Source of the DNA: Panorpa germanica
Lineage: Eukaryota; Arthropoda; Insecta; Mecoptera; Panorpidae
DNA: 64,000 nt
NCBI GenBank assembly: GCA_963678705.1
Contig: OY783212.1
Span: forward strand, 4,774,001-4,838,000
Direction: 5' to 3'
The position numbers and the translations under genes are program-made. Shown here one piece after another: positions 1 through 64,000 of this stretch. The notes under the pieces were generated by a model. The model was given only the letters and a program-made list of their open reading frames with translations. It made no database searches and was not told the DNA's origin. Each line of letters opens with the position of its first letter. The first letter of the stretch is position 1.

Positions 1-84
1 CATGTGATTAGACGATTTTGAATATAATAAAGGTCAGTTATTTGTATGAGCCCTCAATTATTGTATTTTGTAGCTATAGTACTG

Positions 85-440
85 GTTTAAGGGGAGGAAT
101 AAGGTCAAATCGACAAAAAAAGGATATTTTCGATAATGTTTTTGACGACACAGTTAATATATAATTATTTCTATAATTACTACATGATAAAATAACATTT
201 GAAGAATACTTTGTGAAATTTTCATAAATAAATATCAAAAAATGAGGCATGAAAAAAATTATAAACTTTGTTATTTTAAAATACGTTAAAATTTAACGAC
301 AGTATTACCTCGGCATTTATGTAAAGAAAGAGTGTGCAAATTTTCAAAAGAATTGGTTCAGTAGATTTTAAACTATGTCTGAGAAAAACGCGTTTAAAAG
401 TTTCAAAGAAAGATGAAACCAGACGAGAGAGGTGAAGACT
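85..440 (+). mobile_element. Degenerate relative of the TTAA-flanked MITE at 33068
   Basis: The segment opens with TTTAAGGGG, and near 390 it carries a GAGAAAAACGCGTTTAAA stretch. Both have counterparts in the complete element at 33068-34081, which has TTTTAAGGGG and CCAGAAAAACGCGTTTAAAC. Overall similarity is patchy and I could not find the right end, so this is a tentative relic. Confidence 0.3.
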
Positions 441-2172
441 TAAAATCTGTATATCTCAAGCAAGCTGAACTTTTTCTGTTCCAGACGCGGCATTTGTTTG
501 TTAATATTAGCACTTATAATTGCAATGAAAATACAACTTATAATTAGGCATTTATTTTCCAAGATTTACAAATCAATGAATATCACATTAGTCAAATTCG
601 TGACGCATGCCGTCAGATGATAAGTTATAAAATAAGGCCTTTAGTTTTGAGAAGTACTGATTCATTTGAAAATACATAACGTGTGATGACATGCACGACG
701 TCATTTGATCTTAATTGGACTTAATTGGCCACGCTGGAGTACAAGAAATTTGTTGACGTACTTGGACCGCATTCTTGAAGAAAACAGGAAGAGATATAAA
801 CTATATCATCGTGAAATTGTTCCATTCAAATATTTATATGAAATTTATCACAGCTCTCGTCAACTGCCATCTTACTGTTAAATTTTGAGGTTATTACTGA
901 AACAAACGGCTATTTTGAGTGCATTGGGAAGACCTATTATTTGCACTGAATAAAAAATTGGAAAAGCGATGAAACGCGAATTATCAAACTACCCTCGTAT
1001 CATAGAACAGAAGGAGGTCGTTTTCCACATGAGTAGAATCGAATATAGAAAAAGAAATGTTTTTTTGTAAAACTCAAACAAATAAATATTTCTTCTTAAT
1101 ATCACATGGACATCTGCCTATCAACACAATCGAACGTATGCCGAGATTGTTCAATGAGTTCGCTGTTTTTATAGCTTTAATCAATTATTGAATAATTAAG
1201 ATATCAATCTGACGTGTTTATAATTTGCTTTCTTATTTTTATCAAACAGCTTAAATTCACTGATTTAATTATAATTAAATAGATGTTATCAAAGAGAATA
1301 ACAAAATATTGATAAGGAACAATGGTCGGAAGATCACAAACAAGGCTTTGTGCTTTGTGTAGCAACAAGTTTTGTTTAGGAGTCGCATGGGATCTTGTAT
1401 TATGCGAGACTTATACAATATGGATTCGATATAACCAGGTCTTAATGATATACTTAAAGCAAGTGCTGCCGTAAGCATCCGTACTGATCGTATCAAAAGC
1501 TTTGGCTTTATTGAAGGAAAAAACGTGAAAGATAAGCAAAGTGGAAGGAAAATCGTATGCAGCAACACCTAAGGATGTACGTAGCAACTCTATAGTGATA
1601 ATTATTACAATTGTATAATACTACCACTAAACAATAAAACTTATGTAATTTTTTTTATCTTTATTTAATTTATTTAATATTTAACCCGTAAAAAGTGTTT
1701 TAAGGTTTTAAAGAAAGCAGTAAAACAGGTCACAAAACGATCTAAATTAAATAACATTGTTTACGTAACAGGCAGCTTTTGTTACGTTACACCTAACTGT
1801 CATTATCTGGTTATTTTGAAGCTTACCTTGAGATATTTTGTCATTAATTGCACTTAAAATATTTTCTTTGAAAGAATGTAGTGTCTAATCTCATTCAAGA
1901 AATTGTTTAAAATTTACAACTTTGTAAACATAGAAGATAAGAAAACAATAGAAGAAATAAATAGAAAATATTCAAGCACCGAATGACCTTGGACTTGTTT
2001 ACAGAAACTTACAACTGCGAAACATTTAGAAAATTAACGGCTTCGTTAAAATCGCTGTGAAAATAATGGAAAAATTGGCTAGTGAAAATTTGAACTATCT
2101 CCACTTTAGTTATATCTAAGTTGACAATAAAAATGTATGTCTATTTTTAATTTAATTTTTGTGCAGTTTTTG

Positions 2173-2290
2173 TTATGTCGCGGCCTCATACATGTGTTAT
2201 TTCATTGCTACCTATAATGCCAAACCCAGAGAATATAACTCTGGTTTGGGGATCGAGCCCGAAGACAAAGCAATCAGTGTTAAGAATCAA
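2173..2290 (-). mobile_element. tRNA-derived SINE fragment
   Basis: This is a partial copy of the SINE family that is complete at 33724-33999. It shares the 'gtcgcggcctcata' block, the AACCCAGA..ATATAACTCTGG block and the B-box-like GGGATCGAGCCC (read on the opposite strand as GGGCTCGATCCC). The poly-A side lies at the lower coordinate, so the element points to the minus strand. Confidence 0.6.
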
Positions 2291-2784
2291 TTCTAAAATG
2301 ACATTGTGAAAGACTTCTGAGTAGATTTTATCACAAACTTCTTTCTTATTTATATGTCGCTAATTATTGCAGGTGTTAATTTATTTTCAATAAAGTTTCT
2401 GTAAATACAACGAAGATTTCAACATGTGTTTCACTGTTATCGTCAGGTGTTGTTTGCGTAAAACACCTGAGCGTTTAAAGTACTTCAAATACCATACATC
2501 ATGCTATCGGTTGCATCAAATTGTATTAAGTATTTGAAAATGTAATTAATAGAATATCAACTTGAAGTACATTCACTCGCAAAATAATTCTAATGATAAA
2601 CAGGTCAATTTCTTATCAAATTTTAGATTTCTATCTTCTTTATATCGTTACTGTAATAGTCTGATGAGATGCTACCTGATGTAAACCATCTTTCGTAGCA
2701 ATTGCGTGCCACCTAATGATGATCTATCGTCCCGCTTAACCAAAATATGTATATTACTATCATAGAGCCGGGAACCATTACTTC

Positions 2785-2900
2785 AATTCTATAAAACTGT
2801 ACTATATATTGATAAAGTTCAGGACTATCAGGATCTTAAAAGTTTCATTATGGTTTTAATAAATTATAGGAAATATTAACAATTACAATGGTCTTGTTTG
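2785..2900 (+). repeat. Dispersed AT-rich repeat, copy 1 (family R1)
   Basis: The core TACTATATATTGATAAAGTT, followed about 70 bp on by an AGGAAATATTAACAATTA block, recurs in the same order at 7258-7390. It recurs in reverse complement at 37758-37890, and more weakly at 18885-19040 and 36940-37060. No coding capacity is visible. It is probably a short non-autonomous mobile element. Confidence 0.55.
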
Positions 2901-3500
2901 ATATACAATATTAAGTAGTGGTGTTGCAGTCGATAGCGTTATCATATTTCTCAGCAATTATTGTAGTGAGTCTGTATATGTATATAAACTAAATATCCGA
3001 ATAAATTTTTGGATATGGTTGAATCTGAGACACACGTGACTGTGCTGGAGGGATTTATTGTCTCTTCAGTTTAAAGATAAGAATCGAATTAAATGTAATG
3101 AGGAGTGCGAGAAAAAGTGTTATACAAAACAAGAAATAGAAATACAGAATTCTCACTACAAAATCAAATAAGTTTTAGAATATCTTTAGTAAAAGGGCTC
3201 TTTCTAGTTGTTAACCCTTAGACACTTATTATGTTTTACTTGCATTCGTTTTTCAGAATTGTAGAAGCTTCATAATCGTCAGACATTATTCTATATCTTT
3301 GTCACTTTCTGTATTCCAAGTTTTCTTCTACTCAGTACTCTTAGTGCATTATATTTTTAGCATGTTTTCTTCTTGGATACAATTAGAAGAGCTTCATATC
3401 GTTCTGATGGTAATCTTTTGATAAACTCTTCTTGAACTAATTAATCTATTCGTTAAATCTCAATTAAGCGCGTTGATGTACGATTATCGTTGGATTTTTA

Positions 3501-3508
3501 TATATAAA
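3501..3508 (+). promoter_or_regulatory. TATA box of the first Group 7 allergen-like gene
   Basis: TATATAAA lies 53 bp before the ATG. The same octamer sits 56 and 68 bp before the ATGs of the two downstream paralogues (8206 and 11594), which supports a real core promoter. Confidence 0.7.
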
Positions 3509-3553
3509 GACGTTTTACAAATTTGTTTCTTATATCACTAAATTGTTTTTAAC

Positions 3554-5174
3554 ATGAATAAAGTCTTTGTGTTTCTCGTGGCCAGCCTGGCTTGCGCCAG
3601 CGCTACGGATAATCCTTTCCAGCCTATACTGGAGCTTTTTGGAGGTATTGAAGCGTAAGTATTAATTGATTCTTCAAAATAGAAGCTAGAGCTGATAATT
3701 GATCCACCAAGATTTCCTTTACATTACTAATTTATCTGTTAATCTTTCGGCAAATAAATAAAGAGTTCTGCTACTTAAATGCATTTCGTTACTTTGCCCT
3801 TAACGTCATAAGATCGTTTTGATATTATTTCATTCAATATCTACGAATATACTAATGTCCCGGGGTCGAACCAAATTAAAATATTAATATGTTTTTCAAA
3901 TTGTTACCAAAAGCACCTTATTAGAAATATGAAGCAAAACAAACATATAAAAATATCTAAAATTAGTTTTTACTTTTCCGGAATAAAAGAAAATTCATTT
4001 CAATCTATTACACGGTAATTTATATCCAAGGCTACAATTTTTTATTAGATTATCGAATTTAAAATATTTCCAGTGCACCCAGAGACTACACGGTCGTCTC
4101 TATGAATGAATATGTTGATCTAACAATGGACAACCTGAAAGGATTCTTTGGAAATAATAACATGGAACCGATGAAGCTCCCCGATGTCATTGAAGGTTTC
4201 TCTGTTGTAAGTATTAAAAGAAACTCTTCCCTTTTTTAAAATCATAACTGAATCATTCAAAATCATTTCTAATGATAATAGAAACCTCTGCTCATCACCT
4301 ACTATGGAGATTTGAAGTTAACCAAGGGTCTTCTCCATGATCTTTCAACAATTTCTCGTTCCGGCAATTCCTACTTAAGTTATGATCCTGATTCCAAAAG
4401 TCTGCGTGTAGAAATTGATGTGGGATTTCAAGACATCATCGTAAGTATTAACCAGGCTATTAATTAGTTATTTGGACACGAACTATTGATTTTAACTAAT
4501 CTTTATGTAACCAGATTGAGTATGACTACTTGGCTAAGCTCATGGGGCTTGGACCAGTAGGACAACTGGTTGGACGCGTTGATGATTTCGTCATCTCTGT
4601 TGGTGTTATTGTCAATTTGGATAACTTTACATTCAAGCTAGAAAAATTCACCATTCCTAAAGTCGGGTAAGAATATATTTATTGGTTCGTACGATGAAAA
4701 CATTATTATACGTGTTTACGACGCAATACAATATTGTGTTTAAAACCATAAAATGACTCCATTTCGGATTAGTAGTATCATAAATCTTCATTTATTTAGA
4801 TTACTAAATCTATAAAAGGTTCGTTTTAGGCACTAATGAATTAGGAGGAACATTTTTTTTAGAATCATAAATTACAAATATTTTTCTTGTATGCTTTTAA
4901 AGTAATATCCCTATTTTGTGTATTCCAATTATGTAGTTAACAGAATCGTTATTCTTGTTCCAGTTCCATCCATATCCAATTTAAAGGCAACATTCTCACC
5001 GACTGGCTCTTCAACGCCATTGGAAACGTAGGTGCTGCCATCTTTAAGAACTTAATCAAGGATGTCGTAGCCAATGAAATTTATAAAATCATTCAGGATA
5101 CTCTTGGGAATGCCAACAGGATGTCAGAAAACTTCTCCGTTAAGGAACTTACACTCCTCAAGCCTCAATTCTAA
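3554..5174 (+). CDS. Group 7 allergen-like secreted protein, paralogue 1 (251 aa)
   Basis: Five exons: 3554-3654, 4074-4206, 4282-4440, 4515-4666, 4964-5174, all joined by GT-AG introns. The total is 756 nt, an intact frame. Residues 1-17 (MNKVFVFLVASLACASA) form a signal peptide and the mature protein has almost no cysteine. The domain runs from a NEYVDLTMDNL helix through 'KPLLITYYGDLKL' to a C-terminal 'FKGNILTDWLFNAIG' segment. From family knowledge this resembles the Group 7 allergen branch of the TULIP lipid-binding superfamily (mite Der p 7; Drosophila gut proteins such as CG8997). It lacks the N-terminal cysteine pair of classic takeout/JHBP proteins. A secreted carrier of a hydrophobic ligand is inferred. 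It heads a tandem trio. An AATAAA lies near 5287. Confidence 0.8.
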
Positions 5175-5286
5175 AACGGAACAAGAAGAGGTAGACTCAG
5201 TTGAACTCTTCACTTACTTCGAGATAAACGTGCTTCTTCTGTACACATAAATGACATATTTTTTTATAAAAAATATATATTCCTCA

Positions 5287-5292
5287 ATAAAT
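5287..5292 (+). terminator. Polyadenylation signal, Group 7 allergen-like paralogue 1
   Basis: AATAAA lies about 113 bp past the stop, within a run of overlapping AATAAATAAATAA. Confidence 0.6.
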
Positions 5293-5299
5293 AAATAAT

Positions 5300-8190
5300 A
5301 ACTATAAGAAACAATATTTAGTTGTTCTTGTGTAAATATCTATTTAACAATTTTTAATTAAACTGTATTTTTCTGGTCAGAGCATTAATTAGTTTTTTAT
5401 TATATCTTTTTCTATCTGTTGGTGATAATGGAGCAACATTCTCTTAATTTCTATAACAATGATGAAGTTAACAGTGTAACCAAATAAACAATTTGGACAC
5501 CATCCGAAATCATATTTATTATAATCTTTGAGTTAGGTTGCTCACGGTTCTGTCGATATGAAAAAGTCTCTGTTATGGCCTACTAATGGCGAAACTACTT
5601 CAACATTCAGAATACAAACTACGAAAAAGTTGATGCGAACTACAACATATTCAATATTCAAAGAATGTGGTCCAAAAACACAATTATTTTTAGAAGAAAG
5701 TTTAAATAGCGTATAAAGTGTTGCCTAGAACCAGGCGCAGTAGCGTTATACGAGATATGTGATACATAGAACAATAATTCTTATTCAACGTCAAATTAGA
5801 AAATATAATAATACTCAACATTGTAAAACGATTGTAACCTTTAATTTGATTTTTATTATTGATTACATTAAATAATCAAATCGTGAGAGCCACTTGATAC
5901 CTTTATTTTTGAAAAATAAGTATTGCTGTTTTATCATTATGTGATAATTAAATTAAAATCAACACAAAAAGAAACAATAATCAAAATAAGATATAACAAT
6001 AGATTAGCTATGAGTCTTATCAGTAAACCCGGAGCTGGTACGTCAAGGTATTGCGCCCAATTACAGGGTGATGACAAGGTATACATATCAGGCGTTTAGA
6101 TACGAATGAGACTTTTATACAGTTAAGTCTTGTACAATCTGATTTTGGTCTTAAGATAATAATGATTTATATTTTATTTTATTTATTACTTTATGCTATA
6201 AATAATATGTTGCAAAATCAGTGTAATGCTAGACAGGGCCGGCATTCTGGGGGAGAATTTAACTGCCTTGGAATTTCTATATAACGGAATTTATTATATA
6301 TAAGAATAGCCATGTAACAATGATAGCAAAGATAACCCACTAAACACAAGTTATGTGTATTTAAAGCATATAATATAAAACAGTTACGTAAACAATGTTA
6401 CCTAATATACATTGTTTTGTAACCTATTTTCATGTCTGTTTCAAGCTATAGAATAATACATTTTTTTCAGAAAATCATTTTAATGTTTCCAGAAAGTATT
6501 TAAAATAGTAGAAGTTGTTCGTAGCTGAATCTATCTCGAATCTTGTTCGATTTTCAGTGTAAAAGATTAGAACTTCGGGTAATTTCAAAAAATATTTAGT
6601 TTACTTTAATTTAGTGTAATAAAAATCATGCAGCTATTTGAATTTATTATTGAATTTATTTTACTTTAAAAATGGACATCGACTGCATTTCTTGATCCAC
6701 ATGAAATCGTCTTGTATATGAATTAAAAGTGGCATGCAATGAGTTTATATTGAGCATGTATCAAAATATTGATATTCACCTAAATTTGTAAGTGACAAAG
6801 TTCATGATCTATTTTTGGCCACTCTATGTGGACTTTATTTCAGGTGTTTGATTTGTAGTAAACACCTGAATTTATAACTTGTTGTAAATCATTAAAATCA
6901 ACGTTATCAATTAGTTCTAATCACAATTAAATTGTAGCCGCTATTTGGACATTAACTGAAGATAAAAATAATAATGAGACGAAAGAAAGAAAGGAGCGGT
7001 ATGTTACATTTTAATTATAGCTTTAAAAAACATATTCCAAAAAGAAATTGTTATTTGTGCATTGTACGAGAATCGCGTTATATCATTTAACGCGTTGCAG
7101 TAACTCGCGTTATACGAAAGTATGCAGTACTTAAAGTTATGTAACAATTTATTGATCTATACTTTAGTTACGGAAATACAGACGACAGCATAGTCTTCAC
7201 ACATGCAGTTTCTTTTCTGAAATCCTATTAAATACTTAATAATGGGCTTGTGTCCTATGTCTTAATTTCTATAAAAGTGTACTATATATTGATAAAGTTG
7301 GTTACTAGAACCTCAAATGTTCAATTATTTTTTAATAACTCCTTATATGTTAGGAGATATTAATAATTAAAAAAGTCATTTTGTCTCTTTAATTATTAAA
7401 GAGATTCAACGTTGTACACATTCCAAGTGCATGTGACATCACAATCCTTGTGTAAGGTTACCAACCTTACAGCTCATAAATCTCTGCTATATGTATTTAT
7501 ATATCAAAATATCTAATATTATTTACAGCTATTTCAAGGAACAATCAAATTTTAATATTATGTCTGCCTTAGCAGGGTTAAATAAAATAAAAACTTATTA
7601 TTCTTTGATTTGACTTGATTATTTGACTACCAACAGCTACAGAACATTACTACAGCACTGACCTACTTAACAAATAACTGACGTTAAAATGCATTTCACG
7701 TCATACAAATATGGCCGACCATTTCTAGCGCTAAAACTACAATTCAAACTTTTAATTGCTATATCTCCGTTAACATTTAGATATTTAATAAAATAGACAC
7801 GCCAATGCACATTTATTAACATCAATTTCAATCAACAATTCAAAAATCGACCACTAAAAAATAAGGAAACAAGCCCATTAAAATATAATTACTATAATTC
7901 CCGCGCCGCTGCTGGTGCTACCTACAGTTAATGAAGGGTTTTGCATTGCACTTTGTTCATCTCATCTTGTCATTCGTTTTGCTTCATGAACATGGATTGA
8001 CCTTGATTTGCTATTCATTACAAATCATTATTTAACGAAAACAGCCAACTCACATAAAACTCGTTTACTACATAATGTTATCCTAGTCGGTGTCGCAGTA
8101 AAGATAACTCCGTTGATCAATATCAACAAATAATTGAAAAATTAATCAATAATCAATAAATCTTATCAAAAATATGATGACGTCGTAATA
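5300..8190. other. Intergenic region between paralogues 1 and 2
   Basis: No gene is visible. It holds one R1 dispersed repeat (7258-7390). It also has a GTTACGTAAACAATGTTACC block near 6383, with weak echoes near 20503 and 24765, which may be another short mobile element. The rest is AT-rich. Confidence 0.55.
7258..7390 (+). repeat. Dispersed AT-rich repeat, copy 2 (family R1)
   Basis: This is the best-preserved plus-orientation copy. It runs from CTTAATTTCTATAAAAGTGT through TATATATTGATAAAGTT to AGGAGATATTAATAATTA and a CATTTTGTCTCTTT end. Its reverse complement is nearly repeated at 37758-37890. Confidence 0.7.
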
Positions 8191-8213
8191 ACTGTAGAGG
8201 ATTTCTATATAAA
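8178..8213 (+). promoter_or_regulatory. Promoter of Group 7 allergen-like paralogue 2: CRE-like site and TATA box
   Basis: TATATAAA at 8206-8213 lies 56 bp before the ATG. A CRE/AP-1-like TGACGTCG at 8178-8185 lies just upstream. The TATA position is conserved among the three paralogues. The CRE-like site was not seen at the other two, and its function is a guess. Confidence 0.6.
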
Positions 8214-8261
8214 CCATAAGTGACCTGAATTAGGAAACATTATTTTTCGTTGTGTTTTAAA

Positions 8262-10476
8262 ATGAATAAAGTATTTGTGTTACTGGTTGCCAGCCTGGCT
8301 TTGGCCAGTGCTAACCTTCATCCGTTGGCACCTCTGCTTAAGATGATCCAGGATGAAGCGTAAGCATTTTGATAAGTTTTTATTAAATGTACTTGTAATT
8401 CACAAGCAATCCGCTAAGAAGCAGAATTTTCTTGTGTTCTGAAATACGGAATTATATATTGGGTTGAATTTCACATACTATAACACATTTATTTATAGAT
8501 ATATTTAATATACATTTATCTTCTATTGCTATTTCAGTTATCTAAGAGACCTTTTAACCTAATCCATCACGAACTTTTATTTTGCATACATTTATGTCTC
8601 TGCTATGTCTAAGTAACTTACAAACTTACATGTAATGACGATTCCAGCGTAAGGGAGTGATTTTATTGAGTTAATTAATTTAAAGACCTTTAATTTTTAT
8701 TAGCATTTTTAATATTAATTATTGATATATTAAAGAATACGATTGATGAAGATACGATTTATATTGAAAATTATCTATGTGACGGTTTCCTTAATAGAAA
8801 AACATCTATTTTAAATAAGTAGTGTAACACAAATCACTGATGTTAGACGTCTAAGTTTTGCTTACAACCGAATTATATAAATACTTCATAACCTGTATTC
8901 CTATAAAAGGATGTCTAAAGGTATGGTTCTGCCTGCCGTTTTGAGACGATTCTCGGGTTCCCGCACAGAAGGCTCCACCTTCGTTATGTTCACGTCATAT
9001 AGTGTGATACACTCATGTATAGAAATAACATAAATACATATATGGTTTCCCCTCTAATAAAATACCATAATATTTGATCTCGAAAATGAGAGGGGAAGTA
9101 ACATTATGTTTAGACCTTAAGAAGTTTTATGATTTACATTAATGCAAAAAATAGTAAATTAATTTTTCAAAACACATTAAATATTTTAAGAGTACTGTAA
9201 AAAAAATCTAGTAGAAAGAATGTTTTAGACGCCTCTTTCTTAGACTGGAACCACACTGCGAAAGAAAATCGCGTGGAAAAAATCCGCACCGTAAATACAA
9301 ACTGCAGAATTTTCCACGTGATTTTTGAATCACCATGTTGCGTGGACATTTATATAATTCAATGTATTATAGAATTATGAATTTATTTCTGCGCTCGTCT
9401 TTTTGCATTTTTCGAGCATTTTTTTTTTGCAGTATAATATATATATAGATAACTTTTGTTATGTTAATCAAACCTTTAACACACGTATCTGTGTTTACGC
9501 ACGTAGCGAGAAGTTTATCTTTGCAATTTAATTGGAAAAATAAAAAGTCTATTGTTCACAAAATAAAGTGATATATTCTTTCCTTCTACAGACAACCAAG
9601 AGAAATCATTACCGCCAACATCAACGAATATTTGGACAAAACTATTGATAACTTAAGACGAATGGTCCCCGGAAGCGATTTCGATCCCATGCACTTGCCC
9701 GACATTTGTGAAGGTTTCAGTGTTGTAAGTTATACTTCCATGTAGTCCTAATTAAAAATACTTTAATAATTGAGAACTTTGTCTGCATATCTGATATTCA
9801 TTTGTCTGCATACAGAAACCCCTTCTCATCACCTACCACGGAGAATTGGAGCTCACAGAGGGTGAATGCTACGGAATTGATACCATTTACCGTTATGGAG
9901 ATGCTGAACTTAGATACGACAAGAAACTTCTGGGAGCCAGATTCCACGTTGGAGTTAGAGATCTTAACGTAAGTGGAAGTTCCCCTTTATCAGAAACACC
10001 TCACAAATTGATTAAAGTTAATTAGCATTTGATATTTTTATCCAGTTGAACTTTGAGTACTTGGCTAAGATCATGAGCATTGGACCAGTAGGACAAATCG
10101 TTGCCGCAGTCAATAAAGTAGAAATCTTGATCGACATCGTCATTGATCTTGAAGATTTCACTTTCTATCTACAAGAATTTGATGTTCCATATGTTGGGTG
10201 AGAATTTTTACAATCTGTTTTCAACAGCAACATATTTTTGGATCAAATCAAAAATAATTGTGTTGGTTTTTCAGTTCCATCGACCTTAAATTCAAAGGAA
10301 ACATCCTCACTGATTGGCTCGTCAACGGAATTACAAAGGCTGTTACTCTTATCTTCAAAAATCTTATCGTCGATGTTGTTGCTGGACAGATCGAAACCCT
10401 CCTGAAGGACACATTCGACAAGATCAACACCAGCTCTCGTTACATGCTGGTGGAGAACACTCACTTCCGCAAGTAG
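8262..10476 (+). CDS. Group 7 allergen-like secreted protein, paralogue 2 (245 aa)
   Basis: Exons: 8262-8359, 9592-9724, 9816-9968, 10046-10197, 10275-10476; total 738 nt, frame intact. The signal peptide is MNKVFVLLVASLALASA. The middle exons match paralogue 1 in length and phase (133, 153 against 159, and 152 nt). The same landmarks occur: INEYLDKTIDNLRRM, KPLLITYHGELELTEG, LAKIMSIGPVGQIV and FKGNILTDWLVNG. It encodes the same family of TULIP-fold lipid-binding secreted protein. Intron 1 is 1.2 kb and contains a hairpin (9257-9335) and another short repeat-like stretch (about 8920-9040). The other introns are under 100 bp. It is two codons shorter in exon 3 than paralogue 1. Confidence 0.82.
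9257..9335. repeat. Inverted repeat / hairpin in intron 1 of paralogue 2
   Basis: GAAAATCGCGTGGAAAA is followed about 45 bp later by TTTTCCACGTGATTTTT, a nearly perfect inverted match. CACACTGCG upstream and TTGCGTGGA downstream extend the symmetry loosely. It may be a small MITE; no coding is visible. Confidence 0.55.
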
Positions 10477-10623
10477 TGCTTGAAACTCGTCAACTTTAAC
10501 TTCCGCAATTTATATTAATTACTGACCTATTGTTGTAAATAATTAATTATATTATATCTGTAATACAGAGAATCGTATTTTATTTTATTTGTTACCATAT
10601 TTTATCTCTTCAACGTAAACTAA

Positions 10624-10629
10624 AATAAA
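10624..10629 (+). terminator. Candidate polyadenylation signal of paralogue 2
   Basis: AATAAA about 150 bp after the stop codon. No closer canonical hexamer was seen. Confidence 0.45.
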
Positions 10630-10639
10630 CTCAACAACC

Positions 10640-11590
10640 ATAAACAAAAGATCGCTGTATTCTCTGTACGGAGTCGTACATATCAATGCTAGATGGCATA
10701 TGTTGAAGAACGAATTGGGGACATGTAAAGAAAATTGAAAGATTAGGATTGAATAATAAAAATATTAAAGAACACGCGTGTTTCACGTGTACGTTTAAAA
10801 GGGGAATATAAGACAAGGCAAATCAGTCAAAGAGTATAATCATAATTGCACATATGAATGCCATAAAATTTCAAAAGAGCGCCGTTAGGTTTTTAAAGAA
10901 TTTTTGATCCGTTTTTAGAGTCTGAATTAAAAAGCTTTCATTTCCTAACAATTTTACTGAAGTTCTGAAAAATATTATGTTAATTTTCGTCAAATTTTTT
11001 AGTCTCAATTATTATTTTAATCTTAGCAATTAAAAGTTTTTTAAATAAATTTTATATTGATAAATAAAATATTTTATAATAAATAAATGTATATAAAAAC
11101 ATACGGTTTTATATTTATTATCTAGTACGCTATATTATCGTAGAAGCCTCTTAACTTTAATCACAAATGTTCTATTTACAAAAATGGAACGGAATATGAT
11201 TGCGCACGTTGCATTGTCCATTGTTACAAAGAATGTGTTTTTAAAATTTGAGCTTATCAAGAAGTAGTTTAAGAATTATTGAAAAGTTTTGTAAAACAAA
11301 TTCAAAATCGAAGTTACTTTCCAATATGGCGGCCAAATTTTCCCGTCGTTCTTATTTTAAATTTGAAATTTCAATTAGTGTAATCTTATTTTTATTTGCT
11401 TACAAAATTGCAGTTTCTCATTAAAATTCTTTCACAGATTTCTAAGTGAAAAATTTTGGTTATATTTTTTGTTGTTAAGAAATAAAAATGTAGATAAACG
11501 GGAAATTTATAACTTTGTTGTCTAAAAACGTGGTTGTATTTTATGTACTAATGATAACAATAATAATCGTGAGTCCTATCATTTTTGAAA
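10640..11590. other. Intergenic region between paralogues 2 and 3
   Basis: AT-rich DNA without a supported gene or a clear repeat. Confidence 0.5.
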
Positions 11591-11593
11591 ATG

Positions 11594-11601
11594 TATATAA
11601 A
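11594..11601 (+). promoter_or_regulatory. TATA box of Group 7 allergen-like paralogue 3
   Basis: TATATAAA, 68 bp before the ATG, at the position conserved with the other two paralogues. Confidence 0.6.
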
Positions 11602-11661
11602 CAAAAGAAAACGTTAAACGATTAAACATATTTGTGACATTTAACAAAGAAGTTCTTATAA

Positions 11662-12958
11662 ATGAATAAAATACTAATGCTGGTCGTCGCTAGCATGGCG
11701 TTTGCTGATGCTGCCAAAAATCCTTTTGAACCGCTGGTTAAAGCGTTTAAAAACAACACGTAAGTACTCGCTGATTGCAAAGTTGTTCATGTCTTGAGCC
11801 TGGTTTCAATTCCATCTCTCTTCTTTTCTTCTCTACTTTCTCCATCACTACTCTTCCTTGTGTATTTCTTTTCTTCCAACACCTGCTCTACATGTGCTCT
11901 AATTTTCGTTGTTTTGTAGTTTGATAGTTTAACACAATTAACATTTCTTTCAAGAATTCCTATATCTGAAATCTCTGCTAACATCAATCAGTATCTGGAC
12001 TTCATTTTGGAGAACATGAGGAAGTTAATAAAAAGTAGCAAACTTGTTCCAATCAAAATACCAGATGTCACTCAACGATTTGATGTTGCAAGTTATCTCT
12101 ATGTTTAATTATTTTTACTTATTTGAATTAAAGAACCGATTGTGTTAACTTATTTGTAATTTTCCAATACCTAGAAACTGCTGCTCCTGATAAAGCAGCA
12201 TGGGGAATTACATCTCACGGAAGGAAGAATATTTAACCTGGATAGTATCTTCCGCTATGATAAAGCTCAATTGAGATATGATAAAAAAAGAAACATTCAT
12301 GCAAAATTCCAAATTGGATTTCGTAATCTTATTGTAAGTTGAATCTTTTTAATTTTTATAATTAGCCGCTTCTACTGAAACGATGAATTCAAATATAAAC
12401 AATTATATTTATAACATGAGACTGTTTTCGTTTTTTTTTTAGGTCAATTTCAAGTACTTAGTTAAGAATTCAATCAGTAATTTTAAAGGAAAAATAGTTG
12501 GGCGCGTTGATCAACTAATAATTTCAATTGAAGTGGTCATTGACCCTCAAAAATTTTACATTTATCTTCAGGACTTCACTGCTAAAGATATTGGGTGAGA
12601 ATTGGAATCATATTTATTTTAAATCGCTTTATAAACAGTAACCAGAATCCAGTGCCGTATCACAATTAGTGCGGGTAGAGCAATCAATCACTTTTCTCCC
12701 AATTAAAAGAGTACTGCCCATACTATTGATGTTACGCCACTGAACACACTCAGAAGCCAACTATAAGCAGAACATTGTGCTTTTTTCAGTTCTATTGAAA
12801 TCAAACTGGAAGGAAATTCTCTCACAGATTGGCTGTCCAACGCAATTATAAAAGCATTCACACCCGTCTGCAAAAGCCTTATCAAAGATATTGTGAAGCA
12901 ACTGGAAGTATTTATCAAAGAAAAATTAAATCAAATAAGTAATGCGTCACATTTGTGA
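11662..12958 (+). CDS. Group 7 allergen-like secreted protein, paralogue 3 (236 aa)
   Basis: Exons: 11662-11759, 11955-12087, 12175-12333, 12443-12594, 12790-12958; total 711 nt, frame intact. Residues 1-17 (MNKILMLVVASMAFADA) are the signal peptide. Exon lengths 133, 159 and 152 match paralogue 1 exactly. The ISANINQYLDFILENM, KQHGELHLTEG and LEGNSLTDWLSNAI landmarks place it in the same family. Two oddities stand out. Intron 2 starts with GC (GTT|GCAAGT) instead of GT while keeping the frame. The C-terminus is about 10-14 residues shorter than in the paralogues, and the GPVGQ motif is replaced by SNFKGK. It looks like the fastest-evolving member. It is transcribed toward the minus-strand SLC5 gene A, so the two genes converge. 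Confidence 0.78.
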
Positions 12959-13142
12959 AATTTGTACTTGAAACTTTATTATTTATGTATGTATGTGTAA
13001 GGCGAAACATTTTGAAATTACATTTATTTTGTTATGTGTTTCAGTTATATATAATTTACATCCAAACTCGATAATCCGTTTTTCAGTATGTTTATTACTC
13101 ATAATTAACAAGTTTTGTCAAGTATTTATGTCATAGTAAACA

Positions 13143-13148
13143 AATAAA
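13143..13148 (+). terminator. Candidate polyadenylation signal of paralogue 3
   Basis: AATAAA about 185 bp downstream of the stop. The convergent SLC5 gene has its own reverse-strand AATAAA at 13378-13383. Confidence 0.4.
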
Positions 13149-13377
13149 TGTAATAACTTAGTCGTGTATGCAACAAAGCATGTTGACAACCTTGTTGGTC
13201 GTGTTTGTGAACTGTTCCTGAACCTGCAGAATTTTTGATACTGCAATGCCATCTGTTTTTCTAATCTTGAACTGTTATTATGCTGTTTATAAAAGCAGAA
13301 AACATGAATAACAAAAGCAGTTTCAAAGAACAACAAATGCTTTAAATGAATAGTCAAATATTTATAAACAAAAATAA

Positions 13378-13383
13378 TTTATT
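13378..13383 (-). terminator. Candidate polyadenylation signal of SLC5 gene A
   Basis: TTTATT on the plus strand (AATAAA on minus), about 200 bp past the stop of the minus-strand transporter. Confidence 0.45.
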
Positions 13384-13585
13384 GTTTTATAACGGTATAT
13401 TTAATATTTACAAAAAGTACTTCGTCTAGTATCTTTACAGAGATATTTATAATTGTCTATTAGGATGTAATTCCATATTTAATTATAGGTTACTTACTTC
13501 TATTGTAATTTCAGTACTGGAACCTATTTCAGTTCATTGTTCTAAGTTCTACAGGATTATATTTGAAATTATTCTATTCAAATTT

Positions 13586-16500
13586 TTAATCCTTACGGTT
13601 AAGTATCAGCAATTCTTTTTGAGTGTGATCATCAATAACTTTCAATTCAATATTTCGATGATTCTTCTCATTTTCTTCACCGGAAGAGACACGTGTCATT
13701 AACATATCTTTTGGTAAAAGCCATTGTATACATGGTGAGAACATTTGGCTGCCAATTAAACGGGGATCAGCTGGCCCAGTTAGATAACTAACAATTAAAC
13801 CAGTTACAAAACATATTAACGTGCCAACTAAGGCATAGTAATTGAAAGATAGTCTGTACAAAAAAAATGGTTCTTCTTTGGGTAAACTGAAAAATAAATG
13901 AAAAGTGAATCAGATTTTTTGGAAAGTATCCACCTAAATTAATAGTTTGTGTATTGAATAGTTACATGGCGGTTGCAGTCATCAATGTCGTGTAGTTTAA
14001 CCCAATGCAGCCTTCAATGGACGTGGGCAATGGTGGGTAAGAGATTCCACCGTTGAGCAACGCTATCTGAGCACCAATGGCAATCCAAATCATAACGGAG
14101 ATACTCACAAGACCTCCAACAAATGCACCAATCTTATTGGCGGTTGGAATCAGCATTCCAAGAATGTAAATTCCTAAAGTAGTACCCATTGTTAAACCCA
14201 GTACCGTATTTGCAACCTGAAATTCAAATTTAATGGGTTACATTTTTTGGTGATGTGCAACGTTTTCAAGAGGAACTATTTCTAGGTACTTAATGTGGAC
14301 GAGTAACATATTGGGATTAGGAATAAATTTTGGACAAAGCAGCACATATGAGCAGAAATTAATGAAAATGTAACTTACTTATCTAATGCTTATCAGTAGT
14401 TTCATTTACCTGGATCATGTGTCCAAACTGTTCAACGAGGAAACCAAATAATATGGAGTATAAGCCAGATACTATCACAGTTGCTTTCATGAATGTTTTC
14501 GCTCTGCTATCAGTGTGCTTGAACCAATTCCAATCCCTAATAAAATCTTGATAAACAATTCCAGATGCAGCATTCAACGAAGCGGACATCGTACTAACAC
14601 AGAGACAAGGTAATATCATTTCTTCTAAATGTTTTACACCTTTTCTAAATAAACTAACCTTAAAGATGCACTAAAAATTCCAGCTACAAATATCCCAGGT
14701 ATCCCTGGGATGTGGGAGACAGTATTTTGCACAAAATAAGACACCAATTTATCCGCTTTGTTCACAATCTGAAATGGTGTGATACATCAGAAATTGTTTA
14801 TAAATGTTGATTTGTTGTAATTTATTTACCCCTAGTTTGATGGGGTCGCAGTCGTGGTAAGTTGCAAACATTGCCAAGCCTATACATGTAGCAATGGTGA
14901 CAATCAAGATGAACCCCACGATAAAAATAAATAGAGCACTGTAAAAGAAAATCAAATTTAAAAAGTTGCATAAAGATATTGATACTATGAAGATAATGAA
15001 AGCGACAACTAATTTACAGTGAAGGGTACTGACAAGGTACATTTCTTTTAATACTCACACTTTAGCGTGCTTGTAAGTAGGCAGCGTCGCAAATCTCTGA
15101 ACACAACTCTGGTTTAGGGAGACATAAGCGGTCCACATAATTGCAAAACCTATCAGCTGGTTCCAAAATGTTATACGTGCTGTAACACTGGGATCCATGC
15201 TGAAATTTAATTATTATTTAGTGCAAAATATATCTCATGTACTAAACATTTTATATTAGTGATAACTAACTTGAAAAATTCTAGTCTTCCAGCGTCGCTA
15301 GCTCGCTGAAGGACTGTGCTCACTCCTCCAACATTGCTCACTGATATTACGAGCACCACAAGGCATGCTCCGAGCATTATTACTGCCTGGATGACGTCTG
15401 TCCAAATTACTGCTTTAATTCCGCCCTAAAATTGTGTAATTATGAGTAATATTTAATCTAAAAAGGCTTGCCTTATTTTATATTTATAGGTCTTTTAACA
15501 AGATCTGTTATTTTAAAATTCGCACCATTTTTTAAGTATTAATATATAACCGTCTTTGCGGTGACATTTGGCAGATATTGTGTTTTATTACTAACTCAGA
15601 GATTGTTCTTTATATTACTATAAACATATCATTACTTTTCACAAAAATATTGCGTCTTTTTGTTGACTTAAAATGAGCATTTAATCCTTAAAAAGAACTT
15701 CCTAAAATTTTATAATCATTAGGAAGGTGTTCTTAAGAAATTATATGAGTATGCTAATACACAAGAGAATCACAAAACGTCGTATATTAAGTAAAAAAGT
15801 GTACGCAGCTGGTACCTTTTGTTATATTAATAAAACGTTCCGATAAATACGTATGTTTAAGGTGAACACATTATTTTTATTTTTAATACATTTTTAACTT
15901 GAATATTTTCGTCCATTTCTAATTGGGCGGGATTAAAATAATGAGATCGTTATAGTATAGTATAGTATAGTATCGTATAGTATGGCTTGGTACATTCACC
16001 TTAAAATATTTAACTAAATCTACACTATTATTGTACTTCAAGAAAATAACTTACCAACATTGTATATGTCACACATACTATGATAACTAGACAGTTGATT
16101 ACATGGATGTTAATACCGGTAACTGAAAGAAGAAAGTAGATATTCAAGTTATTTACAAACGGCTTACGCTAAGTTTATTTAAGCGCCTGACAAACGCAAC
16201 CATTATAACACCTGATATAATATTTATGAATGAAATCAACAAAGAAAAAATTAAATTGAAAGTTAAATTATCATAAACAAATATAGTTTATATTTTTTAA
16301 TAACAAATATTAAAAAACGTTATTTAATAAAATCATTTGCATAATTTTTGAATATTAAATACAATATGTCGAAATAGATTTTGTTGATGACCTTAGATTA
16401 GTTTCTTTTGTGCGTTTGTCATACAGGAACGACAGATAACAATTTTTTAAATTTAAATTATGATTGAAATGTTATTAAACTTACCTTGAGAAAATGAAAG

Positions 16501-19216
16501 GGCTGGAATAAAAATAATAACTGGAATGAACAGATACGTGTGAAGCAAGAACAGTAGCGCCACCATCTTCCTGACGTTTTTATCGAAACGCATTTCCAAA
16601 TACTGTAACATTATATTTGGAATATTTTAATGGATACTTAAATAAGATTTGCACTCTAATTATTAAGTACGTACCTCATAAGAGTTATATAAGCCTAGTT
16701 TGAAGAAAACTGGTACAAACACATAAATTGCCAGAAGTACAGCGATGGTAACCCCAGGAATCATCAAGTAGGACTGCGTTCCGTACGAGTAGATTTCCGC
16801 TGGAGTTCCAATCAGTGTAATTCCTGATATTTGACTGAAAATGTATGGATTTGTAACGGTGATTACATTACACGCCCACTATTTTATAATTAACTACTAA
16901 CATACCTAGCAATTAATGAAATTGCTACTGGAATTGTCTGCATTTTACGATTTCCAATTAAGTACTCATCGGTACCTTTGGATTTATTTCCCCAGAAACC
17001 AAAATAAATTCCTATGCTCAGGGAAATGGCCAGCATTAATGTAAACATACCGTAATCCACGGCGCCGAACCCTGTAGAAGGAGTCGCTGACATTGTCAAA
17101 TTCTGCAAGAGTTAAAATGAATTTTTGTAATATGAGTTATGTGCAATTCACGTTATATTTGGTTCAGAAGTTCACAATGATAAATTAGATTTTATTTTCA
17201 GTGATTCTATGCTTTGTAAATTTCTGTGTTTTAACGTTTTTTTTGGAAATTATTTTAATAAATGTAGTAAATAATGGGGTTCTCAATATGTAAACAATGC
17301 CCACTACAGTAAAGCATATTATTTTTCAATGCTCCAAATTCTCATTGAACAAAACTGTAATATGCCTGAAGATTGTAAGCAGATATTTGAAATCAGAGGA
17401 CGTCTAAGAAACCTTATTGGTTTTATTAATTAATCTTCCCAATTTAAATACACATACTCGTATTTATAGACTACAAATTATGTATTACAAATGTTTATAA
17501 ATGTATATATTGTTTTAGGTGCAAACAAAAATTGATGCACTCAGATAAATATTAAAAAATATAAAATGTAGCAAATGATGAAAATATTGCAAGTAACAGA
17601 ATTCAAATGATGCTAAATTACCTTGTGTACTCTACTTGTTGTAAACACGACCTCTAATGATTACTGATTATAATTTTAATGATTACAGGTATATACATAC
17701 CTAAGAAAGTTCTACTTTTGTAAACCTTGGGTTTTCCAGAAGTTTTAAATTAAAAATATTACAGTTACTTCAGATAGTTTTAAATATCTTTGAATGTTTG
17801 TGTACTGGGCAACTAACACATCACTCAATAAGTAAATCGCGCCACTATTGACAAATTCATATCATTTTTAGATAGTACCAACTTTCAAAACATATGTGTC
17901 AAAATTTCATGATATTTCGTCCATTAGTTCACGACTTAAAGTGGTTTTAGTGATGTTACATTTTTAATTTTCAAAACAATGGAAAACTCTAAATTTCGTG
18001 TGTTGATAAAGAATTGCTTTTTATTTAAAAAAATGCCGTGTAAGTTTGACAAGTGTTATTTGGATTCGGTATTTTTTCCCAAAACCAAACAATTTTCTGA
18101 ATTTTCTAAACCTACTGCGTGTTTTACTGCGACCGCGATTGTCTTTCGAAAATTCGCTCATTCATTACAGACAAGCGGCTGTAACCATCGAAACGACTTA
18201 GCTTCAGCCTATTACATTAGCACAGCTATTAGATTTCAAGCAATTAAACGTACACATACAAAAAAGAAAGTTTTACGCTTTCCCTTAGTTTATCCAGAGT
18301 AGCGCAACTATTTGTTACTAGTTTTAAAAGATTTGTATAAGTTTCTTTTTTCTGAATGTCACTTCTTTTAGTAAAAATGTATTGGAGCACTGCACTATTA
18401 TTCCGTCAACAAATTATGACATCACTTATTTGATTCCCTGAATTGCTCAGCATTTGAATTAAACCTAAAGCTGACTATCCGCATTAAATGTTTCAGCCAA
18501 GCTGGATTCGCCTTTGTGCATTAACAACAGTTGCTAAAGTTTGCTTGTACATAGGTGCTCTTCTTCTTGCTAATAATAATGCTGATAAAAGTGATACAAA
18601 GGTAAAAAGAAAAACAATGGGCACAATTGTATCAATAGTCAATAATTGTAGCAATCAGTTGAAACAGAAAACGGTGATTGACGACAGAGTGGGCGAGACC
18701 ATTCTGGTGGATCTCGAATCAGAGTTATGCATTCTGGTTTTGGTTGTTGTCCAGTTAAATTGATTATATATACATACATAATCACAAGCTTCTTAGGCAG
18801 CGGTGTGGTAGAAGATAGGACTCAACATTGGAAACAGGCCAACGTTAATTAAATAAAATTTAAGAAAAAGATGAGATAAAAATGGCTGTATTAATTGTTA
18901 ATAGAAGACACATTGACTGAGATCATTTATGCTTGACGCCAGACTGAGGCGTATTCAGGTTCGGAAAATATAATTGAATATTTGAGGTTTTGAGAGCCAA
19001 CTTTATACAGTTCAGTTTTATAAAAAATTAGACATGGTTCGCATTATTTTCTTATTTTACAAAAAGCTCAAAAGCGGAGGAACCTGGTAAGTTTAAGTTG
19101 ATGACTAAACATTAAAAATTATTTGATATAATTCTATTTACTCTGTAAAGTAAAATAACATAAAACTCTAAAAACACACGATTACTACATATAAATAATA
19201 AAACACTTACCTGCAT
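13586..19216 (-). CDS. SLC5-family sodium:solute symporter A (599 aa)
   Basis: Coding exons in order: 19211-19216, 16906-17102, 16675-16834, 16485-16602, 16055-16122, 15271-15425, 15059-15199, 14830-14938, 14659-14768, 14410-14593, 13966-14216, 13586-13886. Total is 1800 nt. This is a multi-pass membrane protein of the usual SLC5 length. Landmarks are VDYGMFTLMLAISLSIGIYF (first helix), SLIASQISGITLIGTP, YLEMRFDKNVRKM, AVIWTDVIQAVIM, NQSCVQRFATLP, a SADHT-like 'SASLNAASGIVYQDF' and PLPTSIEGC. These place it near the SLC5A5/6/8/12 branch, which carries monocarboxylates, vitamins and iodide with sodium. The exact substrate is not readable. The first coding exon is only ATG CAG before a perfect CAG|GTAAGT donor, inferred from the acceptor before AATTTGACA. 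If that exon is wrong, translation would start at the internal ATG near 17091. Intron 1 carries mariner and SINE remnants. Confidence 0.85.
15949..15985. repeat. TATAG microsatellite
   Basis: About seven imperfect units of TATAG/TATAGTA inside an intron of SLC5 gene A. Confidence 0.8.
17830..18300 (+). pseudogene. Mariner-type transposase relic in SLC5-A intron 1
   Basis: From 17979 the frame reads MENSKFRVLIKNCFLFKK, then DKCYLDS. This closely resembles the start of many insect mariner transposases (MENSEFRVLIKH.FL-KK..., DK.YGDS). The upstream ACCAACTTTCAAAACATATG and ATGTGTCAAAATTTCATG blocks also resemble mariner 5' leaders. After about 35 residues the similarity ends, and the rest of the 107-codon open frame does not look like transposase. 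The catalytic DD34D region is absent, so this is a dead 5' fragment. Its ends are not defined. Confidence 0.6.
18676..18850 (+). mobile_element. tRNA-derived SINE copy, partial
   Basis: It starts with GACGACAGAGTGGGCGAGA (A-box-like side). Most of the B-box part is lost. It continues with TTCTGGTTTTGGTTGTTGTCC, AAATTGATTATATATAC and the AGGCAGC..GTGGTAGAAGATAGGACTCA tail seen in the copy at 44547. It points to the plus strand, within SLC5-A intron 1. Confidence 0.65.
18885..19040 (-). repeat. Dispersed AT-rich repeat, copy 3 (family R1)
   Basis: This is a degenerate reverse-orientation copy. TTAATTGTTAATA at the left and AATTGAATATTTGAGGTTTTG..GCCAACTTTATA at the right match the reverse complement of 7258-7390. 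An unrelated segment lies between them. Confidence 0.45.
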
Positions 19217-19290
19217 GATGCGGTGCGTGCATTCACCACTAATTTAAACTAATAATGAGACCTTATTTCCAACCGCTGAAACTGCACTGA
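19211..19290 (-). promoter_or_regulatory. First exon and likely initiator region of SLC5 gene A
   Basis: On the minus strand, a CATCAGTCAGTGCAG stretch near 19285 carries TCAGT, the arthropod initiator pentamer, twice. About 70 bp later comes ATGCAG|GTAAGT at 19216-19206. The exon assignment rests on the frame-correct join to the exon at 17102. Confidence 0.5.
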
Positions 19291-19299
19291 CTGATGAAA

Positions 19300-21290
19300 G
19301 ACAATTCATTATTTTTATTATTTATTATTTGTATTTTACGTTAACGAAACAGGTTATTCAAGATACGGTAAAGGTTGTTTATCTCCTTGAATACAACTTA
19401 ATATTTTTATAAAAAAATGTTATTAAATCTAGAGCTTGACATTGATTTACTTGCACTAATTGATTAATATTATAAGTAATTGTATTTATTAATTTAACAT
19501 ACGTGCCGTTAGGCATTACACTCTTCCGCCTTAAATTCATTTCATTACATAAACCGTTTTACGTTCTTATAACTACGTATCAAGCTTTATCCAACCAATT
19601 TATTCGCTGTGAGATCTCTATCAGGTCTATTTCACTTTCCAACTTCTTTCTATACCTTCTCTTAACGTGCTCTAATTTTTCTACTTCCTTGTCACACATC
19701 CCACATACTTTCTCTTACTCTGCATCCCAGTCTAAACCTTGGGATCATTTTCTTTTCTTTATCTTCAGGTTTTCTTAGCTATTTCGGCATCATTTTGACC
19801 ATAACTGCCTGTATCTGCTATTGTGCTTTGCTTCATCCATCCTCTTCATCCTATTCTGTTGTTGGACTCTTTATCTTTTACCTTTATCAGGTTCAGCACC
19901 TCTCCTCTCTCTTCCTCTCTTAGTCTTACTATCTCCGTTAATAATTTTTATATATAAAGATCGGATTTTTTGTCATAAAACCATTATAACACCCAGGTAC
20001 TATTTTCACTTTGTTATATATACTGTGTGTTTCTCACAGTATAGATGCTGGGCACGGTCCATTGGACTATTTAGATTTGCAGTAGACGAATTGCGTCATT
20101 ATAATTTTGAATATTTGTCATCACATGCGCATTTCAAAACAAGTTATTTAATTTACGATAATAAAATTTTTGTTTTTTTATGGGTTTATCTGTTTTGTCA
20201 TTAATTGTTGTTTGATGAAGAATTCCAGAGTAAAAGTTCTTTTTGCAGTTTGACAAATAAAGTCATATCCATAGATGTTTTTGTTAAAAAAGGGGGCTAT
20301 TATTGTCTGCTATTCGTCTGGCATTCCTTACTGTTATTAATACTTAGCATCGAAATGATATTTATAGTATGAACTAAACAATTAACGAGCCCCTAGCTGT
20401 TAAAATGAAATTTCGCATGAGATGTTTCGATAGTAAAGTTTCGCTAGGTAGTAAAATAGCCTTACGTGTGCTTAAGATATATTTAACATAACAATAGTTA
20501 TTTGTTACGTAAACGATTTTACCCAATATATACCGTTGAGACTTAGTTTGCCTGTAGCATTTTGAAGGATTAGACAATCTTAAGAATTTATATAAAATAA
20601 TAAGGTAAGGCTCTTTCGGATTAAATATCTCTAGGTTTTCCTTGTTTCGATCACATATTTGCTTTTGTGGGTTATCACACTTTTAGCGCCCATAGAACTT
20701 AATCCGGTTGTGTGTATTGCAAGACTGCATGAACGCATATTTTATAGGTTTATTTAATGCATATATTTGCATATAATATTTTTTATTACCCCACTGAATA
20801 ATTTGTAATCTGAATAAAGTATTTCGTATTAACAATTAACCTTGGAATAAATTTAACACCAGTGGAATTTCCAATATGATTCAATTTCGGTGCATAGTGG
20901 TCACGCCAAAGCTCCTAGTAATAGCAGCTGCATACTTCAAAATATATATTTATATACGAGAATATTTATTCCCAATTGTTTATGCCTTATCGGCTTTACA
21001 ATCTTCATTACAATACACATCACATTTAAAAATGAACTAAACTATTCTTAAATTATCAGTAATACTTTTTTGATACTTCATCATCTTCGTAATCCCATCT
21101 CATTTATCCTCTTATTCCTTTTTCTTTTGCTTCATAGTTCTCTTTTTCAAATCATCTCTTTTTGCAACTCCTTAAAGTACATAAAAATAGGTGAAAGGAT
21201 TCTTTTATGTAACCCACTTCACTAAGAAGCTTCAGAAACTAACAATCTTTCCAGAAAGTCAATAAATCAAACTAAGAGAAATATACTTTA
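19300..21290. other. Intergenic region between SLC5 genes A and B
   Basis: Besides a LINE C-terminus relic (about 19490-19950), nothing is recognised in about 2 kb. A GTTACGTAAACGATTTTACCC block near 20500 echoes one at 6383. Open frames here, some over 90 codons, have no visible family motif. Confidence 0.5.
19490..19950 (-). pseudogene. LINE (non-LTR) ORF2 C-terminal relic
   Basis: On the minus strand a frame reads KVCGMCDKEVEKLEHV followed by KRRYRKKLESEIDLIE. The preceding frame reads RLGCRVREK. This is the cysteine-rich 'CRVC..E.E...EHV' signature found at the C-terminus of many insect non-LTR retrotransposon polyproteins. At least one frame change separates the two parts and the flanks do not extend it. 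It is an old 5'-truncated fragment of unknown clade. Confidence 0.45.
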
Positions 21291-21296
21291 ATCGAC

Positions 21297-21302
21297 TTTA
21301 TT
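21297..21302 (-). terminator. Candidate polyadenylation signal of SLC5 gene B
   Basis: TTTATT on the plus strand, about 30 bp beyond the stop codon of gene B. Confidence 0.5.
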
Positions 21303-21330
21303 TCCGGTAATATTAGACAAGTTGTTTTTT

Positions 21331-24300
21331 TCAATATATACTAATATCTTTTAATTCCATGTTTTGATTCTTCATTTGGTCATCATCTTCTATTTTGTCC
21401 ATCAACATTTCCTTTGGTAACAGCCAATGAATGGAGGGTGAAAACATTTGGCTTCCTAAAGACCGAAGATCCGGACGTCCGGTTATTAGACTTACAATAC
21501 TTCCAACAACAACAGTAATCACCACGCAGAAGACGGCGTAATAGTTAAAGGACAATCTGTACAAGATGAACGTGTCTTCTGTTGCCGGGACTGGACTGAA
21601 ACACAAATGCTTTTATCTTAATGTATTTTTTTTTAAAGAATTTCAATTAAGAATAACTTGCACAGCTTTTGCTGTTTGTTGATAGTGGTCATGTTGAAAG
21701 TAGCGACAGGTGCAGATGTGAATGAAGAGAAACATTTACGAGAAACATATTATGAGGCGTAAATCAAGGAATTTCTAGTCAACGACGAGGTTAGTTGCAT
21801 ATGTGCACTACTGTATAATAAGTATGCGAACAATATATTTGAAACTAAGAATATGATATTGAAGAATGATAAGGTAAGAAGAAGAAGGGATGCGGAAATA
21901 GGAATAGAAAATGAGAATGAAAGAGAAGAACAAAGAAGAGCAACATATAATGGGAATAACTTCATGGTAAGACACCTAAATAATTGAAAGAAAAGGAAAC
22001 AAATTAAATAAAGTCTACTCTATTCAAAGAAGTACTTAAGAAGTAAGGAAGAGAGAGGAAATGGGGCAACAACTATGAGCGAAAGCTCAGTGAGGACCTG
22101 TGGGAATTCATTAACGAAAATACAATGATAACTGTCCTTAAGAAATTTTTTAAACACATCTTAGACATCTTAGTATAGAGATCAAAGCTCTATTTATTCA
22201 CATCGTGTAATACTTACGGTAATGGAATGGAACTAATGTTGGACATAATCAGTGTAGTCAAATTCATGTTGGGGCATCCATCAACAGACGTCGGAAGTGG
22301 CTGATAAACAACCGATTTAGTTAACAACGCAATTTGAGTTCCAGCAGAGATCCACGTCATAATAACAATGCAGGTAATGCCACCTATAAGAGCGCCTAAT
22401 TTATTCGCTATCGGTACCAACATGCCCAGAATGTAAACCCCCACTGAAGTGCCCATTGTCAGGCCAACTACGGTTGTAGTGATCTGCGAATTTAATCAAA
22501 TGATTTTCATCATTGCAAGTTTAATTTTAGAAGTTTGTATTCGAATTTACTTGAATTATGAGTGGAGAATGTTCAATGGCAAAACCAGCTGCAATTGAAT
22601 AAATTCCAGATAACAAAATAACGGTTTTCATGAACAGCTTTATGTTTTCATCTGTAGGTGTAAACCATCTCCATTCCTTCACGAAATCCTGGTAAACGAT
22701 CGCAGCAGATGAGTTCAGTACAGCGGACATGGTGCTAGATTGGGGAAAATTATTATTTAATATTTGTTGCCAAAAATTACGGAGAAGATGATCCCTTTTT
22801 AATACCTTAAGGAGGCACTAGCAATGCCTGCTATGAATAATCCTAACATGCCAGGGATATGCTGCACCGTACTTTGCACAAAGTGGGATATCAATCTATC
22901 GGGCTTTCGAACAACCTGAAGATATTCTTTTATTAGATATGGTTCAGCTAACCTTTATTTTAAATTTATAAGTTATTTAAAGTCCATAATTAAGATTCAT
23001 TATGAATAGCGTCAACTTACTCCTGATTTGATCGGATCACAATTATAAAATGTGGCATACATAACAATTCCTAGACTCGTAGTCAGTGAGAAGAATACCA
23101 CGAAGCCAACAATGAAGATAAACAAAACCCTGAAAATTAAAAAGAAATTATTTATTTTTGTAAAACATCAACAAATGTATTTGTAATCAAGAGATAGTTT
23201 CAAGTGTTACATTTTTGCGTTCCTATAAGTAGGAACTGTTGCATATCGCTGAATGCAGCTTTGATTTAATCCTACATATCCAGCATAAAGTGTTCCTATC
23301 CCAATAATATGATTCCAGAAAGTTGCTCTTTCAGTAAGACTGATATTCATGCTGAAATAGTTGAAATATTCGTAGAATTTTTGAAAAATTCAATAAATAT
23401 GTTTGATGCTTGTAAAAAACGAACTTAAATATATTTAATCTTCCACCATCCCTAGCTCTTTGCACCACTGTGTCAATTCCACCGACGTTTGTAACGGCAA
23501 TGATGAGGACGATAATACAAGATCCAAAGATGATAACTCCTTGAATAACGTCCGTCCAAATCACTGCTTTTATTCCACCCTGAAGTTATTCACAGACTGT
23601 TAATCTTGGGTAATTTTTTTCTATTAATATTAACAATGTGAAAAAAACAATTTAGGGCTACTATAGGGTCATTTCTTTGAAGTTTAGCATTGAAAAAGAA
23701 CGTTTTTCCATTGGGAAAATGTCAAATGATGAAGAAGATGTGATTATATTTATTAGAAGACGACGAATCAGACGTAGAATGTATAGGCTTCATCCATCGA
23801 AAAGAACATTAACCGCAGATTGTTTGTTGCTGCAAAAGAGTTATCTAACTATTGTTTAATATTATGAACAAATTGACTGCCGAGCTTGTCATTTTTAAAA
23901 GAATATTAAGTCGTGCAGTACGCTAGAGCTAAGATATGCTGCAGCTCCGTGGCCTCCTTTGTTTAAATGTGCAGGCTATAAACAAGAAAGCGTACAACAA
24001 GCGGTAAATGATGAAGCCGTGCGTATGAAGTGACGCTACGTGGACAGTAGGCCTTACTTACCAACAATGTATACGTCACGCATATTATTATAATCAGTGC
24101 GTTTGCCACATGGATGTTGATCCCAGTAACTATAAATGAAAGTCCAAATAAATATTAAAAATATTTTTTACGAATTAATAAAAATAAATTTTTTAATACT
24201 ACCTTGCGAAAATGATAATGATGGAACAAATATTATAACTGGAGCAAATAGAAACGAGAACACAAGGAAAAGAAAAGCCATCATCTTTCTAACTCTTTTA

Positions 24301-25507
24301 TCAAACCGCATTTCCAGATACTGCACACAATAAAATTTGTATCAAATTACAATAAAATTAAAAGAAGGGAATAAATGAAAATTTTTTACCTCAAACGAAT
24401 TTGATAAACGTAAGTTAAAAAAGACTGGTACGAAGATGTAGATGGCTAGAAGAGTGCCGATAGATGCGCCAATGACAGTGACGTAGGTTTGTGCGCCAAA
24501 TGTATACACTTCCGCTGCTACGCCAACAATCACAACGCCAGATATTTGACTAAAATTAATGTTAAGTTTAATAATTATCCGCTAAATATAGTTTCTTTTA
24601 ATTATATTTATATTCCGAACTGTCAAATTAACATTTAACAATTGGTTACCGAATAAAATTCATGCACATTCATGCATTCAAAAAAAACATGCACGGTATG
24701 TGCCCAGTGATATAAAAAAGTTTCGGGCCGCTCTCTTCTTCAGTCTTCTGAAGATTCACTCAACAAAAGTTACGTAAATGATTTTACAAAGTATAGAAAG
24801 TTTTGTGACAAATTTTGTTGCTTTTCGGAAAAGAAATTTAAACCTTTTGCGCATAGCGTACTCATCAAACTTCTTAAGAACACCCTTTAAAACATTATAA
24901 TATCTAAATAAGTTTTAAGGATTAAATTCGACTCTTTTACATTAAAGTTGTTGCTTAAATAAAATATTACATGAATATAAGGTAACAATTATCTTTTGTC
25001 ATTTTATCATTTTTTGAGTATTTAAATGAAACCTATATTTCAGTAAAATTGAAGAAAATCACCCAACCACAAAACCAATTATTTAAGCCTTACCTTGCAA
25101 CCAGTGATACAGCTACAGGCATTGTTTTCATTTTACCACCTGCAGTTAGGTACTCTGCTGTACTTTTTGACCCAAAAACCCCGAAATATATTCCTATTCC
25201 CAAAGAAACAGCTAACATAATAACAGATATGGCGTAGTCGACTGCACCGAAGGCGGTCAGCAAATCAGTGCCCTCCGTAGAATTCTATAAAACTCACGGT
25301 AATAAGTTAATATGTCTGTTTTTAGTATGTATTTTTTGAATAAAAGTAAAGATGAGGTGATACTTAAAACATAAGTCAAAAATTTCACTCTTGAGCAAAC
25401 TTGTACAACAATTTATAAAAAGGAATCATTTAATTTTCAAAAAAGGAAGAATTGCTAGATGACTTATGAAAATATAATGCAGTAAAGAAATGAATAACTC
25501 ATACCAT
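21331..25507 (-). CDS. SLC5-family sodium:solute symporter B (589 aa)
   Basis: Coding exons: 25505-25507 (ATG only), 25094-25284, 24390-24549, 24203-24320, 24062-24129, 23425-23579, 23211-23351, 23021-23129, 22806-22915, 22551-22734, 22218-22483, 21331-21595; total 1770 nt. Seven interior lengths (160, 118, 68, 155, 141, 109, 110) and the 184-nt exon are identical to gene A. The protein starts MNSTEGTDLLTAFGAVDY, so an N-glycosylation sequon (NST) lies at residue 2 on the outward N-terminus. Other landmarks: SLVASQISGVVIVGVAAEVY, AVIWTDVIQGVIIFG, STMSAVLNSSAAIVYQDF and PLPTSVDGC. It has the usual SLC5 architecture. Substrate is unknown, with the monocarboxylate/vitamin branch inferred. The stop of the next paralogue is only about 0.4 kb upstream of its ATG. 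Confidence 0.87.
21596..22217. other. Last intron of SLC5 gene B
   Basis: A purine-rich stretch (about 21840-22060, AGAAGAAGAAGGGATGCGG and similar) may be the tail of a degraded non-LTR element. No motif allows a firm call. Confidence 0.3.
23650..23900 (+). pseudogene. Possible PIF/Harbinger transposase N-terminal relic
   Basis: In intron 5 of SLC5 gene B, on the opposite strand, the frame from 23719 reads MSNDEEDVIIFIRRRRIRRR then MYRLHPSKR. The acidic start, basic RRR..RRR and W/R-x-HP motif resemble the N-terminus of HARBI1-like nucleases (RRKYWVHP). The catalytic domain is absent. A GCAGTAAATGATGAAGC-like stretch near 24000 could be part of its 3' end. Confidence 0.35.
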
Positions 25508-25681
25508 GTTTTGGGTTAACCGTTTTTTGAAAATTATAAACAGTTTAATTAATTTTTTATTCCAAATATAATTTGAACTTAAAAATTGAACATTTTGTAT
25601 ATGTAGCTTCAATACGTTTGAAACCTTTACTATATGTAATGCTTATGTAACCACTGTTTGTTTATAAGAATTTATTTACAA

Positions 25682-25687
25682 AGCATG
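25682..25687 (-). terminator. Candidate polyadenylation signal of SLC5 gene C
   Basis: TTTATT on plus, about 215 bp past the stop of gene C and just upstream of gene B's start. Gene B's promoter must therefore fit in this short gap. Confidence 0.35.
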
Positions 25688-25902
25688 GAACGGATAAAAT
25701 TAAGTCAATAAACATGTCAAATAAAAACAAACTGTTCAAAGTAAGATGTTCCGTATTGTTTTAGTGTGTTGTAGTTAAATTTAACGCCAAGTGGGAATCT
25801 TGCTCACTGAAATCGTGACAGTACGACATTAAACAGCCTAAGTGCGGCACGAATTATGAGCACGTCCTTGGTGTAAGCAAATAAAATAAAAACTAGTTCA
25901 AT

Positions 25903-28900
25903 TTAATCGTGTTTATTTTCCAATAATATTTCACAAGTCTCATTTTTACTCCTAATCTCTTGTAATTCTATGTTTTGATTCTTCACTTGGTCATCATCTT
26001 CTATTTTGTCCGTCAACATTTCCTTCGGCAACAGCCAACGAATGGATGGGGAAAACATGTGGCTTCCTAAAGACCGGGGATCTGGACGTCCGGTTATTAG
26101 ACTTACGATAATTCCAGTGATGACAGTAATCAACATGCCCAACAATGAGTAGTAGTGAAAAGAAAGCCTGTACAAGATGAACGTGTCCCCAGGTGATGGT
26201 GTTGATCTGAAAAACCCATTTACGTTTCTCGTTACATTGAACACTTACTCCGTCCTAATATGACGCAATACTTCAAGTAAACTACGTCATCTGAGTATGT
26301 CAGATGTAAGTAAGCATTATGAAGGTTATTAGATTTAAATGTGTAACTTTTATTGTATAACAAAAATCTAGTGAAGTCGTTTGAGCAGATATATTGATCG
26401 TCCAGTTTATTTGTCACACAATTCCGAATATTGAGATTTGTGATAACAAGTTCGGCAAGTTGTGTTCGACAAGCTAATCTACATTATAATTTGATTGTAT
26501 TTTAGACTTATGTGGCTATTGAATCCGATATTCAACTTACATTTAAATTCAGAGACGTCTCACTGATGAACTGAACGATCGATATACAAAGTGAATGCAG
26601 AAATGCCTTAAGGAAGCTTCTACGACAGCGGAAAATTATTAATTGAAAAATTTGATAAGGGGTGGGGGATCAAAATTGCAGGAAAATTGTATATTAATAG
26701 ATGACAGTTGACGAGAGCTGTTTAAAGGATGAGAGGAACTTAAAGGAGTCGTTGACTTATCAAACTGCCCTGCACATGTATTTATCACTTACTCTGATAA
26801 AATACTAGCGTTAGAATCCAAGTGAGTGAGATTTGAAGTAGTGCAACCTTCAATAGAGGTTGGAAGTGGTTCGTAGATTATCATTTTAGTTATTAACGCA
26901 ATCTGGCATCCAGTAAAGATCCAAACCATTACAACAATGCTAGTAATGCCACCAATAAGTGCCCCTAATTTATTGGCTATGGGTATCAACATTCCCAGGA
27001 TGTAAATTCCCATTGTTGTTCCCATTGTGACGCCCAGGATTGTTGATGCCATCTGAAAATTGCGTTAAAATTATCTACACAACAGGTTAAATTTTTGTTG
27101 AATAAAGAATTGACCAAATGAGAAGAGCGATCTATTTTGTGCTCTCATTTAAAATTACCTGAATTAAGAGTCCGACATTTTCAATTGCAAACCCAGCTAA
27201 AATAGAAAAAACCCCAGATAGTACAACAACGATTTTCATGAACGTCTTTGCGTTTGCGTCGGTTGGTTCGAAGAAATTCCACTCTTTAACGAAATCTTGG
27301 TATACGATTGCAGCAGCAGAGTTGAATGCAGCTGACATTGTGCTAGAATAACGAAAAACAGAACCTTTTTTCATTATGGTTTATTCTTGTTTATAATATT
27401 ACCAGATTGCTCTTATTTACCTCAAAGAAGCGCTGAAAATTCCAGCTATAAATAATCCTAACATTCCTGGAAAGTGTCGCACAGTATTCTGGACGAAATG
27501 GGACACCAATTTATCGGGATTTAAAACAACCTGATAAAATTAATTATTAAAAAACTATTTATACTTTAGTTTCAGAAAATATCAATTAGGTTGGAGCCTA
27601 GTTGTGGGGAATTGAATGCCTTACTCCTGATTTAATAGGGTCGCAATTAAAATAGGTAGCGTACATGACCAATCCGAGACCCGTAGTCAGAGAGACAACT
27701 ATCATAAATCCAATCATGAAGGTAAACAATGCCCTGAAAGTTTAGCGCATAAGTCGAAGAGAAAGAAACTATTAATTACCAATATTAATTAATCCAGTAA
27801 ACAATTTGGACTACATTTGGTGTCATAATAAAATATATATTATATTAAATTTCATGACAGTTAGTTTATGAGCTACAAATGTCGAATGCACTTGATCTGT
27901 CAGAATCCAAACGACGAAAGAATTGAAACGACCCACAATTGAAAAAGCGAAGTGACAGAAACTTCACAAAGCGTCACATTTCGCCAAATTGTGTACTGGA
28001 ATATTTACGCATTACGTTTTAGCATTTTTGTATTTAGGCACTGTCGCATATCGCTGCACACAGCTTTGGTTCAAACCGACGTAGCCTGCCCAGGATATTG
28101 CATTGCCAATCAACTGATTCCAAAATGTTGTTCTTTCCGTAAGGTTGAGACTTATGCTGGAATAATTAAAGCTAAATTCTACGTAACACTAAATAAATCT
28201 TTTTAAAAAAACATACTTACTTAAAGAATTGTAATCTTTCACCAGAACTTGCCCGTTGCACAATTGTGTCAATGCCACCGACGTTAATCACGGCAATGAT
28301 TAGAACAATGATACAGGATATGAAGATGACAACCGCTTGGATGACATCCGTCCAAATAACTGCTTTTATTCCACCCTAAAATAATTTGAATTTGAAAAAT
28401 CGATTAGTACAAAAATTGAACTTAATAAATACCTTATAAAAAGAAGCGTTCACAGATCTATATTACTCGAATAAAAATCATTGGATTTATCATTTCAAAC
28501 ATAGAATACAAGGGAATCGCGGGTGTACTGAGATAACCGGCTATCGGAGATGGAGGTGCTCTTCAAAGCAAGCTGATTGGTCTTTTCACTTTCCTTCTCT
28601 TCCATGGTTCATACGATAAATACAATGCCTTTTATACGAGCCATGCGGACCTGAAAACGCCTATCTTAACAGCTCACGCATTACTTACCAACATTGTGTA
28701 CATTACGCATATACATATGACCACTGAATTGGCTACATGAATATTGACTCCAGTAACTAAAAACATACAAAACTCAAACATAGATTTATGATTAATGATT
28801 GTAAACAACTAAATTAAAGTAGTGTTTACCCCAAATTTATTTCCATTTTAAATTAAAATATTTTTGTTGAATATTATTTTTAATATTTTTTTCATTTCAT

Positions 28901-30119
28901 TAACAAAATAAATTTTTTGAATTTCTAAATATCAGGAAATTCAAGGACGCCAAAAGATTAAAAACAGAATTTTGTATATCTGAATCATTATAATAGTAGA
29001 TGATAATACTTTGAATTTTACCTTGAGAAAAAGATAATGATGGAACAAAGATTATGACTGGAATGAATAGATACGTATGCAAAAGGAAGAGAAGAGCCAT
29101 CATCTTCCTAACTTTCTTATCAAATCTCATTTCAAGATACTGCAACCAATAAATTAACACAATTAATTAATAAATTACACAATGAAATAAGATTCTTTGA
29201 TGAAACAAATCGTTCTTTAAACACATTTCGCTAAATGTGGAATTTTATCTAAATAAAGTGACCTTTTCGAATTAATATATCTACTGATTTACTGCTAATC
29301 CATAGAAATAATTGATCTACATACCTCAAATGCATTGGATAACCCCAAATTAAAGAAAACTGGCACAAACACATAGATAGCCAATAGAGTACCGAGCATT
29401 ACTCCAAAACAACACATGTAGATCTGTGTTCCGAATGCATAAACTTCTGCTGCGACACCGATTATAGACACTCCAGATATTTGGCTGAAAAGAAAGTGTT
29501 ATAACTTTGTATGCCAGAGAACCGGGGCCGGTCATAAATCAAATTCGTTCAAAGACACAGAGACTCAACAGCAGGAGAGCATGAGGAAGATCGACGAAGG
29601 AAGATAAAAGACAAAATACGAAAGCAATTTGGCCGCAACTTTTCTTCGAATAATTTGCGACCGGCGTCGGTTTTTATTAATTAATAGCATACCTTACTCA
29701 CTTGTTTACTAATAGCATATCAGCAATACCGTGAAAAGAGTTAAAGAAGAAGACGAGTGGTACGAAAAGAAAGAGAGTGATACGAATAATAATATCACTG
29801 CTCAAATTTATTAATTATTATTACCTTGCAGCCAATGAAATTGCAACAGGCAATGTTTTCATTTTGCCTCCTGCAGTCAGGTACTCTGATGTACTTTTTG
29901 ACCCCCAAATCCCAAAATATATTCCAATTCCTAGAGAAATGGTCAACATAATGGCAGACATGGCATAGTCTGCAATACCAAAGTTGGTCAACAAATCGGC
30001 ATCCCCGGTAGAATTCTGTAAATCATTGAAAATAGAACATGTAACAAAACAAGGTGCAAATTGGTAAAATGTAACCTAATTGATTAATGTATTTGATAAA
30101 ATAAATATAATATTACCAT
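25903..30119 (-). CDS. SLC5-family sodium:solute symporter C (600 aa)
   Basis: Coding exons: 30117-30119 (ATG only), 29825-30015, 29325-29484, 29022-29139, 28689-28756, 28221-28375, 28016-28156, 27625-27733, 27421-27530, 27159-27342, 26793-27052, 25903-26206; total 1803 nt. Exons 2-10 have the same lengths as gene B. The protein starts MNSTGDADLLTNFGIADYAM. Landmarks: SQISGVSIIGVAAEVYAFGT, YLEMRFDKKVRKMMALLFLL, AVIWTDVIQAVVIFIS, STMSAAFNSAAAIVYQDF, PLPTSIEGC and RLSFHYYSLLGM near the C-terminus. The tail is longer than B's but begins with the same SLGS.MFSPSI.WLLPKEML. B and C are each other's closest relatives, so the A/B-C split came first. The same general SLC5 role is inferred and the substrate is not readable. 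Confidence 0.87.
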
Positions 30120-31340
30120 AGTTTATCTCTGGTACACAATTTAATTATACTTAGAATTATGTGTTTCTCATGGAGGAAAATACAGTAATATATTTATGAT
30201 ATACTTCAGAAAGGGCGAACCAATCGCACGTGTGCCACAGTCGGACCTTATAACACTTTCTTTGGCTCACTAACAGTTTGTACATGAAATCATCTTCAAT
30301 TTTAGATACATATGAATTTATTTTAATATCTCAAACAGTCTTATTTACTCTATTCGTTTATTGAGAAGATATGCCACATGCTAGCAATTTCTAGCGCTGA
30401 ATTAAGCCATTTTGGGAAAAGGGATAAGTAGATACGACTTAACTTCAAGCCTATCTTAATTTCTTCTTTCTTTTAACTCCATGCGAACTGTATTTAGTAC
30501 AACCTCTACCTTTCATGAGAGCCGAAATCTTGCAATAGCCGATAGGCAAGCCTTTTAATCCTGAGGGTTAATACAGGCCTAGCAATTTCACATATATAAG
30601 AAAACTCAAAAAATACATTTTTGGGACGTTTACATAATAATGTTCACCATCCCTGTTATATTTCTGCTAAGCACTTTAAATAGATAAATACAAACATGTT
30701 CTCAATAATAATAACTTAATAATAACTAATCTGATAAAGAAAGATGTTTACATAGCTGAAGAGTACAAATAAAAATAAACTAGTATAAAACAAATACGAT
30801 TCTGTCGTCATATTTCATTTCATAAAAACTTATAAATATTATTGTAATGGTTTACCACTATTCCTCGAAAAAGATGGTATGCGAAAAAGATAGTACTGCA
30901 TTATTTGACTTGAATTTATTTATGAAATTATTATGGCATTGATAATATACAAAAAAGATGTTATTGTTTTTATATCAAATTATTTTCTGATTATGTTATT
31001 GACTTATTGTAGAAGAGAACCGCGCTAAAAGTTCTTCAGATGAGTAGAGCTCTTTAGTTATTAGTGTGAACCCCGGATAAAGTGTAACTAAAAATATACT
31101 TTGCTTAATGCAAATATAAATACTATACATGTATTACCAATGTATCAATTACGTAATTTAATATATGTGAGATAATTGTACAACATAATTATGAAATATT
31201 AAAGATTCAAACTTAATTATCTTTATACTGAATGCAGTCATGAAATATAACACTTATTTAGCTGCTCGAAATTCACCAATATACACAAAGCAGCTATATC
31301 ATTTAGGCGCACCCATAGGTTTGTTTTGACATTATAAATG
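30120..31340. other. Shared upstream region between SLC5 gene C and the sulfotransferase locus
   Basis: The two genes diverge head to head across about 1.2 kb. No coding feature or clear repeat is visible. A TATA-like ATTATAAATG at 31331 and an initiator-like TCAGTA at 31344 mark the likely start of the sulfotransferase side. Confidence 0.5.
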
Positions 31341-31350
31341 TGATCAGTAA
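31331..31350 (+). promoter_or_regulatory. Candidate core promoter of sulfotransferase first exon 1A
   Basis: ATTATAAATG followed by TGATCAGTAAA. TCAGT is the arthropod initiator consensus. An upstream ATG at 31354 (MADYSLV..., ending within about 15 codons) would be a short uORF in the 5' UTR if transcription starts here. Confidence 0.4.
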
Positions 31351-31559
31351 ATATGGCTGACTACTCGTTAGTGAGGCAGGCAGTAAGAAAGCAGAGTTTT
31401 TAATTGTGTTTATTTGTGATTGTTTGAATTAAAAAAATTATTAAGAAAAGTAGCAATAAAATAACCACTAATATAAATAAAAAATGTGATTATTTTAATA
31501 TAAATATAAGTATTATGTTATAATTTTTAATTCATGAATCTGTATAAATATTATTTATA

Positions 31560-32281
31560 ATGACACGACGAATTAATGTATTTGGTGCCTGTATTGTTAG
31601 TTCTTTATGTGCGATATTATTTTATGCGAATCTCAAATACAGTAATACAAATTATAAAGGTCCACAAGCTCCAAAATATGTTAAAGTTATATTTTCTACT
31701 GCAAGTAGTATAACCTCAAAACCAGAAGAGGAAAAAGTTATAATTAAAGAAGACATTTATAGAAATTATACTATCGAATATGATATTATAGATATTGAAC
31801 GAGAAAAAATTGCTCAAGAAATGATAACATTTCAAGAAAAAACTGGAAAAGTGTTGACAGAATTAACATTAGAAACAAATGGGGCCCCTATTCGTAGTGT
31901 TATTATCACAACATGGAGGAGTGGTTCTACATTTCTTGGTGATGTTTTAAATGCAATGCCGGGAAATTATTATCATTATGAACCTTTATTAAATTATGAT
32001 ATAATACAAATACGTGGTCCCCCTTATGCTACGGGTGCTATTAATAACATAAAAAAACTTTTAAAATGTGATTATAGTGATATGGATGATTATTTGGAAT
32101 ATGGTCAAACCCATAATTGGTTATTTACGCATAATACTAGGCTTTGGGAAGCATGTGGCGGCGGCTCTCTGTGTTGGAAACCGAAATTTCTTGATGGTTT
32201 CTGTAAAATATTTCCTCTACAAAGTATGAAAATAGTCAGGCTACGGCTGGATTTAGCTGCTCAACTTCTTCAAGATGAATC
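31560..32281 (+). CDS. Carbohydrate sulfotransferase locus, alternative first exon 1A
   Basis: This exon encodes 240 residues plus two bases of a serine codon. Residues 6-24 form a type II signal anchor. Residues 25-110 are a long stem with an acidic, possibly helical IEREKIAQEMITFQEKTGKV. The 5'-phosphosulfate-binding (5'-PSB) motif TTWRSGSTFLGDVL lies at 117-130, and a YHYEPL motif follows at 138-143. The exon ends at GAATC|GTAAGT in phase 2, which joins in frame to the common exon at 54795. The joined protein has 413 aa and carries the 3'-PB motif IRDPRGTMQSR at 250-260. From family knowledge this is a Golgi Gal/GlcNAc/GalNAc 6-O-sulfotransferase (CHST1-7 type) using PAPS. Its stem is about 75 residues longer than those of the other four first exons. 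The intron to 54795 would be about 22.5 kb. Confidence 0.85.
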
Positions 32282-33067
32282 GTAAGTTTAATTTCATATT
32301 ATTATTTGAACTATTAATTATGTAATATTTATAACTTATAGTTAACGAATCCATTTATTCGTAAATATTAACTTAAGCTAAAACTAATATTACATTATCA
32401 ATACACTAGTTATGAATTAATAGATAACCTTTATCTAACTTTGTTATCGGCCGCTGGTTTAAGATGCTTAAACAGATTATTAGGTTAATACTTTACTAAC
32501 TTTTTATTAACATAACTCTTTTTTTGAGAATTCTATGGTTGATTATGTACTTAATTAATATTTTATGATGCGTAACATTGTTTTCTTTGGACTAAATTGT
32601 GAACTTATGTAGCTAGATCATCGCATATTTCTACATCCTTTGATTCTTTCAGTAAGTACTTTAGTGCAGGGTTGCATAATAACTTCTGGTAGAAGTTTGC
32701 TTTCATGAATATAACGCTCAGATATAAAATCTAAAATTTTCAATGAAAATTTACGCACGATCATTCAAAACTCTTCCTGCCTCCGTCTTTCTGCGTAACA
32801 CATTTCTGCCTTAAAAATGCGTTAAATGAATTGTATTTGTATATTGTAGAAGCAGTTCATAATTTTGGTTTATATTAATTGTTGATAAGTTATTTTTGTT
32901 GAATACATATTTCATTAATATATTGTCCTTGACATTTTGGGTTCTTTTTACGACTGGACACGAATATAAATGATTGTTGCATTCGTGAATCCTTGAAATT
33001 AATTATAATCATATACTTAGTTTCTTATGATATGATACGTCAAATGAGTGATTAATTTGTGTTTTAA

Positions 33068-34081
33068 GGGGTTACATGGGTTTCGTGAGGTAAAAAAAGG
33101 CCTATTTTCAATATTTTTTTTTCTATGTAAAAAATTATTTATTTAATTCAAACTTTTTTCTGTCTTATAGATACATATTTAAAGAATAATTTCTGAAATT
33201 TTCAAAAAAAAAAAATTAAAACTCCTCTATTGTGACGTCATTTCCGGTGACGCCTCGAAAAAAAGGTGCTTCCGCGTTGTCAGCATAACTCCTGACAGGA
33301 TTATCTAAACTGAAAAAACAAAAATAAGTGTTTTAGGTAAGACCATAAACTCGTGCTTAACAGAAGGAAAGAAAAAAAAAGTAAAAATTGGAGTTTTGGC
33401 AGACATTTTTCCAAAAAAATGAAAATTTCGGTAAATTTGCTTGATATTTTGTTTTTTTTAAAATAGTTGCAATTGAAAAAAAAAAAAATCCTTCCGTTAA
33501 GCACGAGTAAATTGTATCTCAAACACCTGTGTAAAATTTCATCAAGATCGGTTGAGTAGTTTTCGAGAAAATTTGACAACCGACTTTGAAAACACGGTTC
33601 CCAGAAAAACGCGTTTAAACTTTTTAATAACAATAAAACTGACTTGGAGCGCACACCTTCCAAAGGCTGTATCTCCGAAACTATTATTCGGATCGACTTG
33701 AAAATTTAGTATAATATTCTTGATTTTTTTTTTTTTTTATTTAATTTATTTAACGTCGGCCTATTTCCGATGCTGAGTCCTATCACCGACGACCTCCTAC
33801 AATGTTGGCAGTATTTATGGTGTCGTGGCCTCATATATGTGGGCTACACCACTGCCTTTATATTGTACGATTATGTTTGACCATAATCAATATAAGTTCA
33901 TAATAACCAAACCCAGAAAATATATATCTGGTCCGGGGATCGAACCCGAAGACACAGCAGTCGGCGTCAAGCATCAATGCTCTCGCCCACTGTGTCGTCT
34001 AATATTCTTGAGATGTTGTAGAAATTAATAAGCCAAAAAAAAAAAAAAAAAATTTTGAACACACGAAACCCATGTAACCCC
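33068..34081. mobile_element. TTAA-flanked non-autonomous DNA transposon (piggyBac-like MITE)
   Basis: The terminal inverted repeats are GGGGTTACATGGGTTTCGTG at 33068 and its exact complement CACGAAACCCATGTAACCCC ending at 34081. Both ends abut TTAA (33064-33067 and 34082-34085), the target duplication typical of piggyBac-type elements. No transposase is present; the 120-codon open frame on the minus strand is chance coding. The near-perfect termini suggest a fairly young copy. A complete SINE sits inside it at 33724-33999, so the MITE is older than that SINE insertion. Confidence 0.85.
33724..33999 (-). mobile_element. Complete tRNA-derived SINE with 12-bp target duplication
   Basis: The copy is flanked by the direct repeat TAATATTCTTGA at 33712-33723 and 34000-34011. 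Read on the minus strand it starts GACGACACAGTGGGCGAGAG (A-box region), then GGGTTCGATCCCCGGACC (B box), then a body with GGTTTGGTTATT, GGCCACGACACC and AGGAGGTCGTCGGTGATAGG, and an A-rich tail. At least six fragmentary relatives lie in this window. It gives the family consensus used for the other calls. Confidence 0.9.
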
Positions 34082-35460
34082 TTAAATGAACCGATACCAT
34101 TTATAATCAAAATATATTTTTAAAATAAAAACAAAAGTAATATTTTGTTCTACGCTTTAACAACTCATTTCATAACATTAACAATAGGACATTGTAGTTA
34201 GAGGTCGTCATCGAACAAAAATTGTGTGCAATGAAATAAATAAAATATTTTAACAATCGCTGAAAAAATATTTAGTTTTACGATATAATGCTTTTAAAAT
34301 TATAACCTTTTTTATCATATACATGTTGTTACGAATGTTGAAAATGTCTTTATTTGGACGAGCGGTTTCAAATTATCTTTACAGCAATTTTTTTTTTATA
34401 TATATATCCGCGAAAATAATATACAAGTTTATCTGTATAAAGTCTAATTTTATTTTTTTAATACCTTCAGATATAAAATTTATAAAACTCGTTTTTCTAT
34501 AGATCTTGTTGAATCTCAGTTCTATCTAAGAAATCTGAGCAACATCCTTTTCATATTTATGACTGTACTTTTCATCTCAATATATATACACTAAAATCAT
34601 GGCTCTCACAAATTGAAGACTGACTGGACTTCTAGTCGATAGTTACACTGTATACAATGCAATCTGTGATAAACTTACACTTGCTTAAATCAACATTTGT
34701 GAAATAAAATATTTGGAATATGTTTCATTCAAATCAATTATATTTCTTTTTTATTTTTTTTAAAGGGAACGTTTTTTTCGATATAAGCTTAATAATTGAT
34801 CTCTAAAAGAATCGGGAATAAATATAATGTCTTCTATTCTCTAGTTCCACTATCAATATAATTTATTTTCATTCCTTTAATTACACAGTATAAAATTGAA
34901 TTGAATCAGTTTTACATTTACCAAATAGAAAAACAAACTAATTTTCTTTCCCTATAAACAATATTGACCCAAATATTGGCCTTGATTTTTATACGCCCCT
35001 ATATGGCACGAGGGCTAGCTACATTAAATATTCAAAAGCCATTACCGCACTGCAAGTTTTATACGAGTATGTTTTTCGGATTGTATCTAATCTCTTTGTT
35101 ATTGACCTATTAATTCCCAAAGCACGCAATACCGTACTTTATTTTGATTTAATAATTCATATTTTATTGCCTCTATAACAATCTTTCTTAACCTATGAAA
35201 ACGAGGTTGGTTTTTGTTCTATACCTACTTTCGCATTGAGAATGTTTTTAACTTTTGCAAGAGTTGTTTCATCATTTTTGCTGTTATTTTATGTTAATCA
35301 TTCAAATATTAGGTTTTAGGACTGTAAGGTCTGTTTTAAATACGAGTATTATTTCACTATTCTTTCTATGAGAAATTAAATACATAGTTCGTCACAATAA
35401 TTCAATAAAATTTGTAGAATATCAACAAATTCATTGTATATCCTTGTTTACGACTTGTTT

Positions 35461-35640
35461 ATTTATTTCATTTAACATCGCCCCATTTCTATCACCGACG
35501 ACTTCCTACTATATTGTCAGTATTAAGGTGTCGTGGCCTTATATATGTGAACTACACTGCTACCTAAGAAGTTTACGATTATGTATATACATAATCAATT
35601 TAACTTGATAACAAGCAAATCCAAAAAATATAACTCATCT
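35461..35640 (-). mobile_element. SINE fragment (3' part)
   Basis: It matches the 3' half of the SINE at 33724: ACCGACGACTTCCTACTAT, GGTGTCGTGGCCTTATATATG and ACGATTATG...AACAAGCAAATCCA. The tRNA head is missing or degraded. Confidence 0.6.
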
Positions 35641-36170
35641 TATGTTATTTCAGCAAGACCCGGTAATTTTCTGTCTCGTGCGGACACGAATAACGACAGA
35701 ATCTTCATACAGTTTTGCACTGAGTATGTTCTCTCTCACGCGCTAGGCGATGTATACATGAGCAGCTACGTGCGTTGTGGAGAGCAGGGAATATTTTTTC
35801 GAGCAATGCTGTAGTTTTAAATTGTTTTTTTATCAAAATTTTAAACGCCAAATATAATCATGAGTTTATTGCGCGACGGTGTAGAAAATTATGCCAATAT
35901 TAATTCAGTCATTTGTTATAACACTTATTTTAAAACAGCTGTGGAATCATTTGTGAAGAGGAGCAGGTACTTTCATTTTGTAGTAGCAAATGTAATTTTA
36001 GTTTGTTATTTTGTTCGTGAATTCTAATTTCCTGTACGTTTACCCTCTTCAAACAACCTAATAATTTCGCGATAAATTTCCATTGTTGGTTGCTAGCTGT
36101 CGTCTGTTACACAATTGAGTGAAGTTTGAATAATCATGGTCTGAGTGCGGATACAACATGATATGATACT

Positions 36171-36196
36171 CCATCCCCCATCCCCCATCCCCCTTA
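36171..36196. repeat. CATCCCC microsatellite
   Basis: About three and a half units of CATCCCC, a rare C-rich stretch in this AT-rich intron. Confidence 0.7.
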
Positions 36197-36939
36197 CTCT
36201 TCATTTATTGTTAATAGTTGGGACAACGGAACTCAGAGATGTACTGTATTGATAACTTGTACTAATATTATTTTATATCTAGCTGTACAAGCTGTGCTAC
36301 CAACTTACGCAAAAAAAAAAATAGCGCGGGATTTTTAAATAGACCAGAAATTTGTGATATTGTTCAAGTTTGAATTTCATTTTACCGCTTAATTGTCAGT
36401 CATATTTTTGATGTATAAGTAAACGATTTTGTTTGTCGTATCATATTCTATATAATAATAAAAAAATGATTATAGATTGCTGAAACAGCTATAAGCGCTG
36501 TGACGTTTAATTCTCTATCTCTTTTACACTCTGTTACGGGAGAAGAGAATAGGGAAGTTTGAATTTTTTTGTGCATTTTTGTTCCATTAATTATTTATAA
36601 TCTCAAGCGGAACGGGGAAACTTAGAATTATCGCGGATTTCGATATTGCTGAGGTTTTATTTGTCTAGGTGGTGACTTCACACTAAGATAATAATTGTAC
36701 ACTCACTGCAATTACAGAAATTAGACTTTAGTGAATTACAAAATGCTGTCACTGTAATAACATAACACTTGATTCTTAAATTTTATGTAAATGTGTAATA
36801 ATTTTGTAAAGAAATTAAGTCCATCTTTTAAAGAAATCTGAAAATGTAAAAATAACATGACAGAGATAGGCAAATTCAAGGGAAATGGAAGTAATTCTAT
36901 TTATCAAGGAATTCGATATATTGGGGTTGCAGTAATCTT

Positions 36940-37060
36940 TAATAACTTCAATAAAATTGCGAATTAGATAAAAATAATTGGATATTAGAGTTTCCGAGAG
37001 CCAATTTTATCAACATACGAGTACAGAATAGTTTTATATAAATTCAGTTATGATTCACAA
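36940..37060 (-). repeat. Dispersed AT-rich repeat, copy 4 (family R1)
   Basis: AAAATAATTGGATATTAGAG followed by GCCAATTTTATCAA and TTTATATAAATTCAG matches the reverse-orientation R1 order. The copy is degenerate. Confidence 0.45.
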
Positions 37061-37757
37061 CCCACTTGTTATAATTTCGCAATATTATCATCGGACGTCT
37101 GGTGTATCTTATTCAATATAATTACAATTACTTTTACAATTAGTACGAGCAGTATTCTAAGACACTTTATTTAACCGCAAGAGACAGACAGACAGCAAAA
37201 CTGGTCTTCGGCGATATTTACAGTTAATCGTACCTCTTAAGAAGTATTTCTTGTGTATTCTTCATGTTTAATAGAATGTTCGGAATGATATAAAAATAAT
37301 ATAAAGAAATTACCGTTTTACTGAGATACTTGCTTAATTAAATTGGTTCTGTGTGTAACAGATGTTCAATTCAAATTTAACTTTTTTGTTTATTTTATAC
37401 GTAAGTACTACCTAAATTTGCAATAATAGAGAAAAATTATAAATAATGTAACAATAAATTTATTACTCTTTTTTTAATTTCCTATTGGAATAAATTTTAA
37501 TATATTCATATTGGCGTTTTTATTTTTTGAAATAACCAAAAGTGGAAGGAGTTATATCAAATTTGAATTTCACTTTTGCCGCATGTTATAGATATGCATA
37601 ATACGTCACAGAAGAAATAAGTAATCGGGATATGAACTTCATGGAATGCACAACGCACCTATTATATACAAGTATGCGCCTCTCTTATATACAAGATATA
37701 GCATATAATCGGATGTGACGTACCATGCATTGGAATTTTCTATAACGCATTAATAAT

Positions 37758-37890
37758 TACAGAGACAAAATGACTTTTTTAATTGTTAATATCTCCTAAA
37801 ATATAAAGAGTTATTAAAAAATAATTGGACATTTGAAGTTGTGGTGGCCAACTTTATCAATATATAGTTCTGCTTTATAGAAATTAAGAC
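37758..37890 (-). repeat. Dispersed AT-rich repeat, copy 5 (family R1)
   Basis: This is almost the full reverse complement of the copy at 7258-7390. It carries GAGACAAAATGACTTTTTTA, then TTAATATCTCCTAA, AAAATAATTGGACATTTGA and AACTTTATCAATATATAGT in that order. Confidence 0.7.
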
Positions 37891-38014
37891 ATGGTTCACA
37901 AGTCCATTGATATTTAGAGATGTTATCATTTTGTATTTGATTTCCGAATCAGCGCTAAATTTTCAGGGTTTGAATATTGTTTTGTTCAATTAATTATTTA
38001 CAAATTTAATGTAA

Positions 38015-38350
38015 ATGACGCCACCAGCCCAAAATCCGCAACAAACAGTATTTTTTGTGTATGTATTGCCACTTGATGAACCTTGTATGCGTTGGCGTGG
38101 TCCCATAACCAACAATTTTACCAACAACATAGCCATTTATCCAAAAATGCGTCTGATCGCTAAAGATGATATTTCGATTTCTCATTTTGATAATAAAGTT
38201 TTATTATTTGGATGTGCTGCTCAATCGTTTAACTTATATCATAATAATAATATAAGAATAATAAACAACAGATTTGGCAGATACAGGCTGTCAACATCGA
38301 GCCGCCCCTATTGTAAAAATCTTTACATGAATATTGTACCTATGATATAG
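38015..38350 (+). CDS. Unrecognised 111-codon open frame in an intron (doubtful)
   Basis: A single open frame, MTPPAQNPQQTVFFVYVLPL onward, ends IVPMI. It has no signal peptide, no membrane helix of convincing length and no known motif. It lies within the 1A intron just after an R1 repeat. The N-terminal 40 residues are less biased in composition than chance AT-rich frames. It could be a transposon remnant, a non-coding accident or a small nested gene. Confidence 0.15.
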   Translation: MTPPAQNPQQTVFFVYVLPLDEPCMRWRGPITNNFTNNIAIYPKMRLIAKDDISISHFDNKVLLFGCAAQSFNLYHNNNIRIINNRFGRYRLSTSSRPYCKNLYMNIVPMI

Positions 38351-39559
38351 CATGTATATCAAAATGTTTTCTGGGCTGGTACTTACCAGTTAATATATCA
38401 ATTTAATTTCGATATTTTAGTATTACTCCATTGTTTATAAATTTTATACAATTGTTATTATACTAATTTTATTTAATATATATTTATATATATTTTGATT
38501 ACTGTTGTATATCTAAATTTACGCACGGAATGTACTCTAAATGAAAAAAACATGTACCATTGTTATTATAGTATCAGTGAGTGTACCTATAAACATTACA
38601 TGTTGTTATCAAATTTATTGGTTACTTATAATGTTTAGCATGTAAATTAACTTTATAAATAACTATGAAATGATTCAGCTTTAAATATGGATATCATAAA
38701 AAACTTTTATATGTTTAGTCAGTTCAATGAAACGTAGCAAAGAGTTGAAAGTTCACTAATCCAAATCAATTGTTCCGTTAATATATTATTTTCTATTTTA
38801 CATATAGTAGTCTTCAATTCGTAGTTTTTTTTACTAAAGCGCAGCCTGGATGACATCAGGCCAGCCGGTGTTAATATTTTAATATTGTTTTCAAATTGCA
38901 ATAGCGTCTGCAAAAACAAAACGAGTTATCATTTAATAAATGTGAATTTGTTTACTTTCTTTAATTATCAGAATTAATGTATTTCCACCCACGCTCACTT
39001 AACTCTAATGACATAAATAACATTCATTTATTATTAATTAATATTGAAATTATTATTTACAGTAAGATAGATAATGAGAAGTAATTAAAAAATTTCCATA
39101 TAGTATAAGCAATGTATTGGTATGGGTTTATTATAACAGACCTTTTCATATTTTTAATGACAACAATATTTATATTGATAACGAGTCTTAATAATCTAAT
39201 ATTTACCAGGTTTTATTTATAATTTATTCATAGATACATTTTTGTGAAGGGCGAAAGGAGGCCTTGGAAATATTGCGCCTGATATTGAGTGACCCGAAAG
39301 AAAAAAAAAAGATTTAAGATATTTTTCTATCTATTCGGTTGACCGCGCTTATTCTTCCGGGCTGTATTTTTAATATGTCATAATATACAGGATACGATGT
39401 GCGAACTTTCTTTTAAATTTTAAAAAAAACATGAAACAAAAAGTTAAAAGTACATAGAGGTACATTTCAATTTTTTTTTAAATTACTCCTGTAGTAACAA
39501 GCAAGGTTTATGTGTTGCCATAGTCTGATAAAATATGGTGTAAAGTAATTTGCAGCGCT

Positions 39560-39705
39560 AATGTATCGTACACACTGGTACGACATAAACATGCGACATT
39601 TAACACTTATATATTTTCATTCAAAAGTTGATATTATTTAGACATGAGTGTACTAAATGTGTTGTACTTATAACGTACAGACTAGTGCGAAATAATATTG
39701 ATATT
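39560..39705 (+). repeat. Dispersed repeat R2, copy 1
   Basis: TACACACTGGTACGACATAA, CATTTAACACTTATATATTT and TTAGACATGAGTGTACTAAA all recur in order at 46888-47015. The unit begins and ends with related direct words (GTACACACTGGTACGACAT and GTACAGACTAGTGCGAAAT), as if built by an internal duplication. Confidence 0.65.
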
Positions 39706-41118
39706 ATTATTTTACAGAAATCAATGTAACATAAAAATCTACATATTTCCCTATTTACGAATATAAGTATACGTTAGACTTGTATATTTACCTTCCTCAG
39801 TAAAACCAAATCTACTGATAAAACAGTTTAGGACTCTAGGCCAATCACTTGGCGTTCTAAACCAAACTGTGATTCGTAAATAGAACAAAACAATAGATCA
39901 ATATGTTTTAATAGGTTATTTATTCATATCCATTTGCATGTACATTCTTGTATAAATATAATCAAGCAAGGAACTTGTTAGCTATAGTTGTTCAACTAGT
40001 CGTGTCCATTTATTTTTAAATATAGAGAAGACGGTATGTATAGTATGTTAGCTAGAATGTTTTTCAAAAAGTCACAGAATATTTGTAAAGAGTACTTAAG
40101 CCGGTTCCAGACGATGCGGTGAACGTGTGAGTCAAATATTAAAGTTTGACCTGGCAAGTTTCTTACTACACGGTGAAACGAATGTTTGATTGGAATGATT
40201 TATTTACATTATTAATTTGTTGATATTATTGACACTGGCACTGTTAAACAAAAACTTTCAAGTAAATAAATAAACTTTCGACTATAAAACCTTTAATTGT
40301 TGGAAGATGTCGTGGGGGTAGAAAAATCTCTTTTGACGCGGGTTAAAACAACAGCCCAAACTTCTACCAACAATCCAACAGCGTGGTATAGTATAGTTAC
40401 ATTTAATATTGTCAGAAATTCAAAACCTCTGACCACGAATACCACACATACGTGACGAAATTAAACAAAATATTTGATATTTCAAATTATTATATATCGA
40501 ATTCTAAACGCCGAAATGCTTTTTTAAATTTTATCAACAGTTTGTAGTTTATTATAGAAGATAATTTGTGTATAATAGAATAAGATATATTTGTGTATTT
40601 ATTGATAGATAATATAAATGTATTTATTGCACGTGTCATCATTAAAGTTTTATAAACTTTAAATGAACCTTGTTCTAAAATGTGGCATTAAAATACAACA
40701 AGGAATGCACAAGCAATCAATTTCAATAGAATGAAACAATAGACGCATTCCTAATAACAAATTAACTTAAAAACATTGGGAAGATAACATTTATTGTAAT
40801 AACGAAAAAGTTTATTAAATACTATGTTTACTAAGCCTAAGAATGTGGTTTGAAGAATTTGTTGGTTAGGGATAATCCAGTAGTAGACGATGGTATTGTC
40901 AACTTCCCTTAGCAAGCATACTACTTCTCAAACGCGGAAATTTAACCTGCACAGCTTCTGTGTCTGCTATTGAATATATATTTAAGTAACAAAATACTGA
41001 TGACATTTAATGTAGGAATAGGAATTTCAACATCATTGTTGTAATAATTCTTTCTATATTGTTTTATTCTTAGAAATAAAAACTATAAGTTTCCTGATAC
41101 TTGATAAATCTTAAGTCG

Positions 41119-41152
41119 TTCAGTCTTGAGTTACTGTCAGTTAAGTTCAGTG
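41119..41152 (+). promoter_or_regulatory. Triple TCAGT initiator cluster upstream of first exon 1B
   Basis: TTCAGTC, GTCAGTT and TTCAGTG occur within about 35 bp, about 80-110 bp before the ATG. The same three words, with nearly the same spacing, precede exon 1C (43459-43492). TCAGT is the arthropod initiator consensus. No clear TATA box is seen. Confidence 0.5.
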
Positions 41153-41229
41153 TATTGTATGTTAGCTCATTATTTAATTAATTAATAGTAAACTTTATGG
41201 TAATTGATGTGTGATTTTAAAAGTGGTCA

Positions 41230-41789
41230 ATGTCAAATAGTGTTCAAATGTTTCTAATGGCGCTGTGGATGATAATTATCTTCAATTTGGTTTTGTGTGT
41301 AGTACTAACGCAAGTAAAATCATCTGAAAAGTATCACCCAAGTTATTGCAAGGTGGTATTTGTGCCGAATTATGATCATTTAGAAATAACCGACGCACCA
41401 ATTCGAAGTCTGGTCGTTGCGGGCTGGAGAACTGGATCAACATTTCTTGGCCAAATTCTCAATGCAGTGCCTGGCAATTTCTACCATTACGAACCGTTAA
41501 CATACATCGGTTTTAAACGATTTTACCCACGAACATTTAAAGCTGAAATTGTTGTTTGCTTGTTAATAAAACGATTCACATGCATGTACTATTATGACGA
41601 TGATTATAATTATGTCGACTATAAATGGGAGCATACTCAAAACACTAGATTATGGCGCAAATGTTTAACACACTCACGTTGCAGAGATCCTGCATTGCTT
41701 AGAAGAGTCTGCAAAAATTCACCTACGCAGAGCATGAAAATTCTTAGAGCTCCATTAACGATCGTTGGACAAATCCTTTACGAGCCCTC
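41230..41789 (+). CDS. Carbohydrate sulfotransferase locus, alternative first exon 1B
   Basis: The exon encodes about 181-187 residues. The upstream ATG at 41230 is not conserved in exon 1C (ATG there reads ATA), so ATG at 41248 (MFLMALW...) is the safer start. A hydrophobic anchor (MFLMALWMIIIFNLVLCVVL) is followed by a short stem, then the 5'-PSB motif GWRTGSTFLGQIL, YHYEPL and a Tyr/Asp-rich YYYDDDYNYVDY loop. The exon ends CCCTC|GTAAGT in the same phase as 1A, giving 353-359 aa when joined to 54795. The first threonine of the usual TWR is glycine here. Exon 1C is a close copy, with 16 differences in 181 residues. Confidence 0.85.
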
Positions 41790-42229
41790 GTAAGTTTATT
41801 TTTAGTTTTTATTTATATTTAAACTCTATTTAAGGGTTTTAACAATTAGTTAGCTGTTTTCACGATATCATAATTTTATTACCGGCGACAACTGACAATC
41901 TAGAGAAGAAAGAGTACTGCGTTTAGATGGCCGAAGGTTTGGATTCGATTCCTGGAGATGGAATACATTTATTTTATTACTGGCAAAGAAATACCTCACA
42001 AAATGATAATCATTGCTAACCCCCCCTACATTCTATCACCAGCGTACAACTAATACAACAGCCTCGAATTAAACCTGGATAAAAAATTCAAACCAATCAA
42101 TTTCAATTCATTATACGGGAAAAATCAATTGTCGAACATTTTAAAATACTCGTACATATTATAATGCAACGCATTACTTGGTACGTCGGTACTCACTTTC
42201 TCGTTGTGTTCTAAATTTGTCAGAAAGAA

Positions 42230-42350
42230 TTTTTCAAAATCTCTTCGCTTTAGTTGTACCTTCCAAAATCCGAATACATGAAGATGAGCACTCGTATGTT
42301 ATAATTGGAAGTATCATTGATGCTGTATGGAGAATGGATTAACATATCTT
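42230..42350 (+). pseudogene. Decayed extra first exon of the sulfotransferase locus
   Basis: The stretch GAAGTATCATTGATGCTGT then ATGGAGAATGGATTAACATA and TCTTGG lines up with the 5'-PSB region of exons 1B/1C (GAAGTCTGGTCGTTGCG, GCTGGAGAACTGGATCAACA, TTTCTTGG). GCAC before it matches too, apart from a 12-bp insertion. Farther upstream the match fades, and downstream I cannot follow it, so only about 100 bp is recognisable. The open frame 42305-42748 running through it is in a different arrangement and is not taken as a gene. Confidence 0.5.
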
Positions 42351-43458
42351 GGACAATCATTTTTATGGTGGAGATGTTAGTAATAACTGCATCATCCCTA
42401 TTAATGATAGACGGGCAGTATTGTGCCCATCATTTGATGGTTTGCCCAGTTAAGACCCTTCAGTGTTTTGATTTACATCGCAGTTGGGATCTCAATAAAA
42501 TAGCCCGGTTGTGTCTAATTGGGGTCACAAAAGAATTTCTATTAAAGAAATTCACATTTATACACCTAAGAATATCGCAGAAAGTGAATAGTAAGATGGA
42601 CTATTTTGCTATATTCCAAGTCTTGACCAAAAGACGTTCAAAAGTCAATAACGGGGACCTTTATAACGTCATCGGAATTGTTGGTCATCTAATTTCAAAT
42701 GATATAATAATTTCGCTGATTAATTTTTTTTATTATCAAGTCAATTAATGAGGGGCCGTCGATTAGTTATATAAGACGTAAAGAGGGTCCTCATGATTTG
42801 ACAAATGGAAGTAGGAGGTTATGGTTTCATAATATCTGAAATAAAAAAAGAAAGCAGAACACCAAATGAGTGACTTCACAACCAGAGGGTCCACAATGTA
42901 TGACAAACCGGGACAGGTGAATTGGAAGGGCCGGTAATCAACCATAGCATTTTCCTGACAAGGTATTTCGGATTATAGATGGTACCTATTATAAGAAAAG
43001 TCATCGTTGTTCCGAGCCTCGCATTTTCAGTGTGGTGCTGGCTTTACCATTCGACATCGCAGCATAAAATTCGATAGAATTGTAAAAATTATCATGAAAT
43101 ATGTGTAGGAATGTATTGAAGTACAAATGTTAGAATTTTCCTGTCTGCATTGTTAAGTTCTTGAAAATAGTAACTATAAACTACTTAGGGTATACTCGTT
43201 CGATATGATTTTGTTCCATTAGACTGTTCTGCTATAATTTCCATGAGCCTTCTATTTATTGAGTAACTTGTTGTGGAAGTGTTGGTTCATTGTTTAATTG
43301 ATATAAAGTGATTAATAAATACTTATTAAAGGTTATGACATTTAATGTAGGAATCTAAAAACTCAATATTAATATTTCTAAAAACCAATTGTAATATTTT
43401 TTTCTACATTCTTCGAAATAAAAACTATAAGTTGAGACACTTAATAAATCTTAAGTCG

Positions 43459-43492
43459 TTCAGTCTGGAGTTACTGCCAGTTAAGTTCAGTG
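43459..43492 (+). promoter_or_regulatory. Triple TCAGT initiator cluster upstream of first exon 1C
   Basis: This is the duplicate of the cluster before exon 1B (GTTCAGTCTGGAG, TGCCAGTTAAG, TTCAGTG). The middle word has drifted to CCAGT. About 240 bp of upstream sequence is shared between 1B and 1C, so the promoter was copied along with the exon. Confidence 0.5.
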
Positions 43493-43577
43493 TAGCTCAT
43501 TATTTAATTAATTAGAAGTAAACTTTATGGTAATTGATGTGTGATTTTAAAAGTGGTGAATATCAAATAGTGTTCAA

Positions 43578-44119
43578 ATGTTTCTAATGGCGCTGTGGAT
43601 GATAATTGTCTCCAATTTAGTTTTGTGTGTAGTACTAACGCAAGTAAAATCAACTGGAAAGTATCACCCAAGTTATTGCAAGGTGGTATTTGTGCCGAAT
43701 TATGATCATCCAGAAATAACCGACGCACCAATTCGAAGTCTGGTCGTTGCGAGCTGGAGAACTGGATCAACATTTCTTGGCGAACTTCTCAACGCAGTGC
43801 CTGGCAATTTCTACCATTATGAACCATTAACATACATTGGTATTAAAAAATTTTACCCACGAACATTTAAAGCTGAAATTGTTGTTTGCTTGTTAATAAA
43901 ACGTTTCACATGCATGTACTATTATGACGATGATTATAATTATGTCGACTATAAATGGGAGCATACTCAAAATACTAGATTATGGAGCAAGTGTTTAACA
44001 CTCTCACGTTGCAGAGATCCTGCATTGCTTAGAAGTGTCTGCAATAATTCACCAACGCAGAGCATGAAAACTGTTAGAGCGCCATTAACGATCGTTGGAC
44101 AAATCCTTTACGAGCCTTC
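43578..44119 (+). CDS. Carbohydrate sulfotransferase locus, alternative first exon 1C
   Basis: The exon encodes 180 residues plus two bases. It has the hydrophobic anchor MFLMALWMIIVSNLVLCVVL, the 5'-PSB motif SWRTGSTFLGELL, YHYEPL, YYYDDDYNYVDY and a C-terminal TQSMKTVRAPLTIVGQILYE. It ends CCTTC|GTAAGA, the only donor of the five with A instead of T at the last position. Joined to the common exons it yields 353 aa. It is the sister of 1B (about 91% identical). Several changes (R/S three times, K/N) remove basic residues relative to 1B. Confidence 0.85.
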
Positions 44120-44546
44120 GTAAGATTTTTCTTTAACACTTTGATAGCCATTTTCACGATATAGTGTATTTATTGCCGACGAAAACTAACAATCTAGAAG
44201 AGAAATGTGTTGCTTTAGGTGCTGGAAGGTTTGGGTTCCATTAGTGGCAAAATTAAACAAAGACAGTCGCTATAGAAATAACAAATCTACAAAATTATTG
44301 CACAATTATTATCTTTTCTAATACAGTTAATGTAAAATATAACATAGCTGTTGAAATCGCAGTAATATATTAATAAAGAGGAGCGTGGTCCTAGGAAGTC
44401 CGGTAAATTATTAATAATAAAAAATAGATTAATAGAAAACTCTCAATTTTATTTCTTTTTCAACCATTTGAAATTTGAATGACTTTGTAGGTCTATATAT
44501 CTTTTTTCGCCATAGTTAGGCAGTTCGTGGTGTTAACCTCATATTC

Positions 44547-44790
44547 GACGATACAGTGAGCGTGAGCATTGATGCTTGATACTGACTGCTGTCTTCGGCC
44601 TCAATCCTCGGTCCAGAGTTATATTTTCTGGGTTTGGTTGTTATTCAGTTAAATTGATTATATACATTTTTTAATCATAAACTTATTAGGCAGCATTATT
44701 ATATAAATATATAGGGCCACGACATCATAAAAACTGCCAACATTGTAGGAGGTCGTCGATGATAGGTAACATAAATTAGATAAATAAAAC
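44547..44790 (+). mobile_element. tRNA-derived SINE, nearly full length
   Basis: Plus-strand copy from GACGATACAGTGAGCGTGAG through a degraded B box (GCCTCAATCCTCGG), GTTATATTTTCTGGGTTTGG, AATTGATTATATACA, GGGCCACGACATCATAAAA and GTAGGAGGTCGTCGATGATA to an AATAAAAC tail. Possible flanking repeat words CCTCATATT and CCTCAAGATT. It lies between first exons 1C and 1D. Confidence 0.8.
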
Positions 44791-44880
44791 GCCTCAAGAT
44801 TAAAACTAATTATTTTTTTTTTTTTTTAACAACAATTGACCGGGCCTCCTGGGACCACAATAAATAATTAGTTTTAAAAG

Positions 44881-45036
44881 TATGTATTTTTACAATGATC
44901 GTATGCCTACCTGCTAACTTGACCAGGCGGCCATTTTCTAGGTATCAGGTAATCAAAGTTTATGTCTCACTCACTCTCATGCGCACGGATAAGGCTTGGT
45001 CAAGTTAGCAGGTAGGCATAAGATCATTGTACATAC
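44881..45036. mobile_element. Short MITE with ~40-bp terminal inverted repeats
   Basis: ACAATGATCGTATGCCTACC then TGCTAACTTGACCA on the left is mirrored by TGGTCAAGTTAGCAGGTAGG then CATAAGATCATTGT on the right, with about 60 bp between. The full structure could fold as a hairpin. It sits about 60 bp upstream of the 1D duplication unit and has no counterpart at exon 1E. Confidence 0.8.
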
Positions 45037-45084
45037 TAACACTACTCAATCTTACACATTTTGTTCATCAGAAAATAAGCGATG

Positions 45085-46308
45085 TAATTTTGTTGTTATT
45101 TGGAATGCATCTATTGTTTGATTCTATTGAAATTGATTCCTTGTGTTAATGTCCCGTGCAAAGCCTCATTTTACGACGAGGTTAGTTTAGAGATTAACAG
45201 TTTAGGGATGGCACGTTCAATTAATTCATTTATATTTTTAATATATCCTATTCTATTCTTCTCATGTTTAAAAGGGGTGAATTTAGGAAATCCTCCAGTG
45301 CAAAGTGTAGTTGTCGCTACATGGCGAACGGGTTCTTCATTTTTGGGTGAAGTGCTAACCTCTGTGGAAGGAAGTTATTATCATCCGGAACCTTTAGATA
45401 AATTTGGCTATAAACAAATTCGTGGGTTTCCTTTTGCTGATTTATCTTTACATATTATTACAAAGTTGTTAAAATGTGATTATAGTGGTTTACATTCGTA
45501 TATTGAATATATGTTTCGTGTAAAATGGATGATAACATGTAACAAGAAACTTTGGAAAAGGTGTGGAAATCGCTATAAATGTTACACCCCTACACGTTTG
45601 AGTAACATCTGTAAAACATTTCCTTATCAAACTATGAAGCTGGTTAGACTGCGATTAGCTTTAGCTGGCGAACTTCTTTTGGACTCATCGTAAGTCATGT
45701 TATTACATAATAGGGTCTAGCTATTTTTTAATCGATTTCAAACACTCGAAAATATTTTAAATTATAATTATTTTATTTTATAATAAAAACCCTACATGAT
45801 TCTTTAATTATAAGGAAAGGCTTGTATTTGTTCGCAAATGTAATAAAAAATAAAATCGATAAAAGATCGAATTTTTTTTTTGGGGCTAGTGTCTTTTTTA
45901 TATAAAAACTAAAAAAGAATCGAAAAATCGATTTTTGAGAAATAGATCTTCTTTAGGCTTTGATTCGAATCGATTTTTTTTAAGATCTTTTTTAAGAAGA
46001 ATCGCAATTTCTATTGCACATTCAATTCAATTTATTTTATATTTTATTTAAATTTGCTTAAATACGATTGCAATGTGCGACAATCGTTAATTTTAATTGC
46101 TATCCTTTTTTCACCATTTTTTTAATTTTGTTAATTGCTGTAATCTTCCATATAATTATGCTCGTATATTCGTACCTGTCTCTGAATCACGCAATGCTAT
46201 TTCTTCGAAATACGAGTAACCTAATATTGTTATATCATGCAAATTCATTATTTAATAAAAGTAATAAAATGCCAAAAATACGAAGTTATCCAAATCTTTA
46301 TAACTGTG
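45085..46308 (+). repeat. Segmental duplication unit containing exon 1D
   Basis: This block is repeated at about 49490-50620. The match starts near TTGTTGTTATTTGGAATGCA, covers the whole exon and runs several hundred bp into the intron, to about CCAAATCTTTATAACTG. The intronic part carries several small gaps, while the last 43 codons of the exon are identical in protein. Confidence 0.8.
45208..45689 (+). CDS. Carbohydrate sulfotransferase locus, alternative first exon 1D
   Basis: ATG at 45208 gives MARSINSFIFLIYPILFFSC, a compact signal anchor like those of the other first exons, and matches an identical ATG in 1E. An in-frame ATG at 45100 would add 36 residues; it is not conserved in 1E and is disfavoured. 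The 5'-PSB motif is TWRTGSSFLGEVL, very close to the CHST consensus. HPEPL replaces YHYEPL, followed by KLLKCDYSGLHSYI. The exon ends TCATC|GTAAGT in the shared phase, giving 333 aa once joined to 54795. Confidence 0.85.
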
Positions 46309-49300
46309 TCTTTATAGCAGTGAGTAAATTTCATTTTTCTTTTAAATTTAGTTTTATATGAATTATTAAATTTTATTATTAATTTTATGTCTTGTAAAAA
46401 TGTCTTGTACTAGTTCATTAATATTAGTGTTATTGTCATAAAGTACGTCAGTAATGTCGTCTAGTTGTATACGTTTATTGCATTGTAATAGCAAGTGAAT
46501 TTTCAATTTTGTTTATATGAACTACATCTCTCCCACTTAGCACTCACGACGCCTGTAACTGTTACTTTTTTTCGTAGCTCAGTAATTCTCATGTCAACGT
46601 TTCATTTCTCAGCTAAAAGTTTTTTTTATAACCTTGAAAAATATTTTTTCTATTTGCATAAATTCCTTCTGGCCAGTGACCACGCTTATGCTACATCATA
46701 AAAGCATTTCGTGCAACGTCATCATTCTAGTAGTTGTACCAGCGCGTTCAACTCGATAACATCTGGATCTAATATATTCACTTTTTATTTATGTTTATTA
46801 TAAAATAATATTTAAATTTAAAGTTTTATAATCGTTATGTAAAGTAACGGTTATAAATGATGAACCAATGCCTCATGACTTAATGATATGTATGGTACAC
46901 ACTGGTGCGACATCCAACATTTATATATTTTCATTCATAAGTTGACATTATTTAGACATGAGTGTACTAAATGTGTTGTACTTTTAACGTACATACTAGA
47001 ACGACATAAACATATTTTATGAAACAAAAATGTTTCAATCCCAAGTCGGAACTTTTGAAGGAATTACGGTTTTGAAAGTGATCTTGACTCAGTATCCAGT
47101 ATAAACTCAGTGTGCGTTGACGTTTTTTTTAGTTGTGTTTAGTAAATAAACACAAATAATTGAAAATGGTGTTTTAATAGACAAATTAAATAGACCTGAA
47201 CATAGACCCTTGATAAACAGTGTTCGACACAATACTTTTATAAAGTAATTTTTATTATATAATTGGTTTACTTATTGTGCGCTTGTAATTCTTTCAATCG
47301 GTTGTAAACGATCGATTCAAATTACTCAAAAACATATCACGTCTTTCATTATAAGTAGAAAGACATGCAAAATGTAATTTGTCTTTCTCTCTCTCTCTCT
47401 AGCATGTCTTGATTTATAGCGCTAATATTTTATGTTTACTACGACTTTCAGATAAATCTCTTCTTCAATGCACAGAGAGCTTAACGACGTGTCTGACTCA
47501 AAAATAAAGTACTATGCTTTAATGGGAAACTTAAGGCTCAAACTGTTATTTTGACTTGCTATTTGAGCGCATATAATATAACTGACAGTAGATAGTAGAT
47601 AGTATCAACCACCATTAAAATCAGCTCATATAATTAACGACTTTTCGACTTTTCTAAGCTTTCAAAAAATTTGAGAAAATTCTGGATTACTTCTTGAAGT
47701 GTCTACTACATGGTCCAGAAGTTTCCAAAGTCCAAAGTTTAAAACCGTGGTAATAAAATTTGACAAATAGTAAAAAACGCAAAAAACGGAATATTCTTAA
47801 AAAATTCGTAATTTTATAACATACAAATATTAAGGAAAACGGTTGAAGACTTTTTTATCTTAGGCTATAAACTTTCAAAAGAATGTAATGTCTTTGGGGT
47901 GGCCTCCAAAAAGTATTTGAAGTAGAATTATTTGTGCACATGGAAGTGGGGAATATTTTACGGATAAACAAAATTTATAAAATAATAATTAATAATAGTT
48001 AATAATAATTATTGTCAAAAAGAGAATTTATGGCGCGCAACTGGGGCAGAAGTGGCTACAATGATTATCTCAAATCGGTACAACGCACGATACACAAGAA
48101 TATATTGTTTTTCTATTTTCCTTCCAAGTGCAAAGAAATCATCGTTGTCGCTTTTCTAGTTTCCCCGTTAAATGGTCACCCATCTTCAAAAACTTATTGT
48201 AGTAAAAAGAACTAATAAAAAAAATCTATATATATAATTTAAGAAATAATATATTAAATTATATAAAACATTTATTTTACCCATGAACCATTTACTGACC
48301 CTTTTAGGGAACAGATTCTGTTAGGGAACTTTTGGCTAACGTAATGTACTAAGGAACTAGTGGGTCGTTTCAGTATCTATTTTTCTTATTCACCTATCTC
48401 TGTCTTACCTGTGTACATGAAACAATACTATAGAGAAAATTTGCACAAGTAGAACGGGCTGTCTCTTAGTTTTATACCAGGATTTATTAAAGTAAACTTT
48501 CGGAATATATATAGAAATAAGTTGCCTACTAAAGTTATTATAAGGAATTAAATGATATAAAATCACACATGCGGCAAACTTGTAGTAATCAAGTTTTACA
48601 GGTTTGAAACACTGTTCAAGAAAATCATATAAAAACAAAGTAAAATAAAGAAACTTTCATATAGAAATAAAATAATGATAACATTACTCAATATACAACT
48701 TGATTGAATGGAAATACCACAACATATGAACAGCGTAGTTTACTATTCTAACTTTTGAAAATGATGTTGTATTCAAGATAAAACAGCTCGCGGCTGTAAT
48801 CAAATTGTATTGGATATTGTCCGACCTGACTTGCTGTTGCCTAAATGTTCAAGTTTGATATCAGAATAATTTATTATGCGAACACTAATCGTTATCGAAT
48901 TTGCAACATAATAAAATTTACATGTGTTGTAATTTGTACGGAACTGTACCGAGACTGTTTATTAGGAAACACGTGTTCAGCAGTTTGTGACAATCGGTTT
49001 TTTGTTTGACGAAAATCCAAATGTTATACATTTTTAGAATTATAGATTAAGGCCTGTCGCACACTGCAAGTAAACGAATTTTAACCAAGCGAAACCTATC
49101 CGAACTTTGTAAATGCAATCAGCAATCTCAGACTGGAAGGGAATGCAATAATAGTCTTTCATAACAGTGGTGTATCGATAAAAATTAAAGTAAAAATTTG
49201 CTCTCATGATAACTTATATTAGTGCAAAACAACTCCACCTTACAGTATACAAGTTTGACTTGGCGTACTGTCGTATCGGTACGTGGTATGTACAACACTC

Positions 49301-49450
49301 ACTGCGGCTTCGAGTCCAACCAAAATAAATGCTAAGACATTTTGGGGTGTGTCTAATATAAAAAAGAAATGTACATAAAATATACCGGCTATAGGTCATA
49401 TTATTTAAAGTTTATCTAAAACAAAATATGTTGTCGGTTAAATGAAATTC
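45690..49450. other. Intron between first exons 1D and 1E
   Basis: The first 0.6 kb belongs to the 1D/1E duplication. One R2 repeat lies at 46888-47015. The rest is AT-rich DNA with no supported gene; open frames at 46068-46361 and 46495-46701 are non-coding by the logic given under rejected items. Confidence 0.5.
46888..47015 (+). repeat. Dispersed repeat R2, copy 2
   Basis: It matches the copy at 39560 over TACACACTGGTGCGACAT, ATTTATATATTTTCATTCA, TTAGACATGAGTGTACTAAA and TGTTGTACTT..AACGTAC. It lacks a few bp near the start. Confidence 0.65.
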
Positions 49451-49489
49451 CAATACAATAAATGTTATATCGCTTCAATGTTTTAAAGT

Positions 49490-50620
49490 TATGTTGTTGT
49501 TATTTGGAATGCATCTATTGTTTGATTCTATTGAAATTGATTCCTTGTGTTAATGTCCCGTGTAAAGCCTCATTTTACGACGAGGTTAGTTTAGAGATTA
49601 ACAGTTTAGGGATGGCACGTGCAATTAATTCATTTATATTTTTAATATATCCTATTCTATTCTCCTCACGTTTAAAAGGGGTGAATTTAGGAAATGCTCC
49701 AGTGCAAAGTGTAGTTGTCGCTACATGGCGAACGGGTTCTTCATTTTTGGGTGAAGTGCTAACCTCTGTGGAAGGAAGTTATTATCATCAGGAACCTTTA
49801 CATAAATTTGGCTTTAAACAAATCCGTGGGTTTCCTTTTGCTGATTTATCTTTACATATTATTACAAAGTTGTTAAAATGTGATTATAGTGGTTTGCATT
49901 CGTATATTGCATATATGTTTTATGTAAAACAAGTGATGATAAAATGTAACAACAGACTTTGGAGAAGGTGTGGAAATCGCTATAAATGTTACACCCCTAC
50001 ACGTTTGAGTAACATCTGTAAAACATTTCCTTATCAAACTATGAAGCTGGTTAGACTGCGATTAGCTTTAGCTGGCGAACTTCTTTTGGACTCATCGTAA
50101 GTCATGTTATTGCAAAATAAGGTTTAGCTATTTTTTAATCGATTTTAAACAATGGGATTTTAAACATTGAGTTGGTTCTTTTTTATATAAAAACTAAAAA
50201 AAAATCGAAAATCGATTTTTGAGAAATCGATCTTCTAGACTTTGTTTTCTTTCTGAATCGATTCTTTAGACTTTGATTCGGATCGATTAAAAAATCAATC
50301 TTTTTTAAGAAGAATCGCCATCCCTATTACATATTTAATTCAATTTATTTTATATTTTATTTAAATTTGCTTAAATACAATTGCAATGTGCGACAGTCGC
50401 TAATTTCAATTGCTATCCTTTTTTTAACCATTTTTTTAATTTTGTTAATTACTGTAATCCTAATATAATTATGCTCGTATATTCGTACCTGTCTCTAAAT
50501 CACGCAAAGCTATTTCTTGGAAATACGAGTAATCTAATATTGTTATATCATGCAAATTCATTATTTAATAAAAGTAATAAAATGTCAAAAATACGAAATT
50601 ATCCAAATCTTTATAACTGC
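49490..50620 (+). repeat. Segmental duplication unit containing exon 1E
   Basis: Partner of 45085-46308. The left breakpoint lies just upstream of the shared TTGTTGTTATTTGGAATGCA. The right end fades after CCAAATCTTTATAACTGC. The two copies lie in the same orientation, 4.4 kb apart. Confidence 0.8.
49612..50096 (+). CDS. Carbohydrate sulfotransferase locus, alternative first exon 1E
   Basis: ATG at 49612 gives MARAINSFIFLIYPILFSSR, a weaker anchor than 1D because Arg replaces Cys. The 5'-PSB TWRTGSSFLGEVL is unchanged. Differences from 1D cluster between residues 1-40 and 58-125 (HQEPLHKFG against HPEPLDKFG; a one-residue insertion, VKQVMIKCNNRLW against VKWMITCNKKLW). The last 43 residues are identical. 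It ends TCATC|GTAAGT in the shared phase, giving 334 aa with the common exons. The longer open frame back to 49462 is not conserved. Confidence 0.85.
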
Positions 50621-51727
50621 AATGCAGCGAGTGTTCTTTAACCGTAAATTTAAAAAAAAAAAAAAAAATTATAATTCGGTAAAAATAAACAATAAAATAT
50701 TGGTAAATTAGCTATATTTCGCATAGAGCTGAAAGTTGGTATACACCTTGGGGACATTATTACAAATAAAAGTTTGGCTCTACAATATCTGATAAAGTTA
50801 ACTATCACGATCTCAAATGTGTTTTATTTAAATAGTCATCAAAACAATCATTTAAAGAACCAGGATTATTAATGGGGCAAAACTCTATAAAATGGTAAAG
50901 AAATATTCTTGCCTTGAACCATCAACCTTGGTTAATTATTTTTTAATTTATATTATTTAAATATTTTCGTAAAGTAATAGAAATTTAATATTTTCACTGT
51001 ACGTAGTTCAAGCCAGTGTACCATTTTACCGACTCCGACTCTAGCTCTGTGCAATGTGCAAATAGATTTGTATTTACTGAACTAACTGACTGTGTAACAG
51101 GATATAAATATATGGTGCATTGTACAGTACATGGTAGCATAGTATTGCAAGACGGAAATACGCATATTTTTATGAATGTACTCGTACATCTAACCTCTTT
51201 AACTCATGCTAAACTGAACTAACTGAACTCGTCCGATTCTGGTATGTGTGACCCTCTTTCCGGTTCGAAAGTTGCAGTGGTGTATGCAGAATATCTGCCA
51301 CTAATAATGCGTGTTTATTGAATACTTATAATAAAGCTAACATTTCGGAAGCATAGTAATGGAATTTACTATTAAACTACAATAAAGAAAATTTCAAGCC
51401 GTCGAATAACTTTTTTTTTCACTGTAATTAAATTTAAAGGGCAACATTTTTCTTCATTCAAAACGCAGAATACTGAAGAGAAACTGCACAAAAACGTGCA
51501 ACACTCTTTTTGAAAATGACACGCATATATAGTTCTTAAACTTTGCAATCACTTTTTAATGATTTTTTGAAGACAGTTCAGTGTCCGAGAGCATATATGC
51601 TTGACGTCCTGCATCAGCGCCTAGACCCATTCGTTTTTAAATTCGTCGCCTTTAAATTTGTCTTCCATAGGCACAGGCCTCACAGACATAAGTCTGAATT
51701 CTTCACCGATCAAAATTAATTTCGTTC

Positions 51728-51890
51728 TGTGCTCACAATCATAAATTTTATAAGATAGTGGTGTTGGCACAAATACGAGGCCACGACACCATAAATATTG
51801 CCAATTAAACACCAATTCTCGGACATCATCGATGATAGAACTCAAGATGGGAAATAGATCGACATCCAACGAATTTAAAAAAAATTAAAT
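51728..51890 (+). mobile_element. SINE fragment (3' part)
   Basis: AATCATAAATTTTATAAGAT, GAGGCCACGACACCATAAA and TCGATGATAGAACTCAAGAT match the 3' half of the SINE family, with an A-rich end. The tRNA head is absent. Confidence 0.6.
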
Positions 51891-52671
51891 AATAAACAAT
51901 CCGAGTATATGATGAATTTATTTTATAAAAAAAAACATATTGTTATGATATGCACGTTAATTTTACTGTTATGTTCCTGTGAAAAATAAAATATATCAGA
52001 GTGTTTTTTGAAGTACTCGTACACTTGTTATAAGGACTAAAAAACTCGAGTGATGAAACAAGCTAATTTGTCAAACATGAAACTCAACTGTACGCGGAGT
52101 CAACATGATCCACTTGTTTGTTATGTGAGGCTGTCATTAGTAGGGCTTCCACGACTTTAACTTGAAATAAGGTCAACAAGAGAGAAGCTAACTAGAAATA
52201 TATTGTACTATATTTTAATTCATGGAAATATAAAATAATTCTCAAATAATGAAATCCATCAATCCACCTTTGAAACATTTTAACGGACGACGACGACGCC
52301 CGATACTTTCTTTGTCTTCCGAGTCAAACACCTGAGCCGTGTTATGCATACCAGATGTGCCTTGTAGCAGTACCAGTACAAGCAGATGGTTCAATGTATG
52401 GCAGGCGAAATTATTTTTAGAACTTTTATTTCTATTACAATGTTCGTGTTTATTAAAATCAATATTTTTCGCAATGTTTCAAATCAAAACTATTTGATGG
52501 TTCTACTTTTGACGAGTATATTGGAAAGTAGTGACTATGCTGCTCGCCTCAAATAAGCGGTATGCTTAATTATAGAAACAGTGATAATTATCACAACTTT
52601 AAATACAAGGTTCTATGGATTATATTGTTTTAATGTGTGTTTTACTAAAGGTAATTAAAAACGAAAGTATA

Positions 52672-53430
52672 CAGTGCCGTGCTTAGAGATTTTGTAGCCT
52701 GGGCACAGATAAAAGTCTATTAAGTATTTTCTTAGAAAGAACGCACTCAGGAAATACGATTGTTTAAAGATATTTTTATTAAAAAATAATTAATAGTAAA
52801 TTAAAATAGTAATTTTAGAAAAAAATTCTTTACTTTTTGCTCTATAACTTTTAATTCGTAAAAGATAAAAAGTTGAAATTTGACATGTGTATTACGTTGT
52901 TCTATGCTAACATTTTTTGAAAATTAGAAATGGAAAAATTGGAAAAGGGGGCGTTGAGAAAATTAGGGGGCCCGATAGGAAACTTTGGAGAAAATTCAAA
53001 TTTCGGATTCCTTAATAATGAAATGTGTTAGAAAAAAAAAAATTCAAAAATTTTATTTGGGGGCTAGAAAATTTAAATGTTATATATGGACTAACTTTGG
53101 TACTTACTTTACAAATTGAAAAAAAAAATCCCAAATTTTGAAAAAAAAAGTCAGTTTTTATAAAAAATTATTTGTTATATGTAAAATATATATCACACAA
53201 TCGTCGCTTGCGACGGGGGTAACTCTACTGCGCAATATAATTTTAAAAAATTTGAAATGTTTTAGCACACTTTTAATTTATATACTTATAAAGCAATATA
53301 TAGTCGATATTAGTTCGTAGCTGTCGCTGCATATGCCTTTCCTCCGCTCCACTTCTCTTCCACGTCGGTTCAGCACCAGCGGACCCTGAGCAAATGTCTG
53401 CCTTGTCTAGTAGTAAGCGCGACCCTGGCT
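52672..53430. mobile_element. Possible non-autonomous DNA transposon
   Basis: The left end, CAGTGCCGTGCTTAGAGATT then GTAGCCTGGGCAC, and the right end, AAGCGCGACCCTGGCTGCAG, resemble the CAGTG...CACTG ends with 'CCCTGGGC' words of many hAT-type MITEs. The interior is AT-rich without coding. The ends are diverged and no target duplication was identified. Confidence 0.3.
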
Positions 53431-54042
53431 GCAGTAGTTAATTTGATGTTTTCTTTAATTGAGGGCACTCACCTACCTGCATTACAATTAACGGTATGAC
53501 TGTTGTAATGATGTTAAATTACTGCAATTGCAGTTAAAATACTTGTAACGTCACTAGCATTGTACTTTTATTACTTGACCTTAATAATAACAACAATAAT
53601 AATGGAATATATGCAGTTAGTTACGATGATTAATAAAAACTTGCATAAATCTTCTTTTCAGTTGTTATTCAAGGTCTTCTAGAAGCAATAAAAAGTCTGT
53701 TCATTAGTTACATTCACTGCGCTAAATATTGTTGTTGTAAGTGGTTATCTCAGTTTAAAAGTTGGCGCCGTGCAGAGTGCATGGCGGGGGAATCAAACTG
53801 ATGGCAGCGTATACTGCGGATAAATCCAACATTAACTACGGTTGCTTTGTATCTTAGTGTATTAGAATATCACGTAAACGGCTCATGTAAATTTGTTGAG
53901 TAGTTGTGAATAGGAACATGCAAATTTTTTTAGTGTTTTTTTTTATAACGTATATCAAATAAAGAATACTACTACTTTTCTTTTTCCCTACGATGAAAAA
54001 ATACTAGAAGAAAATGAAGGTGTTAATAAAAAAGTACACAGT

Positions 54043-54179
54043 TGCCTAATAAATTTACGTTTATAATTAATTTAATTTGATAACAACCGACCCAGAATAT
54101 ATAACTCTGGTCCGGGGTTTGAACACGAAGATGCAGCAGTCTGTCGTTAAGTATAAATGCCTCGCCCACTGTGTCGTCT
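54043..54179 (-). mobile_element. SINE fragment (5' head)
   Basis: Minus-strand head of the SINE: GACGACACAGTGGGCGAGGC at the high-coordinate end, a B box degraded to TTCAAACCCCGGACC, then AGAGTTATATATTCTGGGTC. It is truncated about 130 bp in. Confidence 0.65.
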
Positions 54180-54794
54180 AATTACTATTATGAATATTCA
54201 TAAAATCGTAATTTTCATTTGTAAAAATAACACTTTCTTGTTAAAAGCAATTAGCTATTAGTTATCTAACACGGAATGCAGTTAGTTAGTACTTGTCGAT
54301 TTATACCCTGCAGCCGTTGTTTTCTATTGCATCATACTACCTGGTATCTACCAGGGGTGTGCCAGCTTTTGTTAACAATAAAGTTAAAAGTAAATAGTTC
54401 CATATAGTCAGTCCTATATATCTTTAATCCTTAAAAGGGTGTTTTATTGCATTTTTCTATTGATTTAAAATAATCGCTCTTGTTGAATCATAACGATATG
54501 TATTTCTGGCGGGAGTGTGCGTCTCCAAAGTTAAAAAAGTAATTTAGAAATAATATTTCTTAGAAATAGGTTTAACTTTTACAATCATTTGATTTAAAGA
54601 CAAAATATATATGGTAATTATATATAAATAAAAGGTTGTACTTCTCTGTAAAATCAAAATAACCTTATAATTATACTTTTTAACAACTAATAAACATTGT
54701 GATAAAAGTAAAATATAATTTTCAATCATTAAAAAGGAACAATGTATTTGTATGTACTTATTATTTTGTGCTTATTTTTTTATTTTTATTGCAG

Positions 54795-54974
54795 GTTAAA
54801 TGTAAAAATCGTTCTTCTAATAAGAGATCCTCGGGGGACAATGCAGTCCCGAAGGCACCGAGATTGGTGCCCTGGGAATCCAGATTGCGGTCTCGCTAAA
54901 AATCTGTGCTCGGACATGGTAGCTGATTACCATGCGGCAAAGAAACTGCAAAAACAATTTCCAGATAGATTTAG
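54795..54974 (+). CDS. Carbohydrate sulfotransferase locus, common exon 2
   Basis: A 180-nt exon behind TTTTTATTGCAG. The first base completes the serine codon begun by each first exon (TC|G). It encodes LNVKIVLLIRDPRGTMQSRR, the PAPS 3'-phosphate-binding (3'-PB) motif of carbohydrate sulfotransferases, here IRDPRGTMQSR against LVRDPRA..RSR in vertebrate CHSTs. It continues with a Cys-rich WCPGNPDCGLAKNLCSDM and DYHAAKKLQKQFPDRF. It ends TTTAG|GTAAAA. No other copy of this exon is visible in the window, so all five first exons must use it or be dead. Confidence 0.88.
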
Positions 54975-55066
54975 GTAAAAATAAATATGTGGCTTTATAA
55001 AATATTTTCAAAAATGTAATTATTTTCCAAACTTTTTTTATTTATATACTTATTTTTTCTTTGCAG

Positions 55067-55406
55067 GGCAATTAGATACGAGGATTTTTCAATGGATACA
55101 GACGAAGGCGTAAATTATCTTTTTGATTTTTATGGTCTTCCTGTAACGGAACAAGTGAAGAAATTTTTAAAATCTCATACTAAAAATGATAAAGGTGGTG
55201 TAAGTTCTACATATAGAAATTCAAAGCAAGCGCCGTTTCATTGGCGTCAAGATTTATCTTACGATGACGTACTAGGCATTCAAGAAGATTGTATGGAGGC
55301 CCTTAAACTATGGGATTATAATATATTAACAGATGCATCACAATTAAGATCCAGTGAATGGAATCCTATCTCAAATTACTCAATAACTAGAGCCACTTAC
55401 TTGTAA
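55067..55406 (+). CDS. Carbohydrate sulfotransferase locus, common terminal exon 3
   Basis: The acceptor TTTCTTTGCAG joins AG|G to give RAIRYEDFSMDTDEGVNYLF, the 'RYEDL' block typical of the sulfotransferase fold. It continues through YGLPVTEQVKKFLKSHT and APFHWRQDLSYDDVLGIQED, ending SNYSITRATYL and TAA. N-glycosylation sequon NYS lies near the end. The exon gives all isoforms the same 113-residue C-terminus. The nearest AATAAA is around 55944. Confidence 0.88.
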
Positions 55407-58400
55407 CAGCTCTGACGGATTGATAATCAATACTGGATAATTGTTGTATCGTTTATTGATTTTTGGGTTCACGGGCGTTGGTGTGACCTTGGATTGAATC
55501 TCTCAAAATTATGTGAAAATTGACCAACTTTGTCGATGACTAATGTTGGTATGAACTGGTGTGCTTGATATAGAAACACAGCTTCAACTTTAGCAATAAT
55601 ATTTAGTAGATTAAGAAAGAGGTTTTCCTATTTTTCTATATATAGTTCCTCTATCATTCGTAGGAAAAGGGTGGTGCTTTTTAGAACCCTGTTGTATCAT
55701 AAGCAATAACACCCAGTTGATAAATTTTGCCACTTCCATTTCAAAATATATAATCACTCTCAAGAATCAATAATTTGCACTTAGCTACTATCCTGCCTAA
55801 AGATAACTTAAAAACACTTTTTCTTGTTGTGCTTTTCATTACTTCGTAAGTGCAGACAGTAAGTTTTAGCCCAATTTTTCTTTTTGTGCATTCGCTGAAA
55901 GACCATATCTCAAAAATACCCAGTTCAAATATTGTGCTGAGATAATAAACTTTGACAGAGTTAAAGAAATCATTTTTTTATTTTGACTTTTCTCACGCGC
56001 GATAAAGATACTTGGTTAATGATTTTCTTAAAGGAATACTGGAATGTAGTATATATTAAATAAAAAAATAAGTCACTGTTTAAAATTGTTACAAAATATG
56101 AATTCGTCTTGTACTAGTATTGCTCGCATGTCATAAACATTTTGTTATCAAACGGATATTTTAATCTAATTTTATGTTTGGACTCGCGTATTCTACCGCA
56201 ATATCCTGTCGGATAATATTATGACAATAGGACATTAACAAATATTTCAAACTCATGCTCCTCAGTAGAATATTTAAAAAAAACTTAAAGTAAGATATAA
56301 GCGATTTTATAGAAATAGTGAATTGTTATTTTTGATAATATATTATAATATTCAAAACTTGATTATGCGCTATTAGTAGAATTTGAATTATGTTCTTGAT
56401 TCTAAAAATGCTACTAAAATGTGATCTCGTTTATATCTTACTGTTTTTAACGAAAATACGAGAACTCTAATGACCAAACAAAATAGCAAAATTTGCCATG
56501 ATTTTTATCTCGTTAACTATAAATGATATTAAATGATTTAAATTTTATTTAGATATTTTATGCTTACTAATAAATTAAAGTAAAGGAGGAGCAGCATTCT
56601 CTTGTTAACATCAGACTCAAAAACAGATGACAACCTCAAACGATTGTAAACATAAGCACATGCTAAAATAGAACGCTAAAGTTCTTAAAAATGCTGTTTT
56701 TGAAATTGTGTTTAAGTAGTTGCTTGCTATTCAGGCGTATATTTTTTATATGCAAATCCAAATTTCAATATCTATAAGGAAAGTTTATTTTCATTTCATG
56801 ATTTCTTTTTGATGTAATCGCATATTACTGATTAACTAAAATATTTCGTGTGGTAAATAAAACCACAAATTGTTGCTTAAAATGATTAAATTAATTACTT
56901 ACAAAATTGAATATTATTTTGCGATATAGAAATGACTAATACTAATTATTATAAAATATCCAGAAGAATGAAAATAATGAAATGCCTACGCAAAATGATT
57001 AAAATAAAAAAGTTTTTGTTAAAACATGCATTTATTTTAATAGCTTTGATAAAAAGAATATTGTTTTGCTAATTTGTAATTAAAATCATTTGTATTCATG
57101 CAAGTGGCCTTATCAAGGGTTTAGATTTAAATAGTACTTATACGTTTAAAATTAAAATGATTTCATTACCAGTGATAATTACATGTTTGATTTACCTGTA
57201 TAAGGGTGTGTTAAATAAAACAGATACTACTTGTAATTGAAGTATCTTTTCTATTTAACATACAAAATTTTATTTTCTTAAATATTTCATTAAAGTATTT
57301 CATAACATTGTCATTTCTAGAAAGATGCAATACCATACTTTTTCTATACTTTTCATGGTTCATATCCCATCAATAATTGCATCTCCATTGTCTTTTAGAA
57401 CATCTATGCTTCACTTCTATAAAATATGAATTGGCAGAAAAAGGGATTGCTTCATGTAAAACAGTTTCAACTTTAAATAATTAAACAGTAATCGTTCCGG
57501 TATATTTTATTGCCATAACCTATTTCATCAAAAATCGTTGCAACACAATTGACAGTATCTTTAGTAAATATGTATGTGTCTGTGTCTGTGTCTGTGTCTG
57601 TAGCGTATCCGGTATGGTTTATCAAACTACATTTTATTGGTAGCTAACTTTGAGTTATTAATAAAAATAATATATAAATATTTCGTAATATAAGTTTGTT
57701 TTTAAGTTAGTAATACATATAATTAGTAAATAGTATTTATAAGTATAATATATTTAATTGTGATAGTTTTTTTAAATTTAATATCAAATTATATTGCAAT
57801 ACTTATTATTACGCATATTGTTAAGGTCTTATTTTTAACTTTCTTTAATGACCCTGTATTATTCACAGGCTATTATAAAGCACAAGTTATACACAAAGAT
57901 ATATTCGCTAAACACAGTTGTTTTTATTGTACATAAATAATATTACCTTTCTTGAAAATTCAATTTCAATTTCTGCATCATTTTAATAAAACGATAGCGC
58001 TGGCGCATAATGAAGTAAAACTTACTAGTTCTTCCGATTTTAGTAGATCAGTATCGTGCAATTTAGTATAAAGTTGCTTAAGAAGTTTCACTGTAACCTT
58101 AAAATGTGTGTAAAAATGCACACATAAATGCTACGGAGCTAACACGTAATTTATATAATTTTTACATTTGTGTTTAGCGTTATGTATTCGATATTGGATT
58201 ATTGGAATATACAGGAAAGTTAAAAATGCGCCCTTTTTATGTTAAGTTTATTATTATTTTAGTGTTAAATAATTCAAATGATATAAATTCAAATTTTGAA
58301 AAAATTATGGTTATATTAGTGTTAATAAATGCATAGACATTATTTAAGTTTTATTTATGTATAAGTTTTAATATTAATTAAATTGTTTAGAAAATTGTAT

Positions 58401-58490
58401 ATGTTTTTCATTTATTCTTCATTTGATAACATAATATTTATTATCACATTATCAGATCACTATCGTTTATCCCGTTGTAAAGCGACGTCT
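55407..58490. other. Intergenic AT-rich region after the sulfotransferase locus
   Basis: The 3' UTR of the sulfotransferase presumably fills the first few hundred bp (AATAAA near 55944). Apart from a TGTGTC microsatellite at 57575-57601, nothing is recognised. Confidence 0.5.
57575..57601. repeat. TGTGTC microsatellite
   Basis: About four to five units of TGTGTC. Confidence 0.8.
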
Positions 58491-58821
58491 ACTTTTTGCA
58501 AAAATTCTTTAATTTTAATTTCTCCAAAGTTCCTTACCAGGTTTAGAGTATAACCTTCTATTATCTCGAAGAAATGAAGAAAATTTAGTTAATGTTAAAA
58601 TTAAAAATTTAACATTTCCATCGTTTTTAACAAGAGTATAACCTTTTATCTCGAAGAAATCAAGAAAATTTAGTTTTTGTTAAAATTAAAAAATTAACAT
58701 TTCCATCGTTTTTAACAAGAGTATAACCTTCTATCATCTCCAAGAAATGCAAAAATTTTAGTTTTAAATAGTTATATTATTATTTCCTTTAATATTTACA
58801 TAAAATTATTAAATTTGTGGG

Positions 58822-58935
58822 CACTTCAACGCCTGATTTGAAGGCAACACAACTAACCTCTCTTTATAGTTTATGATTACACAAATAGATGTCGCTAGTA
58901 GTTCTGTTAATAGGATTTAAACTAGAATATCTATA
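58822..58935 (+). repeat. End-like module M1 of the repeat block
   Basis: CTTCAACGCCTGATTTGAAG, GCAACACAACTAACCTCTCT and ATGTCGCTAGTAGTTCTGTT. It recurs inverted at 63868-64000 (M4), and a variant occurs inverted at 59815-59945 (M2). M1 and M2 read as terminal inverted repeats of a 1.1 kb segment. Confidence 0.7.
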
Positions 58936-59814
58936 TGATAATTTAAATTTAGTAAATAATATATTGTCAATATTTTTAAGATGGTTATACACTTCTTTCT
59001 TTTCTAAAACAAAAATATCTGCGTTTTTTTTAAAGTTTAGAAATTGAAAATTTCCATCGTTTTTAACAAGAGTATAACCTTGTTTCATCTCGAAGAAATC
59101 AAGAAAATTTAGTTTTTGCTAAAATTAAAAATTTAACATTTCCATCGTTTTTAACAAGAGTATAACCTTCTATTATTTCAAAGAAATGAAGAAAATTTAG
59201 TTTTTGCTAAAATTATAAATTTAACATTTCCATCGTTTTTAACAAGGCTATAACCTTCTATCATCACGAAGAAATGAAGAAAAATTTAGTTTTTACAAAA
59301 ATTAAAATTTAACATTCTTATCGTTTTTAACAAGAGTATAACCTTCTATCAACTCGAAGAATTACAGAGAATTTAGTTTATGTTTTAGATTTTATTTAAA
59401 ATATTTATTTACATAAAGTAAGACATATTACTTACATAGAATCCTATTTTATGTAAATATTAATGGAATTAATAATATAACTATTTAAAACTAAAATTTT
59501 TGCATTTCTTGGAGATGATAGAAGGTTATACTCTTGTTAAAAACGATGAAAATGTTAATTTTTTAATTTTAACAAAAACTAAATTTTCTTGATTTCTTCG
59601 AGATGATAGAAGGTTATACTCTTGTTAAAAACGATGGAAATGTTAAACTTTAATTTTTGTAAAAACTAAATTTTCTTCATTTCTTCGAGATGATAGAAGG
59701 TTATACTCTTGTTAAAAACAATGGAAAGGTTAAATTTTTAATTTTAGCAAAAACTAAATTTTCTTCATTTCTTCGAGATGATAGAAGGTTATACTCTTGT
59801 TAAAAATGATGAAA

Positions 59815-59945
59815 ATATTGTATTTACTAAATTTACATTATCATACAAATACTCCAGTTTTTTTCCAATTTAAAATACTACTACCGACATCTATTTATGT
59901 AATTACAAACTAAAAAGAGAGGTTATTTGTGTTGCCTAAAAATCA
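59815..59945 (-). repeat. End-like module M2 of the repeat block
   Basis: ACTACTACCGACATCTATTT, AAGAGAGGTTATTTGTGTTG and AAATCAGGCGTTGAAG. It is an inverted counterpart of M1, and a near-identical direct copy of M3 (62985-63118), including the minisatellite unit just before it. Confidence 0.7.
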
Positions 59946-60364
59946 GGCGTTGAAGATTCCATAAATTTTATTATTTTATGTAAATATAAATTTAAAAAAA
60001 AAAACTAAAACATAAACTAAATTTTCTTCATTTCTTCGATATGATAGAAGGTTATAGCATTGTTAAAAACGCTGGAATGTTAAATTTGTAATTTTTGCAA
60101 AAACTAAATTTTCTTGAGTTCTTCGAGTTGATAGAAGATTATAGCCTTGTTAAAAACGATGGAAATGTTAAATTTTTAAGTTTAGCAAAAACTAAAGTTT
60201 CTTCATTTCTTCGAGATGATAAAAGGTTATACTCTTGTTAAAAACGATGGAAATGTTTAATTTTTAGTTTTAGCAAAAACTAAATTTTCTTCATTTCTTT
60301 AAGATGTTAGAAGGTTATGCTCTTGTTAAAAACGATGGAAAAGTTAAATTTTAAATTTTTGAAA

Positions 60365-61395
60365 TTTTGAATCGACGCGTTTCTGGCTTTTATGCGACCG
60401 CTTTTTAAATTCATGGCCTTTTTTTTTCTAAAACTTTTTTTTGGATTTCTTGAATTTTTTTGATGCAGTTATGTTCGCCAGGCTTTAAGTTAAAGAACTG
60501 CTTCATTACATTTTAAATATCCACGCGTTTCTGGCTTTTATGCGACCTTTTTTAAATTCATAGACCTTTTTTTTCTAAAACTTTTTTTTGGATTTCTTGA
60601 ATTTTTTTGATGCAGTTATGTTCGCCAGGCTTTAAGTTAAAGAACTGCATCATTAGATTTTTAATATCTACGCGTTTCTGGCTTTTATGCGACCTTTTTT
60701 ATATTCATGGACTTCTTTTTCTAAAATTTTTTTTTGGATTTCCTGAAATTTTTTGATGCAGTTATGTTCGCTAGGCTTTAAATTAAAGAACTGCTGCATT
60801 ACATTTTAAATATCCACGCGTTTCTGGCTTTTATTCGACCTTTTTTAAATTCATGGACTTTTTTTTCTAAATTTTTTTTTTGGATTTCCTGAAATTTTTT
60901 GATGCAGTTATGTTCGCCAGGCTTTAAATTAAAGAACTGCTTCATTACATTTTAAATATCCACGCGTTTCTGGCTTTTATGCGACCTTTTTTAAATTCAT
61001 GGACTTTTTTTTCTAAAAATTTTTTTTGGATTTCCTGAAATTTTTTGATGCAGTTATGTTCGCTAGGCTTTAAGTTAAATAACTGCTTTATTACATTTTA
61101 AATATCCAAGCGATACTGCCTTTTATGCGACCTTTTTTAAATTCATAGACTTTTTTTTCTAAAATTTTTTTTTGAATTTCCTGAAATTTTTTGATGCAGT
61201 TATGTTCGCTAGGCTTTAAATTGAAGAACTGCTTCATTACATTTTAAATATCTACACGATTCTGGCTTTTATGCGACCTTTTTTAAATTCATGGACTTTT
61301 TTTTCTAAAAATTTTTTTTTGGATTTCCTGAAATTTTTTGATGCAGTTATGTTCGCCAGGCTTTAAGTTAAAGAACTGCATCATTAGATTTTAAA
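60365..61395 (+). repeat. Left arm of palindrome: seven ~146-bp units (family B)
   Basis: GATGCAGTTATGTTCG occurs at about 60462, 60609, 60755, 60901, 61047, 61193 and 61340, that is every 146-147 bp. Each unit also holds CACGCGTTTCTGGCTTTTAT, GCGACCTTTTTTAAATTCAT and GCCAGGCTTTAA. The units match the reverse complement of those at 61885-62875. Confidence 0.9.
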
Positions 61396-61884
61396 TATCT
61401 ATGCAGAAACTCAAAAAATTGCATTGCTCTTAAAATCATAAAAGTGAACCTTTTCATCATTTTTAACAAGATTATAGTCTTCTTTCATTAAAAAACTGAA
61501 GAAGAAAATATGTTATTTTTATAACGGTTTTTTATATAATTTTGAATGCTCATTTCAAATTTGTAATTAATTTTTAGATAAGTCTTTTGGATAACGAGAT
61601 ATCGGCATAAAAAGTCAAACAATTTTTATGAAAAGTAAGAAGACTATACTCTTCTTACTTTTCAAAAAAATTAAAAAAAAAAGTATTATTTTTATAACGG
61701 ATTTCAACTTAATTTTGAATGCTGATTTCAAATTTATAATTCATTTTTAAATAAGTATTTTAGTTCTTGATATATCAATATATTAAATCTCTCTATCGGA
61801 GCATGCAATGAAAGAAGACTATAATCTTGTTAAAAATGATGAAAAGGTTCACTTTTATGATTTTAAGAGCAATGCAATTTTTTG
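61396..61884. repeat. Centre of the palindrome
   Basis: A short perfect hairpin, GAAAAGTAAGAAG, eight bases, CTTCTTACTTTTC, sits at 61630-61663. Outside it a second pair of inverted arms occurs: AGAAACTCAAAAAATTGCAT and TTATAGTCTTCTTTCAT on the left, and ATGAAAGAAGACTATAATC and ATGCAATTTTTTGAGTTTCT on the right (about 61400-61500 and 61805-61890). The whole could form a very long cruciform. Confidence 0.85.
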
Positions 61885-62875
61885 AGTTTCTGCGTAGATA
61901 TTTAAAATGTAATGAAGCAGTTCTTTAACTTAAAGCCTAGCGAACATAACTGCATCAAAAAATTTCAGGAAATCCAAAAAAAAGTTTTAGAAAAAAAAGT
62001 CCATGAATTTAAAAAAGGTCGAATAAAAGCCAGAAACGCGTGGATATTTAAAATCTAATGATGCAGTTCTTTAATTTAAAGCCTAGCGAACATAACTGCA
62101 TCTAAAAATTTCAAGAAATCCAAAAAAAATTTTTAGAAAAAAAAGTCCATGAATTTAAAAAAGGTCGCATAAAAGGCAGAATCGCGTGGATATTTAAAAT
62201 GTAATGAAGCAGTTCTTTAACTTAAAGCCTGGCGAACATAACTGCATCAAAAAATTTCAGGAAATCCAAAAAAAAATTTTTAGAAAAAAAAGTCCATGAA
62301 TTTATAAAAGGTCGCATAAAACCCAGAAACGCGTGGATATTTGAAATGAAATGAAGCAGTTCTTTAATTTAAAGCCTGGCGAACATAACTGCATCAAAAA
62401 ATTTCAAGAAATCCAAAAAAAAATTTTTAGAAAAAAAAGTCCATGAATTTAAAAAAGGTCGCATAAAAGCCAGAAACGCGTGGATATTTAAAATGTAATG
62501 AAGCAGTACTTTAATTTAAAGCCTGGCGAACATAACTGCATCAAAAAATTTCAAGAAATCCAAACAAATTTTTTAGAAAAAAAAGTCCATGAATTTAAAA
62601 AAGGTCGCATAAAAGGCAGAATCGCGTGGATATTTAAAATGTAATGAAGCAGTTCTTTAACTTAAAGCCTGGCGAACATAACTGCATCTAAAAATTTCAA
62701 GAAATCCAAAAATAAAGTTTTAGAAAAAAAAGTCCATGAATTTAAAAAAGGTCGCATAAAAGCCGGAATCGTGTAGATATTTAAAATGTAATGAAGCAGT
62801 TCTTCAATTTAAAGCCTAGCGAACATAACTGCATCAAAAAAATTCAAGAAATCCAAAAGAAAGTTTTAGAAAACG
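61885..62875 (-). repeat. Right arm of palindrome: seven ~146-bp units (family B, inverted)
   Basis: CGAACATAACTGCATC recurs at roughly 61940, 62087, 62233, 62380, 62526, 62673 and 62820, again every 146-147 bp. Unit number and spacing mirror the left arm. The arm ends in AAACGCGTGG near 62880, mirroring GACGCGTTTCTGG at the left end. Confidence 0.9.
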
Positions 62876-62899
62876 CGTGGTCAATTGATATTGTAATTA

Positions 62900-64000
62900 T
62901 GTAATTTTTAATTTTAGCCAAAAACTAATTTTTCTTCATTTCTTCGAGATGATAGAAGGTTATACTCTTGTTAAAAATGATGAAAATATTGTATTTACTA
63001 AATTTACATTATCATATAAATACTCCAGTTTAATTCCAATTTAAAATACTACTAGCGACATCTATTTATGTAATTACAAACAAAGAAGAGAGGTTATTTG
63101 TGTTGCCTAAAAATCAGGCGTTTTAAATTTTTAATTTTTGTAAAAACTAAATTTTCTTTATTTCTTGAGATGAAAGAAGGTTATACTCTTGTTAAAAACG
63201 ATGAAAATGTTAATTTTTTAATTTTAGCAAATACTAAATTTTCTTCATTTCTTGAGATGAAAGAAGGTTTTTTTTTTTTAAAAATAGTTTCTCGGGCTTC
63301 GTAGGCACGTAGCCTTTTATCGCCCCTAATATTATTCTGCCTTCTTATATATTAAACCCGGACAACAAGAATGATCTATTCATGGCTACTGCAGTTATAA
63401 ATTTCGGTTTCTCAATCAAAAATGCGGTGTTAACAAAATGAAAGAAGGTTATACTCTTGTTAAAAACGATGAAAATGTTAATTTTTTAATTTTAACAAAA
63501 ACTAAATTTTCTTGATTTCTTTGAGATGATAAAAGGTTATTCACTTGTTAAAATCAATGGAAATGTTAAATTTTTAATTTTCGCAAAAACTAAATTTTCT
63601 TCATTTCTTGAGATGAAAGAAGGTTATACTCTTGTTAAAAACGATGAAAATGTTAATTTTTTAATTTTAACAAAAACTAAATTTTCTTGATTTCTTCGAG
63701 ATGATAAAAGGTTATTCACTTGTTAAAATCAATGGAAATGTTAAATTTTTAATTTTTGCAGAAACTAAATTCTCTGCATTTCTTCGAGATGATAGAAGGT
63801 TATACTCTTGTTAAAAACGATAGAAATGTTAAATTTTTAATTTACCATCTTAAAAATATTGACAATATTTTATTTACTAAATTTAAATTATCATACAAAT
63901 ATTCTAGTTTAAATCCTATTAACAGAACTACTAGCGACATCTATTTGTGTAATCATAAACTATAAAGAGAGGTTAGTTGTGTTGCCTAAAAATCAGGCGT
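62900..64000 (-). repeat. ~87-bp minisatellite (family A) continued, with modules M3 and M4
   Basis: About eight units in the GAAGGTTATACTCTTGTTAA orientation. M3 interrupts them at 62985-63118. Unrelated sequence (about 63280-63440, TCTCGGGCTTCGTAGGCACG) splits the array. M4 closes the window at 63868-64000, where AAATCAGGCGT is cut by the window edge. The orientation is the same as the A units left of the B palindrome, so the B palindrome looks inserted into an A array. Confidence 0.75.

Follow-up and report, generated by a model that had tools for sequence, protein, structure and literature searches.

Can five similar first exons share one pair of downstream exons, so that a single locus of Panorpa germanica would encode several carbohydrate sulfotransferases? 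The window, that is, the whole 64-kb stretch of DNA analysed here, contains the following exons.

Arrangement of the locus

31560..32281, forward strand: variable first exon 1A, 240 codons plus 2 bases, with a hydrophobic anchor at residues 5-23, a stem and the 5'-PSB-like TWRSGSTF
41230..41789, forward strand: variable first exon 1B, with in-frame ATGs at 41230 and 41248 and the PSB-like GWRTGSTF
43578..44119, forward strand: variable first exon 1C, about 91% identical to 1B in amino acids, with the PSB-like SWRTGSTF and ATA where 1B has the 41230 ATG
45208..45689, forward strand: variable first exon 1D, with the PSB-like TWRTGSSF and a short, weak anchor
49612..50096, forward strand: variable first exon 1E, about 91% identical to 1D in amino acids, with one in-frame codon insertion and an extra in-frame ATG at 49462
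54795..54974, forward strand: constant exon 2, with the 3'-PB-like LLIRDPRGTMQSR, a T-rich tract and GCAG acceptor before it and a GTAAAA donor after it
55067..55406, forward strand: constant exon 3, with the C-terminus and the stop, the first AATAAA lying 538 bases past the stop

The limits given in the initial annotation are exact for all five first exons (1B beginning at 41230 or 41248) and for the downstream exons as well, exon 2 starting at 54795 with its donor after 54974 and exon 3 running from 55067 to 55406 with the stop. As it had claimed, the five first exons are homologous and end alike, in TC/GTAAG (the slash marking the exon end) and in phase 2. All five, predicted to be coding, lie in tandem on the same strand and are open copies oriented so as to reach the constant exons. 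The heptamer TCGTAAG occurs seven times on the forward strand of the window, and five of these occurrences are the first-exon ends. The claim that every join is in frame is likewise borne out: the five first exons (six of six joins when both 1B starts are counted) connect to 54795-54974 and 55067-55406 in frame and without an internal stop, giving models of 333-413 amino acids. The 1A intron in its joined model would be 22.5 kb long and would skip four exons, which counts against the model.

In unspliced RNA, a stop lies right at the junction (TCG TAA), and thus each first exon reads as a closed ORF too. The first exons might therefore be separate short genes that end at the donor TAA and encode half-proteins with the PSB part only. 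Every first-exon ORF does close at this TAA, and a first AATAAA is met 93 to 1351 bases downstream, a motif that is frequent in this AT-rich DNA. However, the stop arises automatically wherever TC is followed by a phase-2 GTAAG donor, this donor is kept in all five exons, and a sulfotransferase half that lacks the 3'-PB motif would not be expected to bind the sulfate donor. We give such short genes hardly any credence.

Homology and coding character of the first exons

The first exons fall into three divergent classes, namely 1A, 1B/1C and 1D/1E, the latter two being recent duplicate pairs with about 91% amino acid identity within each. Between classes, tblastn detects homology at E 3e-40 to 8e-23 with 33-50% identity. 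A profile made from the five exons recovers just those five among the 2869 six-frame segments of the window of at least 15 amino acids, the next best having E 0.77; a sixth first exon was not found by this profile over these segments. The tblastn and profile homology rules out chance ORFs.

Although diverged, the classes remain open. Codon position 3 differs most in eight of the eight between-class pairs (Fisher p 7e-5 to 0.024, the pairs not being independent), and the alignment has 39 invariant columns, among them five PSB-loop residues and four cysteines. At equal base composition, the chance of an open frame is 9e-10 for 1A, 5e-6 for 1B and 6e-6 for 1D. Judged from the sequence, the three classes appear convincingly to be coding. 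AlphaFold2 run on the first-exon alignment gave a mean pLDDT of 35.1 and a pTM of 0.29, too low to carry meaning.

A single downstream pair

The initial annotation held that only one downstream exon pair is present, and named separate 3' exons behind each first exon as the case that would tell against its reading. The window contains no N, and a search of it did not find such exons. For a second exon 2, the next best tblastn match in the window has E 0.69; for a second exon 3, nothing appears in the window at E up to 1; phmmer --max on the 2869 six-frame segments yields no second downstream exon, and no further PB-like pattern occurs in the six frames of the window outside exon 2. For a symporter-like gene family next to the locus, the same tblastn search does recover both terminal exons, each in three copies. 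In the gap-free 64 kb, the downstream pair is single copy.

When 54701-55450 was compared with the window by blastn, one further match below E 0.04 was seen among the matches listed (52 bases, 53240-53289, 76.9%, E 0.001). What it resembles is the AT-rich intron that separates the two constant exons, and neither exon itself; it was rejected as a downstream-exon copy and read as low complexity.

A single pair could also be produced by the assembly, if tandem genes had been collapsed or misjoined and their 3' exons were missing, or if haplotypes had been laid side by side (1B and 1C, 1D and 1E). The exons within pairs are 95-96% identical in DNA, and repetitive DNA lies nearby, in the form of satellite-like repeats that begin at about 58.5 kb and reach the window end. 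Nevertheless, the sequence is free of N, the pair homology stops after about 1-1.2 kb with 35-55% identity beyond, unlike haplotypes, and the three classes are too diverged for this; several independent losses of 3' exons would be required. An artefact of this kind is very improbable.

Identity of the predicted enzymes

The five joined models all match PF00685 in one stretch that spans the junction (profile positions 3/4-254 of 255), with 44.4-52.3 bits (E 6.8e-14 to 1.8e-11) and a cut-off of 22 bits. The constant half alone scores 41.1 bits, and none of the five first halves alone matches; because the first halves by themselves fall below the cut-off, joining adds only 3-11 bits. PF13469 is covered from front to back in one stretch by just one of the five joined models (1B). 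With the PSB-like and PB-like patterns as we assumed them for use on the window, a six-frame scan places the former in all five first exons and the latter once, in exon 2, which agrees with the earlier assignment of the 5'-PSB to the first exons and the 3'-PB to the downstream part. By profile match and both motifs, the joined models are predicted to be PAPS-dependent sulfotransferases of the PF00685 family.

The PSB-like WRTGSSF and the PB-like RDPRG of the locus are, we presume, counterparts of the motifs of CHST1-7 type Golgi carbohydrate 6-O-sulfotransferases, and, like that type, the models have a PF00685 domain and an N-terminal hydrophobic stretch. In human members of the CHST1-7 type, the catalytic domain lies in one exon, whereas here it is split and its front half multiplied. 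A PDB sequence search with the joined 1A model gave no matches at E up to 0.1, and a scan of viral contigs gave one stretch that fits a pattern and no confirmed relatives.

The hydrophobic stretch is clear in 1A and 1B/C and short and weak in 1D/E, the Kyte-Doolittle maximum over 19 residues being 2.04-2.86 in 1A-1C, 1.85 in 1D and 1.38 in 1E. The proposal that the first exons carry different membrane anchors holds, as a prediction, for 1A and 1B/C and is doubtful for the weakly hydrophobic 1D/E.

Duplication and conservation

Both recent pairs lie within larger duplicated blocks, and an inverted relic lies upstream of 1B.

41000..41950, forward strand: duplicated block that holds exon 1B together with the region upstream of it; its copy, at 43335-44242, is 85% identical
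43335..44242, forward strand: duplicated block with exon 1C
45084..46306, forward strand: duplicated block with exon 1D, copied at 49488-50619, where most of 45745-45891 lacks a counterpart
49488..50619, forward strand: duplicated block with exon 1E
40611..40798, reverse strand: inverted relic of a class-D first exon, comprising the upstream region and first codons, 76% identical to 49454-49640, the remainder of the exon being unrecognisable

The inverted relic, decayed or truncated, came to light through DNA similarity; in addition, tblastn gives a single 12-residue match to it (E 8.5). Birth and death are visible in both recent pairs and in this inverted copy, and it may be that the constant exons are served by only one or a few first exons, such as 1E and 1A, and that the remaining ones are relics of tandem duplicates that lost their 3' halves.

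The conservation of the pairs bears on this explanation. In stretches picked after the alignments had been inspected, 1B and 1C differ at 30 of 560 exon sites, without gaps, and at 9 of 130 proximal upstream sites, against 28 of 123 in the intron (p 2.6e-8 and 6e-4), while for 1D and 1E the counts of differing sites are 18 of 482 in the exon and 2 of 120 upstream, compared with 38 of 468 in the alignable intron (p 0.005 and 0.008). The conserved proximal upstream stretches would fit a promoter that travels with each exon. In neutral simulations, in which one copy receives every change and the base composition is approximated, 1B/1C show less nonsynonymous change than neutrality predicts (P 0.015-0.042), and 1D/1E, with 14 nonsynonymous and 2 synonymous codon differences, are as expected without protein selection (P of the observed value or lower 0.51-0.66). 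Purifying selection at the protein level was thus not seen in the 1D/1E codon counts set against neutral simulation, and the lower divergence of these exons could be due to gene conversion instead of selection. In 1B/1C, dS is 0.11, half of the intron divergence of 0.23, which is compatible with gene conversion too.

For the recent pairs, the neutral probability of meeting no stop is only as low as 0.11-0.30, and therefore the openness of the recent copies is, taken alone, weak evidence. This, like the lack of a protein-level signal in 1D/1E, favours relics. On the other hand, all three divergent classes have stayed open, with the PSB loop and the four cysteines preserved and an excess of third-position change; the donor and its phase are identical in all of them; and the 1B/1C exons are conserved relative to their flanks, with nonsynonymous change below neutral. 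We consider it unlikely that most first exons are relics.

Proposed model

Given the observed homology, frame, splice signals, single downstream pair in the window and conservation within the blocks, the best reading, to which we assign a probability of roughly 80%, is a variable-first-exon locus in which each first exon would have its own promoter and be spliced to the common pair. Each of the five tandem first exons would launch its own transcript and would provide the start codon, an N-terminal anchor or signal, the 5'-phosphosulfate-binding (PSB) loop and the catalytic domain's first half. From its TC/GTAAG donor, splicing would bypass the intervening first exons and reach the one acceptor at 54795, which would bring in the 3'-phosphate-binding (3'-PB) motif and the C-terminus. 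In the resulting products, predicted to be Golgi carbohydrate sulfotransferases, the back half would be constant, and the variable front half may set localisation, the stem and part of the acceptor site. The variable-first-exon reading first put forward thus remains the best explanation of the genomic evidence; up to five enzymes may be made, but five distinct ones go beyond the evidence, 1D/1E giving no sign of purifying selection on the protein.

Eight of the 15 amino acid differences between 1D and 1E fall within 20 residues (permutation p 0.0024, with the window width set after looking). A more speculative proposal, and one that we hold to be doubtful, is combinatorial glycan sulfation: the donor site would be built from a variable and a constant exon, the variable half would diversify fast at the acceptor side, with the 20-residue stretch of 1D/1E as a hypervariable acceptor loop, and promoters would assign each specificity its tissue.

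Comparison with known loci

Several known loci have a comparable layout. The vertebrate GCNT2 gene, which encodes the I-branching beta-1,6-N-acetylglucosaminyltransferase, has a tandem series of similar first exons, every one with a promoter of its own, joined to two constant exons; the first exons encode a hydrophobic transmembrane segment near the N-terminus, there are up to three of them, their number shifts by duplication, and the organisation is described as vertebrate-specific (PMC1885805). GCNT2 shares with the Panorpa locus the tandem first exons with a predicted anchor, the two constant exons and a product predicted to modify glycans, but it encodes a glycosyltransferase, has at most three variable exons and is known from mRNA.

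In vertebrate UGT1A (UGT1), the variable first exon encodes the N-terminal half and the constant exons the C-terminal donor-binding half, and the cluster evolves by birth and death (PMC1885805); there are four common exons (PMC9209448). The resemblance lies in the variable N-terminal first exon, the constant C-terminal exons, and birth and death. In UGTs, the donor site sits in the C-terminal domain. Here, in contrast, the variable and the constant half would each contribute part of the PAPS site, and the enzyme family is unrelated. The analogy with UGT1A drawn in the initial annotation is fair, but GCNT2 is closer, being a glycan-modifying enzyme whose variable first exons carry anchors and whose constant exons number two.

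Among insects, the beetle gustatory receptors DponGr38a-d each combine an N-terminal exon of their own with two C-terminal exons that they have in common (PMC6720082), and other insect receptor loci, e.g., TcasGr214, have exclusive N-terminal exons (PMC8956072). These gustatory and odorant receptor loci resemble the Panorpa locus as tandem arrays in an arthropod with exclusive N-terminal exons; they encode receptors, whereas the Panorpa products are predicted enzymes.

Since the layout is known from vertebrate GCNT2 and UGT1A and from beetle chemoreceptor genes, the organisation itself is not new. For a carbohydrate sulfotransferase, as had been supposed, no such locus was found among the matches listed in the open-access literature, which excludes preprints and most subscription papers. 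If transcripts confirm the model, carbohydrate sulfotransferases would join UGT1A and GCNT2, among enzymes of glycans or conjugation, in multiplying forms through duplication of first exons only. Gene-finding pipelines might call such a locus one gene plus fragments, and similar loci may therefore have been missed. If true, the locus would also offer naturally made chimeras, with which one could ask whether the front or the back half of a carbohydrate sulfotransferase determines its choice of acceptor and its place in the Golgi.

Exon Structure of the Locus

At the coordinates given in the initial annotation, five open reading frames of 160–240 codons begin with ATG and end at TC/GTAAG in phase 2, and exon 2 begins at 54795, as borne out by reading and translating the sequence. 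These candidate first exons (1A–1E) and the constant pair are as follows.

31560-32281, plus strand, first exon 1A
41230/41248-41789, plus strand, first exon 1B
43578-44119, plus strand, first exon 1C
45208-45689, plus strand, first exon 1D
49612-50096, plus strand, first exon 1E
54795-54974, plus strand, exon 2; T-rich tract and GCAG upstream (acceptor), GTAAAA after 54974 (donor)
55067-55406, plus strand, exon 3, with the stop codon

Translation shows that the joins to exons 2 and 3 are open in all five cases, as had been claimed, giving joined models of 413, 353, 353, 333 and 334 aa for 1A–1E (359 aa for 1B from ATG 41230). An in-frame stop precedes each of the five frames. Additional in-frame ATGs occur in 1B at 41230 and in 1E at 49462. 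Where 1B has its upstream ATG, the alignment places ATA in 1C, at 43560; the ATG start of 1C is therefore the second one, 43578.

A Proposed Single Constant Pair

Within the 64-kb, N-free window, tblastn finds exon 2 and exon 3 once each, in agreement with the proposal of a single downstream pair, and the separate 3′ exons after each first exon that would speak against it were not found by this search. The next best exon 2 matches in the window (E 0.69 and 0.85) lie at 4.5–5.1 kb, upstream of all first exons, and a DNA match of 52 bases (E 0.001) is to the AT-rich intron that separates exon 2 from exon 3. As a control, the same search recovered both terminal exons of a neighbouring gene three times each, at 54–100% identity.

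13586-30075, minus strand, tandem array of a sodium:solute symporter-like gene in three copies (PF00474; profile match and tblastn); N-terminal exons begin at about 30015, 25284 and 17102, and C-terminal exons lie at about 26184, 21573 and 13867

Duplication in this family seems to have copied entire genes; in the sulfotransferase locus it would have copied first exons only. The symporter-like array lies head-to-head with the sulfotransferase locus.

The joined halves fit the PF00685 profile somewhat better than either half by itself. Against this profile (Sulfotransfer_1) the constant half without a first exon scores 41.1 bits, its match beginning at profile position 90. No first half by itself exceeds 13.9 bits, a score obtained on Sulfotransfer_3 (PF13469), and two of the five give no match. 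Joining raises the PF00685 score in every model, by a modest amount, to 44.4–52.3 bits, with one uninterrupted match spanning profile positions 3/4–254 of 255; among the five, only the 1B model covers PF13469 from front to back in one stretch.

We consider alternative first exons the best explanation of the genomic evidence, with a probability of about four in five; each first exon in use would be spliced to exons 2 and 3. Use of all five first exons is less certain, chiefly on account of 1D/1E.

The likeness to UGT1A drawn in the initial annotation holds for the variable-first-exon layout, but UGT1A is not the nearest system. GCNT2 is nearer: upstream of two constant exons it carries three variable ones that resemble each other, and each of the three has its promoter and encodes a transmembrane segment (PMC1885805). 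Beetle receptor genes combine unique N-terminal with common C-terminal exons; DponGr38a-d have one unique and two shared exons, and TcasGr214 encodes 30 variants (PMC6720082). Since these genes and GCNT2 share the layout, this kind of locus is already known, and annotators of receptor loci infer such splicing from evidence like that here (PMC8956072). No carbohydrate sulfotransferase with such a locus was found among the literature matches listed.

Divergence of the First Exons

The first exons form three classes (1A, 1B/1C and 1D/1E), with 33–50% identity between classes (tblastn) and about 91% protein identity within both pairs. Their alignment has 39 invariant columns; W, R, G, S and F in the 5′-phosphosulfate-binding-like loop are among them, as are four cysteines. 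Between classes, third codon positions are the most divergent in 8/8 pairs, which are non-independent (Fisher p 7e-5 to 0.024).

Each member of these pairs lies in a duplicated block that takes in sequence before the start codon and reaches into the intron (DNA similarity and alignment).

41000-41950, 1B block
43335-44242, 1C block
45084-46306, 1D block
49488-50619, 1E block

1B and 1C differ at 30/560 exon sites with no gap, 9/130 proximal upstream, 20/88 far-upstream and 28/123 intron sites (exon versus intron, p 2.6e-8, for stretches picked after inspecting the alignments). Their dN is 0.042 and dS 0.108, and neutral simulations without stops yield more nonsynonymous codons than the 16 observed (P 0.015–0.042). 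1D and 1E differ at 18/482 exon, 2/120 upstream and 38/468 alignable intron sites, a comparison that omits about 150 bases of the 1D intron without counterpart in 1E; against the intron, p is 0.005 for the exon and 0.008 for the upstream stretch, likewise picked after inspection.

The 14 nonsynonymous and 2 synonymous codons of 1D/1E match the neutral expectation. Eight of their 15 amino acid differences fall inside 20 residues (p 0.0024, the width being set after inspecting the data); in the same test on 1B/1C, at most 4 of 16 share one stretch (p 0.94).

45505-45558 (1D) and 49909-49965 (1E), difference cluster, including one in-frame codon insertion

Gene conversion of the remaining exon would explain this clustering, as would diversifying selection in the cluster.

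40611-40798, minus strand, relic of a class 1D/1E first exon, matching 1D/1E at 76% over their upstream region and first codons

The rest of this relic's exon is unrecognisable except for short matches, and it is oriented away from the constant exons. Decay of an unusable copy fits these features; truncation during copying fits as well.

The best 19-residue N-terminal hydropathy is 2.04, 2.86, 2.66, 1.85 and 1.38 for 1A–1E, and the N-terminus of 1D/1E might be a signal peptide or a weak anchor.

Other Features

9572-12958, plus strand, similar open reading frames in two tandem sets, seen by eye
58490-64000, satellite-like region dense in direct and inverted repeats (DNA similarity, 28001-60000 against the window)
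33716-34005, 35455-35636, 44541-44766, 51734-51900 and 54059-54182, both orientations, dispersed short repeat family, 71–83% identity

Four of these reading frames were tested against profiles: two from the first set gave no match, and two from the second match Group 7 allergen (PF16984), one scoring at the cut-off and the other under it. G+C falls as low as 24–27% in the satellite-like region. The dispersed repeats, likely a small mobile element, sit in introns of the sulfotransferase locus.
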